DNA of 64,000 nucleotides from Muribaculaceae bacterium. Lineage in GTDB: Bacteria; Bacteroidota; Bacteroidia; Bacteroidales; Muribaculaceae. The stretch is taken from contig JAIDXM010000049.1 in the NCBI GenBank assembly GCA_029058745.1, forward strand, positions 45,069 through 109,068, in the 5' to 3' direction. Below are positions 1-64,000 of this stretch, piece by piece (position 1 is the stretch's first letter; each line of letters starts with the position of its first letter). The position numbers and the translations under genes are program-made. The notes beneath the pieces were generated by a model, which saw only the letters and a list, made by a program, of their open reading frames with translations, had not been told where the DNA came from and did not search any database.

Positions 1-1325
1 TGGGTTGAATAGTTGGCCGCCTGCATGTCTTCAGGGAGTTCCTTAAGTTCGGCCTTTATCTGTTTCTTATTGCCGTTGATTACCGCAAACCGGCTTACGG
101 ACAGCATGATTCCGATGGCCACGGACATCACCATGATCGATGTCCCCCCTTTTGAGATGAGGGGCAGCGGCTGTCCGCTCACCGGGAAGAGCCCGGTGAC
201 GATGGCCATGTGGACAAGCGCCTGGAACACGATGAGGACCGCGCATCCCATTATCAGGAACGCGGGGAATGCCCGCGAACAATAGTACGCTATGCGTCCT
301 GCCCGGGCAAGCAGACACAGATAGAGCAATAGCAGGGCTATGCCTCCCACGAGTCCGGTGTCTTCCACAATTATGGAGTAGATATAGTCGGAGAAGGCGA
401 GAGGCAGGCGTGCGCTCTCGCGAGAGTTGCCGGGGCCTTGCCCGAACACGCCTCCGTGGGCCTGTGCGATTTTCGCGAACACCACCTGACGGTTCTCGTC
501 GTTGATGGGGTCGTCGGGATGTACTCCTTCAATGAATCTGGCGATACGTCCTTTATGTGTGTCCTGACGTCCATCCACGAGTTCCACACGCTCGTCATCA
601 TCGTCCGACCCTGTGTATTTCATCATATAGAGGATTCCTCCACACGCGCCGTAGATGATGAGGACGTAAATGAATTTTTTCCATTTCATGCCTCCGATAA
701 GGAACATGGACAAGCTCACGCCGAAGAGAAGGATAGTGTTGGTGAGACCGTTTTTCCATAGGAAAGCTCCAAACAGGATTACCACAAAAGCCGCCTCGAT
801 GACACCTTTGTTCGACACCCCCCTCGGTTCCTGGTTTCTTCCGAGGATTGTGGCGAGAAGCACCACGACGGTGAGTTTGACGATTTCGGGAGGCTGGATA
901 GTGAAGCCGGCTATCCTGATGGCTCTCTGCGCCCCGTTTATCTCCACTCCGAAGAAGTTCGACAGGATTAGCAGAGCGAGAGAGATTAGGGCGAAAAACC
1001 AGGCGAACCTGCTGAAATAGCCGTAGTGGGTGTTCTGGAGCAAGAATACAGCCCCAAGCCCGATTATCAGGAATATGGCGTGTCTGATTAGCGGCATATA
1101 CACATTGGCCGCCGAGACTTCAGTGCTTGACGCCGAGAAGAGCTCGATTACCGACACCATCAGCAGCATGATATATATACCCCATATGTAGGGGTCCGGT
1201 TTGGGTCGCGCCGGCGACTGGGATTTCCGTGAGCGTGCCGGCTTTGCCTGCGGTTCTACGGCTATGCCGTCCACCGTGTTCTTGATTACGACACCTTGGT
1301 CGAGTGTTTCAGAATCTTGTGCCAT
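1..1325 (-). CDS. ftsW: FtsW, septal peptidoglycan glycosyltransferase (3' end outside window)
   Basis: SEDS-family integral membrane glycosyltransferase that polymerises lipid II at the division septum together with FtsI. The frame starts at ATG 1323-1325 and stays open to the window edge, giving 441 visible residues. The first ~45 residues are cytoplasmic and basic (an ARSRKSQSPARPKP-like stretch), then come about ten hydrophobic segments. Family signatures are the AFSDYIYSIIVEDTG stretch near residue 316 and PLISKGGTSI near the end of the visible part. It is the last visible gene of the minus-strand dcw operon, 46 nt after murD. Calling it FtsW rather than RodA rests on the dcw context. 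The stop codon is not in the window, but little can be missing. Confidence 0.93.
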   Translation of the reverse strand, partial: MAQDSETLDQGVVIKNTVDGIAVEPQAKPARSRKSQSPARPKPDPYIWGIYIMLLMVSVIELFSASSTEVSAANVYMPLIRHAIFLIIGLGAVFLLQNTHYGYFSRFAWFFALISLALLILSNFFGVEINGAQRAIRIAGFTIQPPEIVKLTVVVLLATILGRNQEPRGVSNKGVIEAAFVVILFGAFLWKNGLTNTILLFGVSLSMFLIGGMKWKKFIYVLIIYGACGGILYMMKYTGSDDDDERVELVDGRQDTHKGRIARFIEGVHPDDPINDENRQVVFAKIAQAHGGVFGQGPGNSRESARLPLAFSDYIYSIIVEDTGLVGGIALLLLYLCLLARAGRIAYYCSRAFPAFLIMGCAVLIVFQALVHMAIVTGLFPVSGQPLPLISKGGTSIMVMSVAIGIMLSVSRFAVINGNKKQIKAELKELPEDMQAANYST

Positions 1326-1371
1326 CCTGTTGTGGTTATGATGAGTAAAGAGGGTGAGTGGAATTGATAAT

Positions 1372-2751
1372 TTATGACCGGGACATCGCTTTCACGGCCG
1401 CTTTGAACTGCTCTCCACGGTCTTCATAGCTTTTGAAGAGGTCGAAGCTCGCGCAGCATGGAGAGAGGAGCACAGTGTCACCCTCCGACGCGAGGCGACG
1501 GCATTGGGCGACGGCCTCGGAGAGGGAAGAGGTGTCAACGATTTCCGCTACCTTGCCTTTGAAGAAGTCGAGAAGTTTCTCATTATGGAGACCCATGCAT
1601 ACGATAGCTTTAACTTTCTTCTTCACGAGCTCCTCTATTTCGGAATAGTCGTTACCTTTATCTTTCCCTCCGAGAATCAGAACGGTGGGTGTGTCCATGC
1701 TCTCAAGGGCATACCATGTTGAATTGACGTTGGTGGCTTTTGAATCGTTGACATATCTGACTCCATCCACAGTGGCCACGTATTCGAGCCTGTGTTCGAC
1801 AGCCTCGAAGTCCTCAAGGGCATGGCGTATGTTCTCTTTCTTGATATTCAGCACGGAAGCGGATATTCCTGCGGCCATCGAGTTATAGAGATTATGCAGT
1901 CCGGGTAGGGATAGCTTTTCGCGGGGAATCTCCCACACGTCTTCCGGAGTGGAGAAGTGGATGATGCCGTCTTCCACCCATGAAGCGCTCCCTTCATGGC
2001 GTTCGGTGCCGAAGGGGAGACGCATGGCCTCGCTCTGCACGTGTGCGATTTGCTCGCGGATTATGGGATCGTCTTGCCAATATACGAAGTAGTCGTCTTT
2101 GGTCTGGTTCTGGAGGATTCGGAATTTCGCTGCCACATAGTTCTCCATCTTATGGTCGTAACGGTCCAGATGGTCAGGCGTGATGTTCATTATCACGGCG
2201 ATGTTGGCCTTGAACTGGTACATGTTTTCCAGCTGGAAGCTTGAAAGTTCAATCACATATATCTCATGCGGGTCTTCGGCCACCTGAAGGGCGAGACTGT
2301 TGCCGACGTTTCCGGCCAACCCCACGTCGAGACCTGCCTCCTTGAGGATGTGATAGGTGAGGAGGGTAGTGGTGGTCTTCCCGTTAGAGCCTGTGATACA
2401 CACCATCCTGGAGTCGGTGAATCCGGCCGCGAATTCGATTTCCGACAACACCGGAATCCCTTTGGCCGCAATCTTTTCCACCATCGGGGCATAGGGTGGT
2501 ATTCCTGGACTCTTCACCACAACTGTCGCGTTGAGTATTTTCTCCTCCGAGTGTCCACCTTCTTCAAAAAGGATTCCGTGGCTTGACAGCAAGTCTTTGT
2601 ATTTCTGTGCGATTTTTCCCATGTCGGATAGGAACACATCCATACCTATGGCTTTTCCAAGAATAGCGGCTCCTGTGCCGCTCTCTCCACCTCCGAGCAC
2701 CACGAGGCGCCCGGAGAGGTCGATGTTCTGTTTGTTGATATTTACGGTCAT
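1372..2751 (-). CDS. murD: MurD, UDP-N-acetylmuramoyl-L-alanine--D-glutamate ligase
   Basis: Cytoplasmic ATP-dependent ligase that adds D-glutamate to UDP-MurNAc-L-Ala in peptidoglycan precursor synthesis. The 459 residues are the usual MurD length. An N-terminal Rossmann-like domain opens with VVLGGGESG (residues 17-25), the Mur-ligase P-loop GSNGKTTTT lies at 121-129, and the C-terminal domain has LILGGKDKGNDYS and LLSPCCASFD, typical of MurD. It sits between mraY (64 nt upstream) and ftsW (46 nt downstream) in the same operon and is probably co-transcribed. Nothing is unusual. Confidence 0.97.
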   Translation of the reverse strand: MTVNINKQNIDLSGRLVVLGGGESGTGAAILGKAIGMDVFLSDMGKIAQKYKDLLSSHGILFEEGGHSEEKILNATVVVKSPGIPPYAPMVEKIAAKGIPVLSEIEFAAGFTDSRMVCITGSNGKTTTTLLTYHILKEAGLDVGLAGNVGNSLALQVAEDPHEIYVIELSSFQLENMYQFKANIAVIMNITPDHLDRYDHKMENYVAAKFRILQNQTKDDYFVYWQDDPIIREQIAHVQSEAMRLPFGTERHEGSASWVEDGIIHFSTPEDVWEIPREKLSLPGLHNLYNSMAAGISASVLNIKKENIRHALEDFEAVEHRLEYVATVDGVRYVNDSKATNVNSTWYALESMDTPTVLILGGKDKGNDYSEIEELVKKKVKAIVCMGLHNEKLLDFFKGKVAEIVDTSSLSEAVAQCRRLASEGDTVLLSPCCASFDLFKSYEDRGEQFKAAVKAMSRS

Positions 2752-2815
2752 ATTCTGATTGTGAGGATTCCTGACAAGATAGATGTCAGTTTGAGAGGGA
2801 GCTGTTTGTATGGTT

Positions 2816-4084
2816 TTAACGTATTTTCAGTGTGACAAAAGTGATTGTGGCGAGGAGTATCCCCACAATCCAGAATCTCACCACGATTTTAGATTCCGGA
2901 ATCGGCGCCACGGGATGCTTTATAAGGCAATTCACAGATGAGTCGCCGGCTTTCTGGAAGTGATGGTGGAGAGGCGTCATCTTGAATATGCGCCGTCCCT
3001 CGCCATATTTCTTCTTGGTGTATTTGAAGTATCCGACCTGAAGAATCACCGAGAGGTCTTCGATGAAGAAAATGAGACAAAGCAAAGGGATGAGGAGTTC
3101 CTTGCGTATAAGGATGGCGAATACTGCCAGGATGCCACCGAGGGTAAGGCTTCCCGTGTCGCCCATGAAAACCTGGGCAGGGAAGGCGTTATACCACAGG
3201 AAGCCGACAAGGGCGCCTATGAAGGCCGCGGCATACACCACCATCTCCTCGCTTCCCGGTATATACATGATGTTCAGATATCCGGAATATATGACGTTGC
3301 CGCCAAGATAGGCCATAATCGCAAGGGCCACTCCGATTATTGCCGATGTGCCGGCGCAGAGGCCGTCGAGGCCGTCTGTAAGGTTGGCCCCGTTGCTCAC
3401 AGCCGCCACGACTATAATGACCACAAAGACGAACACGAGCCATCCGAGCACCTCTGCCGTGTGGGGATTGTCGATCCAGCCTGTGAGCCATTCATAGTTG
3501 AAGTTGTTGTTCTTGACAAACGGGATGGTGGTTTGCGGTGATTTTACGGTTGACAGGGAATGCACCACCTCGGTCTGATGGTTGATGATGTTCTCCACCT
3601 CCATGTTCTCGCTCATGACAATGTCCGGGGAAAGCCACATCGTGAGTCCCACGAGGAGCCCGAGTCCCACTTGTCCTGTCACCTTGTATTTACCTTTCAG
3701 TCCGTCTTTGTTGTGATACTTTAGTTTGCGGTAGTCGTCGAGAAATCCTATCGACCCCATCCAGACTGTAGCCACAAGCATCAGAATCATGTAGATATTA
3801 GAGAGATTGCCGAACAGCAGGCAGGGTATAAGTATGGACAGTATGATTATGACACCACCCATCGTGGGGGTTCCTGTCTTGCTCATCTGTCCTTCCAGCC
3901 CGAGATTGCGCACCACTTCACCCACCTGCATCTTCTGAAGACGGTGGATAATGTCGCGGCCGAACACCAAGGCGATAAGCATCGCCAGCGCGAAAGATAT
4001 TCCGGCACGGAACGTGATGTAGTTCATAAGGTGTATCCCCGGAAAATCCGTGCCTTCGAAAAGTTTTAAAAGGGCGTGTATCAT
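2816..4084 (-). CDS. mraY: MraY, phospho-N-acetylmuramoyl-pentapeptide-transferase
   Basis: Polytopic membrane enzyme that moves phospho-MurNAc-pentapeptide from UDP to undecaprenyl phosphate, making lipid I. The 422 residues are longer than the ~360 of E. coli MraY. The excess is a hydrophilic insertion of about 60 residues around positions 155-215 (from [11 protein letters not shown] to [11 protein letters not shown]), which I believe is common in Bacteroidetes. Signatures are [11 protein letters not shown] near the N terminus, the catalytic [20 protein letters not shown], and the histidine-rich TPLHHHFQK. The start codon overlaps the end of murE by 4 nt, indicating translational coupling. 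Confidence 0.97.
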
Positions 4085-5541
4085 CTTAGAGAGAATGCTT
4101 CTTTAACTTCCTCGCGGTCGTCGAAATGATGACGTACGCCGCAAACTTCCTGGTATGTCTCATGTCCTTTTCCTGCCACCAGCACCACAGTGCCCGGATT
4201 TGCCCTGCGGATCGCGCTCCGGATTGCTTCACGGCGGTCTGTGATGCATTCTGTGCGGCCGAGTTCTTCTGACGACAGTCCTTCTCTCATTTCCTTGATT
4301 ATCTCTTCCGGCACCTCATCTCTCGGATTGTCGCTGGTCAGAATCAGGAAATCGCTGCGGCAGGCCGCTTCCTGGGCCATCATGGGACGTTTGCCGTGGT
4401 CGCGGTTTCCTCCCGCTCCCACTACAGTGATGATTTCACCGTCAGCCCCCACGATTTCGCGTATGGTGTCGAGGACATTGACCAGCGCGTCGGGAGTGTG
4501 GGCGTAATCGACGATAGCCGCCACTCCGTCTGCCGACATGAACGGCTGGAAACGGCCGGCCACCGGCACGAGACGGCTCATATTCACTATCACCTCTTCG
4601 GGGTCGAATCCCGAGAGTATTGACGCTCCATACACGTCAGTGAGGTTGTAGGCGTTGAATCTTCCTGTGAACTGCACTTCCACCTCGCGTCCGTTGAGCA
4701 GCATGAGGGTGCCGTCGAGACGTGTCTCCAGCACCTTTCCCTTGAAATCGGCATCCGAGCGGAGGGAATAGTAATAGACCCGGGCTTTCGTGTTCTGCAC
4801 CATGTAGGAGCCGCATTTGTCGTCGGCATTGGTGAGGGCGAAGGCCGTGGGAGGAAGCATGTCGAAAAACGATTTCTTGGCTTTCATGTAGTTCTCGACT
4901 GTGCCGTGATAGTCAAGATGGTCACGGGTGAGATTGGTGAATATGCCACCGGCAAACTGCAGGCCGGCCACACGATGTTGCGACATCGCATGCGACGATA
5001 CCTCCATGAAGGCATATTCACATCCTTCCGCCACCATTTCGGCAAGCAATTCATTGAGCGTAAGAGGGTCGGGAGTGGTGTGGGTGGTAGGCACGGCCCG
5101 GTCGCACACATAGTTGCATACGGTGGAGAGGAGTCCGGCCTTGAATCCTTCAAGTTTCGCCATCTCATAGAGCAGGGTTGCCGTGGTGGTTTTCCCATTG
5201 GTGCCGGTCACTCCTACCAGTTTCAGGTTGCGCGACGGATGTCCGTGCCACGCGGAGGCCAGACGGCCGAGAGCGTCGGCGGAGTCGGCCACCCGGATGT
5301 AGGTGACACCTTTTTCATATGTGGCCGGCATCTCTTCGCAAACGATAGCCCCTACGTGAGCGCTGGCCACCATCGGGATATACTTATGTCCGTCTGTCAC
5401 AGTGCCTTTCACAGCCACGAACAGACCCTCTTTATCTACTTTCCTGGAATCGCTCTGCAGCGATGTTATATTCTTATCGGTTTCGCCAATAATCTCAATA
5501 GGATTGATGTCATTGAGAAGGCTTGATAATTTTACTGTCAT
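4081..5541 (-). CDS. murE: MurE, UDP-MurNAc-tripeptide synthetase (meso-DAP type)
   Basis: Cytoplasmic Mur ligase that adds the third stem-peptide residue to UDP-MurNAc-L-Ala-D-Glu. The 486 residues show [14 protein letters not shown] (P-loop at 113-120), the carbamylated-lysine region [13 protein letters not shown], and a C-terminal [13 protein letters not shown] near residue 404. The DNPR motif is the established mark of enzymes that add meso-diaminopimelate rather than lysine. The gene follows ftsI after 13 nt and overlaps mraY by 4 nt. Confidence 0.97.
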
Positions 5542-5554
5542 ATGCTATGTGGGT

Positions 5555-7678
5555 TTAAATCTTTAGGTTCAGTACTATCCTGTCGCCCTGACGGAGGGGA
5601 GAGCCTTTGGGGAGAGACTGTGAGACCACTCTCCCGGAGCCTTTCAGGAGCACGTTCAGTCCGTTGCTTTCGAGAATCCTGACAGCTGTCGGGGCGTCGT
5701 AGCCAACCACGTCAGGCACGCCATATATCTGTTTGCCGTCGCCCGGGGCTTTTACTTTCTTCGCACGGTTGATTCCGAGCATAGATGTGAGTTCGCGGCT
5801 GTCGTAGGCCTGGGATGCCTCCAGCACGGGCGTGGATTCGTTCCTCATCGTGGTGAATGAGGAGGAGTTGTTGAGCATTCCTCGTGAGAACATCTTGACA
5901 GCCATATTCTTGACAACTTGCCCGGATGTCCTGTTGGCACTCCATCCCGAGGGTCCCAGCACGAGGGCCATACAGGAATACATCGGCTGTTCATAAGGGA
6001 AGAAACCTGCGAACGCATATCGGCGTTTGCTTTTGTCGTATGAGCCGTTGGCCACGGGATAGGCGGTGCCTGTCTTTCCGACCACGTCCACACGGTCGTC
6101 GCGCACCATTTTGGCGGTGCCATGCTCACCCCAAACCACCTCACGGATGCATTCTCTCACCTTTCTCGCCGTCTCCTCGGAGCAAATTCTGTCGCGGATA
6201 TAGCTTATAGGCATTATCGAGTCACGCCCTTCTTCGTCGATGAGAGCGCGCACGAGGTGCGGACGCACATATTTCCCACCGTTGGCTATTGCATTATAGA
6301 TTGAAAGAGTGTAGAGGGGTGGAATCTCAGTATTGTAGCCGTACGCCTGGCGTGCGAGGTCGAGATGCCTCGCCGTCATGGTGATGTTGTTTCCCCTGGA
6401 GTCTTTGGGGAGAAGCTTGCGGACCCGTGGTATGCATTCTCCGGCGATGCCTGTGTGCATCGGCTCAAAGAATCCGATAGACGCGAGCCTGTCGTGGAAT
6501 CTGGCCGGGTCGCTCTCGTAGCCACGGAAAATGACTCTCGCGATACCCGTGTTGGACGACTGCTCAATGATTTGCTTCATGGTTTTTCTTCCCGAGCCGT
6601 GAGGGTCGTTGGTGCGTTGGAAGGGGCTGCAGTCTTCTGTGTCGTTGACGCTCTTTACGAGGCCGTCCTCAAAGGCTATCATGAGCGATATCGGTTTCAT
6701 CACAGACCCCGGCTCAAAAGCCTGCACAGCCCGGTTGAGGGCCTCTCCATATGTCCCGTTGTCGAGGAGCTCGATGTTTGATATGGCTTTGATTTCTCCG
6801 GTGGCCACTTCCATCAGGATTGCGGTGCCCCATTCAGCCTTCGACTCCTGGCAGACGTTGAGCAACTCCTGCTCAAGCATGTCCTGGAGGTCGATGTCGA
6901 TTGTGGTGTGTATGTCGAATCCTCTCACGGGGGCTTGCGACATCCAGTTTGCTATCCCTGAGGTCAAGGCCACTTTCTTGGCGATGCCCGGTTTCCCGTA
7001 GAGTAGGGTGTCAAGGTCTTTCTCAAGCCCGGAATATCCGTGAAATTCACCGGTTGTATAGCTTTCGTTTACCCGTCCGATGCTCCTGTAAGCCATCCTC
7101 CCGTAAGGATATATCCTGACGTTCTTTTCTTCCTTATAGATTGGTATGCGGAATCCTTGCCCTTTGAAGTCGCGCAGATACGGGAAATTGCGTATGCGTT
7201 CGAAATCCTCGATTGTCTTCTTGGCCGTGATTCTGAGGGCTCGTGTCCGTTTAGCCGGGTCTTTGTCAAATTCCTTTTTCAGCCGGGTGTGCCATGAGTA
7301 TTTTCTGAATGTGTCAGGATGCTGCGCGAGATTCCTTATTCTCGGATAATGATAGTCGAGGGAGTCTGCGAGACTGTCGATTTTTGCCCATGGTATCCCG
7401 CTTTGCTTCATCACCTTGTTGTGGCGCAGGTCAAGCTTGATGTCATACACCTTCAGGTTGCATGCGAGGATATTTCCGTTGGAGGCGAGTATATTACCCC
7501 TTTCGGGAGGTATGACGGATGTCTTTGAGAGCTCGTTGTGCGCTCTTTCGTTCCATGCCGGGGCGGTCACTACGGTTGTGTCGATAAGTTTCACCACGAC
7601 CGCGATTGCGAATATCAGGAATGCGAATGTAATTATGCCGTATCTGAATAGGATATGGGTTTTGTTGTTCTGTTTCAT
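5555..7678 (-). CDS. ftsI: FtsI / PBP3-type septal transpeptidase with C-terminal PASTA domain
   Basis: Class B penicillin-binding protein that cross-links septal peptidoglycan as the partner of FtsW. The 707 residues have one N-terminal membrane segment (about 12-33), a PBP dimerisation domain, and a transpeptidase domain with the serine motif SVMK (EPGSVMKPIS, about 325), SSN (about 371) and KTG (VGKTGTA, about 535). A single PASTA-like domain at about 650-707 starts YGVPDVVGYDAPTAVRILES. The PASTA domain is absent from E. coli FtsI but frequent in Bacteroidetes and Gram-positive homologues. It lies 24 nt after ftsL and 13 nt before murE. Confidence 0.95.
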   Translation of the reverse strand: MKQNNKTHILFRYGIITFAFLIFAIAVVVKLIDTTVVTAPAWNERAHNELSKTSVIPPERGNILASNGNILACNLKVYDIKLDLRHNKVMKQSGIPWAKIDSLADSLDYHYPRIRNLAQHPDTFRKYSWHTRLKKEFDKDPAKRTRALRITAKKTIEDFERIRNFPYLRDFKGQGFRIPIYKEEKNVRIYPYGRMAYRSIGRVNESYTTGEFHGYSGLEKDLDTLLYGKPGIAKKVALTSGIANWMSQAPVRGFDIHTTIDIDLQDMLEQELLNVCQESKAEWGTAILMEVATGEIKAISNIELLDNGTYGEALNRAVQAFEPGSVMKPISLMIAFEDGLVKSVNDTEDCSPFQRTNDPHGSGRKTMKQIIEQSSNTGIARVIFRGYESDPARFHDRLASIGFFEPMHTGIAGECIPRVRKLLPKDSRGNNITMTARHLDLARQAYGYNTEIPPLYTLSIYNAIANGGKYVRPHLVRALIDEEGRDSIMPISYIRDRICSEETARKVRECIREVVWGEHGTAKMVRDDRVDVVGKTGTAYPVANGSYDKSKRRYAFAGFFPYEQPMYSCMALVLGPSGWSANRTSGQVVKNMAVKMFSRGMLNNSSSFTTMRNESTPVLEASQAYDSRELTSMLGINRAKKVKAPGDGKQIYGVPDVVGYDAPTAVRILESNGLNVLLKGSGRVVSQSLPKGSPLRQGDRIVLNLKI

Positions 7679-7702
7679 TGATGTTTTTCAATAATCGTTT
7701 TC

Positions 7703-8071
7703 TCAGTCATTGTCTAACACGAGTTCGAATGGAGGCTGTCCCTGGAAGTCAAGTCCGAGGCCATTCTCTTCAACGAGTCTTTTCATTTCCGTCTCCCGGA
7801 TAAGCGACATATATGCGGCCTTTTCCTGGAGTTTGGAGCTTTCGGCAAGCTGCAGCTCTTTCGAGAGTTGTTTTATCTGCTCCATTTTTGTTTTCGTCTT
7901 GTAGCGTAGCCCCATCAGGGATAGCATGGCAACGAGAAACACCATGAGAAGCCAGGCGTTCCGTTTGAAGAATTCAACAGAAAGGGACCGCCCATATCTC
8001 ACGTCGGATATCCATGTCGGGGTTTGCTTTTTCTTTTTGTCAGCTTTGTTGTCTTTGGAGGAATTGCTCAT
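7703..8071 (-). CDS. ftsL: FtsL-like cell-division protein
   Basis: Small bitopic division protein of 122 residues. A charged cytoplasmic head (MSNSSKDNKADKKKKQ) precedes one membrane helix at about 40-57 (AWLLMVFLVAMLSLMGLRY). A predicted periplasmic coiled coil rich in K, E, L and Q follows (KTKMEQIKQLSKELQLAE). FtsL sequences are poorly conserved, so the call rests on size, topology and position between rsmH and ftsI, where ftsL lies in most dcw clusters. The known role is in the FtsQLB complex that activates FtsWI. Confidence 0.8.
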   Translation of the reverse strand: MSNSSKDNKADKKKKQTPTWISDVRYGRSLSVEFFKRNAWLLMVFLVAMLSLMGLRYKTKTKMEQIKQLSKELQLAESSKLQEKAAYMSLIRETEMKRLVEENGLGLDFQGQPPFELVLDND

Positions 8072-8117
8072 AATGCGGAGAGGATTCTGGAGGTTTTTAG
8101 GGACTGGAAACTAAGAA

Positions 8118-9071
8118 TCACTGTTTCGTGGAACGCTGTCCGGAACAAAATTGTTCAGACATGCGCTCCGCGACCCTGAGCTTTGCGCTTCTCGATCTTG
8201 GATTAACCTCGATTTCTTGCGGCGATGGCTCAATTGGTTTGCGTGTGATAAGCTTCCAGGGAGTAGAAACCTTTCCGAAGAAATCTTTTTGTTCGATACC
8301 GTCAATATTCCCCGTTTTCATGAAGTTTTTCACCATTCGGTCCTCTACCGAGTGATATGTAAGGATTGCGAGCCGACCTCCCGGCTTTAGCACCCTCAAG
8401 GATGCCTCAAGGAATCGTCTGAGGTCGCCCATCTCGTCGTTTGTCCGTATTCTTAGGGCTTGAAACACCTGAGCCAGTTCCTTTTTCTCCTGTCGTGGGT
8501 CAATGGCTTGTCTGACAGCCTCGGCAAGACGCGAGGTGGTGGTGATTGGCTCTGTATCCCGTGCTTTTATTATCGCTTTCGCCACATTGCCGGGACGTTT
8601 GAGGTCGGCGTAAGCGTTGAATATATTCTTGAGTTCGTGTTCCGAAGCTTCTGCGATTATGTCGGCGGCGGTCAGGTCTGCTTTCCTGTTCATCCGCATG
8701 TCAAGAGGGGAGTCTGCGCGAAACGAGAAACCCCGTTCCGCAGTGTCGAAATGGTGGAAACTCACGCCAAGGTCGGCGAGTATCCCATCCACGCTTTCCA
8801 CACCATGATGACGCATGAAATTCTCGATGAAGCGAAAGTTGGAATGCACGAATGTGAAACGCGGGTCGTCAATTCTGTTCGCGTAGGCATCCATGTCTCT
8901 GTCGAAGGAGTAGAGGTGTCCGTCTTCACCAAGTTCCGCCATAATGGCACGCGAGTGCCCTCCGCCGCCGAAAGTGGCGTCGATGTATGTGCCGGATGCT
9001 TTGATATCCAATAAGTTGATGGCTTCTGGCAACAGCGCGGGAATATGATAGACGGTTTCTGACATATCCAA
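8118..9071 (-). CDS. rsmH: RsmH, 16S rRNA (cytosine1402-N4)-methyltransferase
   Basis: S-adenosylmethionine-dependent methyltransferase that N4-methylates C1402 of 16S rRNA (formerly MraW). The 317 residues begin MDMSETVYHIPALLPEAI, with the SAM loop DATFGGGGHS at 31-40. Later family motifs are GILADLGVS, GFSFRADSPLDMRM, QALRIRTNDE, and GGRLAILTYHSVEDR. An alternative start lies two codons in (Met3). It is the first recognisable dcw gene; mraZ, its usual upstream neighbour, is not present in the upstream 600 bp on either strand. Confidence 0.96.
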   Translation of the reverse strand: MDMSETVYHIPALLPEAINLLDIKASGTYIDATFGGGGHSRAIMAELGEDGHLYSFDRDMDAYANRIDDPRFTFVHSNFRFIENFMRHHGVESVDGILADLGVSFHHFDTAERGFSFRADSPLDMRMNRKADLTAADIIAEASEHELKNIFNAYADLKRPGNVAKAIIKARDTEPITTTSRLAEAVRQAIDPRQEKKELAQVFQALRIRTNDEMGDLRRFLEASLRVLKPGGRLAILTYHSVEDRMVKNFMKTGNIDGIEQKDFFGKVSTPWKLITRKPIEPSPQEIEVNPRSRSAKLRVAERMSEQFCSGQRSTKQ

Positions 9072-9202
9072 TTTTCACTCAGTTCTATTTGGGAGCGTAA
9101 AGTTAGTTAAAATTAAAAACAAATCACAAAATATTATTGATAAAATTTGATTATTTTAACAAAAAACTTATCTACATCGGGGGTGTGGACAATAAAAGAA
9201 TC

Positions 9203-9223
9203 CCGGCCGCAAACAGAGGCCGG
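9203..9223 (-). terminator. Hairpin terminator after the repeat-protein gene
   Basis: CCGGCC (9203-9208) pairs with GGCCGG (9218-9223) around a 9-nt loop. On the minus strand the stem is followed by a T-rich stretch (GATTCTTTTATTG). It lies 50 nt past the stop of the minus-strand gene at 9275-9634 and would separate that gene from rsmH. Confidence 0.6.
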
Positions 9224-9274
9224 AATCCGGGATAGATATATGAAGTTATTCCGATGTGCGACGGATGGCAAAGC

Positions 9275-9634
9275 CTATTTCTGGTCAAGTTTGTCTGCAA
9301 GGTCGGAGACTTTGTCTGCTCCGGCATGCAAGAGGTCGGCGGCTTTGTCTTTCAGTTTGTCGAATATGCCTGATGCCTTGTCCTGGACATTGTCGGCGAT
9401 ATCGGCGGCCTTGTCTTTGATGTCGGCCACTTTGTCGGCGGCCTGGTCCTTTATGTCGGCTATTTTGTCGGCGGCCTGGTTCTTGATATCGGCTATTTTG
9501 TCGGCTGCCTGGTCCTTGATGTCTGTAGCTTTCTGTGTGGCCGCTGCCTTCACGTCGGCGGCCGCAGTCTTGGCTTCGTCTATGCTTGCCTTCGCTGCGT
9601 TTTTGGCCTTGTCCTGATAATCTGTAGTGTTCAT
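9275..9634 (-). CDS. Small amphipathic-helix protein with tandem 11-residue repeats
   Basis: A 119-residue protein with no signal peptide, no Cys and no Trp, composed almost only of A, D, K, I, Q, L and V. Four tandem 11-residue units occupy 38-81: DIKDQAADKIA, DIKNQAADKIA, DIKDQAADKVA and DIKDKAADIAD, with degenerate units before and after. The 11-residue period and A/D/K composition are those of long amphipathic helices such as apolipoprotein-like, YtxH/LEA-like or phasin-like proteins. The bias leaves a long open shadow frame on the opposite strand. I do not recognise a specific family. It lies just upstream of rsmH behind its own terminator, so it is probably a separate unit, perhaps a stress or membrane-surface protein (inference). 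Confidence 0.8.
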   Translation of the reverse strand: MNTTDYQDKAKNAAKASIDEAKTAAADVKAAATQKATDIKDQAADKIADIKNQAADKIADIKDQAADKVADIKDKAADIADNVQDKASGIFDKLKDKAADLLHAGADKVSDLADKLDQK

Positions 9635-10174
9635 AATCCTGTTTTTTTGAGTTATGTTTTAATATGGAACGCTCTTTGGGATGATAAGGTTTCCTTTTGA
9701 ACGCTTTTTAAGGATTTTGCTATCTATGCATTTGTGGGTATGGTGCGTGTAGCCGTCTTTGGGAGAATCAGGATGTGGCGGCATCCATCTTTCGCATTGC
9801 GCCGGAGGATGGCTGCCGTTGGATGTGTGGATATTATCTGTGGATTGTCAGAAAAAGGCCGTGGTGGGGTTCTGCTGGATATTATACTTTGAGATTTGCA
9901 TCGCAGTCGGGATATTATCGTTATAGTTGTGTTTTTATATGGCTGAAAATGCGCATGGAGGCTCGGCTTGTGGCGAAAATCAAAATCTCGAATAGGCTAA
10001 ATTATGTGAATTGTAATATAAAATGGTTATAATCAATTATATAAATGATGTTAAAAAGTTTTGTTATTTCTGATGAAATAGAATGAGAATCCGATATTTT
10101 GCGTTGATTTAATGATGGAAATGGAATTATTGTGATTTTTTTTGTAAGAGAGTTGTATATGTCGTGATTTTTTG
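9635..10174. other. Gene-poor AT-rich intergenic region, candidate replication origin
   Basis: About 540 bp without a credible gene. The last 170 bp are very AT-rich. Transcription diverges here: everything to the left runs on the minus strand, and everything for the next 34 kb to the right on the plus strand, apart from a decayed transposase and one fragment. DnaA-box-like words occur at about 9825-9850 (TGTGGATAT, then TGTGGATTG 7 nt later), and a TTATCTACA lies at about 9167. The 9775-10032 open frame has no protein-like character. No dnaA gene is in the window, so origin status is only a hypothesis. Confidence 0.3.
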
Positions 10175-10182
10175 TATTTTTG
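10175..10182 (+). promoter_or_regulatory. Bacteroidetes -7 element for ybeY
   Basis: TATTTTTG matches the Bacteroidetes sigma -7 consensus TAnnTTTG. Transcription would start near 10188. That leaves only about 7 nt before an ATG at 10195 but about 64 nt before the ATG at 10252, which favours the latter as the ybeY start. A good -33 TTTG is not evident. Confidence 0.5.
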
Positions 10183-10251
10183 CAAGATTGAAAAATGTTC
10201 CCGGTTGTGTTTGTCGGCAAGACATTCCCTGTCGGGATAGATTTATATGCA

Positions 10252-10680
10252 ATGATAGAATTTCAGACAAAAGACGTGGCGATGCCTGCGCTCGACATGA
10301 GAAAGGTGGAAATCTGGCTTGGAGAGGTGGCGGCTTCGCATGGACGTAGAATCGGAAATGTGAATTATCTTTTTTGTGATGACAATGAGATTCTCCGTGT
10401 GAATAGGGAATTTCTCGGTCATGACTATTTCACCGACATAATCACGTTTGATTATTCACATCGTGATAGGGTAGGGGGCGACTTGTTTATCTCGCTTGAT
10501 ACGGTGGCGAGCAACGCTGCCGGACTTGGAGAGGACTATGATACGGAATTGTTGCGTGTGATAGTCCACGGAGTGCTTCATCTGTGTGGCATTGATGACA
10601 AGGGTCCCGGAGAACGGGAAGTGATGGAGGCGGCCGAGAATGCAGCTCTTGATATGTGGAAAAACTGTAGAACGCACTGA
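10252..10680 (+). CDS. ybeY: YbeY, 16S rRNA maturation endoribonuclease
   Basis: Zinc-dependent endoribonuclease of the UPF0054 family, involved in 16S rRNA 3'-end processing and 70S quality control. With the chosen ATG it has 142 residues, a normal size; an upstream ATG at 10195 would add 19 residues unlike the family. It contains NREFLGHDYFTDIITFDY and the metal motif HGVLHLCGIDD. Two histidines are present (H106, H110), but the position of the third ligand in the usual HGxLHLxGxDH motif is Asp116. I think this departure is shared by Bacteroidetes homologues. The stop is 3 nt before mnmG. Confidence 0.93.
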   Translation: MIEFQTKDVAMPALDMRKVEIWLGEVAASHGRRIGNVNYLFCDDNEILRVNREFLGHDYFTDIITFDYSHRDRVGGDLFISLDTVASNAAGLGEDYDTELLRVIVHGVLHLCGIDDKGPGEREVMEAAENAALDMWKNCRTH

Positions 10681-10683
10681 CTG

Positions 10684-12639
10684 ATGAAATTTGATTACGA
10701 TGTAATAGTTGTCGGAGCCGGTCATGCCGGATGTGAGGCGGCGGTGGCGGCGGCGCGTCTGGGGGTGTCGGTGCTTCTGATTACCGCAGATTTAAACAAG
10801 GTGGCCCAGATGTCATGTAATCCTGCTGTCGGAGGTATTGCTAAGGGTCAGATTGTTAGGGAGATAGATGCATTAGGCGGCCAGATGGGTATTATTGCTG
10901 ACACGACGGCTATACAGTTCCGCATGCTTAATCGGTCGAAGGGTCCGGCTGTATGGTCGCCTCGTGTGCAGTCTGACAGAAGTCGCTATATCGATGCATG
11001 GCGAAAGGTGCTGGAATCAGAGCCGGGACTGGAGCTTTTTCAGGATATGGTGACCGGTTTTGAGTTTGAAAAAGTTAATGGCGCGATTCGTGTCATTGCG
11101 GTGAATACGGCTTTAGGCTTCAGGTTTGGGGCGAAAAAGGTGGTGCTCACTGCCGGAACTTTCCTGAACGGGCTGATGCACTTTGGAGCCACCCAGATTG
11201 AAGGCGGCAGGGTGTCGGAGCCAGCGGCCAAAGGGATTACGGAGCAACTTATGGAGATTGGTTTCCATTCCCTCAGGATGAAGACAGGCACTCCCGCACG
11301 TATTGACTCGCGGAGTATCGATTTTTCCTTGGCTGAGCGTCAGGATGGCGATGATGTAGTGGAGGTGACAGCGAAAGGAGAGGACGGCATGGAGGATTCT
11401 GTGGCGCTTGTGAGAAGGGATTTTCATAAGTTCTCGTTTCTTCCTGGTGTCCAAAGGATTTTGAAGCCTCGCAGTTGCTATATAGTACACACCAATCCGG
11501 AAGTGCACAAGGTGCTTAGCGACAATCTTGCGGATTCTCCTTTATATAATGGGCAGATAAGGAGCATCGGTCCACGCTATTGTCCCAGTATAGAGACTAA
11601 GATAGTTACATTCTCCGATAAGGAGAGCCATCAGCTTTTCTTGGAGCCCGAGGGGGAATCTACCACGGAGTTCTATATAAACGGTTTTTCAAGCTCATTG
11701 CCTTGGAGGGTGCAGCTTGACTCGTTGCGTCATGTGCCCGCGTTGAGGGATGTGCATTTCTATCGTCCCGGATATGCCATAGAGTACGATTATTTCGACC
11801 CGACACAATTGACTCATGATTTGCAGACAAAGCTTGTGGAGGGTTTGTATTTCGCCGGACAGGTGAATGGCACCACCGGTTATGAGGAGGCAGCCGCGCA
11901 GGGGCTGATGGCGGGAATCAACGCCGCCTTGAGTGTTGCCGGGAAATCTCCTTTGGTTCTTGGCCGAGATCAGGCCTATATAGGAGTCCTTATAGACGAT
12001 CTTGTGACGAAAGGGGTAGATGAGCCTTACCGCATGTTCACGTCACGGGCAGAGTATCGGATTCTTTTGCGTCAGGATGATGCCGACATGCGTCTGACTC
12101 CCGTCGGGGCCGAGGTTGGACTCGCCACTCCAGAAAGGGTGGCGGCGATGACAGCCAAGCGGGAGATGCGGGATTCATTGATTGAATGGTGTGCCGGATT
12201 TACGGTGAAAATGGGTGATAAGATAAACGGATGGTTGTCCGGTATGGGCACGTCTCCGCTGTCGTCGTCAATGCGTCTTTACGAACTCTTGAAACGTCCG
12301 CAGTTGAATTTCTCCAACCTCTCTACGGTAATATCGAGATTGCGTAAGCGTCTTGAGGAATTGCCGGAAGAACGTAGGGAAGAGATTGTGGAGTCTGCCG
12401 AGATTCTGATTAAGTACGGAGGTTATATTGACAGGGAGAGGGAGCTTGCCGAGAAGTATAGACGTCTTGAATATGTCAGGATTCCGGAGGAGATTGACTA
12501 TTGTTCCCTTCATTCTCTCTCCACGGAGGCGAGACAGAAGCTTCAGGCCATCCGTCCGGCGACGATAGGCCAGGCATCCCGTATTCCCGGAGTGTCGCCC
12601 GCCGACATCAATATACTTCTTGTGCTTCTCCATAGATAG
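10684..12639 (+). CDS. mnmG: MnmG (GidA), tRNA uridine-34 modification enzyme
   Basis: FAD- and NADH-dependent protein that works with MnmE to build the 5-carboxymethylaminomethyl group on wobble uridine 34 of several tRNAs. The 651 residues start with a dinucleotide-binding loop VVGAGHAGCEAA (GxGxxG at 11-16). Family signatures include MSCNPAVGGIAKGQIVREIDALGG, MKTGTPARID, FAGQVNGTTGYEEAAAQGL and FTSRAEYRILLRQDDADMRLTP. It follows ybeY after 3 nt. mnmG is a common neighbour of replication origins, relevant to the parS-like site downstream. Confidence 0.97.
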   Translation: MKFDYDVIVVGAGHAGCEAAVAAARLGVSVLLITADLNKVAQMSCNPAVGGIAKGQIVREIDALGGQMGIIADTTAIQFRMLNRSKGPAVWSPRVQSDRSRYIDAWRKVLESEPGLELFQDMVTGFEFEKVNGAIRVIAVNTALGFRFGAKKVVLTAGTFLNGLMHFGATQIEGGRVSEPAAKGITEQLMEIGFHSLRMKTGTPARIDSRSIDFSLAERQDGDDVVEVTAKGEDGMEDSVALVRRDFHKFSFLPGVQRILKPRSCYIVHTNPEVHKVLSDNLADSPLYNGQIRSIGPRYCPSIETKIVTFSDKESHQLFLEPEGESTTEFYINGFSSSLPWRVQLDSLRHVPALRDVHFYRPGYAIEYDYFDPTQLTHDLQTKLVEGLYFAGQVNGTTGYEEAAAQGLMAGINAALSVAGKSPLVLGRDQAYIGVLIDDLVTKGVDEPYRMFTSRAEYRILLRQDDADMRLTPVGAEVGLATPERVAAMTAKREMRDSLIEWCAGFTVKMGDKINGWLSGMGTSPLSSSMRLYELLKRPQLNFSNLSTVISRLRKRLEELPEERREEIVESAEILIKYGGYIDRERELAEKYRRLEYVRIPEEIDYCSLHSLSTEARQKLQAIRPATIGQASRIPGVSPADINILLVLLHR

Positions 12640-12771
12640 AAGGGCGGCATGAGATGTGGCCCCACAGGTTGTGAAACGATACTCCGGATAAATCGGAAAA
12701 ATCAGACCGTGGACAATCACGGGAGAATTAGGCCGTTTATTAAGTGTAATGAAATAAACAAGATAGAATAA

Positions 12772-12793
12772 AATTGTTCCACGTGGAACAATT
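12772..12793. promoter_or_regulatory. parS-like centromere site (perfect palindrome)
   Basis: A perfect 22-bp palindrome whose 16-bp core TGTTCCACGTGGAACA (12775-12790) has the form of the bacterial parS consensus, TGTTNCACGTGNAACA, bound by ParB. It lies in the non-coding gap between mnmG and apt, 40 nt before the apt start. Identification is by sequence match; no parA or parB gene is in the window. Confidence 0.7.
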
Positions 12794-12832
12794 GCGGTTT
12801 TATTAGAAACGAATAAAAGAATTTTATAACAC

Positions 12833-13357
12833 ATGGAACTTGAACAGTTGAAATCATTGATTCGCGATGTGCCTGATTTCCCTTCCAAGGGGATAATATT
12901 TCGCGATCTCACCACGATGCTTAAGAATGGGGAGGCTCTTCATATGATGAGCAAGGCATTGGCAGATCTTTATCGCGACAAGGGTATAACCAAGGTTGTG
13001 GGTATCGAATCTCGCGGTTTCATCGGAGGGAGCATCCTTTCGTATGAGCTCGGATGCGGTTTTGTGCCTGCGAGAAAACCGGGGAAGCTGCCCTCTGTCA
13101 CCATCAAGAAGGCGTATGCCAAGGAGTATGGCGTGGATATGATAGAGCTCCACAGCGATGCGATTGGCCCTGATGATGTGGTGGTGCTTCATGATGACCT
13201 TCTCGCCACGGGCGGCACCATGCTCGCATGCTATGAGCTTGTGAAGAGCATGAACCCGAAAAAGATTTATTTCAATTTCATTGTCGAGCTTACGGCCTTG
13301 AAGGGTAGGGAAGTGCTTCCTGAGGAGTGTGAGGTGACAACCTTGCTGAGATATTGA
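12833..13357 (+). CDS. apt: Adenine phosphoribosyltransferase
   Basis: Purine salvage enzyme converting adenine and PRPP to AMP in the cytoplasm. The 174 residues are the standard length. It opens with IRDVPDFPSKGIIFRDLTTM, typical of Apt, has GIESRGFIGG at about 58-66, and the PRPP-binding motif VVLHDDLLATGGTM ending at 130. It stands between mnmG and uvrC, an order I believe is conserved in Bacteroides relatives. Its 193-bp upstream gap contains the parS-like palindrome. Confidence 0.97.
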   Translation: MELEQLKSLIRDVPDFPSKGIIFRDLTTMLKNGEALHMMSKALADLYRDKGITKVVGIESRGFIGGSILSYELGCGFVPARKPGKLPSVTIKKAYAKEYGVDMIELHSDAIGPDDVVVLHDDLLATGGTMLACYELVKSMNPKKIYFNFIVELTALKGREVLPEECEVTTLLRY

Positions 13358-13433
13358 ATCGCGTTTTCGCGGATGTGTGTTCAGAGAGGCGGGGCTGTTA
13401 TGGCTTTCGCCTCTCTCAAATTTAGTGAGAACT

Positions 13434-15458
13434 ATGGAAAATGATGTTGTGCCTGCTTCGGGCGATTCCCGTGTGTCTTTGACGGTCCCTTTGTCGGAGG
13501 GAGGCGCGAAGGTGGCCGGCCGTGAAGATGTGGATGCCGCGATTGGCAGGCTTATGGCCGACGCCGGGAGAAATATCGATGAAACCGGGAAATTTGACAT
13601 AGAGATTGAGCCTGACAGGACTAAGGAAGACATTCTCAACAATCGTCCCGGGGCTCATCTCCGGGAGAAGATTCTGAACCTTCCGGAGTCGCCAGGGGTG
13701 TATATGTATATAGACCGCGACGGACGTGTGATTTATGTGGGAAAGGCGAAACGTCTGAAGAGAAGGGTGTCGTCATATTTCAACCGTCGTCATGACTCCA
13801 CGCGGACTAATCTACTGGTGCGGAATATAGTGGATATGCGTTTCATTGTCGTGGCTACGGAGGAGGATGCCCTGCATCTGGAGAACGCGATGATTAAGGC
13901 ATACCAGCCTCATTACAACGTGCTGCTGAAAGACGACAAGTCGTATCCCTGGATAGTGGTGACAAGGGAACTTTATCCCCGTGTCTTCATGACCCGCGAA
14001 AAGGATGAGGATGGAAAGTATTACGGGCCCTACAGCAATCCGCAGAGCGCGAAAGTGGTGCTTCAGCTCATCCGCGACGTGTTTCCCCTCAGAAGTTGCA
14101 AACACGCGCTTGAGGAGAGGGGCATAGCGCGTGGGAAATACCGGTTGTGTCTCGACTATCATATAAAAAAATGTGGAGGGGCTTGCCGTGGTTTTGTGTC
14201 TCCCGATGAATACGGGAAATATGTAGGGCAGGTGAGGCAGATTCTGAATGGAGAGACCCTCGTGCTCGAACAACACCTCAAGGGGGAGATGGACCGTCTG
14301 AGCGAGGAATGGAAATTCGAGGAGGCCCAGATTGTGAAAGAGAAATATGAGGCATTGCGACGCTATAATTCGAAGTCTGTGATAGCGCGTACTGAGACGG
14401 AAGACGCCGACATGTTCGCCTACGATGAATCCGGCGATTCCGCGTATGTGAATTTCATGCATCTCCATCATGGAGCCGTGGTGCAGAGTCTGAATATGGA
14501 ATTCCGCAGGAAACTCGCGGAGACATCGTCGGAGATTCTTTCCATGGCCATAGCGGAGGTGGAACGCAGGTTCTCGCGTAGGTTCACGTCTCTGATAGTG
14601 CCTTTTCTCCCGGATGTGGAATTCGATGGGGTGACTTTCGTGGTGCCGAAGCGAGGTGATAAGAAGAGAATCCTTGAGGTCGGCATGAAGAATGTGAGGC
14701 AATATATGACCGACAAGGAGAAGCTGGCAGAGAAGCTTGACCCGGAGAAAGGAGTGGAGCGTCTGATGGAGCAGATGAGAAGCGATTTCCACCTTAATGT
14801 CCAGCCACGTCATATAGAGTGTTTCGACAACTCGAACATACAGGGCACGAACCCGGTGGCAAGCTGTGTGGTGTTCAGAAATGGCAAGCCATCCCGCAGG
14901 GATTACCGTCATTTCTGCATAAAGACCGTGGTTGGGGCCAATGACTTCGCATCAATGAAGGAAGTGCTCCATCGCCGCTATTCAAGAATGATAGCGGAGG
15001 GTGAACCGTTGCCGCAGTTGGTGGTGGTGGACGGTGGCAAAGGACAGCTCAGCGCGGCGGTGGAGGCTTTCGATGAAATGGGGATAAGAGGGGAGGTCGC
15101 GCTCGTTGGAATCGCGAAGCGCCTTGAGGAGATATATTTTCCCGGCGACCAGCTTCCCCTGTATATCGACAAGAAGAGCCGGAGCCTTCAGGTGGTGCAG
15201 CATCTCCGCGACGAGGCCCACCGTTTCGGAATCACCCATCACCGGCTACGGCGTTCAAAGGGGCAGGTGAAAAGTGAACTCGACGGTATAAAGGGGGTGG
15301 GAGAAGTGACAGCCCGCAATCTTATGAAGGCATTCAAGAGTGTCAAGAGAATCGGGGAGGCATCGCTCGACGACCTTGCGGATGTTGTAGGCCTCGCTAA
15401 GGGGAAGGTGGTTTTCCGCCATTTTCATCCGGATTCATCGGCTTCCGGGGATGAGTGA
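13434..15458 (+). CDS. uvrC: UvrC, excinuclease ABC subunit C
   Basis: Nucleotide-excision-repair endonuclease that incises both sides of a lesion recruited by UvrAB. From ATG 13434 it has 674 residues; an ATG at 13377 would add 19. The GIY-YIG domain (GVYMYIDRDGRVIYVGKAKR) begins only at about residue 88, so there is an N-terminal extension of roughly 75-85 residues of low complexity (MENDVVPASGDSRVSL...). Then come the Cys-containing CLDYHIKKCGGACRG, a UvrB-binding UVR segment (EMDRLSEEWKFEEAQIVKEK), the RNase H-like nuclease domain (ECFDNSNIQGTNPVAS, VVVDGGKGQ), and a helix-hairpin-helix tail (LDGIKGVGEVTARNLM). No ATG is suitably placed to remove the extension. Confidence 0.94.
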   Translation: MENDVVPASGDSRVSLTVPLSEGGAKVAGREDVDAAIGRLMADAGRNIDETGKFDIEIEPDRTKEDILNNRPGAHLREKILNLPESPGVYMYIDRDGRVIYVGKAKRLKRRVSSYFNRRHDSTRTNLLVRNIVDMRFIVVATEEDALHLENAMIKAYQPHYNVLLKDDKSYPWIVVTRELYPRVFMTREKDEDGKYYGPYSNPQSAKVVLQLIRDVFPLRSCKHALEERGIARGKYRLCLDYHIKKCGGACRGFVSPDEYGKYVGQVRQILNGETLVLEQHLKGEMDRLSEEWKFEEAQIVKEKYEALRRYNSKSVIARTETEDADMFAYDESGDSAYVNFMHLHHGAVVQSLNMEFRRKLAETSSEILSMAIAEVERRFSRRFTSLIVPFLPDVEFDGVTFVVPKRGDKKRILEVGMKNVRQYMTDKEKLAEKLDPEKGVERLMEQMRSDFHLNVQPRHIECFDNSNIQGTNPVASCVVFRNGKPSRRDYRHFCIKTVVGANDFASMKEVLHRRYSRMIAEGEPLPQLVVVDGGKGQLSAAVEAFDEMGIRGEVALVGIAKRLEEIYFPGDQLPLYIDKKSRSLQVVQHLRDEAHRFGITHHRLRRSKGQVKSELDGIKGVGEVTARNLMKAFKSVKRIGEASLDDLADVVGLAKGKVVFRHFHPDSSASGDE

Positions 15459-15651
15459 CGGGGAATGGAAGGGCTGCTGATATGGCGGGGTGGTGACAGG
15501 ATATGTGGCATGGAATGAAAAAATAAGTGAATAATCCATTCCCGGTTTTGTTAAAACGCATTTCTGCGCGTTATCTATATAGAAGGGGTGTGCGTGTCCG
15601 GAAGCGGGACGTATGCGCCGACATCAGGCAACGAAAAGAAATTTACCGGAT

Positions 15652-17919
15652 ATGAAGAGTAAGGATAAGGAGGGAGCGTCCGCTCCCCGCATGAAGAAAG
15701 GACAGCTTCAGGACAAAATAATGAGATTCCTGGAGAAGGAAAATAAGCAGTCGTTCAACTATAAGCAGATTGCATTTGCGGTGGGTGCCACCCATCCGTC
15801 CAACCGTATGGATATAATAAATCTTCTTGACGAACTCGCCGCAGGAGAGCTGATTCAGGAGGTGAGCCTTGGAAAATACAAGGCCATCACCAACCGGGGC
15901 ACCGAGAACGTGGGGATATTCGTCAGGCGTAGCAACGGGCGCAACAGTGTCTCGATTGATGACGAGATGATACTTGTGGCGGAGCGCAATTCCATGCACG
16001 CCCTTAATGGCGACAAGGTGAAGGTGGAGATTTCCGCACGCCGGAAGGGGCAGGAGCCGGAGGCCAAGGTGATAGAGATTCTTGAACCGAAGGACCAGGT
16101 GTTCATTGGCACTCTGCAAGTGGAGAAGAACTATGCTTCCCTTGTCACCGATTCCAAGTTCCTTGCGGCCGACATCATCATACCGCGTTCGAAGCTTCGC
16201 GGCGGAAAGACCGGCGACAAGGCGATTGCCCGTATCACACAGTGGCGCGACGAGGAGATGAACCCGAGGGGTGAGGTGGTCGATATACTCGGGAGGAAAG
16301 GGGAGAACACCGCCGAGATGCATGCCATATTGGCCGAGTTCGGGCTCCCGTACAAATATCCGGAGAATGTGGAGAAGGCCGCCGGAAAGATAGGTCCCGG
16401 AATCACCCCGGAGGAAGTGGCCCGCAGGGAAGACTTCCGGGGAGTCGTGACATTCACCATAGACCCCCGCGACGCCAAGGACTTCGATGACGCGCTCTCG
16501 ATTCGCCAGCTTGCCAACGGCAATTGGGAAGTGGGCGTGCATATCGCCGATGTCACGCATTATGTCACCCCGAATTCCGTGATTGACCGGGAGGCCCAGC
16601 AACGTGCCACGAGTGTATATCTCGTGGACCGTACCATCCCGATGTTGCCGGAGCATCTGTCCAACGGCATATGCTCCCTCCGTCCCGATGAGGAGAAGCT
16701 GACATTCTCGGCGATTTTCGAGCTTGACAACAAGGCCAACGTGGTCAACTACCGCATAGGGCGAACCGTCATAAAGTCGAACCGGCGCTTCACGTATGAG
16801 GAGGCACAGCAGATAATTGAAACCGGAGAGGGCGATTATGCCAGGGAGGTGCTTACCCTCAACACTCTTGCCCAGGAGTTGCGCCGCCGCCGCTACGACA
16901 ATGGTGCCCTGGAGTTCGACAGGGCGGAGGTGAGATTCGAGATTGATGACGAGGGACACCCTGTGAGTGTATATTTCAAGGAGTCGAAGGAGGCCAACAA
17001 ACTCATTGAGGAATTCATGCTCCTGGCCAACCTCACGGTGGCCGAGAGTGTGGGGAAGGTGGCGCGAGGAAAGAAGGCGAAGTCATTCGTGTATCGTGTG
17101 CATGATAATCCGGATCCGGAGAAAATCACCAATTTCTCACAGATTGCCCTGCGGTTTGGCCACAAGGTGAAGACTGAGGGTTCGGCCAGGGAAGTGAACA
17201 GGAGTCTTAACCGTCTCCTGAAAGACGTGAAAGGGAAAGGGGAGGAAAACATGCTCGCCATGCTTGCCATAAGGAGTATGGCGAAGGCTGTATATACCAC
17301 CGAGAATGTGGGGCACTACGGACTCGCGTTGCCGTATTACACGCATTTCACATCCCCTATACGCCGTTATCCCGACATGATGGTGCATCGCCTTCTCGCA
17401 AAGTATGCCGACGGAGCCAGGAGCGTTGACCGTCTGAAACTCGAGGACCAATGCAAGCACTCCTCCGACATGGAGCAGCTTGCCGCCAATGCCGAGCGTG
17501 CCTCGATACGCTACAAGCAGGTGGAGTTTATGAAAGACCGTCTCGGCGAGATTTACGAGGGAGTCATTTCCGGAGTGACGGAATGGGGATTCTATGTGGA
17601 GCTTGACGAGAACAAGTGTGAGGGGCTTGTGCCGGTGCGCGACCTCGCTGATGATTATTATGACTATGATGAGAAGAATTATTGTCTCACGGGACGCAAG
17701 TTCCATCACAAGTATTCTCTCGGCGACATCGTGAGGGTGCAGGTGGCGCGTGCCGACCTCGACCGCAAGCAACTCGACTTCGCTCTTGTAAGCGACGAGG
17801 GGAATCCCAACAAGCCGATTGTGGAGAGCAAGGGGAGCAAGAATCCACGCCACAATCCGAAGGATAAAAAGAAAACCCGTTCACATGGGGGCAACACCCG
17901 CAGGAAGAAGGGGAAATAA
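15652..17919 (+). CDS. rnr: RNase R family 3'-5' exoribonuclease
   Basis: RNB-family hydrolytic exoribonuclease that degrades structured RNA. From ATG 15652 it has 755 residues; an in-frame ATG at 15613 would add 13. An N-terminal winged-helix RNA-binding region (KIMRFLEKENKQSFNYKQIA) precedes cold-shock-like domains. The catalytic RNB signature DPRDAKDFDDALS at about 271 carries the metal-binding aspartates, followed by HIADVTHYV and YYTHFTSPIRRYPDMMVHR. A C-terminal S1 domain starts at about 637 (YEGVISGVTEWGFYVEL), and a lysine-rich tail (PKDKKKTRSHGG...) ends the protein. Confidence 0.95.
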   Translation: MKSKDKEGASAPRMKKGQLQDKIMRFLEKENKQSFNYKQIAFAVGATHPSNRMDIINLLDELAAGELIQEVSLGKYKAITNRGTENVGIFVRRSNGRNSVSIDDEMILVAERNSMHALNGDKVKVEISARRKGQEPEAKVIEILEPKDQVFIGTLQVEKNYASLVTDSKFLAADIIIPRSKLRGGKTGDKAIARITQWRDEEMNPRGEVVDILGRKGENTAEMHAILAEFGLPYKYPENVEKAAGKIGPGITPEEVARREDFRGVVTFTIDPRDAKDFDDALSIRQLANGNWEVGVHIADVTHYVTPNSVIDREAQQRATSVYLVDRTIPMLPEHLSNGICSLRPDEEKLTFSAIFELDNKANVVNYRIGRTVIKSNRRFTYEEAQQIIETGEGDYAREVLTLNTLAQELRRRRYDNGALEFDRAEVRFEIDDEGHPVSVYFKESKEANKLIEEFMLLANLTVAESVGKVARGKKAKSFVYRVHDNPDPEKITNFSQIALRFGHKVKTEGSAREVNRSLNRLLKDVKGKGEENMLAMLAIRSMAKAVYTTENVGHYGLALPYYTHFTSPIRRYPDMMVHRLLAKYADGARSVDRLKLEDQCKHSSDMEQLAANAERASIRYKQVEFMKDRLGEIYEGVISGVTEWGFYVELDENKCEGLVPVRDLADDYYDYDEKNYCLTGRKFHHKYSLGDIVRVQVARADLDRKQLDFALVSDEGNPNKPIVESKGSKNPRHNPKDKKKTRSHGGNTRRKKGK

Positions 17920-17958
17920 TCAATCATAACATAAAAGTGAAGTGAAATACTTTTTCAG

Positions 17959-20289
17959 ATGAACTATAGAAACCTTGCAACAGTAATGGGGGGACTCGCT
18001 ATGCTATCGCATGGCGTGGCCTCCTCTGCCAATGATGATGTGGTGGTGGCCACCGACGCATACACCTGGAAAGGGGACACGCTTTATCAGAATGAGTTCA
18101 AGGCATGGGCTGTGAGTCCTGAGGAGATACAGTCCACCTACAAGGGCCGTCCGGGATATTTCATGCCCGTGGAGCAGACTTGGCGACGAAAGAACGACCT
18201 TTCGTCCTATCCCCGGATTTCCGGTGGGAATACACTGATGGAGGCCGTGTATAATATGGGGCTTGACGAGATGGTCAATGCCGTGGAGCCGGACACCACG
18301 CTGCGCACAGGGAAGGAATGGGCCGGAGTGTGGACACGTGATGTGAGCTATTCCATCATCCTCTCCATGGCCGCGCTGCAACCGGAGGCGTCGAGAATTT
18401 CCCTGATGAGAAAAATCAATAAAGAGGGGCAGATAATACAGGACACCGGTTCCGGGGGAGCCTGGCCAATCTCCACCGACCGCATGGTGTGGGTGCTTGC
18501 CGCCTGGGAGCTTTATAAGGTTACGGGCGACAAGAAATGGCTTGAGTCTATATATCCTGTAGTGGTGAATTCCCTGGCCAAGGATGCCTCCACCGTGATG
18601 AGCCGCGACGGCCTTGTGAAAGGGGAGACTTCATTCATAGACTGGCGCGAGCAGAGCTATCCGCGCTGGATGCAGACCGCCGACATCTCGCAGAGCGAGG
18701 CGATGGGCACCAACGTCATGTATGCCGCCGCCCTGAAGGCCGCCTCGGAGATGGCCTCGGTGCTTGGGAAGAAAAAAGACTCCGTGAGGTATGCCCTGGA
18801 GTCGAAGAAACTTGCCGCTGCCATCGACAGGGTGTTCTGGATGCCTGACAAGGGTTACTATGGAATGTATTCCTATGGGCGCGACTCCAGGATTCTCAAT
18901 CCTCGTGCGGAGACGCTCGGGGAGGCTTTGGCGATATTGTATGACGTGGCTCCCGCCGACAGGCAGAAGTCGATTTCCGAGAATAATCCTCACACGCCCT
19001 TCGGGCCGGCCATATTCTATCCCCAGATTTCCGACATGCCGAATTACCATAACAACGCTCTCTGGCCGTTCGTGGCTTCCTATTGGGCGCTGGCGCAGGC
19101 CAAGGCCGGGAATGAGCGGGGCACTCTGGAAGCAATCGGAAGCGTGGTGCGTCCGGCGGCACTTTTCGCCACTAACAAGGAGAACTTCAATCTCGATAAC
19201 GGCGATATATACACGGAGCTGAACTCTTCAAATATGTTGTGGAGTCTCGCGGGTAATATCGCACTTACCAACAGGATTCTTTTCGGGATACACTTTGAGA
19301 AAAATGGGCTGCGTATAGAGCCGTTTGTTCCGGAGGCGTTTGCCGGCGAGAGGACGCTTTCCAATTTTCCATACAGGGGAGCACGCCTCAATATAACGGT
19401 GTCGGGATATGGCGACAGGGTGGCCTCGCTCATGGTCAACGGTAAGTCGTATTATCCCGAAAGAGGGAAGGTGATTCCTGCAAAGCTCTTGAAGGGGGAT
19501 GTGGATATACGCATAGAGATGGACAATGAGCCAATCGAGCCGATGAAGGTGAACCATGTCGCGAACAGTAAGGCTCCGCTCACTCCTGTGGCGTGGCTGA
19601 GCCACGATGAGACTGTGAGCGTTCCAGGCGCTCCTGTCAATAATCTTCTCCAGTGGAACCCCATCGAATATATAGGGGAATATATAGTGCTCCGCGATGG
19701 GAAGGAAATGGGACGTACACGCCAGACATCCTGGCCAGCCCTGAAGGGGGGTGAATGGCAGGTGATAGGGGTGGCTTCCGACGGAACGCTCAGTTTCGCC
19801 TCCGAACCGCGCAGCAACCGGGAACGTAGAGTCTGGGAGATGACCGGTGAGAAGAGGCACATATCGTCGGCGGAAGTGTCATACAGGCCGTCGGCACCGG
19901 TGGAAGGATACCGTGGCGACGGTTTTGTGGAGATTGATATGGCGTCTGGTCCGGCCACGGTTATGTTCGAGATTAAGGATGGTGGATTGCCATCTGATGA
20001 ATACACTGTGGCATTCCGCTATGCCAACGGGAATGGGCCTGTCAACACGGAAAATAAGGCGGCGGTGCGCAGTCTCTACATTGACGGTGTCGATGTGGGC
20101 ACTCTTGTAATGCCTCAGCGGGGAGTCGGCAACTGGAACGACTGGGGAATGAGCAATAGCTTGCGTGTCTCCCTTTCACCCGGCACTCATGAGGCTAAAA
20201 TCGTATATAATCCGGAGGACGCAAACATGAATCTTTCCACCAACCATGCTCTGATTGATGGTCTGGTGATAGAAAAAGTGACCGAATAA
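17959..20289 (+). CDS. Secreted (alpha/alpha)6-type glycosidase, family unassigned
   Basis: A 776-residue protein with an N-terminal signal peptide (MNYRNLATVMGGLAMLSHGVASSA). The region at about 75-450 is rich in W and aromatic helices, as in six-hairpin glycosidases such as GH15, GH63 and GH78. Candidate catalytic acids lie in WAGVWTRDVSYS and SFIDWREQSYPRW. The C-terminal ~280 residues look like beta-sandwich modules (TPVAWLSHDETVSV..., GFVEIDMASGPATVMFEI...), the latter a possible carbohydrate-binding module. Substrate unknown. It follows rnr after 39 nt. Export to periplasm or surface is inferred from the signal peptide. Confidence 0.65.
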   Translation: MNYRNLATVMGGLAMLSHGVASSANDDVVVATDAYTWKGDTLYQNEFKAWAVSPEEIQSTYKGRPGYFMPVEQTWRRKNDLSSYPRISGGNTLMEAVYNMGLDEMVNAVEPDTTLRTGKEWAGVWTRDVSYSIILSMAALQPEASRISLMRKINKEGQIIQDTGSGGAWPISTDRMVWVLAAWELYKVTGDKKWLESIYPVVVNSLAKDASTVMSRDGLVKGETSFIDWREQSYPRWMQTADISQSEAMGTNVMYAAALKAASEMASVLGKKKDSVRYALESKKLAAAIDRVFWMPDKGYYGMYSYGRDSRILNPRAETLGEALAILYDVAPADRQKSISENNPHTPFGPAIFYPQISDMPNYHNNALWPFVASYWALAQAKAGNERGTLEAIGSVVRPAALFATNKENFNLDNGDIYTELNSSNMLWSLAGNIALTNRILFGIHFEKNGLRIEPFVPEAFAGERTLSNFPYRGARLNITVSGYGDRVASLMVNGKSYYPERGKVIPAKLLKGDVDIRIEMDNEPIEPMKVNHVANSKAPLTPVAWLSHDETVSVPGAPVNNLLQWNPIEYIGEYIVLRDGKEMGRTRQTSWPALKGGEWQVIGVASDGTLSFASEPRSNRERRVWEMTGEKRHISSAEVSYRPSAPVEGYRGDGFVEIDMASGPATVMFEIKDGGLPSDEYTVAFRYANGNGPVNTENKAAVRSLYIDGVDVGTLVMPQRGVGNWNDWGMSNSLRVSLSPGTHEAKIVYNPEDANMNLSTNHALIDGLVIEKVTE

Positions 20290-20293
20290 TGCA

Positions 20294-20335
20294 TATATTC
20301 CGCTTTCAGGACATCTCTTTTGGAGGCGGAATATA
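20294..20335. terminator. Hairpin after the glycosidase gene
   Basis: TATATTCCGC (20294-20303) pairs perfectly over 10 bp with GCGGAATATA (20326-20335), 4 nt after the stop codon. There is no long T-tract, so it may be a 3'-end-stabilising stem or a weak terminator. Confidence 0.5.
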
Positions 20336-20421
20336 ATATTGTAGGTTAATGGTATAGCATTATTTTGCTAACAATGGTGGTAAAATAAAATGTGAAAAAA
20401 TGTGAAAAATACAGGAATTAT

Positions 20422-20452
20422 TTTGCCGGTTCGGAAATAATGTCTAATTTTG
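20422..20452 (+). promoter_or_regulatory. Consensus promoter for SRP RNA and tRNA-Thr
   Basis: TTTG at 20422-20425, a 19-nt spacer and TAATTTTG at 20445-20452 form an exact Bacteroidetes promoter. The expected start is at about 20457, which is precisely where the SRP RNA helix begins. Confidence 0.85.
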
Positions 20453-20456
20453 CAGC

Positions 20457-20551
20457 GGGTGAGTCCTTCACGACTTGCTCCCCGTAAATCCCCCAGGTCT
20501 TGACCGAAGCAAGGGTAGCGGGTTGAGCTGTGCGATGTTGGTCGCTCGCCC
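20457..20551 (+). ncRNA. ffs: Signal recognition particle RNA (small, 4.5S type)
   Basis: A 95-nt RNA. Its ends pair (GGGTGAG at the 5' end with CTCGCCC at the 3' end), and its apical part contains CAGGTC-TTGA-CCGAAGCA, matching the universally conserved helix-8 pattern CAGGUC-tetraloop-nnGAAGCA that binds the Ffh M domain. It starts at the predicted transcription start and ends in TTTTT directly before tRNA-Thr. This is the RNA core of co-translational membrane targeting. Confidence 0.8.
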
Positions 20552-20556
20552 TTTTT

Positions 20557-20630
20557 GCCTCTTTAGCTCAGTTGGCCAGAGCACGTGATTTGTAATCTCG
20601 GGGTCGTTGGTTCGAATCCGACAAGAGGCT
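20557..20630 (+). tRNA. tRNA-Thr (anticodon TGT)
   Basis: A complete 74-nt cloverleaf. The acceptor stem GCCTCTT (5') pairs with AAGAGGC (3') plus discriminator T. The D-arm is TAGCTCAGTTGGCCAGAGC, the anticodon loop TTTGTAA carries TGT at 20591-20593, and the T-arm contains GGTTCGAATCC. CCA is not encoded. The anticodon stem has one internal T-T mismatch. It starts 6 nt after the SRP RNA and is probably processed from the same transcript. Confidence 0.95.
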
Positions 20631-20684
20631 CAAGAAATGCTGCTTGCAGCATAGCGTTGAATGTTTTTCATAATTTTGTTTTGG

Positions 20685-20714
20685 CGGCGTGTTTGTGAAA
20701 GCATGCCGTTTTTT
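20685..20714 (+). terminator. Rho-independent terminator after tRNA-Thr
   Basis: CGGCGTG (20685-20691) pairs with CATGCCG (20702-20708), one G-T wobble, followed by TTTTTT (20709-20714). It ends the SRP RNA-tRNA unit. Confidence 0.75.
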
Positions 20715-20852
20715 GTATCCGTCCGCAGCTCTCCATGTAGATGATATTTCCGTGCGTGGCCGTAGATTCTTGTTTTGCGGTGTAAAACGTCATTTCGCGA
20801 GAATCGTTTATTTCCGGGCGATTGGACGGCGGTTTAAAAATATTGAATTCTC

Positions 20853-21182
20853 ATGGCAGTCGTCTATAACATCACTTTTGTAATTTCTCCCGACCGTGAG
20901 TCAGATTTCCTCGGCTGGCTCCGGAGTGAGGCCGTGCCCATATTGTTCGCGTCCGATGCCGGGGCGGTGAATCCAAGGTTACACACAGTCATTGAGGCGG
21001 GGGGCGAGAAGCCCGGACCCGAACATGGACTAAGCATGGCTCTTCAGGCTGAGTTTGATTCCGAGGAGTCGGCAGGGAGATGGAACGATGAGGTGTTGCC
21101 GTCCGTGTTGCGCGATTTCCATTCATCATTCGGTCCGCACGCACTGTTCTTCACTACCCTGCTTCAGGTTGTCGGATTATGA
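20853..21182 (+). CDS. DUF4286 family protein
   Basis: A 109-residue cytoplasmic protein beginning [14 protein letters not shown]. The pattern (beta-strand N terminus, a central [16 protein letters not shown], then a C-terminal [15 protein letters not shown]) matches the small Bacteroidetes family annotated DUF4286. Function unknown. Its TGA overlaps the ruvC ATG (ATGA), indicating translational coupling with the Holliday-junction resolvase. Confidence 0.8.
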
Positions 21183-21808
21183 ACGGCGCGGTTGACATCC
21201 CATGCGGGAACGGTGGCGGAGTCTCGATGCGCGGCAATCTGGAATACGACCGCATAATCATGGGTATCGACCCTGGAACGAATGTGATGGGATATGGCGT
21301 GCTTGGTGTGAAAGGTAAGCGCCCTTCGGTGATAATCATGGGTGTTATTCAGCTAAGCAAGTTTGAGAGCCATTACATGCGTCTGAAACGGATATTCGAG
21401 CGTGTCACAGGACTCGTGGAGCAGTATCTTCCGGATGAGGTGGCGATAGAAGCTCCATTTTATGGCAAGAACGTACAGTCGATGCTAAAACTCGGAAGGG
21501 CGCAGGGGGTGGCGATGGCTGCTGTCCTGTCCCGCGATATTCCGATTACGGAATATGCTCCCCTCTCAATCAAGCAGAGTGTCACCGGAAGCGGTTCTGC
21601 TTCAAAGGAACAGGTGGCAAACATGTTGCGTCATATCCTGAAGATTCCGCAGGAGAATATGCCGAAGCTTCTTGACGCCACTGACGCCCTTGCTGCGGCT
21701 CTCGCGCATTTCTATGAGTCCGGAAAACCGAAATTGGATAAAGGCGCGAAATCATGGGAACAGTTTCTCAAGCAGAATCCTGACCGCATCGCACCCCGAC
21801 GCAAATAG
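21179..21808 (+). CDS. ruvC: RuvC, Holliday-junction resolvase
   Basis: RNase H-fold endonuclease that cleaves Holliday junctions with RuvAB. The 209 residues are somewhat longer than the ~175 norm because of an N-terminal extension of about 25 residues. The first catalytic Asp is in [15 protein letters not shown] (D31), Glu in [14 protein letters not shown] (about 92), and the C-terminal acid pair in [15 protein letters not shown]. An internal ATG (Met17 or Met28) could be used instead. It is the last ordinary gene before the duplicated island; a foreign repeat begins 8 nt after its stop. Confidence 0.93.
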
Positions 21809-21815
21809 ATACCCC

Positions 21816-22040
21816 ATCATACTTCTCGACATGTGTGGTTTCAATTATAGAAGTATCGGAATTATATTGGGACTAAATTGCAAAACCGTTTCTTCAAAAA
21901 AGGTGAAACTGAGGCAACGGATTATGCAGTTTGAAGAAAATGTTGTCGGTATGTGTCTGAATCTAATTCCGATGATGTCAAGTAATAAGTGGTCGAATCA
22001 AAATATTTTCTCTGGAACTATCTCGTTGTTACTCTGTTGA
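21816..22040 (+). pseudogene. Truncated 3' end of a helix-turn-helix regulator
   Basis: The frame reading YPIILLDMCGFNYRSIGI onward is nearly identical to the last ~60 residues of the intact 194-residue regulator at 27103-27687, including its HTH. It has no start: the copy abuts ruvC. The end diverges (MMSSNKWSNQNIFSG...). This is a duplication remnant and is not expected to be expressed. Confidence 0.85.
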
Positions 22041-22227
22041 ATAGGGTTGCGTGGAACGATTTGCAATTACGGGTATTTGTGTATGTTTCAATTCTTTAAA
22101 ATATTTCGGGTATAATTCGTGGAGAAAAATTTAATGATTCTATATGTCAATATGTAAAGCTAAATTATTAATTTCGCGATTGAAAATGGTATTAAGTCAT
22201 TTTTCTTATTCAGATTATAAACTCAAT
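21816..22227 (+). repeat. Direct repeat R1, copy 1
   Basis: About 410 bp aligning almost end to end with 27511-27919: regulator 3' end plus the ~230-bp leader that precedes a secreted-peptide gene. Substitutions and small indels are more frequent in the non-coding part. It begins immediately after ruvC and ends at the left edge of a decayed insertion sequence. Confidence 0.9.
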
Positions 22228-23157
22228 AGTTCGTTAAAAATTTGTTCATCAGCTAAGCGGTATCAGCCGTCAAGCCAAAGAGTACTTTGACATGTTTAGC
22301 ATTTAAAGTCTTGTTCGGGTCAAATCCGCTCAGGTCAAAAAAAATTATGAAATGAGTGTTGACTATCAGAGACTTAATTTGACCGATAGAAAAAGGCATC
22401 TTCGTCTGCTTCCTGAGTACCCTGGTGATGTTGACGGCGGCAAGCGAGGCATTGTAGGCAAAATCCAAAGCCTTTTCATCGTGCGCCTGGCAACCGAGTA
22501 GTACTGTGAACTGGTGACCGTCACGGAAACAGAACTCGATTGATTAAGAGTCATATTCTTTCCTTCAAGTTCTGTCGCGTTGAGGGTCTGTGTTGCACGA
22601 AGCATCATCGCGTCCTTGATGCCAGCATCCATTACAGCGATACTGAGTATCACAAGTCCATGCTTGACTGCGGAGACGTAGCCTGACCAGAAGGTATGGT
22701 CTGTCTTCTTCCCCGCTTTGGATACATGACTTGGATCTATGGTTATAGCGGTCGCTTCATGTCATACTGGAATCGATATGCGGCGAGATTCATGTTGAAG
22801 CACAGCCAGTCGAAATCCTTACGGAAAGTATGACGATAGCGTTGCTCTACGCGCTTTCCGTAGCGTGCAAGTTGAAGAAAGTTTATATTTCGCGGTATTC
22901 ACATGATTAAAATCAGTATCTCGATAATGTTTTTCTTGAAAGTTTTGTTTAACTTTGCAATGCTACCAGAGAAAACTCTCCGGGAGATGCCCTATATTGG
23001 TCAAGTAGTTCGAAAATCAGCATAGCCTTATGTGTGGTCAGATATTATAAAGTTACTGAAAAATTAGCGACTTGGCCAAATTTTTGTGTTGAATTTTCAT
23101 GCTAAACATCAGATTTATCGAATTAAACACTTGGCTCCTCGGTGCCGTTAACAAACT
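22228..23157. mobile_element. Decayed insertion sequence
   Basis: About 930 bp bounded by AGTTCGTTAA (22228-22237) and TTAACAAACT (23148-23157), which pair at 9 of 10 positions as inverted ends. It contains a minus-strand transposase pseudogene. A 14-bp direct repeat (ATTATAAACTCAAT) flanks it at 22214-22227 and 23177-23190. The left copy touches the element, but the right one is 19 nt away, so exact ends are uncertain. It split the leader of the first peptide cassette. Confidence 0.65.
22255..22890 (-). pseudogene. Degenerate DDE transposase (IS4-like)
   Basis: Three reading-frame pieces on the minus strand fit successive parts of one transposase. The first is FLQLARYGKRVEQRYRHTF...FDWLCFNMNLAAYRFQYD near 22750-22890. 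The next is PSHVSKAGKKTDHTFWSGYVSAVKHGLVILS with the first catalytic-domain signature. The last is IEFCFRDGHQFTVLLGCQAHDEKALDFAYNASLAAVNI, the usual C-terminal E region. Stops and frameshifts separate them and a central block is missing, so it cannot make active enzyme. Confidence 0.75.
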
Positions 23158-23210
23158 ATCATAAAATAACCGGAGTATTATAAACTCAATTTAATTTAAA
23201 GGATTAGGTT

Positions 23211-23366
23211 ATGAAAAAGATATTTTCAGTATTATTGATTGTCTCAGGCGTGGTTGTTGGAATCGCCTATCCTATTGCTGGCAATGCTTATTGCGGAGAC
23301 GACTACCGTCTGACGCTGACAACCGCCTCCAATTCCACCTACGTCGGCTATTTTACCCTCGAATAA
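23211..23366 (+). CDS. Small secreted peptide, 51 residues, possibly prematurely stopped
   Basis: ATG 23211 opens MKKIFSVLLIVSGVVVGIAY, a clear signal peptide, then PIAGNAYCGDDYRLTLTTASN and a TAA at 23364-23366. It occupies the position of a cassette peptide, directly downstream of the leader interrupted by the IS. The same frame continues without a stop for 46 more codons (NRSISCECTDGTVITT...) with four cysteines, so the ancestral peptide may have been about 98 residues and the TAA a nonsense mutation. Function unknown. Confidence 0.5.
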   Translation: MKKIFSVLLIVSGVVVGIAYPIAGNAYCGDDYRLTLTTASNSTYVGYFTLE

Positions 23367-23572
23367 AATCGCTCGATTTCTTGTGAATGCACCGACGGGA
23401 CTGTCATCACGACAGTTCCCCTCCTGGAAGCAACACAGTGTCGAGATCTTATTCTGCGATACAATGCCAGACAACTTTCTCTGAAGCGTAATTGTATATT
23501 TTGAAAACTCAAAGTCCATGCCTCTACGCTTTGAAGTGGCAGGACAAATAATAACAATTAACCAACAAACTC

Positions 23573-23833
23573 ATGAAAAAGACGAAAAATCTTTTCTTCG
23601 CGGGGCTTGCGATAATGGCTCTTGCCGCAGGCGGATTCGCGTATCCGACAACCAAACCAGACAAATCCAACCATGGAGTTACACTTGATGAGATTGAGGC
23701 CACAACGGCATGTGAAGTCTCATCTGACGCCAGCAAAAATCAGGGATATTGTTCTTCCCTGTATAATGCCCCCACAGATGCATGCACTGAAACCGGTGAC
23801 GGAGGGGCTGTCAGGTGTTCCGGCAACATTTAA
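23573..23833 (+). CDS. Secreted cysteine-containing peptide A (NVEALA-like)
   Basis: An 86-residue precursor. Signal peptide MKKTKNLFFAGLAIMALAAGGFA is followed by a short segment with the core VTLDEIEATTA, resembling the leader motif of Bacteroidetes NVEALA peptides (LSDLxLANVEALA). The C-terminal part has four Cys (ACE, GYCSS, DACTE, VRCSG), enough for two disulfides. It lies 11 nt before a lipoprotein gene in a single operon. The family link is inferred from motif shape and neighbours, not from close identity. Confidence 0.7.
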   Translation: MKKTKNLFFAGLAIMALAAGGFAYPTTKPDKSNHGVTLDEIEATTACEVSSDASKNQGYCSSLYNAPTDACTETGDGGAVRCSGNI

Positions 23834-23844
23834 TGTGAGCGACT

Positions 23845-24996
23845 ATGTCAAGAGCAACAGTTTGTTTTATATTGGCATTAGTGTCGGCAGGGATAATCAC
23901 CCTGCCGGCTTGCATGCCCAACGGGAAGGGTTTTGACAATGAAATGTCGATGGTGGAATGCACGCGTCTTGCGCTCCCACTTGATTCCATCACGACGCAG
24001 GAAACGTCATACATGCAGTTGGTTGACGATTCCACGCTGGCATTTTTCAATAAGCCTACTTATGATATTTGTGTATATGATTTGAGGGACAAGGTTTTAA
24101 GGAATCGCATCTCGCTACGGCGCGAAGGTCCGGATGCCGTCAACGGCATTGATGCTTTCTTCCTGTCAGGACAGGACTCTATCTGGCTGTATGCAAGCTG
24201 GGGCAATGTCATATACCTCCTTGACGGAAACAGTTCCCTACGTGAGAAGCGGTCAATAAAAGACGATGTCATGGCGAAAGACGGCGGCACACGGCACTCC
24301 GTGTCGCCTTACCCTACCACCACGACTCCATATACTGTGGTTGACGGCAGGCATATACTTCAGGGAATGGATGGCATTGTCCTGCAGGGGAAAATGCCCG
24401 GAGCCACCGTCATTTATGACTGGAATTCGGGAAAGGTCGAGACCGCCAACGGATATCCATCAATCTATGGAGAAGGGAATGAGATTCAAAATAATTGGGA
24501 CACCTTCGGATACCGGGAGACATACTACACATTGAATGCCAAAAACGATATCGTGACAAGTTTTCCGGCCTCTGACAGCATCTATGTGTATTCTCCTAAC
24601 AGCGGGAAAAGCGAACGCCATTATGCTGGCTATTCCGAAACGGTTGACATTAAACCCGGAGTGCCGTCGGACCCTGACAGCAAAACCCGGAAATTCATTT
24701 CGCAACACCAGTATTCAGGTGTGCTCTATGACAGGTTCAACGACCTGTATTACCGGATAATACGTCTGCCGGGCAACGCAGATGCCCAGGATGTCAGGAA
24801 GGAGATTTCCTCAAAACCTGTGGTTGTCATTATCCTTGACGGGGAATTCAACAAGGTGGGTGAGTACAGGTTGCCGGAAGACATGTATTACACTGCAAAT
24901 GCGTTTGTCACGCCTGACGGACTTCATGTGAACACGGTTTCAGACGATGATGACCTTATGACATTCAGAGTTTTCAAACCACAAAGTTCAAGATAG
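23845..24996 (+). CDS. DUF4221-like lipoprotein, predicted beta-propeller
   Basis: A 383-residue lipoprotein. Signal peptide with lipobox ITLPAC gives Cys23 as the lipidation site. The body is all-beta with recurring short blades (SIWLYASWGNVIYLLDGN, DSIYVYSPNSGKSERHYAGY, KPVVVIILDGEFNKVGEY), and the sequence REGPDAVNGIDAF matches the EGP motif that marks DUF4221 and 6-bladed propeller lipoproteins next to NVEALA-type peptides. Probably anchored in the outer membrane or periplasm. It is 11 nt after peptide A and 1 nt before the thioredoxin-like gene. Confidence 0.7.
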   Translation: MSRATVCFILALVSAGIITLPACMPNGKGFDNEMSMVECTRLALPLDSITTQETSYMQLVDDSTLAFFNKPTYDICVYDLRDKVLRNRISLRREGPDAVNGIDAFFLSGQDSIWLYASWGNVIYLLDGNSSLREKRSIKDDVMAKDGGTRHSVSPYPTTTTPYTVVDGRHILQGMDGIVLQGKMPGATVIYDWNSGKVETANGYPSIYGEGNEIQNNWDTFGYRETYYTLNAKNDIVTSFPASDSIYVYSPNSGKSERHYAGYSETVDIKPGVPSDPDSKTRKFISQHQYSGVLYDRFNDLYYRIIRLPGNADAQDVRKEISSKPVVVIILDGEFNKVGEYRLPEDMYYTANAFVTPDGLHVNTVSDDDDLMTFRVFKPQSSR

Positions 24997-24997
24997 G

Positions 24998-25498
24998 ATG
25001 CAGGTAGGAAAATTATTGATATATGCCTCATTCCTGTCCTCATTCCTATTGTGCGGATGTTCAAGGCCGGATTATGCGGATTTTATTGAAGAGAGTCTGA
25101 ATAAAAACAATCCGGACTTCAGAAATCTGTTTGATACCATTGTCATAATACCGAGGCTTGGATGTAATTCGTGTACACGCGATGCCGATAGATATTATCG
25201 GTTGCATAAAGAGTCATCCGACATCATGTTCATTTTCACAAACCTTCAGTCGAAGAAAATGTTAAGGATTGAAAACGGCTCTGACATTGAGTCCAGGAGT
25301 AATGTATATATAGATGAGGGAAGGTCTTTTTGGTCTCCGGAATATGAAGAGAGCGAGTACCCTACCATCCTCAGTGCATGGAAAGAAAGGGCTCGCCATG
25401 GTGGACTCCATACAAGGCGTGACCGGAAAGTTCCACTCTGCCATACTGAGGTCTTATCCGGACATCCGCCATGTCGGGATGGATTTCCTGAGAAATGA
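24998..25498 (+). pseudogene. Thioredoxin-like lipoprotein, C-terminally truncated
   Basis: The 166-codon frame begins with a lipoprotein signal (lipobox ending at Cys21) and carries a CxxC redox site, RLGCNSCT (C56, C59). The thioredoxin fold is recognisable up to the cis-proline motif EYPTIL. After that the sequence (AWKERARHGGLHTRRDRKVP...) is read out of frame from the neighbouring transglutaminase gene. The last beta-strand and helix are therefore missing. Compare the complete homologue at about 33121-33676. The deletion joins this gene to the next one at about 25370-25400. Confidence 0.7.
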
Positions 25499-27065
25499 TA
25501 TGGAACTCGCCTTTGACATCAGGAGAAGGTTGCCCTGGTGTCGCAACGTGGCTGACAGCGACTTCATCCGCTATGTGATACCGTATCGTATAGGCGATGA
25601 GCGTGTGACAGACTGGAGGAGAGAGACCCTGCGCAGGCTACCATGGATGACGGAGGTCATCGACAGTCTCGTGGCGGAGAAGGTCGATGACCCTCTGGTC
25701 GCGGCTCAGGCCATCATGGACCGGTGGAACAGGACGGAGTTCCGTTGGACTGGGCAGCTGCCTTCCGGCCCGGCCCTCGGCATAGCCAACGTTACCGACA
25801 AGGCGGGCACATGCCGGGAGTTCGCCCACGGGGTGGTCTATCTCATGCGTGCCGCCGGCATCCCATCCGGCATTGACATGGTGCCGGTCAGAGGGGAGAA
25901 TAGTGCGGGACATTCCTGGCCGTTCATTATCGGAAAGGACGGCCAGACATACGTGACATGCACGGAAAACACCTCGTGGGTTCCGGCTTCGGAATTAGAT
26001 ATCATCGCCGCCAAGATATACCGCGAGGAGTTTGGAGTAAACGACGCCGTTGACTCCACGTTGCCCTCCGACCCGTCATTGCGCCCTTGCTTCCTTAGAG
26101 TCCCCAGGCTCACCGATGTTACGGAGGCATACAAGCCTTCGGCAAGCCATGAGATTTGCCTCCCCGACGTTGACTGCGGCGATGCCGTCTATCTCGCGTC
26201 GTGGGGCAACAATGAGTGGGTTGCTGTTGGATTCCATACCGGTACGGGACATCCTGTGTTCCACGATGTCTCCGAAGGCGTTGTGCTTGTCGCCGCAAGG
26301 ATGGAGGGGGACAAGCTCATGCCTGTATGCCGCCCGTTCGTGGTGGGACAGGGAGGTGCCATGCGCCACATAGGTCCCGGCGGCACGCAGAGAAAACTTA
26401 CCGCCTACGCCAAATTCCCTCTCAACGAGCGGAACGGGGAACTCGTGCACCGATGCATCGGAGGAGTGGTAGAGGGTGCGGACGACCCCGCGTTTACCGT
26501 GCGCGACACATTGTTCAGGATAGAGGGACTTGCCAAAAGGAGGGTAAACAGTATTGCCCTTCCCGCAAAGTCACGGCCACACAGGTATTACCGCTACTAT
26601 GGGGCGGATGGAAGCAACTGTAATATCGCGGAAGTCGCGCTCTACGCTGATGCCGGCGACACGGAACCTCTTCGAGGGAGGGTGTTCGGTACCCCAGGAG
26701 CTGTTGATGGTGACACCGCGCATGACTACCGTAAGGTGTTTGACGGTGACATACTAACCTCGTTCGACTACAAAGAAAAGTCAGGAGGTTGGTCGGCAAT
26801 CGACCTCGGCATACCGGTTGCTGTGGGGAAGGTAATGTTCGTGCCCAGAAACCGTGACAACTATGTCCGTGCCGGCGACGAGTATGAGCTGTTTTGGTTC
26901 GGGGATGAGAGATGGAACAGTGCGGGAAGGAAGCATGCGGTATCAGATTCTGTTGACTACATGGTTCCTGAAGGCACGCTCTATTACCTCAAGAATCATA
27001 CGAGGGGACGCTCGGAACGTATTTTCGAATACGATTTCAAAAGAAGGGAGCAACGCTTCTGGTAA
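25398..27065 (+). CDS. Transglutaminase-like protein with C-terminal discoidin-like domain, N-terminally truncated (cassette A)
   Basis: From the first ATG after the fusion point the protein has 555 residues. The transglutaminase/protease core has the catalytic Cys in KAGTCREFAHG (C139) and His in SAGHSWPFII (H172), followed by an Asp-containing strand. The C-terminal ~120 residues (AIDLGIPVAVGKVMFVPRNRDNYVRAGDEYELFWF) resemble an F5/8 type C sugar- or lipid-binding sandwich. It lacks the signal peptide and first ~80 residues seen in the homologue at 33673-35565, so it is probably not exported and may be non-functional although its frame is intact. An in-frame ATG at 25314 adds only residues from another gene. 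Confidence 0.7.
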   Translation: MVDSIQGVTGKFHSAILRSYPDIRHVGMDFLRNDMELAFDIRRRLPWCRNVADSDFIRYVIPYRIGDERVTDWRRETLRRLPWMTEVIDSLVAEKVDDPLVAAQAIMDRWNRTEFRWTGQLPSGPALGIANVTDKAGTCREFAHGVVYLMRAAGIPSGIDMVPVRGENSAGHSWPFIIGKDGQTYVTCTENTSWVPASELDIIAAKIYREEFGVNDAVDSTLPSDPSLRPCFLRVPRLTDVTEAYKPSASHEICLPDVDCGDAVYLASWGNNEWVAVGFHTGTGHPVFHDVSEGVVLVAARMEGDKLMPVCRPFVVGQGGAMRHIGPGGTQRKLTAYAKFPLNERNGELVHRCIGGVVEGADDPAFTVRDTLFRIEGLAKRRVNSIALPAKSRPHRYYRYYGADGSNCNIAEVALYADAGDTEPLRGRVFGTPGAVDGDTAHDYRKVFDGDILTSFDYKEKSGGWSAIDLGIPVAVGKVMFVPRNRDNYVRAGDEYELFWFGDERWNSAGRKHAVSDSVDYMVPEGTLYYLKNHTRGRSERIFEYDFKRREQRFW

Positions 27066-27102
27066 TCTTAAAATTATTTCAACAGATTATAATTGACATA
27101 CG

Positions 27103-27687
27103 ATGGAAAATTCTTTTAATGATGACAATCGGTTTCATTCAGATCTAAATCCTCCTTCCTGGAGTGATTACAATCCCGACATTCTTGTCCGTATCGCTGA
27201 ATTGGAAAGTCTGGCCACAAGACTTTCCGTTCAGTTGGGAAATGCTTCTTTAGAGATAACCTGGCTTCGAAATTACCAGATTTCAAGTTTTTGTTCAAGG
27301 CATCGGCAAATATCGAAATATTGCAATACCGCTCCCCGGGGATGTCCCAAAAGGGAGATGGAAACATATGAAGCCATAAGAGAACATTGGCTGAGACTGT
27401 ATGGAACTTCGGAATATCTTGACAGTCTTGAGACGGAGATTTCATGCATTATGGGTGGTTTGCCAGATATCCTGAGGAGTAATCTGTTATTTTCAGACAT
27501 GGAGATAAGAATCATACTTCTCGACATATGTGGTTTCAATTATAGAAGTATCGGAATTATATTGGGACTTAATTGCAAGACTGTTTCTTCAAAAAAAGTG
27601 AAACTTAGGCAACGGATTATGCAGTTTGAAGAAAATGTTGTCGGTATGTGTCTGAATCTAATTCCGATGATGTCAAATGGGAATTAG
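27103..27687 (+). CDS. Soluble helix-turn-helix regulator of the peptide cassette
   Basis: A 194-residue cytoplasmic protein without a membrane segment. The N-terminal half looks coiled-coil (ILVRIAELESLATRLSVQLG). The C-terminal ~65 residues (RIILLDICGFNYRSIGIILGLNCKTVSSKKVKLRQRI) form a LuxR/sigma-4-like HTH, matching in layout the HTH of the membrane regulator at 35578-36804 (SACGFDYNVISELTGLSSSNVATIRSRLKKRL). It starts 37 nt after the transglutaminase gene. Likely controls the peptide operons (inference). The 3' end belongs to repeat R1. Confidence 0.75.
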   Translation: MENSFNDDNRFHSDLNPPSWSDYNPDILVRIAELESLATRLSVQLGNASLEITWLRNYQISSFCSRHRQISKYCNTAPRGCPKREMETYEAIREHWLRLYGTSEYLDSLETEISCIMGGLPDILRSNLLFSDMEIRIILLDICGFNYRSIGIILGLNCKTVSSKKVKLRQRIMQFEENVVGMCLNLIPMMSNGN

Positions 27688-27919
27688 CTGAGTCAAAAAT
27701 ATTTCTCTATGCTATCTCGTTATTAACCTGTTAAATAGCGTTGTGGGAAATGAGTTGTAGTTATAGATATTTATATGTGTTTCAATTCTTTATATCTTTT
27801 TTGGTATAATTCGTGGAGAAATTTTTAATGTTTCTATATCTCGATATGTAAATCCAAATTATTAATTTCGCGATGAAAAATGGTATTAAGCAGTTTTTTA
27901 TTCAGCTTATAGACTCAAT
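27511..27919 (+). repeat. Direct repeat R1, copy 2
   Basis: Matches 21816-22227 in order and orientation, about 5.69 kb apart. It comprises the last 177 bp of the regulator gene and its downstream non-coding segment, which serves as the leader of peptide B. The 247 bp at 27688-27934 hold no gene. An imperfect TAATTTCG at about 27860-27870 could be a weak -7 element. Confidence 0.9.
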
Positions 27920-27934
27920 TTAAAAAATCATTTT

Positions 27935-28189
27935 ATGAAAAGATTTATCTATGGAGGGATTATATTAACGACCCTCGCTATCAATGGGTATGTCTCCGCG
28001 TCAACGGAGACTGAGCAGACTGAGTTATCCAGTGTGCAACTTGCCACACTGGATGCCCTCACTGACAATGAAAGTGTTGTGAAAATCCCATGCCGTACAT
28101 ATTACGGGAAGACATGTTCTTTTAGCGCAATAAATTCCGAAGGTCAATATGGTACTGTGGTACTGACTGACCAGGAACGTGTAGATTAA
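27935..28189 (+). CDS. Secreted peptide B (NVEALA-like)
   Basis: An 84-residue precursor. Signal peptide MKRFIYGGIILTTLAINGYVSA is followed by LSSVQLATLDALTDNE, the closest match in the window to the NVEALA leader core. The mature part IPCRTYYGKTCSFSAINSEG has two Cys. It is followed by a 17-bp hairpin and then a propeller lipoprotein. Probable signal or toxin peptide of cassette B; function unknown. Confidence 0.75.
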   Translation: MKRFIYGGIILTTLAINGYVSASTETEQTELSSVQLATLDALTDNESVVKIPCRTYYGKTCSFSAINSEGQYGTVVLTDQERVD

Positions 28190-28224
28190 TATGTAATCAA
28201 CGGTTTTGTACTTATAATCTTGAT

Positions 28225-28283
28225 GAAGTGAGTGCCATTTCATCATTTCGCATCTTGCTTTAATGAGAAATGGCGTTCACTTC
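28225..28283 (+). terminator. Long hairpin between peptide B and the propeller gene
   Basis: GAAGTGAGTGCCATTTC (28225-28241) pairs with GAAATGGCGTTCACTTC (28267-28283) over 17 bp with two adjacent wobble pairs and a 25-nt loop. No T-run follows, so a partial terminator or RNA-processing/stability stem is more likely than a full terminator. It would raise peptide mRNA over downstream genes. Confidence 0.65.
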
Positions 28284-28312
28284 AGCCCACTTATTAACAA
28301 GTCAATGTCAAA

Positions 28313-29422
28313 ATGATTGGATACATCAAGAAAAAGTGGAACTGTCTTGTTTCCGGACTGATAGGGATTCTCTGTCTGTCAACGGCTTGCAACGGAGGTG
28401 ACGGTGACAAGTCAGTCGAGTCGATAAGCCTAAAGGGGAGTATAGTCCGTACGGACACCCTATATTCAAGGTCATTCCGGCCTATATTGTCCGGAAATAT
28501 CCTTTTCACCACGCAGCCATCAAGCCAAGACTGCATGTACATGGGCAGGCTTGAAGGAGACAGCCTGAAGACGCTGGACATTTTTCTGAGATATGGTGAA
28601 GGTCCTGACGAGTTCGGATATATCGAGATGGCATGTGATGGCGATTCCGCGCTGGTTGTGCTTGACTCACGAGGAGGAAGGGCGTTGTCGGTATGCAGGT
28701 TCAATTATGGGCAGGAAGGGCTGCTGGACCGTGGCATCCGTAAGTATGACCTGAAGAGTGTTGACAGGCTCACGGTGGGCGCAAGCGCATTCGTCAGCCT
28801 GTCCGACTCGACGATACTTGTCAACAGCACCGACTATGACTCTCCCGGCATATTCGCGGTTGTTGACTATAAGAACGGGACGGCGAGTGTTATCCCCTGG
28901 ATGCCTGACGATGGATTCACGGGGGACAAAAGGATAAGCCAGTCTTTATATACTGAAAATACACAGCTGTTCCGTATTGGCGACCGTTTCCTGTATGTGT
29001 GCGGGGCGGGACGTTATGCGTTCACATTCACACTGGAGGACGGGATGCTCAAGGTAGATAGGACGCTCCTTGACAAATATCCGGAATACAAAGGGATGGA
29101 CGATGATATAAATTATCTTGTCAAGAGAAATGTGCCACAACTGACGGCCGCAGTGAGCGATGACCGTATTTATCTGCTTGAGATAGCTTTCGACCAGGAC
29201 GGGAATCCCGCTTCCGACAGCCATACTCCCATGTTCGGCAATATTGTCCACTGTTATGATTTCTCAGGCAATCCGCTGACAGACTATATCCTTGACCGCC
29301 CCGGCTACAGTATTCTTGTTGATAAGGAAGACAATAATATGTATCTATATTCCATCAACGATGAGACGCTTGACATGGATATAGTCAGGTATCCTCTTCC
29401 CGACAAATCCGGTTCAAAGTAG
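28313..29422 (+). CDS. TolB-like 6-bladed beta-propeller lipoprotein (cassette B)
   Basis: A 369-residue lipoprotein with lipobox LCLSTAC (Cys26). The all-beta body has blades with D-S-x-L-V-V-L-D patterns, and LRYGEGPDEFGYIEMACDGDS contains the EGPDEF signature of BF3164/TolB-like lipoproteins found beside NVEALA peptides. Probably a surface or periplasmic partner of peptide B. The next frame begins 5 nt later. Confidence 0.75.
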   Translation: MIGYIKKKWNCLVSGLIGILCLSTACNGGDGDKSVESISLKGSIVRTDTLYSRSFRPILSGNILFTTQPSSQDCMYMGRLEGDSLKTLDIFLRYGEGPDEFGYIEMACDGDSALVVLDSRGGRALSVCRFNYGQEGLLDRGIRKYDLKSVDRLTVGASAFVSLSDSTILVNSTDYDSPGIFAVVDYKNGTASVIPWMPDDGFTGDKRISQSLYTENTQLFRIGDRFLYVCGAGRYAFTFTLEDGMLKVDRTLLDKYPEYKGMDDDINYLVKRNVPQLTAAVSDDRIYLLEIAFDQDGNPASDSHTPMFGNIVHCYDFSGNPLTDYILDRPGYSILVDKEDNNMYLYSINDETLDMDIVRYPLPDKSGSK

Positions 29423-29427
29423 AAGAA

Positions 29428-30125
29428 GTGAACGTGTACATATGGTTGCTTGCTTTCTCAGACCGGATGTCTCGGCATGGCGCCGACAGGGGAGCGCGGG
29501 AGGCACTGGAACGTGTGGACGCAGTCTTGGACGAGATGCCGGACTCTGCCCTTGCGATAATCAAGGGGATTGACACGACAAGACTCAATACCGAAAGGCT
29601 CAAGGCGGATTATTCCCTGCTTCGGACAATGGCCCTTCTCAAGACCGACCCCTCATCCGCCACAGTGGAGGGTCTGAAACCTGCTTACGAATATTATGGA
29701 GACTCCGGCGAGCCTTCTCGGCAGGCGATGCTCACTCATTTCGCAAAAGGGATGCTTGCGGATTCGATTTAATCCGCGTTTGATGGGTTCAACAAGTCGA
29801 TAAGATTTGCTTACGGGGAATATGCCATCTGCTATGAGGTGATGGCGTCTCTGAATAAGTCTCTGACTTGGCTACCTCGAATGGTTTCAGTGGTTTCCTG
29901 AGGAAGTGTGGGATGACTGCCAATGAAGAAAAAGTGACGGTCTATTCTGCATGCGGATTTGATTATAATGTGATTTCGGAGCTGACCGGTCTTTCATCAG
30001 GCAATGTGGCGACGATAAGGAGCAGGTTGAAAAAAAGGTTAAAGGAAAAGGGGATAGACTCGGAGATAGCAAGTTGGGTGGCTGTTGTTGAGCCGGCGGT
30101 ATTGCCGGGTCACGTAGAAAGTTGA
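29428..30125 (+). pseudogene. Broken TPR/HTH regulator of cassette B
   Basis: The N-terminal piece starts at GTG 29428 and contains a TPR-like segment (GAREALERVDAVLDEMPDSALAIIKGID). TAA at 29770-29772 stops it, while the same frame continues (SAFDGFNKSIRFAYGEYAICYEVMASLNKSL) to about 29865. There a deletion joins it, in another frame, to the C-terminal HTH (NGFSGFLRKCGMTANEEK...). Compared with the 408-residue homologue at 35578-36804, the membrane helix and coiled coil are gone. The HTH frame could start at 29868 and make an 85-residue fragment. Confidence 0.8.
29864..30100 (+). repeat. Direct repeat R2, copy 1
   Basis: 237 bp encoding the HTH end of the regulator, differing from 36552-36788 at only a few positions with no indels. 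Such similarity suggests recent duplication or gene conversion. Confidence 0.92.
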
Positions 30126-30129
30126 AGAT

Positions 30130-30306
30130 CTAGTCACGGCATTTAAGCAGGCCGTTCTTGAAAGTGGTAAACTTTTCGTTGAGCCTTGATAAATTTTCAT
30201 CAATGAGTTTGTCAAGGCGGTCAAGCCATGACTGTGGGTCAATCGGCTCTGTCGGCTTCTGATTTCGTTCATGTATCGCTTCCTGAAAGAGGCTTTCCAC
30301 TGATCT
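30130..30306 (-). pseudogene. C-terminal fragment of an unknown protein
   Basis: A minus-strand frame of 58 codons reads RSVESLFQEAIHERN, then QKPTEPIDPQSWLDRLDKL, then IDENLSRLNEKF, ending TAG at 30130-30132. It has no start codon and an upstream stop. The composition is protein-like and helical. It lies in the ~1 kb segment inserted between repeats R2 and R3, with the toxin-antitoxin pair, and may be the tail of a mobile-element gene. Family not recognised. Confidence 0.4.
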
Positions 30307-30404
30307 GGTCCACTGCTACTCCTTGTCAAGTATTTAGTATGCTTACAGTTCCGTGTTGAAAAGCGACAAAGAAAAATGTCCCGGCATAAACTTTTCACTC
30401 GATA

Positions 30405-30436
30405 ATTGTGTATATAGTGTATATTTTATATCTTTG
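30405..30436 (+). promoter_or_regulatory. Promoter of the toxin-antitoxin pair
   Basis: TATCTTTG at 30429-30436 fits TAnnTTTG, with ATTG at 30405-30408 at the right spacing (20 nt). The start point would be about 30442, so the antitoxin should begin at ATG 30456 and not at the upstream ATG 30408. Confidence 0.65.
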
Positions 30437-30455
30437 TGCTATAAATCCAAATTGT

Positions 30456-30755
30456 ATGGCAACATCACTAAACATCAAGCGCAAAAACATCGACCTCCCC
30501 GTCGATACTCTGCAAAAGCTTTCCATCATGGCAGTGGCCCAAGGCAAGAGCTTAAAGAATTTCATCGAGACGGTTCTTATATCAAAGGCAAATACCTTGG
30601 CCATTGAAGTAAGCGAAAACCCATCTCCCTCCGGCGATCCATGGTTCAATGACCCGGAAAACATAGCATCCCTTAACAGGGGTATCGCGGAACTGAAAGC
30701 AGGGAAAGGCCGGGCGTATTCGATGGACGAAATAAGAGAACTGTTAGGCGTATGA
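30456..30755 (+). CDS. Antitoxin of a YoeB/Txe-type module
   Basis: A 99-residue protein. The N terminus (MATSLNIKRKNIDLPVDTLQKLSIMAVAQGKSLKNFIETVL) looks like a ribbon-helix-helix DNA-binding domain; the C terminus (WFNDPENIASLNRGIAELKAGKGRAYSMDEIRELLG) is the toxin-binding segment typical of RelB/YefM-type partners. It overlaps the toxin gene by 4 nt (ATGA), so the pair is co-translated. It would neutralise the toxin and repress the operon. Confidence 0.8.
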   Translation: MATSLNIKRKNIDLPVDTLQKLSIMAVAQGKSLKNFIETVLISKANTLAIEVSENPSPSGDPWFNDPENIASLNRGIAELKAGKGRAYSMDEIRELLGV

Positions 30756-31030
30756 CTTACGAACTAATTCTAATGCCCGAAGCTGAAAAACACTTGAAAG
30801 AGTGGCGTAAGTCCGGGCAAAAGAAAACGCTAAAGAAAATAGCCGATTTATTTGATGAACTTCGACTGCACCCCACCACAGGAACAGGACACGTTGAACA
30901 GCTCAAAGGGAATTATTCCGGCTATTGGAGTCGGGAAATAAACAAGGGGAACAGAATGATTTACAGTATTGAAGATGACAAGGTATTTGTCAACGTGGTA
31001 TCTCTCAAAGGTCATTACGGCGACAAATGA
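30752..31030 (+). CDS. YoeB/Txe-family mRNA interferase toxin
   Basis: A 92-residue RelE-superfamily ribonuclease. KKTLKKIADLFDELRLHPTTGTG, VEQLKGNYSGYWSREINKGNRMIYSI and the end VVSLKGHYGDK follow the YoeB pattern (LKxNLSGxWSRRI...RLVY...HY), including the C-terminal His-Tyr that contributes to catalysis. Known members cleave mRNA at the ribosome. The module sits between repeats that are adjacent in the other copy, so it was inserted after the duplication. Confidence 0.85.
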   Translation: MTYELILMPEAEKHLKEWRKSGQKKTLKKIADLFDELRLHPTTGTGHVEQLKGNYSGYWSREINKGNRMIYSIEDDKVFVNVVSLKGHYGDK

Positions 31031-31139
31031 ATAAGACCGGCCGGGTAATCCTCTGATCCTTTGTGTAACAATTCAGAGCGAATAGATATGTTTTTTAGCT
31101 GTACCCTTGCCAGACACGAGCAGCTTGATTCCGGCTGTC

Positions 31140-31311
31140 ATTGAAAAAAGGGCTGGATGGATTGGATTATCCATAATTTTTATCTAAATTGGCGAGAGAA
31201 CCCGCTTTTGATGGTTCTATAAATAATACGGAATGTTTGAGGGATTCATTATCTTGAGAAGCGGTAGGGCGGAGGGGTGGTTCGGAATGATGAATATTCT
31301 GATAAATTCCG
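31140..31311 (+). repeat. Direct repeat R3, copy 1
   Basis: 172 bp nearly identical to 36844-37015, exactly 5704 bp apart, no indels. It contains a promoter-like segment whose -7 word reads TAAATTGG here versus TAAATTTG in copy 2. It lies ~120 bp before peptide C. The surrounding gap 31031-31433 has no gene. Confidence 0.92.
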
Positions 31312-31433
31312 ATTAATTAAAAGAATAACAAAAGGAATTGCCTATGGTAAAAACAGGAATTTAAAAATTTGTATGGCTGCTGAAACGATACATGCAGTAG
31401 AATAGAATCTAATGTTTAATTAAAATATAAAAG

Positions 31434-31721
31434 ATGAAGAAATTACAACTTATTATATTCCTTTTGGTTGCGCTCAATGCATCGCTATATGCCCAGATAC
31501 GTCAATCAGAAGTGGAGAGAGATACGATAGTCATGGAGGAAGTGGAAACCTTGGCTGAAGAAGAACGGGATGGTGACTGTTTTATTTCAGGCGGTCCAGG
31601 GTCGGTGTCATGTTCCATGGGTGGAGGTGCCGGTTCGATAGATGGAAATTGCCAGGTATCTTGTAACTCATCGTATTATGCATGTTGCGGTTTTGGATGT
31701 CATTGTAAACCATATCATTGA
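31434..31721 (+). CDS. Secreted cysteine-rich peptide C (NVEALA-like)
   Basis: A 95-residue precursor. Signal peptide MKKLQLIIFLLVALNASLYA is followed by an acidic linker with VMEEVETLAEEE in the position of the NVEALA core. The mature region has eight Cys in 47 residues (GDC, SVSC, GNC, VSC, ACC, GC, HC) together with a glycine-rich stretch GGPGSVSCSMGGGAG. The even Cys number and a CxxC thioredoxin-like gene downstream suggest a four-disulfide mini-protein. No homologue recognised beyond the leader type. Confidence 0.75.
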   Translation: MKKLQLIIFLLVALNASLYAQIRQSEVERDTIVMEEVETLAEEERDGDCFISGGPGSVSCSMGGGAGSIDGNCQVSCNSSYYACCGFGCHCKPYH

Positions 31722-31770
31722 AATGCAAGCATTGACTAAAAAATAGGATTTACTCGTGAAATTGTATTTT

Positions 31771-31802
31771 TCTCTGGGGATAATACTATTTTACCCCAGA
31801 GA
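31771..31802 (+). terminator. Hairpin terminator/attenuator after peptide C
   Basis: TCTCTGGGG (31771-31779) pairs perfectly with CCCCAGAGA (31794-31802) around a 14-nt A/T loop, followed by ATTTTATT. It lies 50 nt past the peptide stop and 225 nt before the lipoprotein gene. It probably lets only part of the transcripts continue. Confidence 0.75.
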
Positions 31803-31892
31803 ATTTTATTGTATAATTATAAATTTTAAGTATGTGTTAAAAATTAATTAATGCATAGCTTAAAAAATCTGAGGCGACCTTTCGAATTCGAA

Positions 31893-31936
31893 TTCGGATT
31901 CAGCAACAATGGAACCCCATTGCACCATCATCCGAA
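31893..31936. other. Composite hairpin in the peptide C to propeller gap
   Basis: Outer arms TTCGGAT (31893-31899) and ATCCGAA (31930-31936) enclose inner arms CAATGG (31907-31912) and CCATTG (31917-31922). The 305-bp gap 31722-32026 holds this and the preceding terminator, and no gene. Role unknown; could be a regulatory RNA structure or operator. Confidence 0.4.
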
Positions 31937-32026
31937 TCCAAAATTTCATCCGCATATTTCATAATTCTATATGATACTTAATTTAGTACACATACTTATC
32001 ATTTTTAGTTTTTTAATGATTAACAA

Positions 32027-33121
32027 ATGAAGAATGTTTTTTTAGTCCTTGTGATAGGTCTGTCGTTGTTTGCTGGGTGCTCCCGAGAGGACGACACCGA
32101 AGGCTTATCTACATTATCTGTTGATCTCTCAAAAACGGAAGACCTTCTATTGTCAAACGGAAAAATCCTTAACATAGAAACCTCCGACAGTTCCCTCCTA
32201 TATTCCTATGCCAACATATTGAAGTCGGACGGCAGGTTGTTCATACATTCGCGCGACCTACTGAAGATATTTGACCCTGTTACTGGAAAATATCTCGGCA
32301 GGCTTGGCCGGAAAGGTAACGGTCCTGCGGAATACGCTTCCATAAATCAGGTATGGATGGAGGGGGACACCGTCCGGCTGTTTGATTTCAACACCCGTTC
32401 CGTACTTAGTTTCAAATCCGACGGAACATTCATTTCAAAGGTCAACCCTTATTTGGGTGACAATTCCCGGACCAACGACCTCAAGTTCCCTGTCTATGTC
32501 ATGAAGTATCCGGATTCGAGCGGGTACATCGGTCTCAACTGTTTCACCGACGGCACTACCGAGACGAACCCCACGGCATCGTTCTATGACAACGACCTTG
32601 GATTTGTGTCCGACATAAGGGGACGTGAGCTCCGTGAAGGCGGTAACCTTAACGACAGGATGTCTGCCGACCTTGAAAACGGCAGGATGCTTATGTGGGA
32701 AGGGTTGAAAGATACGCTATTCACTGTAACCAAGACCGATATAAGGCCGTTGTACGCCTTCGATTTCGGCAAGAACAGATTCCCTCCGGAATACCAGAAC
32801 TTACCGGAACTTTTCGGGAGGGCGCAAAAATTCCGGGAAGGTAAAGACGTGCCATACGCTTCCGCCATGCACTGTTTCCAGAAACAGGGAGATCGGATTT
32901 TCTTTTCATTTTCCACATCCGACGAACGCTTCTTTCTCGGCATGATAGATATCGGCAACAAAACTGTAAGGACGTTCAGGCTTGTCTCTCCAGACGGCAG
33001 GTTCTCCCAAAGCTCGTATATGACGATGATGGATGGCTCCCTGTATATCTCGCTGACCGACGGTGATAGCCCTGAATCGAACCAGCCCTTGTTCATAATT
33101 CCCACAAATTATTTTGACTAA
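32027..33121 (+). CDS. 6-bladed beta-propeller lipoprotein (cassette C)
   Basis: A 364-residue lipoprotein with lipobox SLFAGC (Cys18). Propeller features are LLKIFDPVTGKYLGRLGRKGNGPAEY (GNGPAEY replaces EGPDEF), WMEGDTVRLFDFNTRSVLSF and regularly spaced blades to the end. Same class as the proteins at 28313 and 23845. It runs straight into the thioredoxin-like gene: its TAA overlaps an ATG at 33121 (TAATG). Probably a surface or periplasmic partner of peptide C. Confidence 0.75.
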   Translation: MKNVFLVLVIGLSLFAGCSREDDTEGLSTLSVDLSKTEDLLLSNGKILNIETSDSSLLYSYANILKSDGRLFIHSRDLLKIFDPVTGKYLGRLGRKGNGPAEYASINQVWMEGDTVRLFDFNTRSVLSFKSDGTFISKVNPYLGDNSRTNDLKFPVYVMKYPDSSGYIGLNCFTDGTTETNPTASFYDNDLGFVSDIRGRELREGGNLNDRMSADLENGRMLMWEGLKDTLFTVTKTDIRPLYAFDFGKNRFPPEYQNLPELFGRAQKFREGKDVPYASAMHCFQKQGDRIFFSFSTSDERFFLGMIDIGNKTVRTFRLVSPDGRFSQSSYMTMMDGSLYISLTDGDSPESNQPLFIIPTNYFD

Positions 33122-33676
33122 TGAAAAAGATACTTATTAGTATTGCTATCCGTTATTTCGGGATGGCTCGGTAGCACGCTTTATTATAAAAAACAATCCG
33201 ATGTCGCTGTGGATATTCAAGTATCGTCATATATCGCACAGGAGTTCAATCTTTACAACGACGGGAGAATCCCTTTGATTGACAGTCTTGAAACGTATGA
33301 CGGCACGGCGATTCCGTTTAAAGATATTTCCGGAGGGACGGATTTGTTTGTCTATTTTGATACGTCAGGTTGTCCTCCTTGTAAAGAGTTGGCTTTCAAA
33401 GCTCTTTCCGAATATAAGACGAAAAAACCGGACTCAAGGATTTCTCTCTTGCTTGAAAATGTAAGAAACCGTGATTTGCTTGTAATGCAAAAGGAACTAC
33501 ATGACAGCTACATATTTTTAAAAATCCGTAAATTTCCGTTCAAGAAAGTGGATAAGGAAGACGAGATGCTTTCTCCTGTATTTTTTCAAATTGATTCCAC
33601 CGGGGTATTTACGAATTGTTTTAAGGTGGACCTTAATCATCCTGAAGACTTGAAGGAATATATAGAGAGGATATGA
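33121..33676 (+). CDS. Thioredoxin-like exported protein (cassette C), start region frameshifted
   Basis: From TTG 33143 the frame gives 177 residues with redox site TSGCPPCKEL (C77, C80), a thioredoxin fold and DSTGVFTNCF near the end. The natural ATG at 33121 is in a different frame and stops after 17 codons. Removing one A from the run ATGAAAAAG would give MKRYLLVLLSVISGWLGS, an ideal signal peptide continuous with the protein. So the gene has a single-base frameshift at A5, or uses TTG 33143, or the base is a sequence error. Role: probably disulfide reduction or isomerisation in the periplasm. It overlaps the next gene by 4 nt. Confidence 0.65.
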
Positions 33677-35565
33677 AGTATAGATGTGGCATAACTATAT
33701 TGCCGTGGCTGTTGATTTTATACTTAACTGCCTGTTCTGACCTGTCGGGTATGGATGCCGTATTGGATTCGGCAGGTGAAAACCGTGTTGAACTCGAAAG
33801 GGTACTCGATTATTTCAAGGGAGTCCCGTTTAAGTACGATGCAGCATGTTTTCTCATATCCAACATGTCCGGCAAACACCACTATGTGGGGTGGCAGCTA
33901 GACAGTCTGAAAGCCGTTAAGCCACTTGGACGCATGGATGACGAGGAACTGTCCCGGTGGGACGGCTTCGATTTCCGTAAGGACTGCCGGAAAGTCATGG
34001 ACGTAAAAACGGTAGATGCGGAAGTCTTGATTGAGAATATCGAGCTTGCCTGCGAGGTATGGCTTTCGCGCCCTTGGCATGGTAGGTATTCGTTCAATGA
34101 TTTCTGCGAGTACGTCCTTCCGTACAAGGTCGGTGACGAACCGCCGGAACGGTGGCGAAAACTATGGTACGACCGGTACGCCCCCCTGATGGATTCCATA
34201 CTTTCCCAAACCACTGACATCGTCGAGGTAGCGTCAATGATTGCAGACAGATTGAAGTCGGAGGGTTTCGACAACCATGACGATGTCGATGTCCCTCACT
34301 TCGGAGCCTCGTTTCTTATGGGACACCGTGTGGGGTACTGCCGGGAGAACTGTGACATTGCCGCCTATGCCATGCGTTCGCTCGGCATACCCGTTGCCAC
34401 GGATAGGTATGTCACGTCGCCATCCTATAACAGTCGCCATTTCTGGAGTGCTCTCATCGACACGACGGGACTTGCGGTTCCGTTTAACTACACCGAGAGG
34501 AGTATAAGCCGAACCCCCGACCCGCAAAGGAGGAAGATGGGAAAGGTGTATCGCCGTTTCTATGGCAAGCAGGGACGGAAGTCGGTGCACGTCCCGGACA
34601 AATTGCTTCCGAAATTGTTCCGCGACCCTCATACCCGCGATGTCTCGGAAGAATATTTTCCCGACAGCAAACCTGTGACGGTGGCTTTTCCTGATGGATG
34701 TGGAGTCGGATATCTGTGCGTTTATAACGGAACGAGATTCGACGCTATAGATGTTGCCGCTGTCAAAGACTACAAAGGCGTGTTCCGTTATATAGAAGAC
34801 GGTGTCCTTTTGTTCCCTACTGTGTATGAAAATGGGAAGATGCGGCCTTGTGGTTATCCACTTCTGACCGGTAGGAAGACACACAGGAGATTTATCCCCG
34901 ACAAAGGGAAAAGGGGGACTGTGGTGTTGAACCGGAAATATCCCATGGTCAATACCGGGCGTTTCCTCGCCAACATTATAGGGGGACGTATAGAGGCTTC
35001 GGCAGACATCCGGTTCATATGCCCGACGCTTGTGGCGGAATTTACAGACACGGCACGTACCAATAGGCTTATTTATCAACCGAATTTAAAAGGTGTTAGG
35101 TATATCCGTTATGTTGCACCCTCTGACCGCCGCATAGAGATTGGCGAGATGCATTTTTATAATAAGGGGGAGGAGATAAGGCCCTGCAAGATAACGCCGG
35201 ACCGGGAACTTGACAGCATCCATATCCATAATTTCAAGTTGATTACCGATAACGTATGGCATTCTTTCTATCTCTCGCAGGAAGGGGAGGTGTTGACATT
35301 CGATTTTGGGAAGCCGGTTGATATGGACAGGGTTCTGTTCGTGCCGAGGAATGACGACAACTTCGTTAGGGAGGGTCAGGATTACGAGTTGTTTTTCCAT
35401 GACGGGGAATTGGGATGGCGTTCGTTGGAAAGGAAGACCGCCCTAGCGGACTCAATTGGATTTGACCACGTCCCGGGCAACGCTGTCCTTTGGCTACACG
35501 ACTATTCCGGAGGTAAGGAGGAACGTCCTTTCTACATTGAAGATGGCCGACAAGTGTTTATATGA
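33673..35565 (+). CDS. Secreted transglutaminase-like protein with discoidin-like C-terminal domain (cassette C)
   Basis: A 630-residue protein, the full-length form. The N terminus MKYRCGITILPWLLILYLTACSD is a lipoprotein-type signal. The transglutaminase-like core has the Cys in RVGYCRENCDIAAYAMRSLGIP (C223), His in SRHFWSALIDTTG (H256) and Asp263, a plausible triad. A central domain of unknown fold follows, then a C-terminal sandwich (YIRYVAPSDRRIEIGEMHFYNKGEE... FDFGKPVDMDRVLFVPRNDDNFV). Members of this superfamily act as cross-linking enzymes, deamidases or proteases. Substrate here unknown; peptide C is a candidate. TGA at 35563 is followed in the same frame by the next gene. Confidence 0.75.
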   Translation: MKYRCGITILPWLLILYLTACSDLSGMDAVLDSAGENRVELERVLDYFKGVPFKYDAACFLISNMSGKHHYVGWQLDSLKAVKPLGRMDDEELSRWDGFDFRKDCRKVMDVKTVDAEVLIENIELACEVWLSRPWHGRYSFNDFCEYVLPYKVGDEPPERWRKLWYDRYAPLMDSILSQTTDIVEVASMIADRLKSEGFDNHDDVDVPHFGASFLMGHRVGYCRENCDIAAYAMRSLGIPVATDRYVTSPSYNSRHFWSALIDTTGLAVPFNYTERSISRTPDPQRRKMGKVYRRFYGKQGRKSVHVPDKLLPKLFRDPHTRDVSEEYFPDSKPVTVAFPDGCGVGYLCVYNGTRFDAIDVAAVKDYKGVFRYIEDGVLLFPTVYENGKMRPCGYPLLTGRKTHRRFIPDKGKRGTVVLNRKYPMVNTGRFLANIIGGRIEASADIRFICPTLVAEFTDTARTNRLIYQPNLKGVRYIRYVAPSDRRIEIGEMHFYNKGEEIRPCKITPDRELDSIHIHNFKLITDNVWHSFYLSQEGEVLTFDFGKPVDMDRVLFVPRNDDNFVREGQDYELFFHDGELGWRSLERKTALADSIGFDHVPGNAVLWLHDYSGGKEERPFYIEDGRQVFI

Positions 35566-35577
35566 CACAATGCTGAT

Positions 35578-36804
35578 GTGCTTTTATTGTCGGGGAATGC
35601 ATATATCGGTTGTCATGAGAGCGACAGCGCCGTGTATGAACTACAGAAGGCAATTGCGATTTCTGGCGAGGCGGGAGACGATGACATAAAGATGCGGTCT
35701 GCATTAAGTCTGGCATACGCTAAGAGTCTGAAAGGTTGTGACGAGGAAGCCGTAGAGGGATTCACGCAAGTGATGTCGGAGGGGAAGCTCCCTTTTTCGA
35801 CATATGACATCAACGCTTTCGTAAGGTCACTTGCAAAAACAGGTCGTATAGAGGAGGCTGAAAGCTATATGGACTTTATTCCTGACGGCAGTACGCCATC
35901 GCAGAAGTCCGACAGGTTCTGCACATTGTCTGTATTGATGACAGCAAGAGGGTATGACAGGATGGCGTATGCTTTCAAGGATTCCATGACGGCATACGCC
36001 AATAATGCTGTCATGGAAAAAAGTAACGGTGACGATATTGGCTCAGTCAGTCCGGATTATGAGAATGTTATGTCGGACGGTAATGGAAATGCGACATTCT
36101 GGGCATACCTTTCGGCGGTGTTGATATTTGTAGCACTGGTGGCGGCTTTACTATTTGAGTTCAATCGGAGAAGGGGAAATAGGTCTGCCGTTGAAAACAA
36201 TACTGTCGATGCCGTTGACAGTGAACAGTATGAAGATATAGCAGTATTTAACAAGATTGTTGAGGAATTCCGTAAAGTCAACACCATACTTTTGGCACGT
36301 GTGGCTGATCTTGAAAAGGACTATCGACGTCGCACTATTGAATACGAGGAATATTCGGACAGATTGTCGGAGATGCGCGGTTTCATGAAGTCTAAAGTCC
36401 TTACATGCCATAGTCGAATCGCTGGATTCTGCAACCGGTATTCTTCACCCAAGGCACGTGAGAAGGCCGGCAGGGATATTCTGGAGAGAAGAAAGGAATT
36501 TCTTGACGATTACAGAGGGGAAAAGAATTTAGGGAATATAATCAGGCTGTTTGACTTGGCTACCGCGAATGGTTTCAGTGGTTTCCTGAGGAAGTGTGGG
36601 ATGACTGCCAATGAAGAAAAAGTGACGGTCTATTCTGCATGCGGATTTGATTATAATGTGATTTCGGAGCTGACCGGTCTTTCATCAAGCAATGTGGCGA
36701 CGATAAGGAGCAGGTTGAAAAAAAGGTTAAAGGAAAAGGGGATGGATTCGGAGATAGCAAGTTGGGTGGCTGTTGTTGAGCCGGCGGTGTTAACGCATGG
36801 GTGA
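35578..36804 (+). CDS. Membrane TPR/HTH regulator (cassette C), N terminus missing
   Basis: A 408-residue protein read from GTG 35578. The order is TPR-like repeats (DSAVYELQKAIAISGEAGDDD, SALSLAYAKSLKGCDEEAVEGFTQV), one membrane helix at about 174-195 (FWAYLSAVLIFVALVAALLFEF), a coiled coil (FRKVNTILLARVADLEKDYRRR), and a LuxR-like HTH near the C terminus. Full-length relatives start with a signal sequence and more TPRs; these are absent here and the frame follows directly, in phase, from the upstream TGA. The broken gene at 29428 has just that missing N-terminal part. Likely a sensor-regulator for the peptides (inference). Confidence 0.7.
   Translation: MLLLSGNAYIGCHESDSAVYELQKAIAISGEAGDDDIKMRSALSLAYAKSLKGCDEEAVEGFTQVMSEGKLPFSTYDINAFVRSLAKTGRIEEAESYMDFIPDGSTPSQKSDRFCTLSVLMTARGYDRMAYAFKDSMTAYANNAVMEKSNGDDIGSVSPDYENVMSDGNGNATFWAYLSAVLIFVALVAALLFEFNRRRGNRSAVENNTVDAVDSEQYEDIAVFNKIVEEFRKVNTILLARVADLEKDYRRRTIEYEEYSDRLSEMRGFMKSKVLTCHSRIAGFCNRYSSPKAREKAGRDILERRKEFLDDYRGEKNLGNIIRLFDLATANGFSGFLRKCGMTANEEKVTVYSACGFDYNVISELTGLSSSNVATIRSRLKKRLKEKGMDSEIASWVAVVEPAVLTHG
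36552..36788 (+). repeat. Direct repeat R2, copy 2
   Basis: 237 bp pairing with 29864-30100, encoding the regulator HTH. Followed after 55 bp by R3 copy 2, showing that R2 and R3 were originally adjacent. Confidence 0.92.
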
Positions 36805-36843
36805 AGGCGTGGGGAAACACGTATGGATTAAGTCGAGACAGCA

Positions 36844-37015
36844 ATTGAAAAAAGGGCTGGATGGATTGGATTATCCATAATTTTTATCTAAATTTGCGAG
36901 AGAACCCGCTTTTGATGGTTCTATAAATAATACGGAATGTTTGAGGGATTCATTATCTTGAGAAGCGGTAGGCCGGAGGGATGGTTCGGAATGATGAATT
37001 TTCTGATAAATTCCG
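36844..37015 (+). repeat. Direct repeat R3, copy 2
   Basis: 172 bp pairing with 31140-31311. Here it is the promoter and leader of deoC, ending 36 nt before its ATG. Confidence 0.92.
36865..36896 (+). promoter_or_regulatory. Promoter of deoC inside repeat R3
   Basis: ATTG (36865-36868), 20-nt spacer, TAAATTTG (36889-36896) fits the Bacteroidetes consensus. It predicts a leader of about 150 nt before deoC. Confidence 0.65.
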
Positions 37016-37051
37016 TTTGGTGTAATTAATTGAGAGAAAAGTATTAAAGTT

Positions 37052-37930
37052 ATGGACAGATATCAGAAAGCCTTGGCCGACAGCCGAGTTGAAGTAGATG
37101 ATGCCGCCGTGGCGTCGGAGGTTAAGAAAATAGTTGACGAGGCGGGGAAATATGCTTCTCCGGAGGTGTATCAGTTCCTGTTCAGCTCAATCGACCTCAC
37201 CACTCTCAGCACTGAAGACAGCCAGGACAGTGTGGCGGCATTCACTCAGAGGGTGAATGATTTCGACAACGAATATCCCCAGTATAAGAACGTGGCCGCC
37301 ATCTGTGTTTACAGTAATTTCGCGGAGGTTGTGAAGGCGAATCTTGAGGTGACAGGTGTTGACATCGCTGTTGTGGCCGGAGGATTTCCGTCAAGTCAGA
37401 CTTTCACAGCGGTCAAGGTTGCAGATGTTGCCTTGGCCACTACGGGCGGTGCGAATGAGGTGGATGTGGTGATGAACCTCGGCTATTTCCGCGACGGGAA
37501 CTATGAGGATCTGTGCGATGAGCTTATCGAACTGAAGCAGACCGCCAGAGACGCCCGCTTGAAAGTGATTCTGGAGACAGGGGCACTCAAGACAGCCGAG
37601 AATATAAAGAAAGCCTCTGTGCTTGCCATGTGGAGCGACGCTGACTTTATAAAGACATCCACCGGGAAAATCTATGCCGGGGCTTCATATGAGGCGGCCT
37701 ATGTGATGTGCCGGTGCATTAAGGAATACCATGAGCAGACAGGACGTAAGGTGGGATTCAAGGCCGCCGGAGGAATACGTACCACAGAGGAGGCTCTCGG
37801 ATACTATGCCATCGTAAAGGAAGTGCTCGGTGATGAATGGCTGTGTCAGGACCTGTTCCGTATTGGAGCCAGCAGTCTTGCCAACAGTCTCCTTTCGTCG
37901 ATGACTGGCACGGAGACGCGCTTCTTCTGA
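37052..37930 (+). CDS. deoC: Deoxyribose-phosphate aldolase
   Basis: Class I aldolase splitting 2-deoxyribose-5-phosphate into glyceraldehyde-3-phosphate and acetaldehyde in deoxynucleoside catabolism. The 292 residues match the longer DeoC type (about 250-300). GGANEVDVVMNLG, the Schiff-base Lys in DFIKTSTGK (K201) and GFKAAGGIRT are diagnostic. It resumes ordinary gene content after the duplicated island. Confidence 0.97.
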   Translation: MDRYQKALADSRVEVDDAAVASEVKKIVDEAGKYASPEVYQFLFSSIDLTTLSTEDSQDSVAAFTQRVNDFDNEYPQYKNVAAICVYSNFAEVVKANLEVTGVDIAVVAGGFPSSQTFTAVKVADVALATTGGANEVDVVMNLGYFRDGNYEDLCDELIELKQTARDARLKVILETGALKTAENIKKASVLAMWSDADFIKTSTGKIYAGASYEAAYVMCRCIKEYHEQTGRKVGFKAAGGIRTTEEALGYYAIVKEVLGDEWLCQDLFRIGASSLANSLLSSMTGTETRFF

Positions 37931-37964
37931 CATAAACTGACCTGCTTCCACACACAAAGACATT

Positions 37965-39107
37965 ATGAGACGGTTTGCGATGATGCTGCCGCTCGCCCTG
38001 TGTGCCTTCACACAGTCGCGGGCGGACTATAGGGAAGGTTACTATGACCTTCTCGACGGGAAGGTGTGCTCAGAGCTGAAGACGGCCGCGAAGACATGTG
38101 TCAGCGGACATCAGCGGCTCGTGTATGCCGACCTGCCCAACCATTGGGTAGATACTGATGTGTATCCGGATACATACAAGAACTATCGCGACGAGGATTG
38201 CCTCAGATGGTGGGACATGTATTCCGATGAGGTGTATCTGATTTTTCCCGGACAGGCCGGCAAGACGGCTTTCTCCATATGCAAGATGCAGAGGGAGCAT
38301 GCTGTCCCGAAATCGTGGTGGAAGGCCGGAGACGATGTGGAATACACACCGGCATATACCGACCTGTGGAACCTCTATCCTTCCGACGGACCCGCGAATC
38401 AGGCTAAGAGCAATTACCCTCTCGGAGTCACCCGGACCGCGACTTTCGACAATGGCGTCAGCAAGGTGGGTGTCCCTGTCGAGGGTATCGGCGGTGGCGC
38501 GGGCAATGTGTTTGAGCCTTCTGATGAATACAAGGGGGATTTCGCGAGGGCTTTCTTCTATATGGCTACAGTGTATGACCATCTTCCATGGGTGTCTTCA
38601 GGTACAAGCGGCCGATATAACATGTATGAGAGCAACGCCTGGCCCACACTGAAGGATTGGGCTGTGGAGATGCTTCTCGACTGGTCGAGGCGCGATCCTG
38701 TCAGCGACAAGGAGATTGCCCGCAATGACGCCGTGGAGACCCAGCAGGGAAACCGTAACCCATTTGTCGATTTCCCTGAACTCGCCGAGTTCGTGTGGGG
38801 TAAACGCATGAGCCAGACATTCTATGTCTCGGAACAGGAGACCCTCATTCCTACAGACCCGGATGATTCGGCGGTTGACAGTGTCATCGGAGACGGTGAT
38901 GGCGACAGCTGGATAGGGATTGTTGACGGCGGGTTCAGCATAGTGCATGTTTCCGGTGTCTCTGACCTGCTCGTCTATGACATGTCCGGCAGGATGGTGA
39001 TGCATGAGACCCGTGCGGCATATGGAGAATGCTTCATGTTGCCACGGGGAATATACGTGGTTGTATGCCGTGGAGGCATGACCCCTGTAAAGATTGTGGT
39101 GAGATGA
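37965..39107 (+). CDS. Secreted endonuclease I family nuclease with T9SS-like tail
   Basis: A 380-residue exported nuclease. Signal peptide [20 protein letters not shown] is followed by the endonuclease I fold, with the active His in [14 protein letters not shown], then [22 protein letters not shown] carrying the conserved Asn residues of this His-metal nuclease family. The last ~60 residues ([39 protein letters not shown]...KIVVR) form a type A Por-secretion sorting domain. It is probably surface-exposed or released, for degrading extracellular DNA. It begins 34 nt after deoC. Confidence 0.9.
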
Positions 39108-39160
39108 CATCCACCGGCAATGCGGTGAACATAAAGATGTTGCGGGACGTTCTCAGAATT

Positions 39161-40282
39161 ATGAGACGTTCCGCATTCTTCATATTGTCCGTGGCGTTGT
39201 GTTCGCTTCTTCCCGCTGCTGCCTGTGGGAAGCGAGGTGGTGTCGTGGCAGAAAACGGCGGACAGAAAGAGATTACAGATAACAAGGAAAGCATGAACAG
39301 TAAAACTATTTATCTTGCAGGAGGATGCTTCTGGGGTACGGAGCATTTCCTGAAACTTGTGCCGGGGGTGACGGCCACTGAGGTGGGATACGCCAACAGT
39401 GTGGTGGCTGAACCCACATATAAGGAAGTGTGCAGTGGAAAGACCGGAGCGGCCGAGACTGTGAAAGTGGTATATGACCCCGACACGGTATCCCTTCCGT
39501 TTCTTCTTGACCTGTATTTCAAGACCGTCGACCCCACGAGCCTTAACCGTCAGGGTAACGACCGGGGTACACAATACCGTACCGGAATCTATTACGTCAA
39601 TCCGGAGGATGCCACAGTGATTGAAAAGTCATTGCGAGAGTTGCAGGCATCATATCAGGAGCCATTGGCCGTGGAATACGGCGCATTGAAGAATTTCTAT
39701 CCCGCCGAAGACTATCATCAGGATTATCTTGACACTAATCCGGGCGGATACTGTCATCTGTCGCCTGAGCTTTTCAGACTCGCCCGTAGTGCACGCGAAA
39801 AGAAATCTCCGTCAGCCACAGGACCTCGGTTCAGAAAACTGTCGAAAGATGAATTGAGGGAGAAACTTACCCCCATCCAATATGAAGTGACACAGAACTC
39901 AGCCACAGAACGTCCTTTTACGAATGAATATGACCATGAATTCCGCAAAGGCATTTATGTGGATGTCACCACCGGACAACCGCTGTTTCTTTCATCAGAC
40001 AAATATGACTCCGGTTGCGGATGGCCGGCGTTTTCCCGTCCTATAGACGGGAGTCTTCTGGAGGAGGTGAACGATACGTCCCACGGCATGGTCCGCATTG
40101 AGGTGAGGTCACGTCTTGGCGATGCCCATCTCGGGCATGTCTTCCCCGACGGGCCACGCGACAGGGGAGGGCTGCGCTATTGCATCAACAGTGCCTCACT
40201 CCGTTTCATCCCTGTTGAAAAGATGGAGGAGGAGGGGTATGCCGACTATATCCCGCTCCTTGACTCCCATGATGGGAAATAG
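39161..40282 (+). CDS. msrAB: MsrA-MsrB bifunctional methionine sulfoxide reductase, lipoprotein
   Basis: A fusion of the S- and R-methionine-sulfoxide reductases, 373 residues from ATG 39161. Signal peptide with lipobox LPAAAC (Cys22). The MsrA half has [13 protein letters not shown] (C56) and ends near residue 215; the MsrB half has [21 protein letters not shown], the metal-binding-type Cys, and the catalytic [14 protein letters not shown] (C341). The lipobox places it in the cell envelope to repair oxidised proteins. A further ATG at 39137 would also give a lipoprotein; 39029 adds unrelated sequence. Confidence 0.93.
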
Positions 40283-40327
40283 TTTCCAGCCACGTTTAGG
40301 CTGTTGGCAAAAGGGGATGTGACATTA

Positions 40328-40374
40328 AAAAACGACAGAAAAACGCTATTATGGCGTTACTGTCGTTTTTTTTT
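40328..40374 (+). terminator. Rho-independent terminator after msrAB
   Basis: AAACGACAG (with the adjacent AAAACGC) pairs with the downstream GGCGTTACTGTCGTTT arm around TATTAT, followed by a run of nine T. A strong intrinsic terminator, A-rich upstream so possibly working both ways. Confidence 0.85.
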
Positions 40375-40376
40375 AC

Positions 40377-40384
40377 TATCTTTG
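40377..40384 (+). promoter_or_regulatory. -7 element for the tricorn-like protease gene
   Basis: TATCTTTG matches TAnnTTTG, right after the terminator and 115 nt before the ATG at 40499. No clear -33 element. Confidence 0.45.
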
Positions 40385-40498
40385 GACTGGTTGACGGATT
40401 GGCCGGAAAACGCTATGCCGGCATTATCCCTGACAAGAATTGATTTTTTCTTTACGGAGCGATCCGTGGCTTGATAATACATAGAACTGACAAGATAT

Positions 40499-43400
40499 AT
40501 GAAGAAACTGATTTTGCCGATGCTCCTTGCCGCAGTGGCGGGAGGGGCGTCAGCCGTGGAGCCGATGTGGGTCCGCGACGTCAAATTATCGCCTGATGGC
40601 GGCAGGGTGGCTTTTGTCTATAAAGGGGCCATCTATACTGTGCCGTCGGCCGGAGGAAAAGCCGTCAGACTCACGTCGGGCGAGCATTACGACTGCACGC
40701 CGGTGTGGAGTCCTGACGGAAAGAGGATAGCGTTCTCATCCGACCGCAACGGAGGCACCGATATCTATATCATGAACGATGACGGTTCCGCGCCAAGAAG
40801 ACTTACATGGAATTCTGCAGCCGAGACTCCCGAAGCGTTCACAGCCGATGGCAAGAGCGTCATTTTCTCCGCCATGATTCAGGACCCGGCTTCCAGTGTG
40901 CTGGCTCCGGTGCGTGTCAACAGCGAGCTTTATACGGTGCCCGTGGATGGAGGACGGATAGAGCAACTACTGGCTACTCCTGCGGCTCATGTGTCGGCCG
41001 TGCCGGGTACTGACATGTTCGTTTTCGAGGATGTGAAAGGTAATGAGGACGAGTGGCGGAAGCATCACACATCATCTGTGACCCGCGACATATGGACATG
41101 GTCCCCTTCCGGCGGGAAGTTCTCCAATCTCACGTCAAGGGCTGGAGAAGACCGTGAGCCGGCGCCATCGGCCGACGGGAAGACTGTATATTTCCTCAGC
41201 GAGCGTGACGGCGGTTCGTTCAATGTCTATTCCATGCCAATCGACGGGAAGGGGGAGACAAGGAAACTGACTGATTTCACCACCCATCCCGTGCGTTTCC
41301 TGAGTGCCGGGACAAACGGCCTACTGGCCTTCACATACAACGGAGAGCTCTTCACCATGAAACCCGGCGGCAAACCCGTGAAACTCCCGGTGGATGTCAC
41401 CGATACCGACAGCGAAGGGGAGTCAACGGTGCGTTTCTCACGCGCCGATGAGTCGGCTGTGTCGCCCGACGGTTCACAGGTGGCTTTCACAAACAGGGGA
41501 GAGGTATTTGTGACTTCCGTAAAATACCCCTCTACAAAGCAGATAACCCATACGGCGGCAGGTGAGGGACAGCTTTCCTGGGGCAAGAAGGGGCGTGACC
41601 TTTATTACACGTCGCGCCGTTCAGGACGGCAGGAGATTTATCATGCCTCGATCGTACGGACCGAGGACCCCAATTTCTCCAATGCCACGCTCATTAATGA
41701 GGAGCCTCTTTTCCCGTCGGACGGAGTGGAACGCAACAATCCCAACGTCTCTCCCGACGGCAAGAAACTCGCTTTTGTAGAGAACCGCAATACCCTCAAG
41801 GTGATGGACCTCGCCACAAAGAAGGTGACGACGCTTACGCAGACTCCACTCAACAACTACCGTGGCGAGAGCTTCGGCATGATGTGGAGTCCCGACAGCC
41901 GCTGGCTCGCGGTTGAGGTGATGGACCCGCTTCATGAACCCTACAGCGACATCGCGCTGATAAACGCTGCCGACGGCGAACAGATTCGTCTCACACGCAC
42001 CGGCTATTTCGACCAGCAACCGCGATGGAGCGACGACGGTAAGGCCATCCTTTTCGCTTCCGAACGTTATGGAATGCGCAACCATGCGTCCTGGGGTTCG
42101 GAGAACGATGTCATGATGGTGTTCCTCACTAAAGACGCCTACGACCGTTACCGACTCTCGGAAGAGGATTTCGCGCTCTTGAAGGAGGTGGAGAAGGAGC
42201 AAAAGAAATCCGCAGCCGCTAAGGACGAGAAGAATGACGGCAAGAAGAAGGGCAAGAAAGGGAAAGGCGATAAAAGCAACGAGACCGCAAAGGAGGAGGA
42301 TAACCTTGTCAAAATTGACCGCGAGGGGATTGCCGACCGCATCGTGCGTCTCACCCCTAATTCTTCGCGCCTGGCCGATTTCGTACTCTCCAAAGACGGG
42401 GAGACCCTTTATTACCTGTCAGCATTCGAGGGGGGCTACGACCTCTGGAAGAAGGACTTGCGCAAGGGGGATGTCTCTCTCGTGAAGAAACTCGACTCCG
42501 GACACGTGGGAATTCAGACCGACAATGACGGCAATATATTCCTCGCGGGTTCTTCTGTCAGGAAATTCGACCCCAAGAGCAAGGAACTCAAGAATGTGAG
42601 CCTCGCGGGAAGCATGAAACTCGACCTCGCCAAGGAGCGTGAGGCTATGCTCGATTATGTCGCCACTGAGGCCAGGGAACGCTTCTATCTCCCCGAAATG
42701 CCCGTGGATTGGGACATGTATGTGGAGAACTACCGCCGTTTCCTCCCCCATATCAACCACAACCATGATTTCGCGGAGCTCCTCAGTGAGCTTTTGGGCG
42801 AGCTCAACGTGTCGCATTCCGGAGGTCGTTACTATGGCCCGGGGGCTGTGGATGTCACCGCTTCCTTAGGTCTGCTCTTCGACTGGAATTATAACGGTGA
42901 CGGACTGAAGGTGAGCGAGATTGTGGCCGGTGGCCCGTTCGACCGTGCCACCACGCGCCTCAAGGCCGGGGATGTGGTGACGGCCATCAACGGAAATCCT
43001 GTAAAGGGTGGGGAAGACTGGACTCCCCTGCTCAACAACACGCTGAAGAAAAAGACCCTTGTGACGGTGTCGCATCCGGCTTCCGGAGAGACGTGGGACG
43101 AGGTGGTTCTCCCGGTGTCGTCAGCCGTGATGGGAGAGCTTCTCTACAACCGTTGGGTGAAGGGACGTGAGGCCGCTGTGGATTCCCTTTCGGGAGGACG
43201 TCTCGGATATGTGCACCTGCGTTCTATGAGCGATGACAGTTTCCGTAAGGTATATGCCAAGCTTCTCGGAGAGTATATGGGCAAGGAGGGAATCGTGATA
43301 GACACCCGCTGGAATGGTGGAGGCCGTCTGCATGAGGATATCGAGGTGCTATTCAGTGGCGAGAAATATCTCACCCAGGAAATCCATGGACGCAAGTCGT

Positions 43401-43756
43401 CGGAGATGCCGTCGCGCCGTTGGAACAAGCCGAGTGTGATGGTGATAGGGGAGGCCAACTATAGCAATGCCCATGGCACACCCTGGGTGTATAAGCACAA
43501 GAAGATGGGGAAACTGGTGGGTATGCCGGTTCCGGGCACAATGTCGAGCGTCAACTGGATTGACCTCCAGGATCCTTCCTTGCTGTTCGGGGTGCCTGTT
43601 GTGGCGTTCCGTACCAATGACGGCACCGTTCTGGAGAACACGCAGCTTGAACCCGACATCAAGGTGGCGAATGCTCCGGAAGATGTAGTGAGGGGTATCG
43701 ATGCCCAGATAGAGGCCGCCGTTAGGTCGTTGCTAAACGATATCGACGGCAAATGA
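40499..43756 (+). CDS. Tricorn-like S41 peptidase with beta-propeller and PDZ domains
   Basis: A 1085-residue exported protease. Signal peptide MKKLILPMLLAAVAGGASA, then WD40-like/TolB repeats (SPDGGRVAFVYKGAIYTV; SPDGKRIAFSSDRNGGTDIYI) over ~600 residues, a lysine-rich spacer (KKKGKKGKGDK at about 580), a second propeller part, then a PDZ domain (about 790-870, ASLGLLFDWNYNGDGLKVSEIVAGGPF) and an S41 catalytic domain. The nucleophile is in EANYSNAHGTPW (S989). The architecture is that of the tricorn protease core family, here in the periplasm, probably processing peptides. Transcribed alone. Confidence 0.92.
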   Translation: MKKLILPMLLAAVAGGASAVEPMWVRDVKLSPDGGRVAFVYKGAIYTVPSAGGKAVRLTSGEHYDCTPVWSPDGKRIAFSSDRNGGTDIYIMNDDGSAPRRLTWNSAAETPEAFTADGKSVIFSAMIQDPASSVLAPVRVNSELYTVPVDGGRIEQLLATPAAHVSAVPGTDMFVFEDVKGNEDEWRKHHTSSVTRDIWTWSPSGGKFSNLTSRAGEDREPAPSADGKTVYFLSERDGGSFNVYSMPIDGKGETRKLTDFTTHPVRFLSAGTNGLLAFTYNGELFTMKPGGKPVKLPVDVTDTDSEGESTVRFSRADESAVSPDGSQVAFTNRGEVFVTSVKYPSTKQITHTAAGEGQLSWGKKGRDLYYTSRRSGRQEIYHASIVRTEDPNFSNATLINEEPLFPSDGVERNNPNVSPDGKKLAFVENRNTLKVMDLATKKVTTLTQTPLNNYRGESFGMMWSPDSRWLAVEVMDPLHEPYSDIALINAADGEQIRLTRTGYFDQQPRWSDDGKAILFASERYGMRNHASWGSENDVMMVFLTKDAYDRYRLSEEDFALLKEVEKEQKKSAAAKDEKNDGKKKGKKGKGDKSNETAKEEDNLVKIDREGIADRIVRLTPNSSRLADFVLSKDGETLYYLSAFEGGYDLWKKDLRKGDVSLVKKLDSGHVGIQTDNDGNIFLAGSSVRKFDPKSKELKNVSLAGSMKLDLAKEREAMLDYVATEARERFYLPEMPVDWDMYVENYRRFLPHINHNHDFAELLSELLGELNVSHSGGRYYGPGAVDVTASLGLLFDWNYNGDGLKVSEIVAGGPFDRATTRLKAGDVVTAINGNPVKGGEDWTPLLNNTLKKKTLVTVSHPASGETWDEVVLPVSSAVMGELLYNRWVKGREAAVDSLSGGRLGYVHLRSMSDDSFRKVYAKLLGEYMGKEGIVIDTRWNGGGRLHEDIEVLFSGEKYLTQEIHGRKSSEMPSRRWNKPSVMVIGEANYSNAHGTPWVYKHKKMGKLVGMPVPGTMSSVNWIDLQDPSLLFGVPVVAFRTNDGTVLENTQLEPDIKVANAPEDVVRGIDAQIEAAVRSLLNDIDGK

Positions 43757-43823
43757 TTTCAAACAGATTTAATGCGGGAGTGGCGGAGCGTGTCTCTTCC
43801 ACTCCCGCGACATATATGCTGAT

Positions 43824-44111
43824 ATGTTCCTGATAATACTTGTGATGATGGCAGGCATCGGTATTGGATGGTGTCTGCGTAGGCGTCAGCTCCCCTTTCT
43901 TGGCAGGCTGATAAACGTTTTCATATGGCTTCTCCTGTTCCTGCTCGGAGTGGAAGTGGGAGGCGACAGGAGGATTGTGGAAGGTATGGCAAGTCTTGGC
44001 GGTGAGGCATTGGCAGTGGCTGCCGGCGGTGTGGCCGGCAGCTGTCTGCTCGCGTGGCTGTTGTGGCGTTGGGCTGGAAGAGGGAAGGGGGCCCGTAAGA
44101 ATGAAAGGTAG
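43824..44111 (+). CDS. LysO-family exporter, N-terminal half (split gene)
   Basis: A 95-residue membrane protein with three hydrophobic segments (MFLIILVMMAGIGIGWCLRR; LINVFIWLLLFLLGVEVGG; GEALAVAAGGVAGSCLLAWLLW). It corresponds to the N-terminal part of the DUF340/LysO lysine exporter. In E. coli LysO is one ~300-residue protein; here the gene overlaps the C-terminal half by 11 nt. This two-gene form is found in other Bacteroidetes as far as I recall, so it is probably a functional split rather than a mutation. Confidence 0.8.
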   Translation: MFLIILVMMAGIGIGWCLRRRQLPFLGRLINVFIWLLLFLLGVEVGGDRRIVEGMASLGGEALAVAAGGVAGSCLLAWLLWRWAGRGKGARKNER

Positions 44112-44703
44112 TCTTGTTATAGTCGGATTCTTCGTGCTCGGAGTCGTGGCCGGACGATTGGGATGGCTCGACATCGGTAGTTTCGGTTTTGACATAAGTT
44201 TCATCGCTCTCGCTCTGCTCATGCTGTGTGTGGGGGTGGGAGTCGGGAGCGACATGGGAGCATTGAAAGGGTTGAGGAGGCTCGATGGCCGTCTCCTTCT
44301 GTTGCCGCTCGTGACCATAGCCGGCACGCTTGCCGGATGCCTGCTGGTGGCGTTGCTTATGCCCTGGAGAGACTTGGGCGACGTTCTTGCCGTGGGGAGC
44401 GGTTTCGGATATTATTCCCTTTCGAGCATCTTCATCACTCAGTACAAGGGTCCGGAATTGGGCACTGTCGGGCTTTTGGCCAATATAATCCGCGAATTGC
44501 TGACGTTGCTTGGCGCACCCCTTCTTGTGAGGCTCTTCGGTCCGTTGTCTGCCATATCCTCCGGAGGCGCGACATCCATGGACACTACCCTCCCGATAAT
44601 CACCAGTGTGTCCGGAAAGGAATTTGTGGTGCTTTCAATCTACCATGGCTTTGTGGTGGATTTCAGTGTCCCCTTCCTCGTTACCTTCTTCTGTAGTCTC
44701 TGA
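44101..44703 (+). CDS. LysO-family exporter, C-terminal half (split gene)
   Basis: A 200-residue membrane protein with about five to six helices. GVGVGSDMGALKGLRR and GSGFGYYSLSSIFITQYKGPELGTVGLLANIIRELLTLL are typical of the DUF340/LysO pore-forming half, including the conserved acidic and Gly-rich turns. Start ATG 44101 overlaps the end of the N-terminal partner. The two halves probably assemble to export L-lysine or toxic analogues. Confidence 0.85.
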   Translation: MKGSLVIVGFFVLGVVAGRLGWLDIGSFGFDISFIALALLMLCVGVGVGSDMGALKGLRRLDGRLLLLPLVTIAGTLAGCLLVALLMPWRDLGDVLAVGSGFGYYSLSSIFITQYKGPELGTVGLLANIIRELLTLLGAPLLVRLFGPLSAISSGGATSMDTTLPIITSVSGKEFVVLSIYHGFVVDFSVPFLVTFFCSL

Positions 44704-44717
44704 GGTGTTTTTTCTCG

Positions 44718-44957
44718 CTATGCCCGGTCATCCTCTTCTCCGTCTGAAGTGACAACTACCCTTGGCCTTGTGTCGCTGTCCTGGCAGGATTCCTCGTCGG
44801 CTACGGTTGTCAGGGAGACATTGACGGGTTTCAGGCCGTCGGAAGAAAGGGTGACGGAGGCTTTGCCGCCGTCATTTCCGGAAGACTGTATAAGAACCTG
44901 GGCGAGACCGTTGAATGTCTTCTTGCTGGATTTCCAGGATGGTATATGTGCCGGCCG
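44718..44957 (-). pseudogene. C-terminal remnant of a GH2 beta-galactosidase
   Basis: The minus-strand frame reads RPAHIPSWKSSKKTFNGLAQ, VLIQSSGNDGGKASVTLSSD, GLKPVNVSLTT, then DEESCQDSDTRPRVVV to TAG at 44718-44720. FNGLAQVLIQSSG...ASVTLSSDGLKPVNVSL is the pattern of the immunoglobulin-like C-terminal domain of Bacteroidetes GH2 enzymes. Nothing upstream continues it: sequence beyond about 44957 encodes another gene tail on the opposite strand. It adjoins the xyloglucan-like locus, where a GH2 galactosidase would be expected. Confidence 0.6.
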
Positions 44958-45124
44958 GAGTAAGTTCGGCTGTGGATGAGATGGTTTCCGAGGAGGATTC
45001 CGTTGTGGATGTTTACAACATGCAGGGAATGGTCGTGAAGAGTCGTGTCGATTCGTCGGCGGCTCTTGACGGTCTCCGTCCGGGCGTTTATATAGTCGGT
45101 GGAAAGAAAGTGCTTGTAAGATAA
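44915..45124 (+). pseudogene. Orphan type A sorting domain (T9SS tail)
   Basis: The plus-strand frame ends AGVSSAVDEMVSEEDSVVDV then YNMQGMVVKSRVDSSAALDG and LRPGVYIVGGKKVLVR. This is the short C-terminal secretion signal found on many Bacteroidales secreted enzymes (compare the endonuclease at 37965-39107). No enzyme precedes it; the first ~45 codons overlap the antisense GH2 remnant. It is the stranded end of a deleted secreted protein. Confidence 0.6.
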
Positions 45125-45147
45125 TCGTTTTGTGCCTGTAAAAGGAC

Positions 45148-45184
45148 GAGGGTGCACCGGAATCAGTAGATTCGGTACACCCTC
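45148..45184. terminator. Bidirectional hairpin terminator between sorting-domain remnant and GH95
   Basis: GAGGGTG (45148-45154) pairs with CACCCTC (45178-45184). Inner pairs ACC/GGT and GAATC/GATTC leave an AGTA loop. It lies 63 nt beyond the GH95 stop on the minus strand. Confidence 0.7.
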
Positions 45185-45246
45185 TTTAGGTAGTCATTGA
45201 TGGATGTCTGTTGAAGTGATTCGAACAGGAGTCCATTTGGGACTCG

Positions 45247-47649
45247 TCAGAATGTGAATGTGCGGGATTGGGAGGGGGAGAGGGTGACAGGGAAGGAGAG
45301 GGAGTTGACGTTGAGGGTGGTGGTGCCACCTTTGTCGGAGGTGATGGTGAGTGCTGTCACTTTCCCGTCTTTCCATTCAGCGTCGATGGTGTAGGCTCCT
45401 CGTGCACGCAGTCCGGAGAAAGAGCCGGAATTCCATTCTTTAGGCAGGGCCGGAAGGAGAGTGACCGATGATGGGGTTGACTGGATGAGCATCTCTGCCA
45501 CACCGGCGGTGCCTCCGAAATTGCCGTCAATCTGGAAGGGTGCGTGAGCGTCAAGAAGATTCGGGTAGGTTCCGCCACCGCGACGTTTGTCATCGCCTTC
45601 ATACTTGTCAGGGCTTACATATTTGAGGAGGCGTCGATACATGGCATAAGCCTTATCGGCGTCCGCAAGACGGGCGAGAAGGTTCACCCGCCATCCTGTG
45701 CTCCAACCGGTTGTGTTGTCTCCTTTTATCTCAAGTGAACGTGAGGCGGCGCGGGCGAGTTCCGGAGTCTCCTTGATTGAGATATGATGTCCGGGATATA
45801 AACCGTATAGATGTGACTGGTGGCGGTGTTGCGGGTCTTCCTCTTTGAAGTCTGTCTGCCATTCCTGAAGCTGTCCGTTATTTCCGATTTTATAGGGGGC
45901 GAGACGGGGTAAGGCCGAATCAATTTCCTTTACCAGAGCCTTATCGGTGTTGAGTTCGATGGCGGCGTCGCGGGTGTCGGAAAGACACTGGCGAATCATC
46001 GCGAGGTCGGCGAAACCTCCCGGACTTGTGGAATAGGCCTTCCCATCAGGGGCCAGGAACTTGTTTTCAGGAGAAGTGGAGGGAGATGTGAACAAATGTC
46101 CGTCGGCATCAGGAATCATCCATCCGAGGCAGAACTCTGCGGCCCCCTTCAGCGTGGGGTAATATTCCTTCAGGAAATCGAGGTCCTTAGTGAACATATA
46201 ATGCTCCCAGATGTGGGAAGCCACCCAGGCTCCACCCATGTTCCAGTTCGCCCAGGAGGGGTCGCCTCCGTGCATACCCACAGGATTTGTCATGGCCCAT
46301 ATGTCGGTGTTGTGGGCAAGACACCAACCACGGTCAACGCCATAATACTCACGGGCGGTCTCCCTGCCTGTGACGGGCAACTGTTTTATGAACGAGAGCA
46401 TGGGGAGATGAAGCTCGCTGAGGTTGGTGGTCTCTGCGGGCCAGTAGTTCTCTTCAAGATTGATGTTGGCAGTGTAGTTTGAACTCCACGGCGGTAGGAG
46501 ATATTCGTTCCATAGGCCCTGGAGGTTCGCCGGCACGCGAGGCGTTCGCGAGCAGCTGATGAGAAGGTATCTGCCGTATTGGAAATATAGTTCCTCCAGG
46601 TCGGGGTCATAGGCATTGTTGTCATAGTAAGCTTTCAGCCGCACATCTGTAGGCAATGAGGCGAAAGCCGGGTCAGATGCGCCGAGGTCGAGGTTCACGC
46701 GGGAGAAAAGGCGTGAATAGTCGGCAACGTGGTTTGACTCCAATTCGTCGAAAGATTTGGACATGGCGGCATCCGCACGCCTGTCGGCGATTCCCTGGTA
46801 ATCAATTCCCCCGTGGGAAGGATTTGTATTGGCTCCCGCGAAGTTCGTCGCGATTGTCACATATATGGTCAGTTCGGTTGTGCCTTTCACGTCAAGCGCG
46901 CCGGAAGACGTGGGGATGATTTTCCCGGATGCGGCTTTCGCGCTTATGTCGGCGCGGAACCGTATCCCACGGTTGGGGTCGTAGAGCATCTCCTCTTCAG
47001 GCGTACTCTTCACATAAGAAGGGAGGGAAGTATAGCTCGCATATCCGTCAGCGGTTATGCGTGCCCCTGAAGAAGTCACAGAGTATTTTAGGGGTGAATC
47101 GAAAGAGAGGGTAAGGTCGATGGGATTACGGGAAGATAATCTGACGGCTATGACGCTGTCAGGGGCAGAGGCTATATATTCTGTAGTGACCATATTTCCG
47201 GAGCGGGTGAACGTTACGTTGGCCTTGGCGTTGTTGAGGTCAAGCTCACGGTGGTAGGATGAGGTCTGCGACTTGTCGGCGAAGTCTATGAACAGATTGC
47301 CGAGAGGCTGATAATTCTGCGAATAGTGGCCCTGCACGTCAAGCTGAAGCTTTTCAGCCCCGGCATAGTCACCTTTTTCGAGAGCCTCTCTTATGGCGGG
47401 GATGGATTTGTATGCACCGGGGGAATAAACGGCGGTGTCTGGTTCTCCGGTCCAGAGGGTAATATCGTTAAGTGATATTCGTTCGCGAGAAGGGTTGCCA
47501 TATACGATGGCTCCTTGGGTGCCGTTGCCGAGCACGAAGGTTTCCTCGAAGAAATCGGCAGGACGGTCGAACTTTAGGGTAAGGTCGTTGGCGAGGCCGG
47601 GCATTATACATGCCAATACGGCGGCAACGGTAGGGAAAAGTCTTTTCAT
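45247..47649 (-). CDS. GH95 alpha-L-fucosidase
   Basis: An 800-residue secreted glycoside hydrolase. Signal peptide MKRLFPTVAAVLACIMPGLA, then the N-terminal beta-domain with FDRPADFFEETFVLGNGTQGAIVYGNPSRERISLNDITLWTGEP, characteristic of GH95. The (alpha/alpha)6 barrel includes CSRTPRVPANLQGLWNEYLLPPW, NINLEENYWPAETTNLSELH and DGNFGGTAGVAEMLIQS. GH95 enzymes are inverting alpha-1,2-L-fucosidases (some act on L-galactose), in line with removal of terminal fucose from fucosylated xyloglucan side chains. It lies downstream of the GH5 gene but with its own -7 element at 47705-47712. Confidence 0.95.
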   Translation of the reverse strand: MKRLFPTVAAVLACIMPGLANDLTLKFDRPADFFEETFVLGNGTQGAIVYGNPSRERISLNDITLWTGEPDTAVYSPGAYKSIPAIREALEKGDYAGAEKLQLDVQGHYSQNYQPLGNLFIDFADKSQTSSYHRELDLNNAKANVTFTRSGNMVTTEYIASAPDSVIAVRLSSRNPIDLTLSFDSPLKYSVTSSGARITADGYASYTSLPSYVKSTPEEEMLYDPNRGIRFRADISAKAASGKIIPTSSGALDVKGTTELTIYVTIATNFAGANTNPSHGGIDYQGIADRRADAAMSKSFDELESNHVADYSRLFSRVNLDLGASDPAFASLPTDVRLKAYYDNNAYDPDLEELYFQYGRYLLISCSRTPRVPANLQGLWNEYLLPPWSSNYTANINLEENYWPAETTNLSELHLPMLSFIKQLPVTGRETAREYYGVDRGWCLAHNTDIWAMTNPVGMHGGDPSWANWNMGGAWVASHIWEHYMFTKDLDFLKEYYPTLKGAAEFCLGWMIPDADGHLFTSPSTSPENKFLAPDGKAYSTSPGGFADLAMIRQCLSDTRDAAIELNTDKALVKEIDSALPRLAPYKIGNNGQLQEWQTDFKEEDPQHRHQSHLYGLYPGHHISIKETPELARAASRSLEIKGDNTTGWSTGWRVNLLARLADADKAYAMYRRLLKYVSPDKYEGDDKRRGGGTYPNLLDAHAPFQIDGNFGGTAGVAEMLIQSTPSSVTLLPALPKEWNSGSFSGLRARGAYTIDAEWKDGKVTALTITSDKGGTTTLNVNSLSFPVTLSPSQSRTFTF

Positions 47650-47704
47650 GTCAGGTTTTATTAACTCCGATACATTAAGGGCTATTGCCCGATGATTGCG
47701 AATG

Positions 47705-47712
47705 CAAAGCTA
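47705..47712 (-). promoter_or_regulatory. -7 element for the GH95 gene
   Basis: On the minus strand it reads TAGCTTTG, fitting TAnnTTTG, about 56 nt upstream of the GH95 start. The spaced -33 position is not a clear TTTG. Confidence 0.45.
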
Positions 47713-47741
47713 ATAAAAAAATGATAGTCATCAGCCATTAA

Positions 47742-47839
47742 TCGTCAGTTTTTTAGTCATTAGTCGTTAGTTTTTATTTTTGATTATCATAACGACTTAA
47801 AACTAATTATCTGACGACTAATGACTAAAAAACTAACGA
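47742..47839. repeat. 29-nt inverted repeat between GH5 and GH95
   Basis: Left arm 47742-47770 and right arm 47811-47839 are complementary except for two positions, which would form wobble pairs in one orientation. Loop 40 nt. The arms contain TTTTTTAGTCATTAGTCGT. The right arm ends at the GH5 stop codon, so it is a strong terminator/3' stem for the SusC-to-GH5 transcript. The words TAGTC and ATTAGTCGTTAG recur within it. Confidence 0.8.
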
Positions 47840-49585
47840 CTAAAACGGGTATTTCCCGGCTTCGGAACCCTCCATGATTGCGTTGACTATTTCGGTGTTC
47901 TTTACCGAACCGTTGCTGCGGTCGAAAATTTCCCCGGTGTCCCAGAGGAATGGAACGAGCCCGCGCTCCTTCCCGAACTGCGACACACATTTGTCGAAAT
48001 ATGCCCTTGAAGCCATGTTTGCGGCTTTGTCTTCTGTCTTGAGTCCTGCGGGATTGGTGACGATGGCTCCATATTCTCCTATTATGACAGGGATGCCGTT
48101 GTCAACAAACTGCTTCTTCATCTTGTCGAACTGCTCTTTCATGTAGTCTTCCTCACCCCATGTCGCGTTACGGTCGGATCCGGCAACATGATGCCCGGCT
48201 CCCCAGAAGAAAGCCATTTTCCCCCAGCTCTCGTCTTTCTCCAGGCCACAGAAATTCCAGGGGTCGTAGTAATGGATTTCCGCCATCAGACGCCCTTCGG
48301 CGTTATCGGTAGGGAATGCTGTCATGAGCTCCTGGGTTTTGTTTATATCAGTGGCGGGACCTTGGAAAATCAGTGTCCGGGAGGCATTGTTGCCACCGGT
48401 GGCACGCACGGCATCGATAAACACCTGCTCATATTCGAGGAGCACTGCCATCTCCTTGGCTGTCATCTGGTCTCTTTTACCCTGATACGGTTCGTTGGTA
48501 CCGGCGAAAAGAAGACGCTCGTTATATCCGGCGAGATGAGAGGCGATCTGCGTCCATAGAGCCCTTTGCTTTGGAATCACCTTATCCTTGCTCTCTTCAT
48601 TGACGTTTTCTTCCAACCAGCCGCCATCCCAGTGTATGTTGACGATTGCATACATGTCGCGGCTCACAATCCATCCCACCACTTCACTGACACGGTTTAG
48701 CCATGCCGGATCGACAGTGTGGGTTGATTGGTCGATGATGTGGCTGTCCCAGGCGCATGGCACGCGGACAGCATTGAATCCAGCGTCTTTCAATCCTTGT
48801 ATATACCGCTCGTTGACGGCAGGATTGCCCCATCCGGTCTCACCTCCCGGCACTTCCATAGTGTTCCCAATATTGATTCCGGCATGCATGTCGGCGGCAA
48901 TCTGCTTGGCATTCATTCCAAGCAGGGCCTGCGACTCACCGGCTTCCTGCGAGATAGTCACGGTAAGAGGATTGACATCGTTGTTGCCGACTGGCGAGAT
49001 CACGATAGAAGCCGAGCGGGCAGAGGTAGAGGTGTTCGGGGTCACTGTGAAGATGACTGTGGCACTTTCAAGGGCCCGTGTATTGTCAATTGTTATCCAT
49101 GATGCTGTGGCATTCACCTCATAGTCGAGATTGTAGGTAAGCCTGACAGACCCGACGCCGCCTTCTGCTTTGAAGGTCTTCTCGGCCTCCGCCACGGAAG
49201 CCGCGTCTGCTTCCAGAATAGGCTTTGCCGACTGTAGGAGCTCCACCTCGGCGGAATCAGGGCCTGCTTTTACAGTGGCTATGGCCTTACGGTCGTTTCC
49301 GTCAGGGTTGGCGGCTGCTGAGAGTGTGATTTTATAGATGTTTTTCTGCGACCCCGTGACTTCGGTTGCACCGACAGTCACCCATGATTCAGAGACGGTG
49401 ATTTCCGGTTTTACCGGAGCCATCACTGTGAGCACATTGTCGCCGCCCCCGATGGGGAAGGAGAGAGACTCCACTGTGCATTTGAATTCTCCCGATATCA
49501 CCGGGTCCGGATCATTCTTGTCGCTGCATGCAGACAGAGCGACGAGTAAAAAGAGAGTTGCGAGATTCAGTAAGGTTGTTTTCAT
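47840..49585 (-). CDS. GH5 endo-beta-glucanase with BACON domains, lipoprotein
   Basis: A 581-residue surface lipoprotein with lipobox FLLVALSAC. Two BACON-type Ig-like domains follow (about 35-125 and 130-220: EFKCTVESLSFPIGGGDNVL, VNATASWITIDNTRALESAT). The GH5 domain runs from about 230 to the end: MHAGINIGNTMEVPGGETGWG, FNAVRVPCAWDSH, acid/base Glu in FAGTNEPYQG (E365), nucleophile in VIIGEYGAI (E504). BACON-GH5 is the layout of the Bacteroides xyloglucan endo-hydrolase BoGH5A. It would cut glucan at the cell surface. It ends the SusC-SusD-SGBP operon. Confidence 0.93.
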   Translation of the reverse strand: MKTTLLNLATLFLLVALSACSDKNDPDPVISGEFKCTVESLSFPIGGGDNVLTVMAPVKPEITVSESWVTVGATEVTGSQKNIYKITLSAAANPDGNDRKAIATVKAGPDSAEVELLQSAKPILEADAASVAEAEKTFKAEGGVGSVRLTYNLDYEVNATASWITIDNTRALESATVIFTVTPNTSTSARSASIVISPVGNNDVNPLTVTISQEAGESQALLGMNAKQIAADMHAGINIGNTMEVPGGETGWGNPAVNERYIQGLKDAGFNAVRVPCAWDSHIIDQSTHTVDPAWLNRVSEVVGWIVSRDMYAIVNIHWDGGWLEENVNEESKDKVIPKQRALWTQIASHLAGYNERLLFAGTNEPYQGKRDQMTAKEMAVLLEYEQVFIDAVRATGGNNASRTLIFQGPATDINKTQELMTAFPTDNAEGRLMAEIHYYDPWNFCGLEKDESWGKMAFFWGAGHHVAGSDRNATWGEEDYMKEQFDKMKKQFVDNGIPVIIGEYGAIVTNPAGLKTEDKAANMASRAYFDKCVSQFGKERGLVPFLWDTGEIFDRSNGSVKNTEIVNAIMEGSEAGKYPF

Positions 49586-49687
49586 TCTGATATGTTGTTG
49601 GAGAAAGATACGGAGGGAAGAAAGTGTCGCTCTTCCCTCCGTAAAGGTTATTCAGGTTCTTGTATATGCATTTGGTATGCTGTCCGG

Positions 49688-51535
49688 TCAGAATGCCGGA
49701 TGACCGATGTCGTAGGTCACTTTGAAGGTCACCTCAGCGGAGCTCTGCATCTTGAAGATGTCGAGCGACGGGAAGCAAGGAGCCAGTCCCCATGCGTTGC
49801 AGATATAACGGCGGAACGACTTCGTGGATGCGTCGTCGTCGGGATAACCCCTTGATATGGCAGAGTCATCGAAAGACACGTCGTTGCCATCCACCTTGAT
49901 GTTGAGAATCTCCACGTCGGCGTTGGGATTGTCGGCGAGTATGCGGTCCACCTGCAGCCACAGCAACGGGTCCCCGGCAGTCCAGGTGGCGTTGACGGTG
50001 GCTGTGTATGTCCCTTCTCCGGAGATAGACACGATTTCACCGGTCACGCCGGTCCAGTCGCCGGTATTGTTCCAATTGAGAGTGGCGGCATAGACTTTCG
50101 GCTTGTCGCCGCTTGTTCCGGCCTGCGGTGTGAAGTGGAAAGCGAGATACTCATCCTTCTCTGTGGAACGCTGTCCGAGCCACATGCCCACTACATTTCC
50201 GAATCCGTCTTTCTCGATGTTGAGTATGCGGAGTCCGTTGTTGGAGTCGAGGGCGAATGAGGCCCATCCGATTATCGTGGTGGATGGAACGGCATCCGAG
50301 AATGTGTAGATGCCCTTGTCATCGAGTTCATATGTGGTCTCCACCTTGGAGCCGTCGGGGTAGGCGAAAACGGCTGTGTTATCCTTGCTGTCAAGAGTCA
50401 TGGAGAAGTCACCGTAAACCGCAGGGTCGGGAGTGCCGAGCCAGTCGGGATAATCAGACGGAGAGTTCCATCCGTTCATGAAAGAGCCATCGAGATTGCA
50501 CCAGTCGAGAGGATTCTGGTCGGATAGTACCCATTTCACAGAGGTAATGACAGTCTGTGAGATATCTTCCTTCCATCCGTCCGGGAGAGTAGGCTCCGGT
50601 TCTGCCACCTCTCCAGGCACATAATTTTCGGCATACTCTTTTGACACGAAGTTCCAGCAATATATACATGCCCCCTCTCCGGAGAGCGATTCGCTACGGT
50701 AGTTGCCAATCATAAGCTGGTTTTCTGTGAGCACGAGCACCTGAAGGTTCTTGCTCCAGTCTTCAGAGAGGCCGTGGGCCCAGAGCCCGTGATAAATCTG
50801 CGCCCCTTCGAGCGAGATGGTCATGTTGTCGGGGTCGAAATTGAATATACCCTGCTGTTCTGCGGGAGTGATTCCGTTTCCGAAAGACACGCTGACAGCC
50901 GCGTTACCCTGTAGGGAGAACGTCATCTCTCCAAGCATGTCGGCCTCGGCATTGTCGCCACCCACTTCCGGGTATTTAGGCTCCCACCAGGTTTTGCCGT
51001 CGGCATACCAGTCGCCGGCAGTCCCGTCTTTAAGAATCATGTCGGCATGCACGGCAGATGGGTCGAGGCAGGAATAGAATCCCTGTTTCATTCCGTATTG
51101 TCCGTTGTCGGGCACCCATGTCTTTGAGTTTCCGGCTCCTCCTGCGAGGAATTCCCACACTTCGCCTGCCACGAAATCCGCGCAGAAGTCAGAGATGGTG
51201 AATTTCGCGGGATTACTCCATACGTAGCCGCCACGTGTGCTGACACCTATTTTGACCTCGTAGTCACCGTCGAAAGGAATCTTGAGGTCGCGTTCGGCGC
51301 CTACGGATCGTCCCTGAGGTGTTTCCCATGCCACCTGATAGCTTGCCGGGAGCAGGCTCTTGAGATGTATGAGATTGGGGTTGGAGGCATCCGGGGTTGC
51401 GGTGAAGGCAATGCCTTCCACGAGGTCTTCCGGCGAGATGTTGGGAGCCGGGAGGTCATAATCGTCCGACGAGCAGGCTGAAAGACCGGCTACAGTGGCG
51501 ACTGTGAGGAGGAAAGATTTAAAGATTGATTTCAT
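49688..51535 (-). CDS. Surface glycan-binding lipoprotein (SusE/F position)
   Basis: A 615-residue lipoprotein with lipobox VAGLSAC (Cys21). N-terminal PKD/Ig-like region (IAFTATPDASNPNLIHLKSL, DGDYEVKIGVSTRGGYVWSN), then two related beta-sandwich domains with many Trp residues (WVPDNGQYGMKQGFYS, VKWVLSDQNPLDWCNLDGSFMNGW). The position directly after SusD and the domain string are those of the second surface glycan-binding protein in Bacteroidetes PULs. It binds polysaccharide; no catalytic motif. Confidence 0.85.
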   Translation of the reverse strand: MKSIFKSFLLTVATVAGLSACSSDDYDLPAPNISPEDLVEGIAFTATPDASNPNLIHLKSLLPASYQVAWETPQGRSVGAERDLKIPFDGDYEVKIGVSTRGGYVWSNPAKFTISDFCADFVAGEVWEFLAGGAGNSKTWVPDNGQYGMKQGFYSCLDPSAVHADMILKDGTAGDWYADGKTWWEPKYPEVGGDNAEADMLGEMTFSLQGNAAVSVSFGNGITPAEQQGIFNFDPDNMTISLEGAQIYHGLWAHGLSEDWSKNLQVLVLTENQLMIGNYRSESLSGEGACIYCWNFVSKEYAENYVPGEVAEPEPTLPDGWKEDISQTVITSVKWVLSDQNPLDWCNLDGSFMNGWNSPSDYPDWLGTPDPAVYGDFSMTLDSKDNTAVFAYPDGSKVETTYELDDKGIYTFSDAVPSTTIIGWASFALDSNNGLRILNIEKDGFGNVVGMWLGQRSTEKDEYLAFHFTPQAGTSGDKPKVYAATLNWNNTGDWTGVTGEIVSISGEGTYTATVNATWTAGDPLLWLQVDRILADNPNADVEILNIKVDGNDVSFDDSAISRGYPDDDASTKSFRRYICNAWGLAPCFPSLDIFKMQSSAEVTFKVTYDIGHPAF

Positions 51536-51625
51536 CGTTTGTCAAAATAATTGATGTTCAGGAGAAAGATTAATTAACTCATTTTATCGTCATCAGGGGA
51601 CTCAGACCCCTGATGACGGTATGTG

Positions 51626-53314
51626 TCACCAACCGGGGTTCTGTTTCAGGACACCGTTTGAGAGTGTAATCTGGTCGTGGGGAATCTGTGAAAGCCCTTT
51701 TGTGGCGAGAATCTTCTCGCGGCTGAAAGCCACGCTACCCGGCGCGCTGCCATTTTCCACGGCTCCACCGGAAGCAACCACGGCATCTGCCACGGCTGTG
51801 ATGTCGCCTCCATTGGCCTGGCGCATTAGATCCCAATATCTGATACCTTCGAATGCAAATTCAACGGCACGTTCTTTCATGATATTGTCCATAGAAACGT
51901 TAACAGTTGCTAAACCAGCACGTTCACGCACCTGGTCAAGATAGCTCTGAGCGTTTGGCGAACCGAGTTCAGCGGCCATCAGAAGCACGTCTGCATATCT
52001 CATGATTGTTAGCGGCTGGATGTTGTTGAGCTGCATGTCGCCCGTTCCATCAGGATTTGAGCCGGTGTTGCCGTTGCCATATCTCAGGGGGGTGTATTTC
52101 TTCATGCAGTAGCCCGTATATTCTCGCCAGTCTTTCCATGAAGCGTTGAAGTCGGCAAGTTTGTCGATGCCCTCCGCTTTGATGTCTATGACAGAGGCTG
52201 AGAGTCTGGTGTCGCCCGGCTCATACTTTTTAAGATAGTTGGGACATACGGTGCATGCTCCCCATCCGCGTCCGTAAGGTGCGGAGTCAAGGTTTCTCAT
52301 CCCCACCATCACGAGCCATCTGTTGCCGTCGTTGTTTCCGTCCCAGTCGCCTGTCGGGGTATATTTCTGGGAAATCATCACCTCCGGGTTGGCATCGCCG
52401 GCGTATGTTGACAGGGTTGTATCCCAACCGTTCTCTCCGGGAATGGGCACCAGCGAGGCCGCCGGCCATAGGTTCTTATAGTTATCTACAAGCTGGTAAT
52501 TGCCGCTTGTCACGACATCCTCCACTGCGTTCAGGGCCTCGGCCTTTGTCAGCGAGGCTGCCGGCGCGAGTTCTCCGGAGTAGTTCAGTTCATGTCCGTA
52601 ATATCCTGTGTAATAGAGATAGACACGTGCCAGCATCCCTTCTGCGGCATATTTTGAGATACGTCCACTGTTGTCAACTCCGAGATTGGCGTCGTCAGGG
52701 ATGTTCTCAATGGCATATTTGAGATCGCTGACTATGGCGGCATACACGGCGTCCGGGTCTGCCTGCTCGCGGTTTTCGTTGACAGGTTCGAGGAAGAGCG
52801 GGATGTTGCCCCAGAGTTTCACCATGTCGAAATACATTATGGCGCGGATGGCCCTGGCCTCCCCGATATAGAGTCCATGGTTGCCGGAGCCTTCGATCCA
52901 TTCAATCTGGTTTTCGCGGGTAATGAGTTCATTGCATCGGTATATGGCCGCGTATGACAGTTTCCAGGCCTCTGTGTAGAGGGTGAGGTCGGCGGGACTC
53001 TGGCTTTGGTCAAACTGGTCGATTGCCTGATAGCCTCGACCGTCGCCGTTTCCCGTGGCCCCGAAAGTCTCGTCGCCCATTATTGTTGCTGCCATGTAGA
53101 AATTGAGAGTGGTGGCGGAACCGAGCTGTCTCCACCCGTCGTAACATCCAATCAGGGCGCGCCAGGCGTCATTTTCTGATTTATAGAAGTTGTCGGTGTT
53201 TGATTCAGTCTTCGAGCTTACGTCGAGGAAACTGTCTCCGCAGGAGGCCGTCAGGGCGAGCGCTCCTGCCGCCGCGATGCCGAGTGAGAATATATTTGAT
53301 TTAAGACTTTTCAT
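51626..53314 (-). CDS. susD: SusD/RagB-like starch-binding outer-membrane lipoprotein
   Basis: A 562-residue lipoprotein with signal ALTASC (lipidation Cys25) and the SusD start GDSFLDVSSKTESNTDNFYKSENDAWRALIGCYDGW. The TPR-like helical core includes AIRAIMYFDMVKLWGNIPLF, and the C-terminal RADVLLMAAEL...YLDQVRERAGL...RAVEFAFEGIRYWDLMR is diagnostic. It forms the lid of the SusC transporter and captures oligosaccharides. 36 nt after susC. Confidence 0.96.
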   Translation of the reverse strand: MKSLKSNIFSLGIAAAGALALTASCGDSFLDVSSKTESNTDNFYKSENDAWRALIGCYDGWRQLGSATTLNFYMAATIMGDETFGATGNGDGRGYQAIDQFDQSQSPADLTLYTEAWKLSYAAIYRCNELITRENQIEWIEGSGNHGLYIGEARAIRAIMYFDMVKLWGNIPLFLEPVNENREQADPDAVYAAIVSDLKYAIENIPDDANLGVDNSGRISKYAAEGMLARVYLYYTGYYGHELNYSGELAPAASLTKAEALNAVEDVVTSGNYQLVDNYKNLWPAASLVPIPGENGWDTTLSTYAGDANPEVMISQKYTPTGDWDGNNDGNRWLVMVGMRNLDSAPYGRGWGACTVCPNYLKKYEPGDTRLSASVIDIKAEGIDKLADFNASWKDWREYTGYCMKKYTPLRYGNGNTGSNPDGTGDMQLNNIQPLTIMRYADVLLMAAELGSPNAQSYLDQVRERAGLATVNVSMDNIMKERAVEFAFEGIRYWDLMRQANGGDITAVADAVVASGGAVENGSAPGSVAFSREKILATKGLSQIPHDQITLSNGVLKQNPGW

Positions 53315-53350
53315 GTTGATATCTTTCTGAATTATTTGTAAGTGGAGTTG

Positions 53351-56300
53351 TTAGAATCCGAGGTTCACACCGAAGAGGAAGGTGCGTGGACGCGGATAGT
53401 AGCCGACATCGATTCCCGACACCCAGTCGGATGTTCCATATCCGATTTCCGGGTCCATTCCGTCGTATTTCGTGAATGTCACGAGATTCTGCACCTGGAA
53501 ATACACGCGGCAGTTGCTTAGCCACTTCTGATTGATGAGAGGGGCGAAGTTGTAGCCGAATGTGAGGTTGGAGATTCTCAGATAGTCGGCGTCATGTACG
53601 AAGAGGTCGGAGAACTGCCAGTTGATGTTCTGGTTTGTGACACGGGGAATCTTATTGGAAGTTCCTTCGCCGGTCCATCGGTCGAGGATTCGGGAGGTGT
53701 AGTTGTCATACTGGTTTCCCGGATCGCGGTAGCTCTGCACGATTTGCATTCCGGCAGCCCCGGCGGCCACTACCGAGAGGTCGAAATTACGCCAGTTGAG
53801 GTTGATGTTGAAGCCATAGGTGAAGTCGGGAAGACCATTTCCGAGGTCGGTCCGGTCATTGTCGTCGATTTTTCCGTCGCGGTCGATATCTACGAACCTC
53901 ACGTCGCCTGGCTGTGGATTAGCCTGCAGGAAGCCGTTTCCGGCGGCACGCCAGTCGTCGATTTCCTTCTGGTTCTGGAAAATGCCGTCGGTCTTGAGTC
54001 CCCAGAAATAGCCGATGGCGTAACCGTTCTGTGCACGGTAGAATTCCGGGTTGTTATTGTAGATCTGCCCCGTCTCGCCATGTATTATGCCATCCTGGTT
54101 TGGAATCGCACCCACCTTGTTCTTGTTGTAGGAGCCGTTCACCCCGATAGAGTATGAGAAATCGTTTCCGATTACGTCGCTCCATTTCAGGTTGAGCTCG
54201 ACACCTGTGTTCTTTACATTGCCACCATTGATGAAAGGCGCGTCGGTGCCGGCGGTTGCAAGTATCGGGGCTTTCACGAGCCAGTCCTTGTTGTTCTTGA
54301 TATAGAAGTCGAAGTTGGCTTCGAGACGGTTGCCGAGGAAGCGTGCGTCAAATCCGACGTTTGTCTGCTCAGAGGTTTCCCATGTCAGGTCGAGGTTGCC
54401 GAGGCGTGACGGATATGCGCCCCAGTTGTTGGCGAGGATGTTGCCGTATCCTTCGTTGAGCTGGCCGTTGGGGCCTACATACTGGCCGAAGAAATAATGA
54501 GTGTTGGATGTCTTGATAGGGGCGAGATACTGGTAGTTATCGACATTCTGGTTGCCGACACGTCCCCAGCTTGCACGGAGCTTGAAGAAGTCGAGCCATC
54601 CCTGTGCGGGCTGCATGAATTCCTCGCTTGAGAGGTTCCAGCCGGCAGATATGGACGGGAATGTGCCGAACCGGTGGCCTGGCGCGAAGTGCGACGAGCC
54701 GTCGCGGCGTACTGTGAGGTTCACCATATATTTCTCACGCCAGTTCCAGCTGAGACGTCCGAAGTAGCTTACCGAGCGGGAGTCGTCGAAAGGATACCCT
54801 TCGAGCAACATCCCCGGGTCAGTGAGTGAGTTTCCGGTGCCGTTGCTGATGTAGCCGTGTTCCCAGTCATTGAATCCCTCTTTGAGATTGATTTGCGAGC
54901 CTCCCACGTATTCTCCGCTGTAGCGGTAAGACTCCATGCCGAGGAGCACGGCAAACGAATGGTCCTTTATGTCGAAGTCGTAGGAGATTGTGTTGGTCCA
55001 TGTCATGCCGAGGCTTGTGCTCATGTTCTGGTCGGCGCTGTCGTATGTGCGTTCAGACTGTGGGGAGAATTTGTATTTGGGCTGGAACCTGCGCCATTTG
55101 CTTGACCCATATACCGCTCCGAACACAGTGCGTAGCTTGAGTCCCTTGAGAGGTTCGATCTGGGCGTATATGTTTCCGGAGAAAGTCGCGTTGTTCGACT
55201 TGTTGTTTGTGTTGATTCTCATAGAACCATAGGGGTTTCCTCCGTTCTGGTAGTAGTCGTTGCCCACGGTGCTGTTGTAGTTTCCGTCCTCGTCATATAC
55301 AGGAGTGAGGGGGTTCATCGGGAATGCGGAGTGAAGGCCGTTGGCCCATATGTTGCCCACATCGATGCCCTTCTTCTTGGTGTAAATGAAAGAGGCCTGT
55401 TCTCCCACGGTTACGATGCCGTTGAAGAGTTTATGGTCGGAATTGATACGGAAATTGTAGCGTGAATAGTTTGAGGCGTCTTTCCCGCCCACGATACCTT
55501 CTTGGTTAAGGTATCCCATCGACATGGCATATGTCGAGGCTTTGCTGCCGCCGCTCACGCCGATTGTATAGCTCTGTGTGACGGCGTTGTCATCGAACAT
55601 CTGGTCCAGCCAGTTTGTGTCGTAGATGTTTCCGTCGGCGTCATGAATGCTCTTTAGGTTGGCCCAGTCGTAGGGGGCGAGTCCCTCGTTGATGTTCTGC
55701 TCATCCATGATTGTCATGTATTCACGGGCGTTAAGCATGCTTATTTTCTTTGGGCGAGACTGCCATCCGTAGTATCCGTCGAAAGTCACTTTCGCGCTTC
55801 CCTCGCGTCCTTGCTTGGTTGTGATGAGCACTACGCCATTCGCGGCCTGCGCGCCATATATGGCGGCCGAGGCGGCATCCTTGAGCACATCGATGCTTTC
55901 GATGTCGGCCGGATTCAGTGTAGATATGTCACCTCCGATTCCGTCGATAAGGTAGAGAGGCGAGCCATTGCCGATTGTCCCGAGTCCGCGTATGGTGACC
56001 TTCATGCCGGAACCGGGTTGTCCGGATTCGGATGCGATGCTTACGCCGGCCATCTGTCCCTGCATGGCCTGCAGAGGGGAGGTGGTGTTCATCTCGGCGA
56101 TTTTTGAGCCTTCAATCTGAGAGGTGGCTCCAGTGACAAGTTTCTTTTTCTGTACGCCATAGCCCACCACAACGACTTCGTCGAGTACGGCAGAGTTTTC
56201 GGCAAGAGCCACATCAAGCGACGGCCCCGTCACCTTTATCTCACGCGGGTCATACCCTATGTAAGAGAATACAATTGTGGCCCCTGTTTCAGTGTTGATT

Positions 56301-56518
56301 GAGTAGTTGCCGTCAATGTCGGTGGCGACACCGTTTGTGGTGCCTTTGACCTGGACGGTGGCTCCGATAAGCGGTTCGCCATCGGTGGCGGAAGTGACCG
56401 TGCCTTTCACGGTGATGGGTTCGGCGTTGGCGACAGCCGCGCATGTCAGCAGACACAGCGTTGCGAGTGCCAAGTGGAATAGCCTTGCCTTGCAATGATC
56501 AATAAGTCTTTTTGCCAT
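53351..56518 (-). CDS. susC: SusC/RagA-like TonB-dependent outer-membrane transporter
   Basis: A 1055-residue beta-barrel transporter. Signal peptide ends VANA, then a carboxypeptidase-regulatory-like domain (TVKGTVTSATDGEPLIGATVQVKGTTNGVATDIDGNY), a TonB-box-like EVVVVGYGVQKKK, a plug domain (VSIASESGQPGSGMKVTIRGLGTIGNGSPLYLIDG) and a barrel ending in the aromatic FGVNLGF. First gene of the PUL operon, divergent from the hybrid two-component regulator. Imports oligosaccharides with SusD. Confidence 0.97.
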   Translation of the reverse strand: MAKRLIDHCKARLFHLALATLCLLTCAAVANAEPITVKGTVTSATDGEPLIGATVQVKGTTNGVATDIDGNYSINTETGATIVFSYIGYDPREIKVTGPSLDVALAENSAVLDEVVVVGYGVQKKKLVTGATSQIEGSKIAEMNTTSPLQAMQGQMAGVSIASESGQPGSGMKVTIRGLGTIGNGSPLYLIDGIGGDISTLNPADIESIDVLKDAASAAIYGAQAANGVVLITTKQGREGSAKVTFDGYYGWQSRPKKISMLNAREYMTIMDEQNINEGLAPYDWANLKSIHDADGNIYDTNWLDQMFDDNAVTQSYTIGVSGGSKASTYAMSMGYLNQEGIVGGKDASNYSRYNFRINSDHKLFNGIVTVGEQASFIYTKKKGIDVGNIWANGLHSAFPMNPLTPVYDEDGNYNSTVGNDYYQNGGNPYGSMRINTNNKSNNATFSGNIYAQIEPLKGLKLRTVFGAVYGSSKWRRFQPKYKFSPQSERTYDSADQNMSTSLGMTWTNTISYDFDIKDHSFAVLLGMESYRYSGEYVGGSQINLKEGFNDWEHGYISNGTGNSLTDPGMLLEGYPFDDSRSVSYFGRLSWNWREKYMVNLTVRRDGSSHFAPGHRFGTFPSISAGWNLSSEEFMQPAQGWLDFFKLRASWGRVGNQNVDNYQYLAPIKTSNTHYFFGQYVGPNGQLNEGYGNILANNWGAYPSRLGNLDLTWETSEQTNVGFDARFLGNRLEANFDFYIKNNKDWLVKAPILATAGTDAPFINGGNVKNTGVELNLKWSDVIGNDFSYSIGVNGSYNKNKVGAIPNQDGIIHGETGQIYNNNPEFYRAQNGYAIGYFWGLKTDGIFQNQKEIDDWRAAGNGFLQANPQPGDVRFVDIDRDGKIDDNDRTDLGNGLPDFTYGFNINLNWRNFDLSVVAAGAAGMQIVQSYRDPGNQYDNYTSRILDRWTGEGTSNKIPRVTNQNINWQFSDLFVHDADYLRISNLTFGYNFAPLINQKWLSNCRVYFQVQNLVTFTKYDGMDPEIGYGTSDWVSGIDVGYYPRPRTFLFGVNLGF

Positions 56519-56647
56519 TAGTGTAAGATTTGATACAGGTAAATATTTTAGGTTTGTTAAATAATCAGTGGTTTTCTCTGTTTCTCAGAATCTCTCCACG
56601 GATGGGCGTTTCCGCAGGGAGGGGTAGAGTCCCATGGTTTACGGTTG

Positions 56648-56655
56648 CAAAGTTA
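56648..56655 (-). promoter_or_regulatory. -7 element of the PUL operon (SusC promoter)
   Basis: On the minus strand TAACTTTG fits TAnnTTTG, about 130 nt upstream of the susC start. No -33 TTTG lies at the usual spacing, as in activator-dependent PUL promoters. The 358-bp divergent gap 56519-56876 holds no gene and should contain the regulator's binding site. Confidence 0.55.
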
Positions 56656-56876
56656 GCAAGTCCCGCCCTGACGGAGGTGTGTCAGTGTGTTCGCATGTGT
56701 GTATTAAATATATCAGAATGGTTATCGAATGTTAACAAAGAGGGTATTGTTTGTAATATTGAATTGCTTAAATTGGTGATAAATAGCGTGATATGGATGT
56801 TTGGAATGGGATTCGGATGAGGAAATTTGTATGTTTGGTCAATATTGATTTAATTTGCACAATAAATGTTAACCTT

Positions 56877-59800
56877 ATGCCGATAAAGTTGTTCTTGCTG
56901 ACTGCATTGTTGTTTCAGTTCCCGTTTATAGCCACGGCCGCGAGTGAGTGCCTTGAGATGCGCCATCTTGACACGACAACGAGTCTTTCAAATACGAGAA
57001 TAAATTCCATCTGCAAGGATTCCTCGGGATTCCTGTGGATAGGGACATCGTCGGGTCTTTGCCGCTATGACGGATATGCCGTGCAGATGTATAGGGAGAG
57101 TCATCCCGAAGATACGAGTGTGCTTGGAAATTTTGTAGAGGAAATTCAGGAAGACGGGGAGCGACGGCTCTGGATTCTGGCTGAGGGGGATTATCGTCTT
57201 TATTCACCGGATACAGAGGAGGTGGTTGAGGATATCACTCCATACCTTAGGGAAAGGGGAATCACGGGGGATGTTGCCAATGTGCTGGCGGCCTCTGACG
57301 GTGTGGTGTGGATTGCCGTGGCCGGAGGGATGCTTTACGCCCTTCCTCCGGGAGAGGGTAAGGCCGTGGCCGTAGAAGGAGCTATGACAGGTGGCGATGT
57401 CACTGATATGGTGGAATCCGGGCCGGAGATTATATGTGTCACGGGCGATGGCTCGCTGGTGTTTGTGGATGCCATGCGGCGTAGGGTGACACACACGGAA
57501 AGAGGTGTATCGCCCTACGGCCTACATGGTTCGGATACACGGTATGCCGCTTATGCCGACAATGACCACCGTGTGTGGCTTTTCTGCAACGATATTATCA
57601 ATGCATATGATGTCGCGGGGAAACGGTGGCTCAGCGACAGGATGCCTCCCAAAAGCATGGTCGGTGTCGTGAAAAACATATTCCAGGACCATGAGGGACA
57701 TCTTTGGATTGCCCGCGACCACAAAGGGATCGCACGGATTGTGGATACTCCGGAAGGCTTCAGGGTCGTGGAGTCGGAAGGGTTGGGGGAGTTGAGAGAA
57801 AACAGTACGGTGACATGTCTTACGGAAGATTCCGACGGAACTTTGTGGATAGGGACGTTCAAGCAGGGCCTTTACTCGTTCAATGATGCGGTGACAAAAT
57901 TCAGGATGGAGAGTATCCCGGATGTGAACTGCATGGTGCTGGCGGATTCCGGCCACATGTGGGTAGGGACAGACGCTTCGGGAATCTGGCTATGGGATTT
58001 CAGGAGCGGGGAGAAGACGAGGATACCCGATTCATCAGAGGGAGATACGCCTGCGGCGGTGACGTGCATGGCCACGGCTCCTGACGGGACTCTCTATGTC
58101 GGCTCATTCTCCAAGGGTCTCCGGAAGTATAAGGGAGGACGTTTTTCAAGGGTGCATACCGGCACCGGGCTTGACGAGGCCTTCCCATGGTCGCTGACAT
58201 TCGACACATCCGGGAATCTATGGGTAGGCACCCTTGGCAGCGGATTGTATGAGATTGATGGGGCCACCGGTTCCACCCGTCAATTCAGGGAGTCGGGTGG
58301 TGGCCTTTCAAGCGATTATGTCATGTCTGGCATACAGTCGCGCAACGGGAAGATGTATTTCGGCACGTCATACGGGATATCGGAATATGACCCCGCGTCC
58401 GGGAAGCTGTCGCGCTATCTTGACGACGGGTGGACCGCGATACCGAGCCGCCGCAATATCACGCAGATATATGAGGATTCCCGAGGACTGATGTGGGTGG
58501 CGACGCAGGGAGGCCTGAAGGTTATCGACCGTAAATGCGGCAAGGTGCATGATATAGTGTTGCGCGACGGAAGGACTCATTTCTGTGTGCTTGGTGTAGT
58601 GGAAGACAACGGCGGCGCGATGTGGGTTGCGGAAGGGGCCAATCTGATTCATCTTAAGGTCAGTTACAACGACCGTGACGGGGCGTTCAGTGTGGAGCCG
58701 AGAGTGTATGACAGTAACGACGGCGTGCAGGGTTGCGAGCTTAACCAGCGGTCGTTTGCCCGCCTTCCTGACGGGGAGATTGCAGTGGGAGGTCTGTATG
58801 GAATCAACAGGATATATCCCTACGACATAAAGTTCAATACGTCGCATCCTAAGGTTATGTTCACCGACCTTCTCATGGGAAACCACAGGGTGCGCGTAGG
58901 GGAGGAGATTGATGGGCGCGTGGTGCTCGACCGAGGGCTTAACCAGGGTGCGAGGCTTGAGTTCAACCACAACCCGGAGGAGTTTACCGTCTATTTCGCC
59001 TCCGACAACTATGCGTTGCCGGGAAACGCTGTTTTCAGATATAAGCTTGAGGGTTTCAATGACGAGTGGCTCTCATGCCCACGTGGTGTGAACCATATCA
59101 CTTATACCAATCTGTCGCCGGGCACTTACCGTCTTCTCGTAAAGGCGGTGAACAGTGATGGTTTCGAGAGTGAGGAGGCTGCCGAGCTTGCCATCCATGT
59201 CAATTCCCCGTTATGGGCCACTCCATGGGCATATGCCCTTTATCTGGCCATAGCGGTTGTGTCGGTGTATCTGATTGTTAGATTCGTGCGTGGCAGGGAG
59301 AGGAAGGTGTTCGAACAGAAGCGTAAGGACGACGCCATAAGGAAACAGGAGGAACTCAACCAGATGAAGTTCAAATTTTTCACAAATGTAAGCCATGACC
59401 TCAGAACTCCGCTCACTTTGATAGTCTCTCCGTTGGAGGCGATGCTCAAGGAGGCGAGAGACGAGAAGGAGACACGCCGTCTCACTCTCATGCGCAACAA
59501 TGCCATGCGTCTTCTGGCTCTTGTGAACCAGCTTCTCGACTTCCGCAAGACGGAGATGGCGGGACTGCAGCTCAATGCGTCGGAAGGGGATGTGGTGGCT
59601 TTTGCGAGAGGTGTGTGCTCATCATTCCTGACTCTCTCTGAGCGGAAGGGGATAAACCTTACTTTCTATTCCGACAGGGAAAGGATAGAGCTGTCGTTCG
59701 ATTCCGACAAGATGGAGAAGATTCTCATGAACCTGCTGGGAAACGCTTTCAAGTTCACCCCTCCGGGAGGACGGGTGGATGTGGCGTTGGAGTGTGTCGG

Positions 59801-60932
59801 AGAAGGGGGCGAGACGCTGAGGATAAAGGTTGCCGACAATGGCCCCGGAATAAGCGACAAGGACAAGCCGCATATCTTTGAACGGTTTTATCAGGTTGAC
59901 GACAACGGAAATGCGCATCCCGGAATGGGAAGTGGCATCGGACTGAGCATGGTCAGTGAATATGTGCGCCTTCATGAGGGGTCTGTAAGGGTTGCCGACA
60001 ATGTGGAGGGGGGCAGCGTGTTTATCGTTGAGATTCCCGTGAGACATGTGGCGGTGCATGCCGTGAACAAGGAACCGGATGTAGCCCAGGAGGGGGCCGG
60101 CGCGGCCACAGAGTGTGACGGGAACGCGTCGGGCCGGACTCCCGAGGATAATGATGGCGCCCGTCCACTCGCGCTGGTGGTTGATGACAATCCCGATATA
60201 TCAGAACTTGTGAGCGACGGGGTTGGCGATGAATTCGAGGTTGTCACCGCATCCGACGGGGAGGAGGCAATGGTGCGTATAGCAGAGCGCAAGCCGTCGA
60301 TTGTGATAGCCGACCTTATGATGCCGAAGATGGATGGCATAGAGCTATGCCGGCGCCTCAAGTCGGAGAAGGAGACCGCCGGGATACCGGTGATTATACT
60401 CACCGCGAAACATGACCTTGGCGCCAAGGTGGAGGGCCTTACACTCGGGGCCGACGATTATATGACAAAGCCGTTCAATCTTGATGTGTTGAGACTGAGG
60501 ATGCGTAAGCTTGTGCAGCTTACGTCGAAAGGCGCTACAAGAGGCTTGATTGAGCCGGAGCCGGAGAAAATCGAGATTACCCCCCTCGACGAGAAGTTTA
60601 TAGAAAAGGCTGTCAACTATGTGTCGGAAAACCTTGACCGCTCTGAGTTGTCGGTGGAGGAGATGAGCGAGAGTCTTGGCATGAGCAGGGTGCGTCTTTA
60701 CAAGAAGATAAAGCAGATTACAGGCAAGACTCCAATAGAGTTCATCAGGGTGATACGTCTCAAGCGTGCTGCGCAGCTCTTGCGCGAGAGCCAGATGAAT
60801 GTCTCCGAGATAGCTTATCAGACCGGGTTCAACAGTCCGAAAGTGTTCAGCAAATATTTCAGGGAGGAGTTCGGCGTGTTGCCATCGGTCTATCAGGGGA
60901 GGGAAGGCAAGGAGACGAGCTACACTATATGA
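56877..60932 (+). CDS. Hybrid two-component system sensor-regulator (HTCS)
   Basis: A 1351-residue one-protein signal system. From ATG 56877 the N terminus is a signal sequence (MPIKLFLLTALLFQFPFIATAAS); an upstream ATG at 56793 would bury it. The periplasmic sensor is a propeller of reg_prop repeats (GFLWIGTSSGLCRYDG, GHLWIARDHKGIARI, GTLWIGTFKQGLYSF) plus a Y_Y_Y domain. A membrane helix (YALYLAIAVVSVYLIVRFV) precedes the histidine kinase (H840 in NVSHDLRTPLT; NLLGNAFKFTP; DNGPGIS), a receiver (DDN motif, D1146 in IADLMMPKMDG) and a C-terminal AraC-type HTH. It should sense an oligosaccharide and activate the divergent susC operon. Confidence 0.96.
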   Translation: MPIKLFLLTALLFQFPFIATAASECLEMRHLDTTTSLSNTRINSICKDSSGFLWIGTSSGLCRYDGYAVQMYRESHPEDTSVLGNFVEEIQEDGERRLWILAEGDYRLYSPDTEEVVEDITPYLRERGITGDVANVLAASDGVVWIAVAGGMLYALPPGEGKAVAVEGAMTGGDVTDMVESGPEIICVTGDGSLVFVDAMRRRVTHTERGVSPYGLHGSDTRYAAYADNDHRVWLFCNDIINAYDVAGKRWLSDRMPPKSMVGVVKNIFQDHEGHLWIARDHKGIARIVDTPEGFRVVESEGLGELRENSTVTCLTEDSDGTLWIGTFKQGLYSFNDAVTKFRMESIPDVNCMVLADSGHMWVGTDASGIWLWDFRSGEKTRIPDSSEGDTPAAVTCMATAPDGTLYVGSFSKGLRKYKGGRFSRVHTGTGLDEAFPWSLTFDTSGNLWVGTLGSGLYEIDGATGSTRQFRESGGGLSSDYVMSGIQSRNGKMYFGTSYGISEYDPASGKLSRYLDDGWTAIPSRRNITQIYEDSRGLMWVATQGGLKVIDRKCGKVHDIVLRDGRTHFCVLGVVEDNGGAMWVAEGANLIHLKVSYNDRDGAFSVEPRVYDSNDGVQGCELNQRSFARLPDGEIAVGGLYGINRIYPYDIKFNTSHPKVMFTDLLMGNHRVRVGEEIDGRVVLDRGLNQGARLEFNHNPEEFTVYFASDNYALPGNAVFRYKLEGFNDEWLSCPRGVNHITYTNLSPGTYRLLVKAVNSDGFESEEAAELAIHVNSPLWATPWAYALYLAIAVVSVYLIVRFVRGRERKVFEQKRKDDAIRKQEELNQMKFKFFTNVSHDLRTPLTLIVSPLEAMLKEARDEKETRRLTLMRNNAMRLLALVNQLLDFRKTEMAGLQLNASEGDVVAFARGVCSSFLTLSERKGINLTFYSDRERIELSFDSDKMEKILMNLLGNAFKFTPPGGRVDVALECVGEGGETLRIKVADNGPGISDKDKPHIFERFYQVDDNGNAHPGMGSGIGLSMVSEYVRLHEGSVRVADNVEGGSVFIVEIPVRHVAVHAVNKEPDVAQEGAGAATECDGNASGRTPEDNDGARPLALVVDDNPDISELVSDGVGDEFEVVTASDGEEAMVRIAERKPSIVIADLMMPKMDGIELCRRLKSEKETAGIPVIILTAKHDLGAKVEGLTLGADDYMTKPFNLDVLRLRMRKLVQLTSKGATRGLIEPEPEKIEITPLDEKFIEKAVNYVSENLDRSELSVEEMSESLGMSRVRLYKKIKQITGKTPIEFIRVIRLKRAAQLLRESQMNVSEIAYQTGFNSPKVFSKYFREEFGVLPSVYQGREGKETSYTI

Positions 60933-61067
60933 AAGGGTGACAGACAGAGATATATGTGACGCGGGTATCAAATGACACCGTAACCATTAACATTTGGATA
61001 CCCCCATGATTGGAATATTGTCCCGAAGGAGCAACATACTGCTACGCTCCTTTGGGTAATTTGTTTG

Positions 61068-61075
61068 TAATTTTG
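61068..61075 (+). promoter_or_regulatory. -7 element for the GH31 gene
   Basis: TAATTTTG fits TAnnTTTG, 93 nt before the GH31 ATG, with no well-spaced -33 element. It may be activated by the neighbouring HTCS. Confidence 0.5.
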
Positions 61076-61168
61076 CGGATGACAATTCAATAGTTCCGGA
61101 GGGGTGGATGCTGCCTGTCGCCCATGTCCGGAAAGCCATAGGAAAAAACTCCCAACATTGAAATCTAT

Positions 61169-64000
61169 ATGAAAATGCGCTCCATTTCGGCAATGTTGCT
61201 CGCAGGGCTGCTCGCGGCCTGTGGTTCGGGCAAGTATGAGAAGACATCCGAAGGTGTCACCGTGAACATCGCGGCTCAGAAAGAGAACGACGTGCGCAAG
61301 GTGCGTCTCCAGGTGTTCGGCGACAAGATTATCCGGGTGACAGCCACCCCCGACAACAGTTTTTCAAATGATACGAGCCTTGTGGTGCTCCGTCCGTCAT
61401 CCGATGTCCGTTTCGATGTCGAGGAGACGGATTCCACCGTGTCTGTGGTGACTCCGGAGGTGAAGGCCACCGTGTCGCTTTCCACAGGCGATGTCCGGTT
61501 CTATGACAAGACAGGGCGACTGATCGTGGCAGAGGCCGAAGGCGGAAGAGAGTTCTCCCCGATAGAGGTGGAAGGCACGAAAGGATATTCTGTCCGGCAG
61601 GTGTTTGAGAATCTCGATGAGGAGGAGGGCATTTATGGACTCGGACAGCATCAGGCCGATGAGTTCAACTATAAAGGGAAAAACGAGGAACTTTTCCAAT
61701 ATAACACGAAGGTGTCTGTGCCGTTTGTGGTGTCAACCGACAATTACGGAATCCTTTGGGACAGCTATTCCCTATGCCGTTGGGGAAATCCTGAGGGCTA
61801 CAAGCAGCTCGGCGGAGTGTTCCGTCTTTTCGACAAGGATGGTAAGGAGGGGGCCCTGACGGGCACCTATGTACCCGCCGACCCATCAGAGCCGACGCTT
61901 GTGCAACGGGAGGACTCCATATATTTCGAGCATCTTGTGAGGGGAGATCTCTCGCATGTGGTGAATCTTCCGAAGAATTTCAACTTCGCCGGAAGCCATG
62001 TCGCCTATGAGGGTGAGATTGAGGCCACACAGACAGGTGAATACAAGTTCATACTCTACTATTCGGGCTATCAGAAGGTGTATATCGGAAATGAGGAGGT
62101 GGTGCCTCAGCGTTGGCGCACGGCCTGGAATCCCAACAGTTTCAAATTCTCATACAGGCTTGAAGCCGGACAGAGGGTGCCGATAAGGATCGAGTGGGAG
62201 CCTAACGGGTCGGTGGCCTATTGCGGACTCCGTGTCTATGACCCACGCGACCCCGGGGAGCAGATGGAGATGAGCTGGTGGGGAGAGATGCAGGACGCTA
62301 TCGATTATTATTTCATCTATGGCGATGACATGGACGACGTAATAAAGGGCTACCGCACGCTCACCGGGAAGGCCCCGATAATGCCCAAGTGGGCCATGGG
62401 ATACTGGCAAAGCCGTGAAAAATACAACACCCAGGAAGAAGTGTTGTCAACACTCGCGGAATTCCGCCGCCGCAATATTCCTATCGACAATATAGTGATT
62501 GACTGGCTTCACTGGAAGGAGGATTCCTGGGGAAGCCATGAGTTCGACCGCAAGCGTTTCCCGGACCCCAAGGGGATGGTTGACTCGATACATGACATGA
62601 ACGCCCGTGTGATGATTTCCGTGTGGCCTAAATTCTATGTCACCACCGACCATTACAAGGAATTCGACAAGAACGGATGGATGTATAAGCTCCCTGTGCA
62701 GGACAGCATACGCGACTGGGTCGGCCCCGGCTATCTGAGTTCGTTCTATGACGCATATGACCCTGAGGCGAGGAAGCTCTTCTGGAGTCAGATCAACGAC
62801 CATTACGTTCCGCTCGGAATCGACGCCTGGTGGATGGACGCTTCCGAGCCGAATATCCGCGACTGCACCGATATCCAGTACCGCAAGGACCTTATCACCC
62901 CCACCGCTCTGGGTCCATCGACGAAGTATTTCAACGCCTATGCCCTGGAGAACGCCGACGCCATCTACAACGGACAGCGCGGAGTTGACCCCGACAGACG
63001 TGTGTTCCTGCTTACACGCTCCGGATTCGCCGGACAGCAACGTTATTCCACCGCCACCTGGAGCGGCGACATTGCCACCCGTTGGGAGGATATGAAGGCG
63101 CAGATTTCAGCCGGCCTCAATTTCGCCATGAGCGGCGTGCCTTGGTGGACAATGGACATCGGAGGCTTCTGCGTGGAGGACAGATATGTGAAGGCCGCAG
63201 CCGAAAACCTCAAAACCGGCAAGGAGAATCCTGACCTCAAGGAATGGCGTGAGCTTAACACCCGCTGGTATCAGTTCGGCGCTTTCGCACCTCTTTTCCG
63301 GGCCCATGGCCAGTGGCCTTACCGCGAGATATTCAACATCGCCCCGGAAAGCCATCCCGCCTACAAGTCGGTGGTGTACTACACCAATCTCCGCTATGCC
63401 CTGATGCCTTATATCTACTCCCTGGCCGGCATGACATATTTCGACGACTACACTGTCATGCGCCCGGTGGTGATGGATTTCACTGCCGACAAGGCCACCC
63501 GTGGAGTGCAGGATGAGTATATGTTCGGTCCGGCGTTCCTTGTGGCTCCGGTATATTCCTACGGTGCCCGCGACAGGGAGGTGTATTTCCCGGAAGGTGC
63601 CACATGGTATGATTTCTATGACGGCAGGGTAGTCTCAAAAGGAGGGGAAACCCTGAGGGTCAAGGCCCCATACGAGCGTCTTCCGCTGTTCGTGCGTTCG
63701 GGTTCCATCATCCCGTTCGGGCCAGCGATGCAATACAGCAACGAGAAACAGGCGGAGGAGGTCACCCTATATGTTTATGCAGGCGAGAACGGTGAATTCA
63801 CCCTTTATGAGGACAGTGGTCTCGATTATGGCTATGAGAAAGGTGAATATGCCATGATTCCAATCAAATGGGACAACGCCACAGCCACTCTGACCATAGG
63901 AGACCGCCAGGGAGAGTTCCCGGGCATGCTGAAGAGCCGCAGGTTCAATGTGGTGAAGGTGTCGCCGCAGACTCCGGAGGGTTATTCCCGCAATGTGAAA
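61169..64000 (+). CDS. GH31 alpha-xylosidase-like enzyme (3' end outside window)
   Basis: 944 residues are visible with no stop. A lipoprotein signal (LLAGLLAAC, Cys18) is followed by a GH31 N-domain (EEGIYGLGQHQADEFNYKGK). A PA14-like insert at about 225-345 (FAGSHVAYEGEIEATQTGEYKFILYYSGYQKVYI) sits in the place known from xyloglucan alpha-xylosidase BoGH31A. The barrel has IDNIVIDWLHWKED, nucleophile D557 in WWMDASEPN and acid/base D634 in WSGDIATRWED. The WWMDASEPN form is usual for alpha-xylosidases. It would remove xylose from xyloglucan oligosaccharides. Runs off the window edge. Confidence 0.93.
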   Translation, partial: MKMRSISAMLLAGLLAACGSGKYEKTSEGVTVNIAAQKENDVRKVRLQVFGDKIIRVTATPDNSFSNDTSLVVLRPSSDVRFDVEETDSTVSVVTPEVKATVSLSTGDVRFYDKTGRLIVAEAEGGREFSPIEVEGTKGYSVRQVFENLDEEEGIYGLGQHQADEFNYKGKNEELFQYNTKVSVPFVVSTDNYGILWDSYSLCRWGNPEGYKQLGGVFRLFDKDGKEGALTGTYVPADPSEPTLVQREDSIYFEHLVRGDLSHVVNLPKNFNFAGSHVAYEGEIEATQTGEYKFILYYSGYQKVYIGNEEVVPQRWRTAWNPNSFKFSYRLEAGQRVPIRIEWEPNGSVAYCGLRVYDPRDPGEQMEMSWWGEMQDAIDYYFIYGDDMDDVIKGYRTLTGKAPIMPKWAMGYWQSREKYNTQEEVLSTLAEFRRRNIPIDNIVIDWLHWKEDSWGSHEFDRKRFPDPKGMVDSIHDMNARVMISVWPKFYVTTDHYKEFDKNGWMYKLPVQDSIRDWVGPGYLSSFYDAYDPEARKLFWSQINDHYVPLGIDAWWMDASEPNIRDCTDIQYRKDLITPTALGPSTKYFNAYALENADAIYNGQRGVDPDRRVFLLTRSGFAGQQRYSTATWSGDIATRWEDMKAQISAGLNFAMSGVPWWTMDIGGFCVEDRYVKAAAENLKTGKENPDLKEWRELNTRWYQFGAFAPLFRAHGQWPYREIFNIAPESHPAYKSVVYYTNLRYALMPYIYSLAGMTYFDDYTVMRPVVMDFTADKATRGVQDEYMFGPAFLVAPVYSYGARDREVYFPEGATWYDFYDGRVVSKGGETLRVKAPYERLPLFVRSGSIIPFGPAMQYSNEKQAEEVTLYVYAGENGEFTLYEDSGLDYGYEKGEYAMIPIKWDNATATLTIGDRQGEFPGMLKSRRFNVVKVSPQTPEGYSRNVK

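What the first reader, a model, noticed from the sequence alone, without database searches (positions are those of the whole stretch)
21809..37015. Tandem island of secreted-peptide cassettes with propeller, thioredoxin, transglutaminase and TPR/HTH regulator genes
Four small secreted-peptide genes (23211, 23573, 27935, 31434) sit in at least three cassettes. Each cassette has a beta-propeller lipoprotein (23845, 28313, 32027); two have a thioredoxin-like and a transglutaminase-like gene (24998/25398 and 33121/33673); and each ends in an HTH regulator (27103, 29428, 35578). Peptides B and C carry short acidic cores like the NVEALA leader. NVEALA-type peptides beside EGP-motif propeller lipoproteins are known in Bacteroidetes. 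I know of no described function for this combination with transglutaminase-like and thioredoxin-like genes. Model (inference): an exported precursor is cut, disulfide-bonded and perhaps cross-linked, then acts as a signal, toxin or surface component that the membrane TPR regulator senses.
Basis: partly seen in the sequence, partly recalled or inferred. Interest (0 to 1): 0.9.

Follow-up and report, generated by a model that had tools for sequence, protein, structure and literature searches.

The report
Swappable secreted-peptide cassettes with matched propellers
Gut bacteria of the order Bacteroidales carry arrays of small peptide genes in which one shared leader sequence is joined to ever-changing cysteine-rich cores, each core tending to keep its own propeller-protein gene beside it; the cores are predicted to be exported and would likely act as toxins on neighbouring bacteria, with the propeller as the likely antidote.

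Summary
The island is real and belongs to a widespread, patchy Bacteroidales system. Three of the four "secreted peptides" (23573, 27935, 31434) fit a leader profile built from other genomes; 23211 does not. The cassette-1 TG-like gene and all three HTH genes are incomplete or short.

In 60 NVEALA-anchored loci, 56 hold a propeller, 39 a thioredoxin-like gene, 28 a TG, 21 a dedicated S26 signal peptidase, 18 an O-antigen-ligase-like gene; the last two are absent from the island but present elsewhere in this genome.

Main new result: a constant/variable design. In 206 gene pairs with unrelated cores, DNA homology covers upstream region and leader and stops at the EALA motif (median 0 nt). Core similarity predicts similarity of the adjacent propeller (Pearson 0.68, 88 pairs; 0.71, 69 further pairs; 0 of 2000 permutations each), far better than similarity of TG (0.13) or thioredoxin (0.21); leader similarity hardly predicts the propeller (0.18, -0.04). 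Passive linkage is not excluded.

Best reading: polymorphic secreted peptides, likely toxins, with a core-matched propeller, likely immunity. Signalling is the main rival. Activity is untested.

The parts
21816..22227 (+). Left copy of boundary repeat 1: 3' end of an HTH gene plus downstream stretch, directly after the 209-aa ORF that ends at 21808
   Evidence: 86% identical to 27511-27919
23211..23366 (+). Small ORF A (51 aa), signal-like N-terminus; not an NVEALA-type peptide, possibly the remnant of another small secreted gene
   Evidence: leader profile 8.0 bits, best shuffle 7.3; 65 nt at 83% to the stretch upstream of the peptide gene L108:6341
23573..23833 (+). Peptide precursor B (86 aa): leader ..VTLDEIEATT, Cys-containing core
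   Evidence: leader profile 16.5 bits; -135..+97 is 78% identical to a peptide gene of a second array on the same contig, cores unrelated
23845..24996 (+). Propeller B1, DUF4221 lipoprotein
   Evidence: Pfam 1e-29; relatives in L019, L049, L228 stand beside CESIGWWDNDGNC-core peptides, a core unlike that of peptide B; no leader peptide was found beside its closest relatives L007, L008
24998..25498 (+). Thioredoxin-like lipoprotein (CNSC), overlaps the next ORF in another frame
   Evidence: no Pfam family over cut-off; a 143-aa gene of like sequence (by eye) stands beside a DUF4221-type propeller in L248
25314..27065 (+). Transglutaminase-like gene of cassette 1, N-terminal part missing
   Evidence: Pfam Transglut_core 1e-6
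27103..27687 (+). Regulator A, HTH part only (194 aa)
   Evidence: matches the C-terminal ~110 residues of L108:11181-13202
27511..27919 (+). Right copy of boundary repeat 1, ends just before peptide C
27935..28189 (+). Peptide precursor C (84 aa): leader ..LSSVQLATLDALT, 2-Cys core
   Evidence: leader profile 18.0 bits; core resembles, by eye, the peptide beside the related propeller in L053
28313..29422 (+). Propeller B2 (no Pfam family over cut-off; propeller by predicted fold)
   Evidence: AF2 pLDDT 80.2, pTM 0.81; 407 PDB matches at E<=0.001; relatives L037, L053
29428..30125 (+). Remnant of a TPR-HTH regulator: N part 29428-29772 and C part 29868-30125 in different frames
   Evidence: N part 81% identical to residues 53-148 of L108:11181-13202; C part = repeat 2
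29864..30103 (+). Left copy of boundary repeat 2 (first block)
   Evidence: 98% identical to 36552-36791
30408..31030 (+). Toxin-antitoxin pair inside the boundary (weakly ParD-like antitoxin, YoeB/ParE-type toxin); not part of the peptide system
   Evidence: Pfam YoeB_toxin 3e-17, ParD 0.011 below cut-off
31140..31314 (+). Left copy of boundary repeat 2 (second block)
   Evidence: 97% identical to 36844-37018
31434..31721 (+). Peptide precursor D (95 aa): leader ..VMEEVETLA, Cys-rich core
   Evidence: leader profile 14.8 bits; same core type as L075:6892-7197
32027..33121 (+). Propeller B3, DUF5128/DUF4934 lipoprotein
   Evidence: Pfam 3e-18; L075:7202, next to the matching peptide, is tied second (1e-14) of 63 hits, itself included, after L079
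33143..33676 (+). Thioredoxin-like protein (CPPC)
   Evidence: Redoxin 0.0055, below cut-off
33673..35565 (+). Transglutaminase-like lipoprotein (630 aa) with C-terminal CBM62/CBM32-like regions
35578..36804 (+). Regulator B: TPR-like part, one hydrophobic segment, HTH; first ~217 residues missing against its paralogue
36552..37018 (+). Right copy of boundary repeat 2 (both blocks)

Best explanation
The island is a run of tandem cassettes of a Bacteroidales peptide system with a constant part (upstream region and leader) and an exchangeable part (cysteine-rich core plus the propeller gene beside it); the core is predicted to be exported and is likely a toxin, against which its own propeller lipoprotein likely gives immunity. 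Shown here: the DNA boundary at the EALA motif, core-propeller co-segregation, recurrent gene company, even cysteine numbers, and the repeats that bound the window cassettes. Inferred steps: (1) the leader inserts into or crosses the inner membrane; (2) the leader is removed after EAL[AST], by the dedicated S26 signal peptidase or by the transglutaminase-like Cys-His enzyme; (3) the thioredoxin-like lipoprotein helps form disulfides; (4) the O-antigen-ligase-like protein and the sugar-binding-like domains of the TG handle or attach a glycan; (5) the mature core acts on neighbours; (6) the propeller binds its own core. New specificities would arise when homologous recombination in the shared leader (here perhaps also in the repeats at cassette ends) swaps core and propeller together.
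For: Constant/variable boundary: 206 pairs with unrelated cores, homology ends at median 0 nt after EALA (quartiles -1, +9; 202 of 206 within -40..+30); in 45 pairs with related cores it runs on by median 1095 nt, into the propeller gene and near the limit compared (pairs share genes). Co-segregation: r=0.68 (88 pairs), r=0.708 in 69 further pairs, 0 of 2000 permutations each; same cassettes core-TG 0.13 (n=38), core-TRX 0.21 (n=32), partial core-prop given TG 0.70, core-TG given prop 0.00. Exchange between close relatives: Bacteroides fragilis Q1F2 and S82, flanks 89-96% identical, core and propellers without DNA match; B. cellulosilyticus and B. timonensis likewise. Own genome: peptide B leader shared with a second array, cores unrelated. 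Cys parity 207:24. Gene company. Propellers lipobox-like 241 of 298 against 112 of 463 controls; 121 of 286 propellers without a found peptide upstream, as orphan immunity genes would be.
Against: No activity data of any kind. Core and propeller are neighbours with no shared sequence between them, so their co-segregation could be passive linkage. Spearman correlation over the full matrix is -0.05: the signal lies in the minority of related cores. Discordant pairs: 11 of 72 core-similar pairs, 15 of 73; peptide D with L075 is one of them (core 0.38, propeller 0.10). The unpaired propellers have a peptide-paired relative elsewhere in 118 of 121 cases but only 34 at 40% identity or more, and the peptide finder may miss peptides. 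Cores are on average acidic (D+E 12.9%, K+R 7.7%), unlike many bacteriocins. EALA lies a median 25 residues past the hydrophobic stretch, far for an ordinary type I signal-peptidase site. Of 16 TG-anchored loci of the window's own family only 7 hold a propeller and 6 leader peptides were found. In this genome TPR-type genes follow several TG genes, which also fits signalling.
Confidence: 0.45

Rival explanations
1. Signalling: the mature core is a pheromone or kin signal, the propeller lipoprotein is its receptor or concentrator, and TPR-HTH or histidine-kinase regulators respond to it.
For: TPR-type genes follow TG genes in several arrays of this genome (window, C11, C56:114-116 kb); a HisKA/HATPase protein closes the operon of L016. 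Core-propeller matching would fit ligand and receptor equally.
Against: The window regulators are incomplete or short; relatives of them are in only a few fetched loci. A lipoprotein propeller cannot signal across the membrane on its own (general knowledge). 24 Pfam NVEALA matches in one genome (G240) would need many separate signals.
Confidence: 0.27
2. Surface display: the core is attached to a glycan or lipid by the O-antigen-ligase-like protein with the TG-like enzyme, and serves as a variable surface tag carried by its propeller.
For: O-antigen-ligase-like gene in 48 of 79 TG-anchored loci, often next to TG or the peptidase; TG has CBM62/CBM32-like stretches.
Against: Ligase in only 18 of 60 NVEALA-anchored loci and not in the window island; an acceptor site shared by the cores was not looked for.
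Confidence: 0.15
3. Nutrient or ion binding: propeller and peptide form a small uptake or storage unit, and diversity reflects many ligands.
For: A table of the Bacteroides thetaiotaomicron iron stimulon lists BT0662 (O-antigen ligase), BT0664 (6-bladed propeller) and BT0667 (signal peptidase I) (PMC10434189, passages only).
Against: In that table BT0667 goes up while BT0662 and BT0664 go down, with second-column values of 0.11 to 0.35 (presumably p values); no transporter is a regular part of the kit among the families I tracked; exchange precisely at the leader end fits arms-race loci better.
Confidence: 0.08
4. Chance neighbourhood: unrelated genes that happen to lie together in a degraded island.
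For: The window copy is partly decayed.
Against: Recurring company in the 79 TG-anchored and 60 NVEALA-anchored loci (some share contigs) and a core-propeller correlation that holds in further pairs.
Confidence: 0.03

Closest known systems
Polymorphic toxin systems (CDI, Rhs and the like; general knowledge, recalled)
   Same: Constant N-terminal part, exchangeable C-terminal part with its own partner gene directly downstream, exchange by recombination at the boundary, orphan partner genes.
   Different: Small peptides (core median 38 residues), no large carrier protein; partner is a beta-propeller lipoprotein; dedicated peptidase, thioredoxin-like, TG-like and ligase-like genes. Toxicity and immunity not shown.
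Bacteroidetocins (PMC6671954, passages read)
   Same: Small Cys-containing peptides of Bacteroidales with a leader and a thiol oxidoreductase gene nearby; that paper says Bacteroides lack the general disulfide machinery.
   Different: Bacteroidetocins have 15-16-residue leaders cut after GG, a peptidase-containing ABC transporter and no evident immunity protein; here a ~43-residue leader with a hydrophobic stretch and EALA end, no such transporter seen in the island, and a matched propeller.
Bacteroidales RiPP clusters (PMC10352776, passages read)
   Same: Leader/core precursors with dedicated enzymes.
   Different: The passages describe PCAT transporters with GG motifs, YcaO and radical SAM enzymes; the terms NVEALA, PF14055, beta-propeller, transglutaminase and signal peptidase have 0 occurrences in the main text.
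Pfam NVEALA (PF14055) and propeller families DUF4221/DUF5128/DUF4934
   Same: Peptides and propellers of the system fall in or near these families.
   Different: They are sequence families named without function in Pfam's descriptions shown; window peptides score below the NVEALA cut-off.
Transglutaminase-like cysteine enzymes (factor XIII, TgpA, 3isr, PNGase)
   Same: Predicted fold of residues ~120-340 and invariant Cys and His.
   Different: Third catalytic residue not conserved in A1; extra N-terminal helical part and C-terminal sugar-binding-like parts; reaction unknown.

Membership tests
Pfam NVEALA (PF14055) | Score over the gathering cut-off of 27 bits | tested here: not met
   27935 16.8 bits, 31434 17.7 bits, 23573 and 23211 no hit at E<=1
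NVEALA-type leader peptides (this report's profile) | Leader profile from other genomes, above shuffles | tested here: met
   23573, 27935, 31434: 16.5, 18.0, 14.8 bits; best of 1000 shuffles 7.3; 23211 at 8.0 not counted
NVEALA-type leader peptides (this report's profile) | Propeller gene directly downstream | tested here: met
   23845, 28313, 32027 follow the three peptides; 88 of 110 peptides in the first set
Polymorphic toxin systems | Constant N-terminal region with exchangeable C-terminal region | tested here: met
   206 pairs; two species pairs; own genome
Polymorphic toxin systems | Partner gene that travels with the variable part | tested here: met
   passive linkage not excluded
Polymorphic toxin systems | Toxic activity of the variable part and protection by the partner | not testable with these tools
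   needs experiments
Bacteroidetocins / GG-leader bacteriocins | Double-glycine cleavage site | tested here: not met
   window leaders end EATTACE, DALTDNE, ETLAEEE; no GG at the boundary
Bacteroidetocins / GG-leader bacteriocins | Peptidase-containing ABC transporter in the cluster | tested here: not met
   none among the 16 ORFs of the island run through Pfam
Transglutaminase-like superfamily | Catalytic Cys and His | tested here: met
   C223 and H256 invariant in 24 sequences
Transglutaminase-like superfamily | Third catalytic residue (Asp/Asn) | tested here: inconclusive
   no invariant residue at the expected place in A1
Six-bladed beta-propeller lipoproteins | Propeller fold and lipobox | tested here: met
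   Pfam for 23845 and 32027, fold for 28313, blade number not counted; lipobox-like 241 of 298 relatives
Dedicated S26 signal peptidase as part of the kit | Gene in the same island | tested here: not met
   not found in the window by the profile; present in this genome at C11, C23, C93, C108; within 200 nt of another kit gene in 65 of 71 cases, in loci chosen for the kit

The most novel reading that the evidence does not exclude
Bacteroidales run a previously undescribed polymorphic peptide warfare system: a leader ending in EALA, a dedicated signal peptidase, a TG-like cysteine enzyme with sugar-binding domains, an O-antigen-ligase-like protein and a thioredoxin-like lipoprotein mature hundreds of different disulfide-bonded cores, and each core is neutralised by its own beta-propeller lipoprotein, a new immunity fold; recombination in the leader swaps core and immunity together, and single strains stack many such cassettes.
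Probability: 0.35. Interest if true: 0.93.

Novelty: new variant of a known kind. Interest (0 to 1): 0.82.

Why it matters
If the cores are toxins and the propellers their antidotes, Bacteroidales of the gut hold a large stock of narrow peptide weapons and a new immunity fold. If they are signals, it is a large set of matched ligand-receptor pairs. Either way a set of families that databases carry without function (NVEALA, DUF4221, DUF5128, DUF4934, the TG-like lipoproteins) gets one common, directly testable role: which core goes with which propeller can be read off the gene order. One of the 118 genomes has 24 Pfam NVEALA matches; 237 distinct peptides were collected here.

Tried and rejected

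Literature: NVEALA 0 papers; combinations of signal peptidase, transglutaminase, propeller, O-antigen ligase, leader and secreted peptide gave none or nothing on point in the listings; DUF/Pfam numbers gave five papers, four with Plasmodium or malaria in the title, probably matching gene numbers; 6-bladed beta-propeller with Bacteroides 7 papers, of which I opened one for passages; a search for Bacteroides peptide toxins gave 47, 12 listed, two opened for passages. Only open-licence PMC papers are searchable, so "not described" means not found in these searches.
Full report
1. What is in the window. The island runs from 21809 (directly after the 209-aa ORF ending at 21808) to 37018. It holds three cassettes: peptide B 23573, propeller 23845, thioredoxin-like 24998, TG-like 25314, HTH 27103; peptide C 27935, propeller 28313, regulator remnant 29428-30125; peptide D 31434, propeller 32027, thioredoxin-like 33143, TG-like 33673, regulator 35578. 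Pfam places 23845 in DUF4221, 32027 in DUF5128/DUF4934 and 25314 in Transglut_core; 33673 is below cut-off there but aligns with its relatives over full length. The thioredoxin-like genes are below every cut-off and named for their CxxC. Propeller 28313 has no family over cut-off but folds as a propeller. In the two pairs compared the propellers are not similar to each other.

2. Boundaries. Direct repeats mark cassette ends: 21816-22227 with 27511-27919 (86%), 29864-30103 with 36552-36791 (98%), 31140-31314 with 36844-37018 (97%). They carry the 3' end of a regulator gene and downstream DNA; the first reaches to just before peptide C. Recombination between them would remove or add whole cassettes; the lone regulator 3' end at 21816 fits a lost cassette (inference). 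The left copy of the second repeat is split by about 1 kb with a YoeB/ParE-type toxin-antitoxin pair. Decay is visible: in the TG of cassette 1 homology starts only at residue 87-106 of the family, and each regulator gene is incomplete or short against the 673-aa paralogue on contig C11.

3. The peptides. A leader profile made from 100 peptides of other genomes scores 23573, 27935 and 31434 at 16.5, 18.0 and 14.8 bits; 1000 shuffles of the four ORFs (250 each) reach at most 7.3; 23211 gets 8.0 and is left out. A second array on the same contig, 50-60 kb from peptide B (L091), has four peptides with the same local leader type..QLExI/LE/DALS/T. DNA from -135 to +97 of peptide B is 78% identical to one of them and nearly as far to a second, while the cores are unrelated.

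4. The kit. With the TG alignment A1 the genome collection gave 506 relatives; the best 80 (79 loci) were kept. Of these 79 loci 51 hold a propeller, 46 a thioredoxin-like gene, 39 a dedicated S26 peptidase and 48 an O-antigen-ligase-like gene. In the first set (these loci, the window and nine stretches of its genome) 110 peptides were found, 88 followed by a recognised propeller within 500 nt. To lessen the bias of a TG anchor I fetched 60 loci around Pfam NVEALA matches, mostly in the family of genome G105: 56 hold a propeller, 39 thioredoxin-like, 28 TG, 21 S26, 18 ligase. Of 132 peptides there, the next gene is a recognised propeller in 77, thioredoxin-like in 8, another gene in 29, none in 3, and 15 lie at an edge; 22 more have a next gene of propeller size, 290-430 aa. 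Of 71 S26 genes found in the 164 loci 65 lie within 200 nt of another gene of the kit; the loci were chosen for the kit and some overlap. In L016 the order is NVEALA peptide, DUF5128 propeller, thioredoxin-like with DUF1573, TG, Peptidase_S26, Wzy_C with TPR, a 148-aa gene, histidine kinase. This genome has such S26 genes on C11, C23, C93 and C108, the one on C93 next to the ligase-like gene.

5. Distribution. The genome is probably of the family Muribaculaceae: handle G025, of its family, has a contig of the length of the Heminiphilus faecis contig of L014. TG-profile matches of any strength occur in 51 of 99 genomes of the family, but only 14 of 99, this one included, have a match at E<=1e-60, and none of the four other genomes of the same genus does. 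This genome has about eight TG copies. The system is thus accessory. Against my reading: of 16 TG-anchored loci of this family only 7 hold a propeller, and only 6 leader peptides were found; several TG genes there sit with a ligase and other small secreted proteins.

6. Constant leader, variable core. Among 218 peptide genes, 206 pairs with unrelated cores share at least 75% DNA identity through the leader. Homology starts a median 111 nt before the ATG and ends at median 0 nt after the EALA motif (quartiles -1 and +9; 202 of 206 within -40..+30). In 45 pairs with related cores homology runs on for a median 1095 nt, that is into the propeller gene and near the limit of what was compared. The pairs are not independent, since one gene enters many pairs. 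Bacteroides fragilis Q1F2 and S82 show one exchange: flanking blocks 89-96% identical, a break five codons after EALA in the peptide gene of Q1F2 and another in the thioredoxin-like gene, and no DNA match for the core and propellers between. B. cellulosilyticus and B. timonensis show another, with the break at codon 41-42, inside EALA; there the thioredoxin-like and TG genes are exchanged too, apart from one 171-nt match.

7. Core and propeller tend to belong together. In 88 pairs core similarity correlates with similarity of the adjacent propeller (Pearson 0.68; 0 of 2000 permutations, maximum 0.23), leader similarity hardly (0.18). Spearman is -0.05, because most cores are unrelated to each other and only the related ones carry signal. 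In the same cassettes core against TG gives 0.13 (38 cassettes) and core against thioredoxin 0.21 (32). Of 72 pairs with similar cores 61 have similar propellers, against 30 of 3756 others. In 69 further pairs from the NVEALA-anchored loci, after removal of near copies, r is 0.708 (0 of 2000, maximum 0.15), leader -0.04; 58 of 73 against 26 of 2273; most of the discordant ones printed involve one peptide, L199. The window agrees in part: L075:7202, tied second among the relatives of propeller 32027, stands beside a peptide with the core type of 31434, but L225, tied with it, stands beside another core, no peptide was found beside the closest relative L079, and the similarity score of the L075 pair is low (0.10). 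L053:2158, a relative of 28313, stands beside a peptide that resembles 27935 by eye. For peptide B no matching core was found. The limit of this result: no homology lies between core and propeller, so recombination cannot easily part them, and passive linkage is not excluded.

9. Reading. The shape of the system (constant leader, swapped core, core-matched downstream partner, 121 of 286 propellers without a found peptide, stacked cassettes, patchy occurrence) is that of toxin-immunity systems. I commit to that at 0.45, with signalling at 0.27. Nothing here shows toxicity, binding or export.

10. Novelty. The single families are known by name; their joint system and the core-propeller logic were not found in nine searches of open papers, of which I saw listings, and passages of three papers. 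I file it as a new variant of a known kind, leader-core peptides with polymorphic-toxin logic, and not as categorically new, because function is untested.

Noticed in passing
30408-31030: YoeB/ParE-type toxin with a weakly ParD-like antitoxin inside a cassette boundary repeat.
   Followed up: partly
22230-23160: Stretch between the left boundary repeat and the first small ORF reads like decayed, frame-shifted transposase pieces (recalled likeness only); Pfam finds nothing in the three short ORFs tried.
   Followed up: partly
L091 (C56:119000-138000 of the genome): Second array on the same contig with four peptides, four propeller-sized genes, two thioredoxin-like genes (the one tested has DUF1573) and a TG.
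   Followed up: yes
L243:8341-11917, L244:8025-11622, L245:1753-5432, L249:7480-10988: TG and O-antigen-ligase-like genes stand side by side with other families of small secreted proteins and no NVEALA-type peptide among the genes listed, so the TG-ligase pair may be the more general unit.
   Followed up: no
32 cassettes: Leader similarity correlates with thioredoxin-like similarity (r=0.76), not with TG (0.22, 38 cassettes) and hardly with the propeller (0.18); perhaps the thioredoxin-like protein reads the leader, perhaps few close pairs.
   Followed up: no
L108:5867-6280, L109:390-785, L091:4053-4421: A second kind of small secreted protein (122-137 aa) accompanies peptide genes in this genome; ORF 23211 may be a remnant of it.
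   Followed up: partly
G240: One genome of 2.5 Mb has 24 Pfam NVEALA matches.
   Followed up: partly
L002, L015: Records labelled Lachnospiraceae carry the TG gene; L015's contig has the length (73813) of contig C1 of G339, a genome of the window's family, so at least that label is probably a binning error.
   Followed up: no
17959-20289, 37965-39107, 40499-43756: Neighbours outside the island: alpha-rhamnosidase-like hydrolase, endonuclease I family protein, tricorn-type peptidase with PD40 repeats.
   Followed up: no
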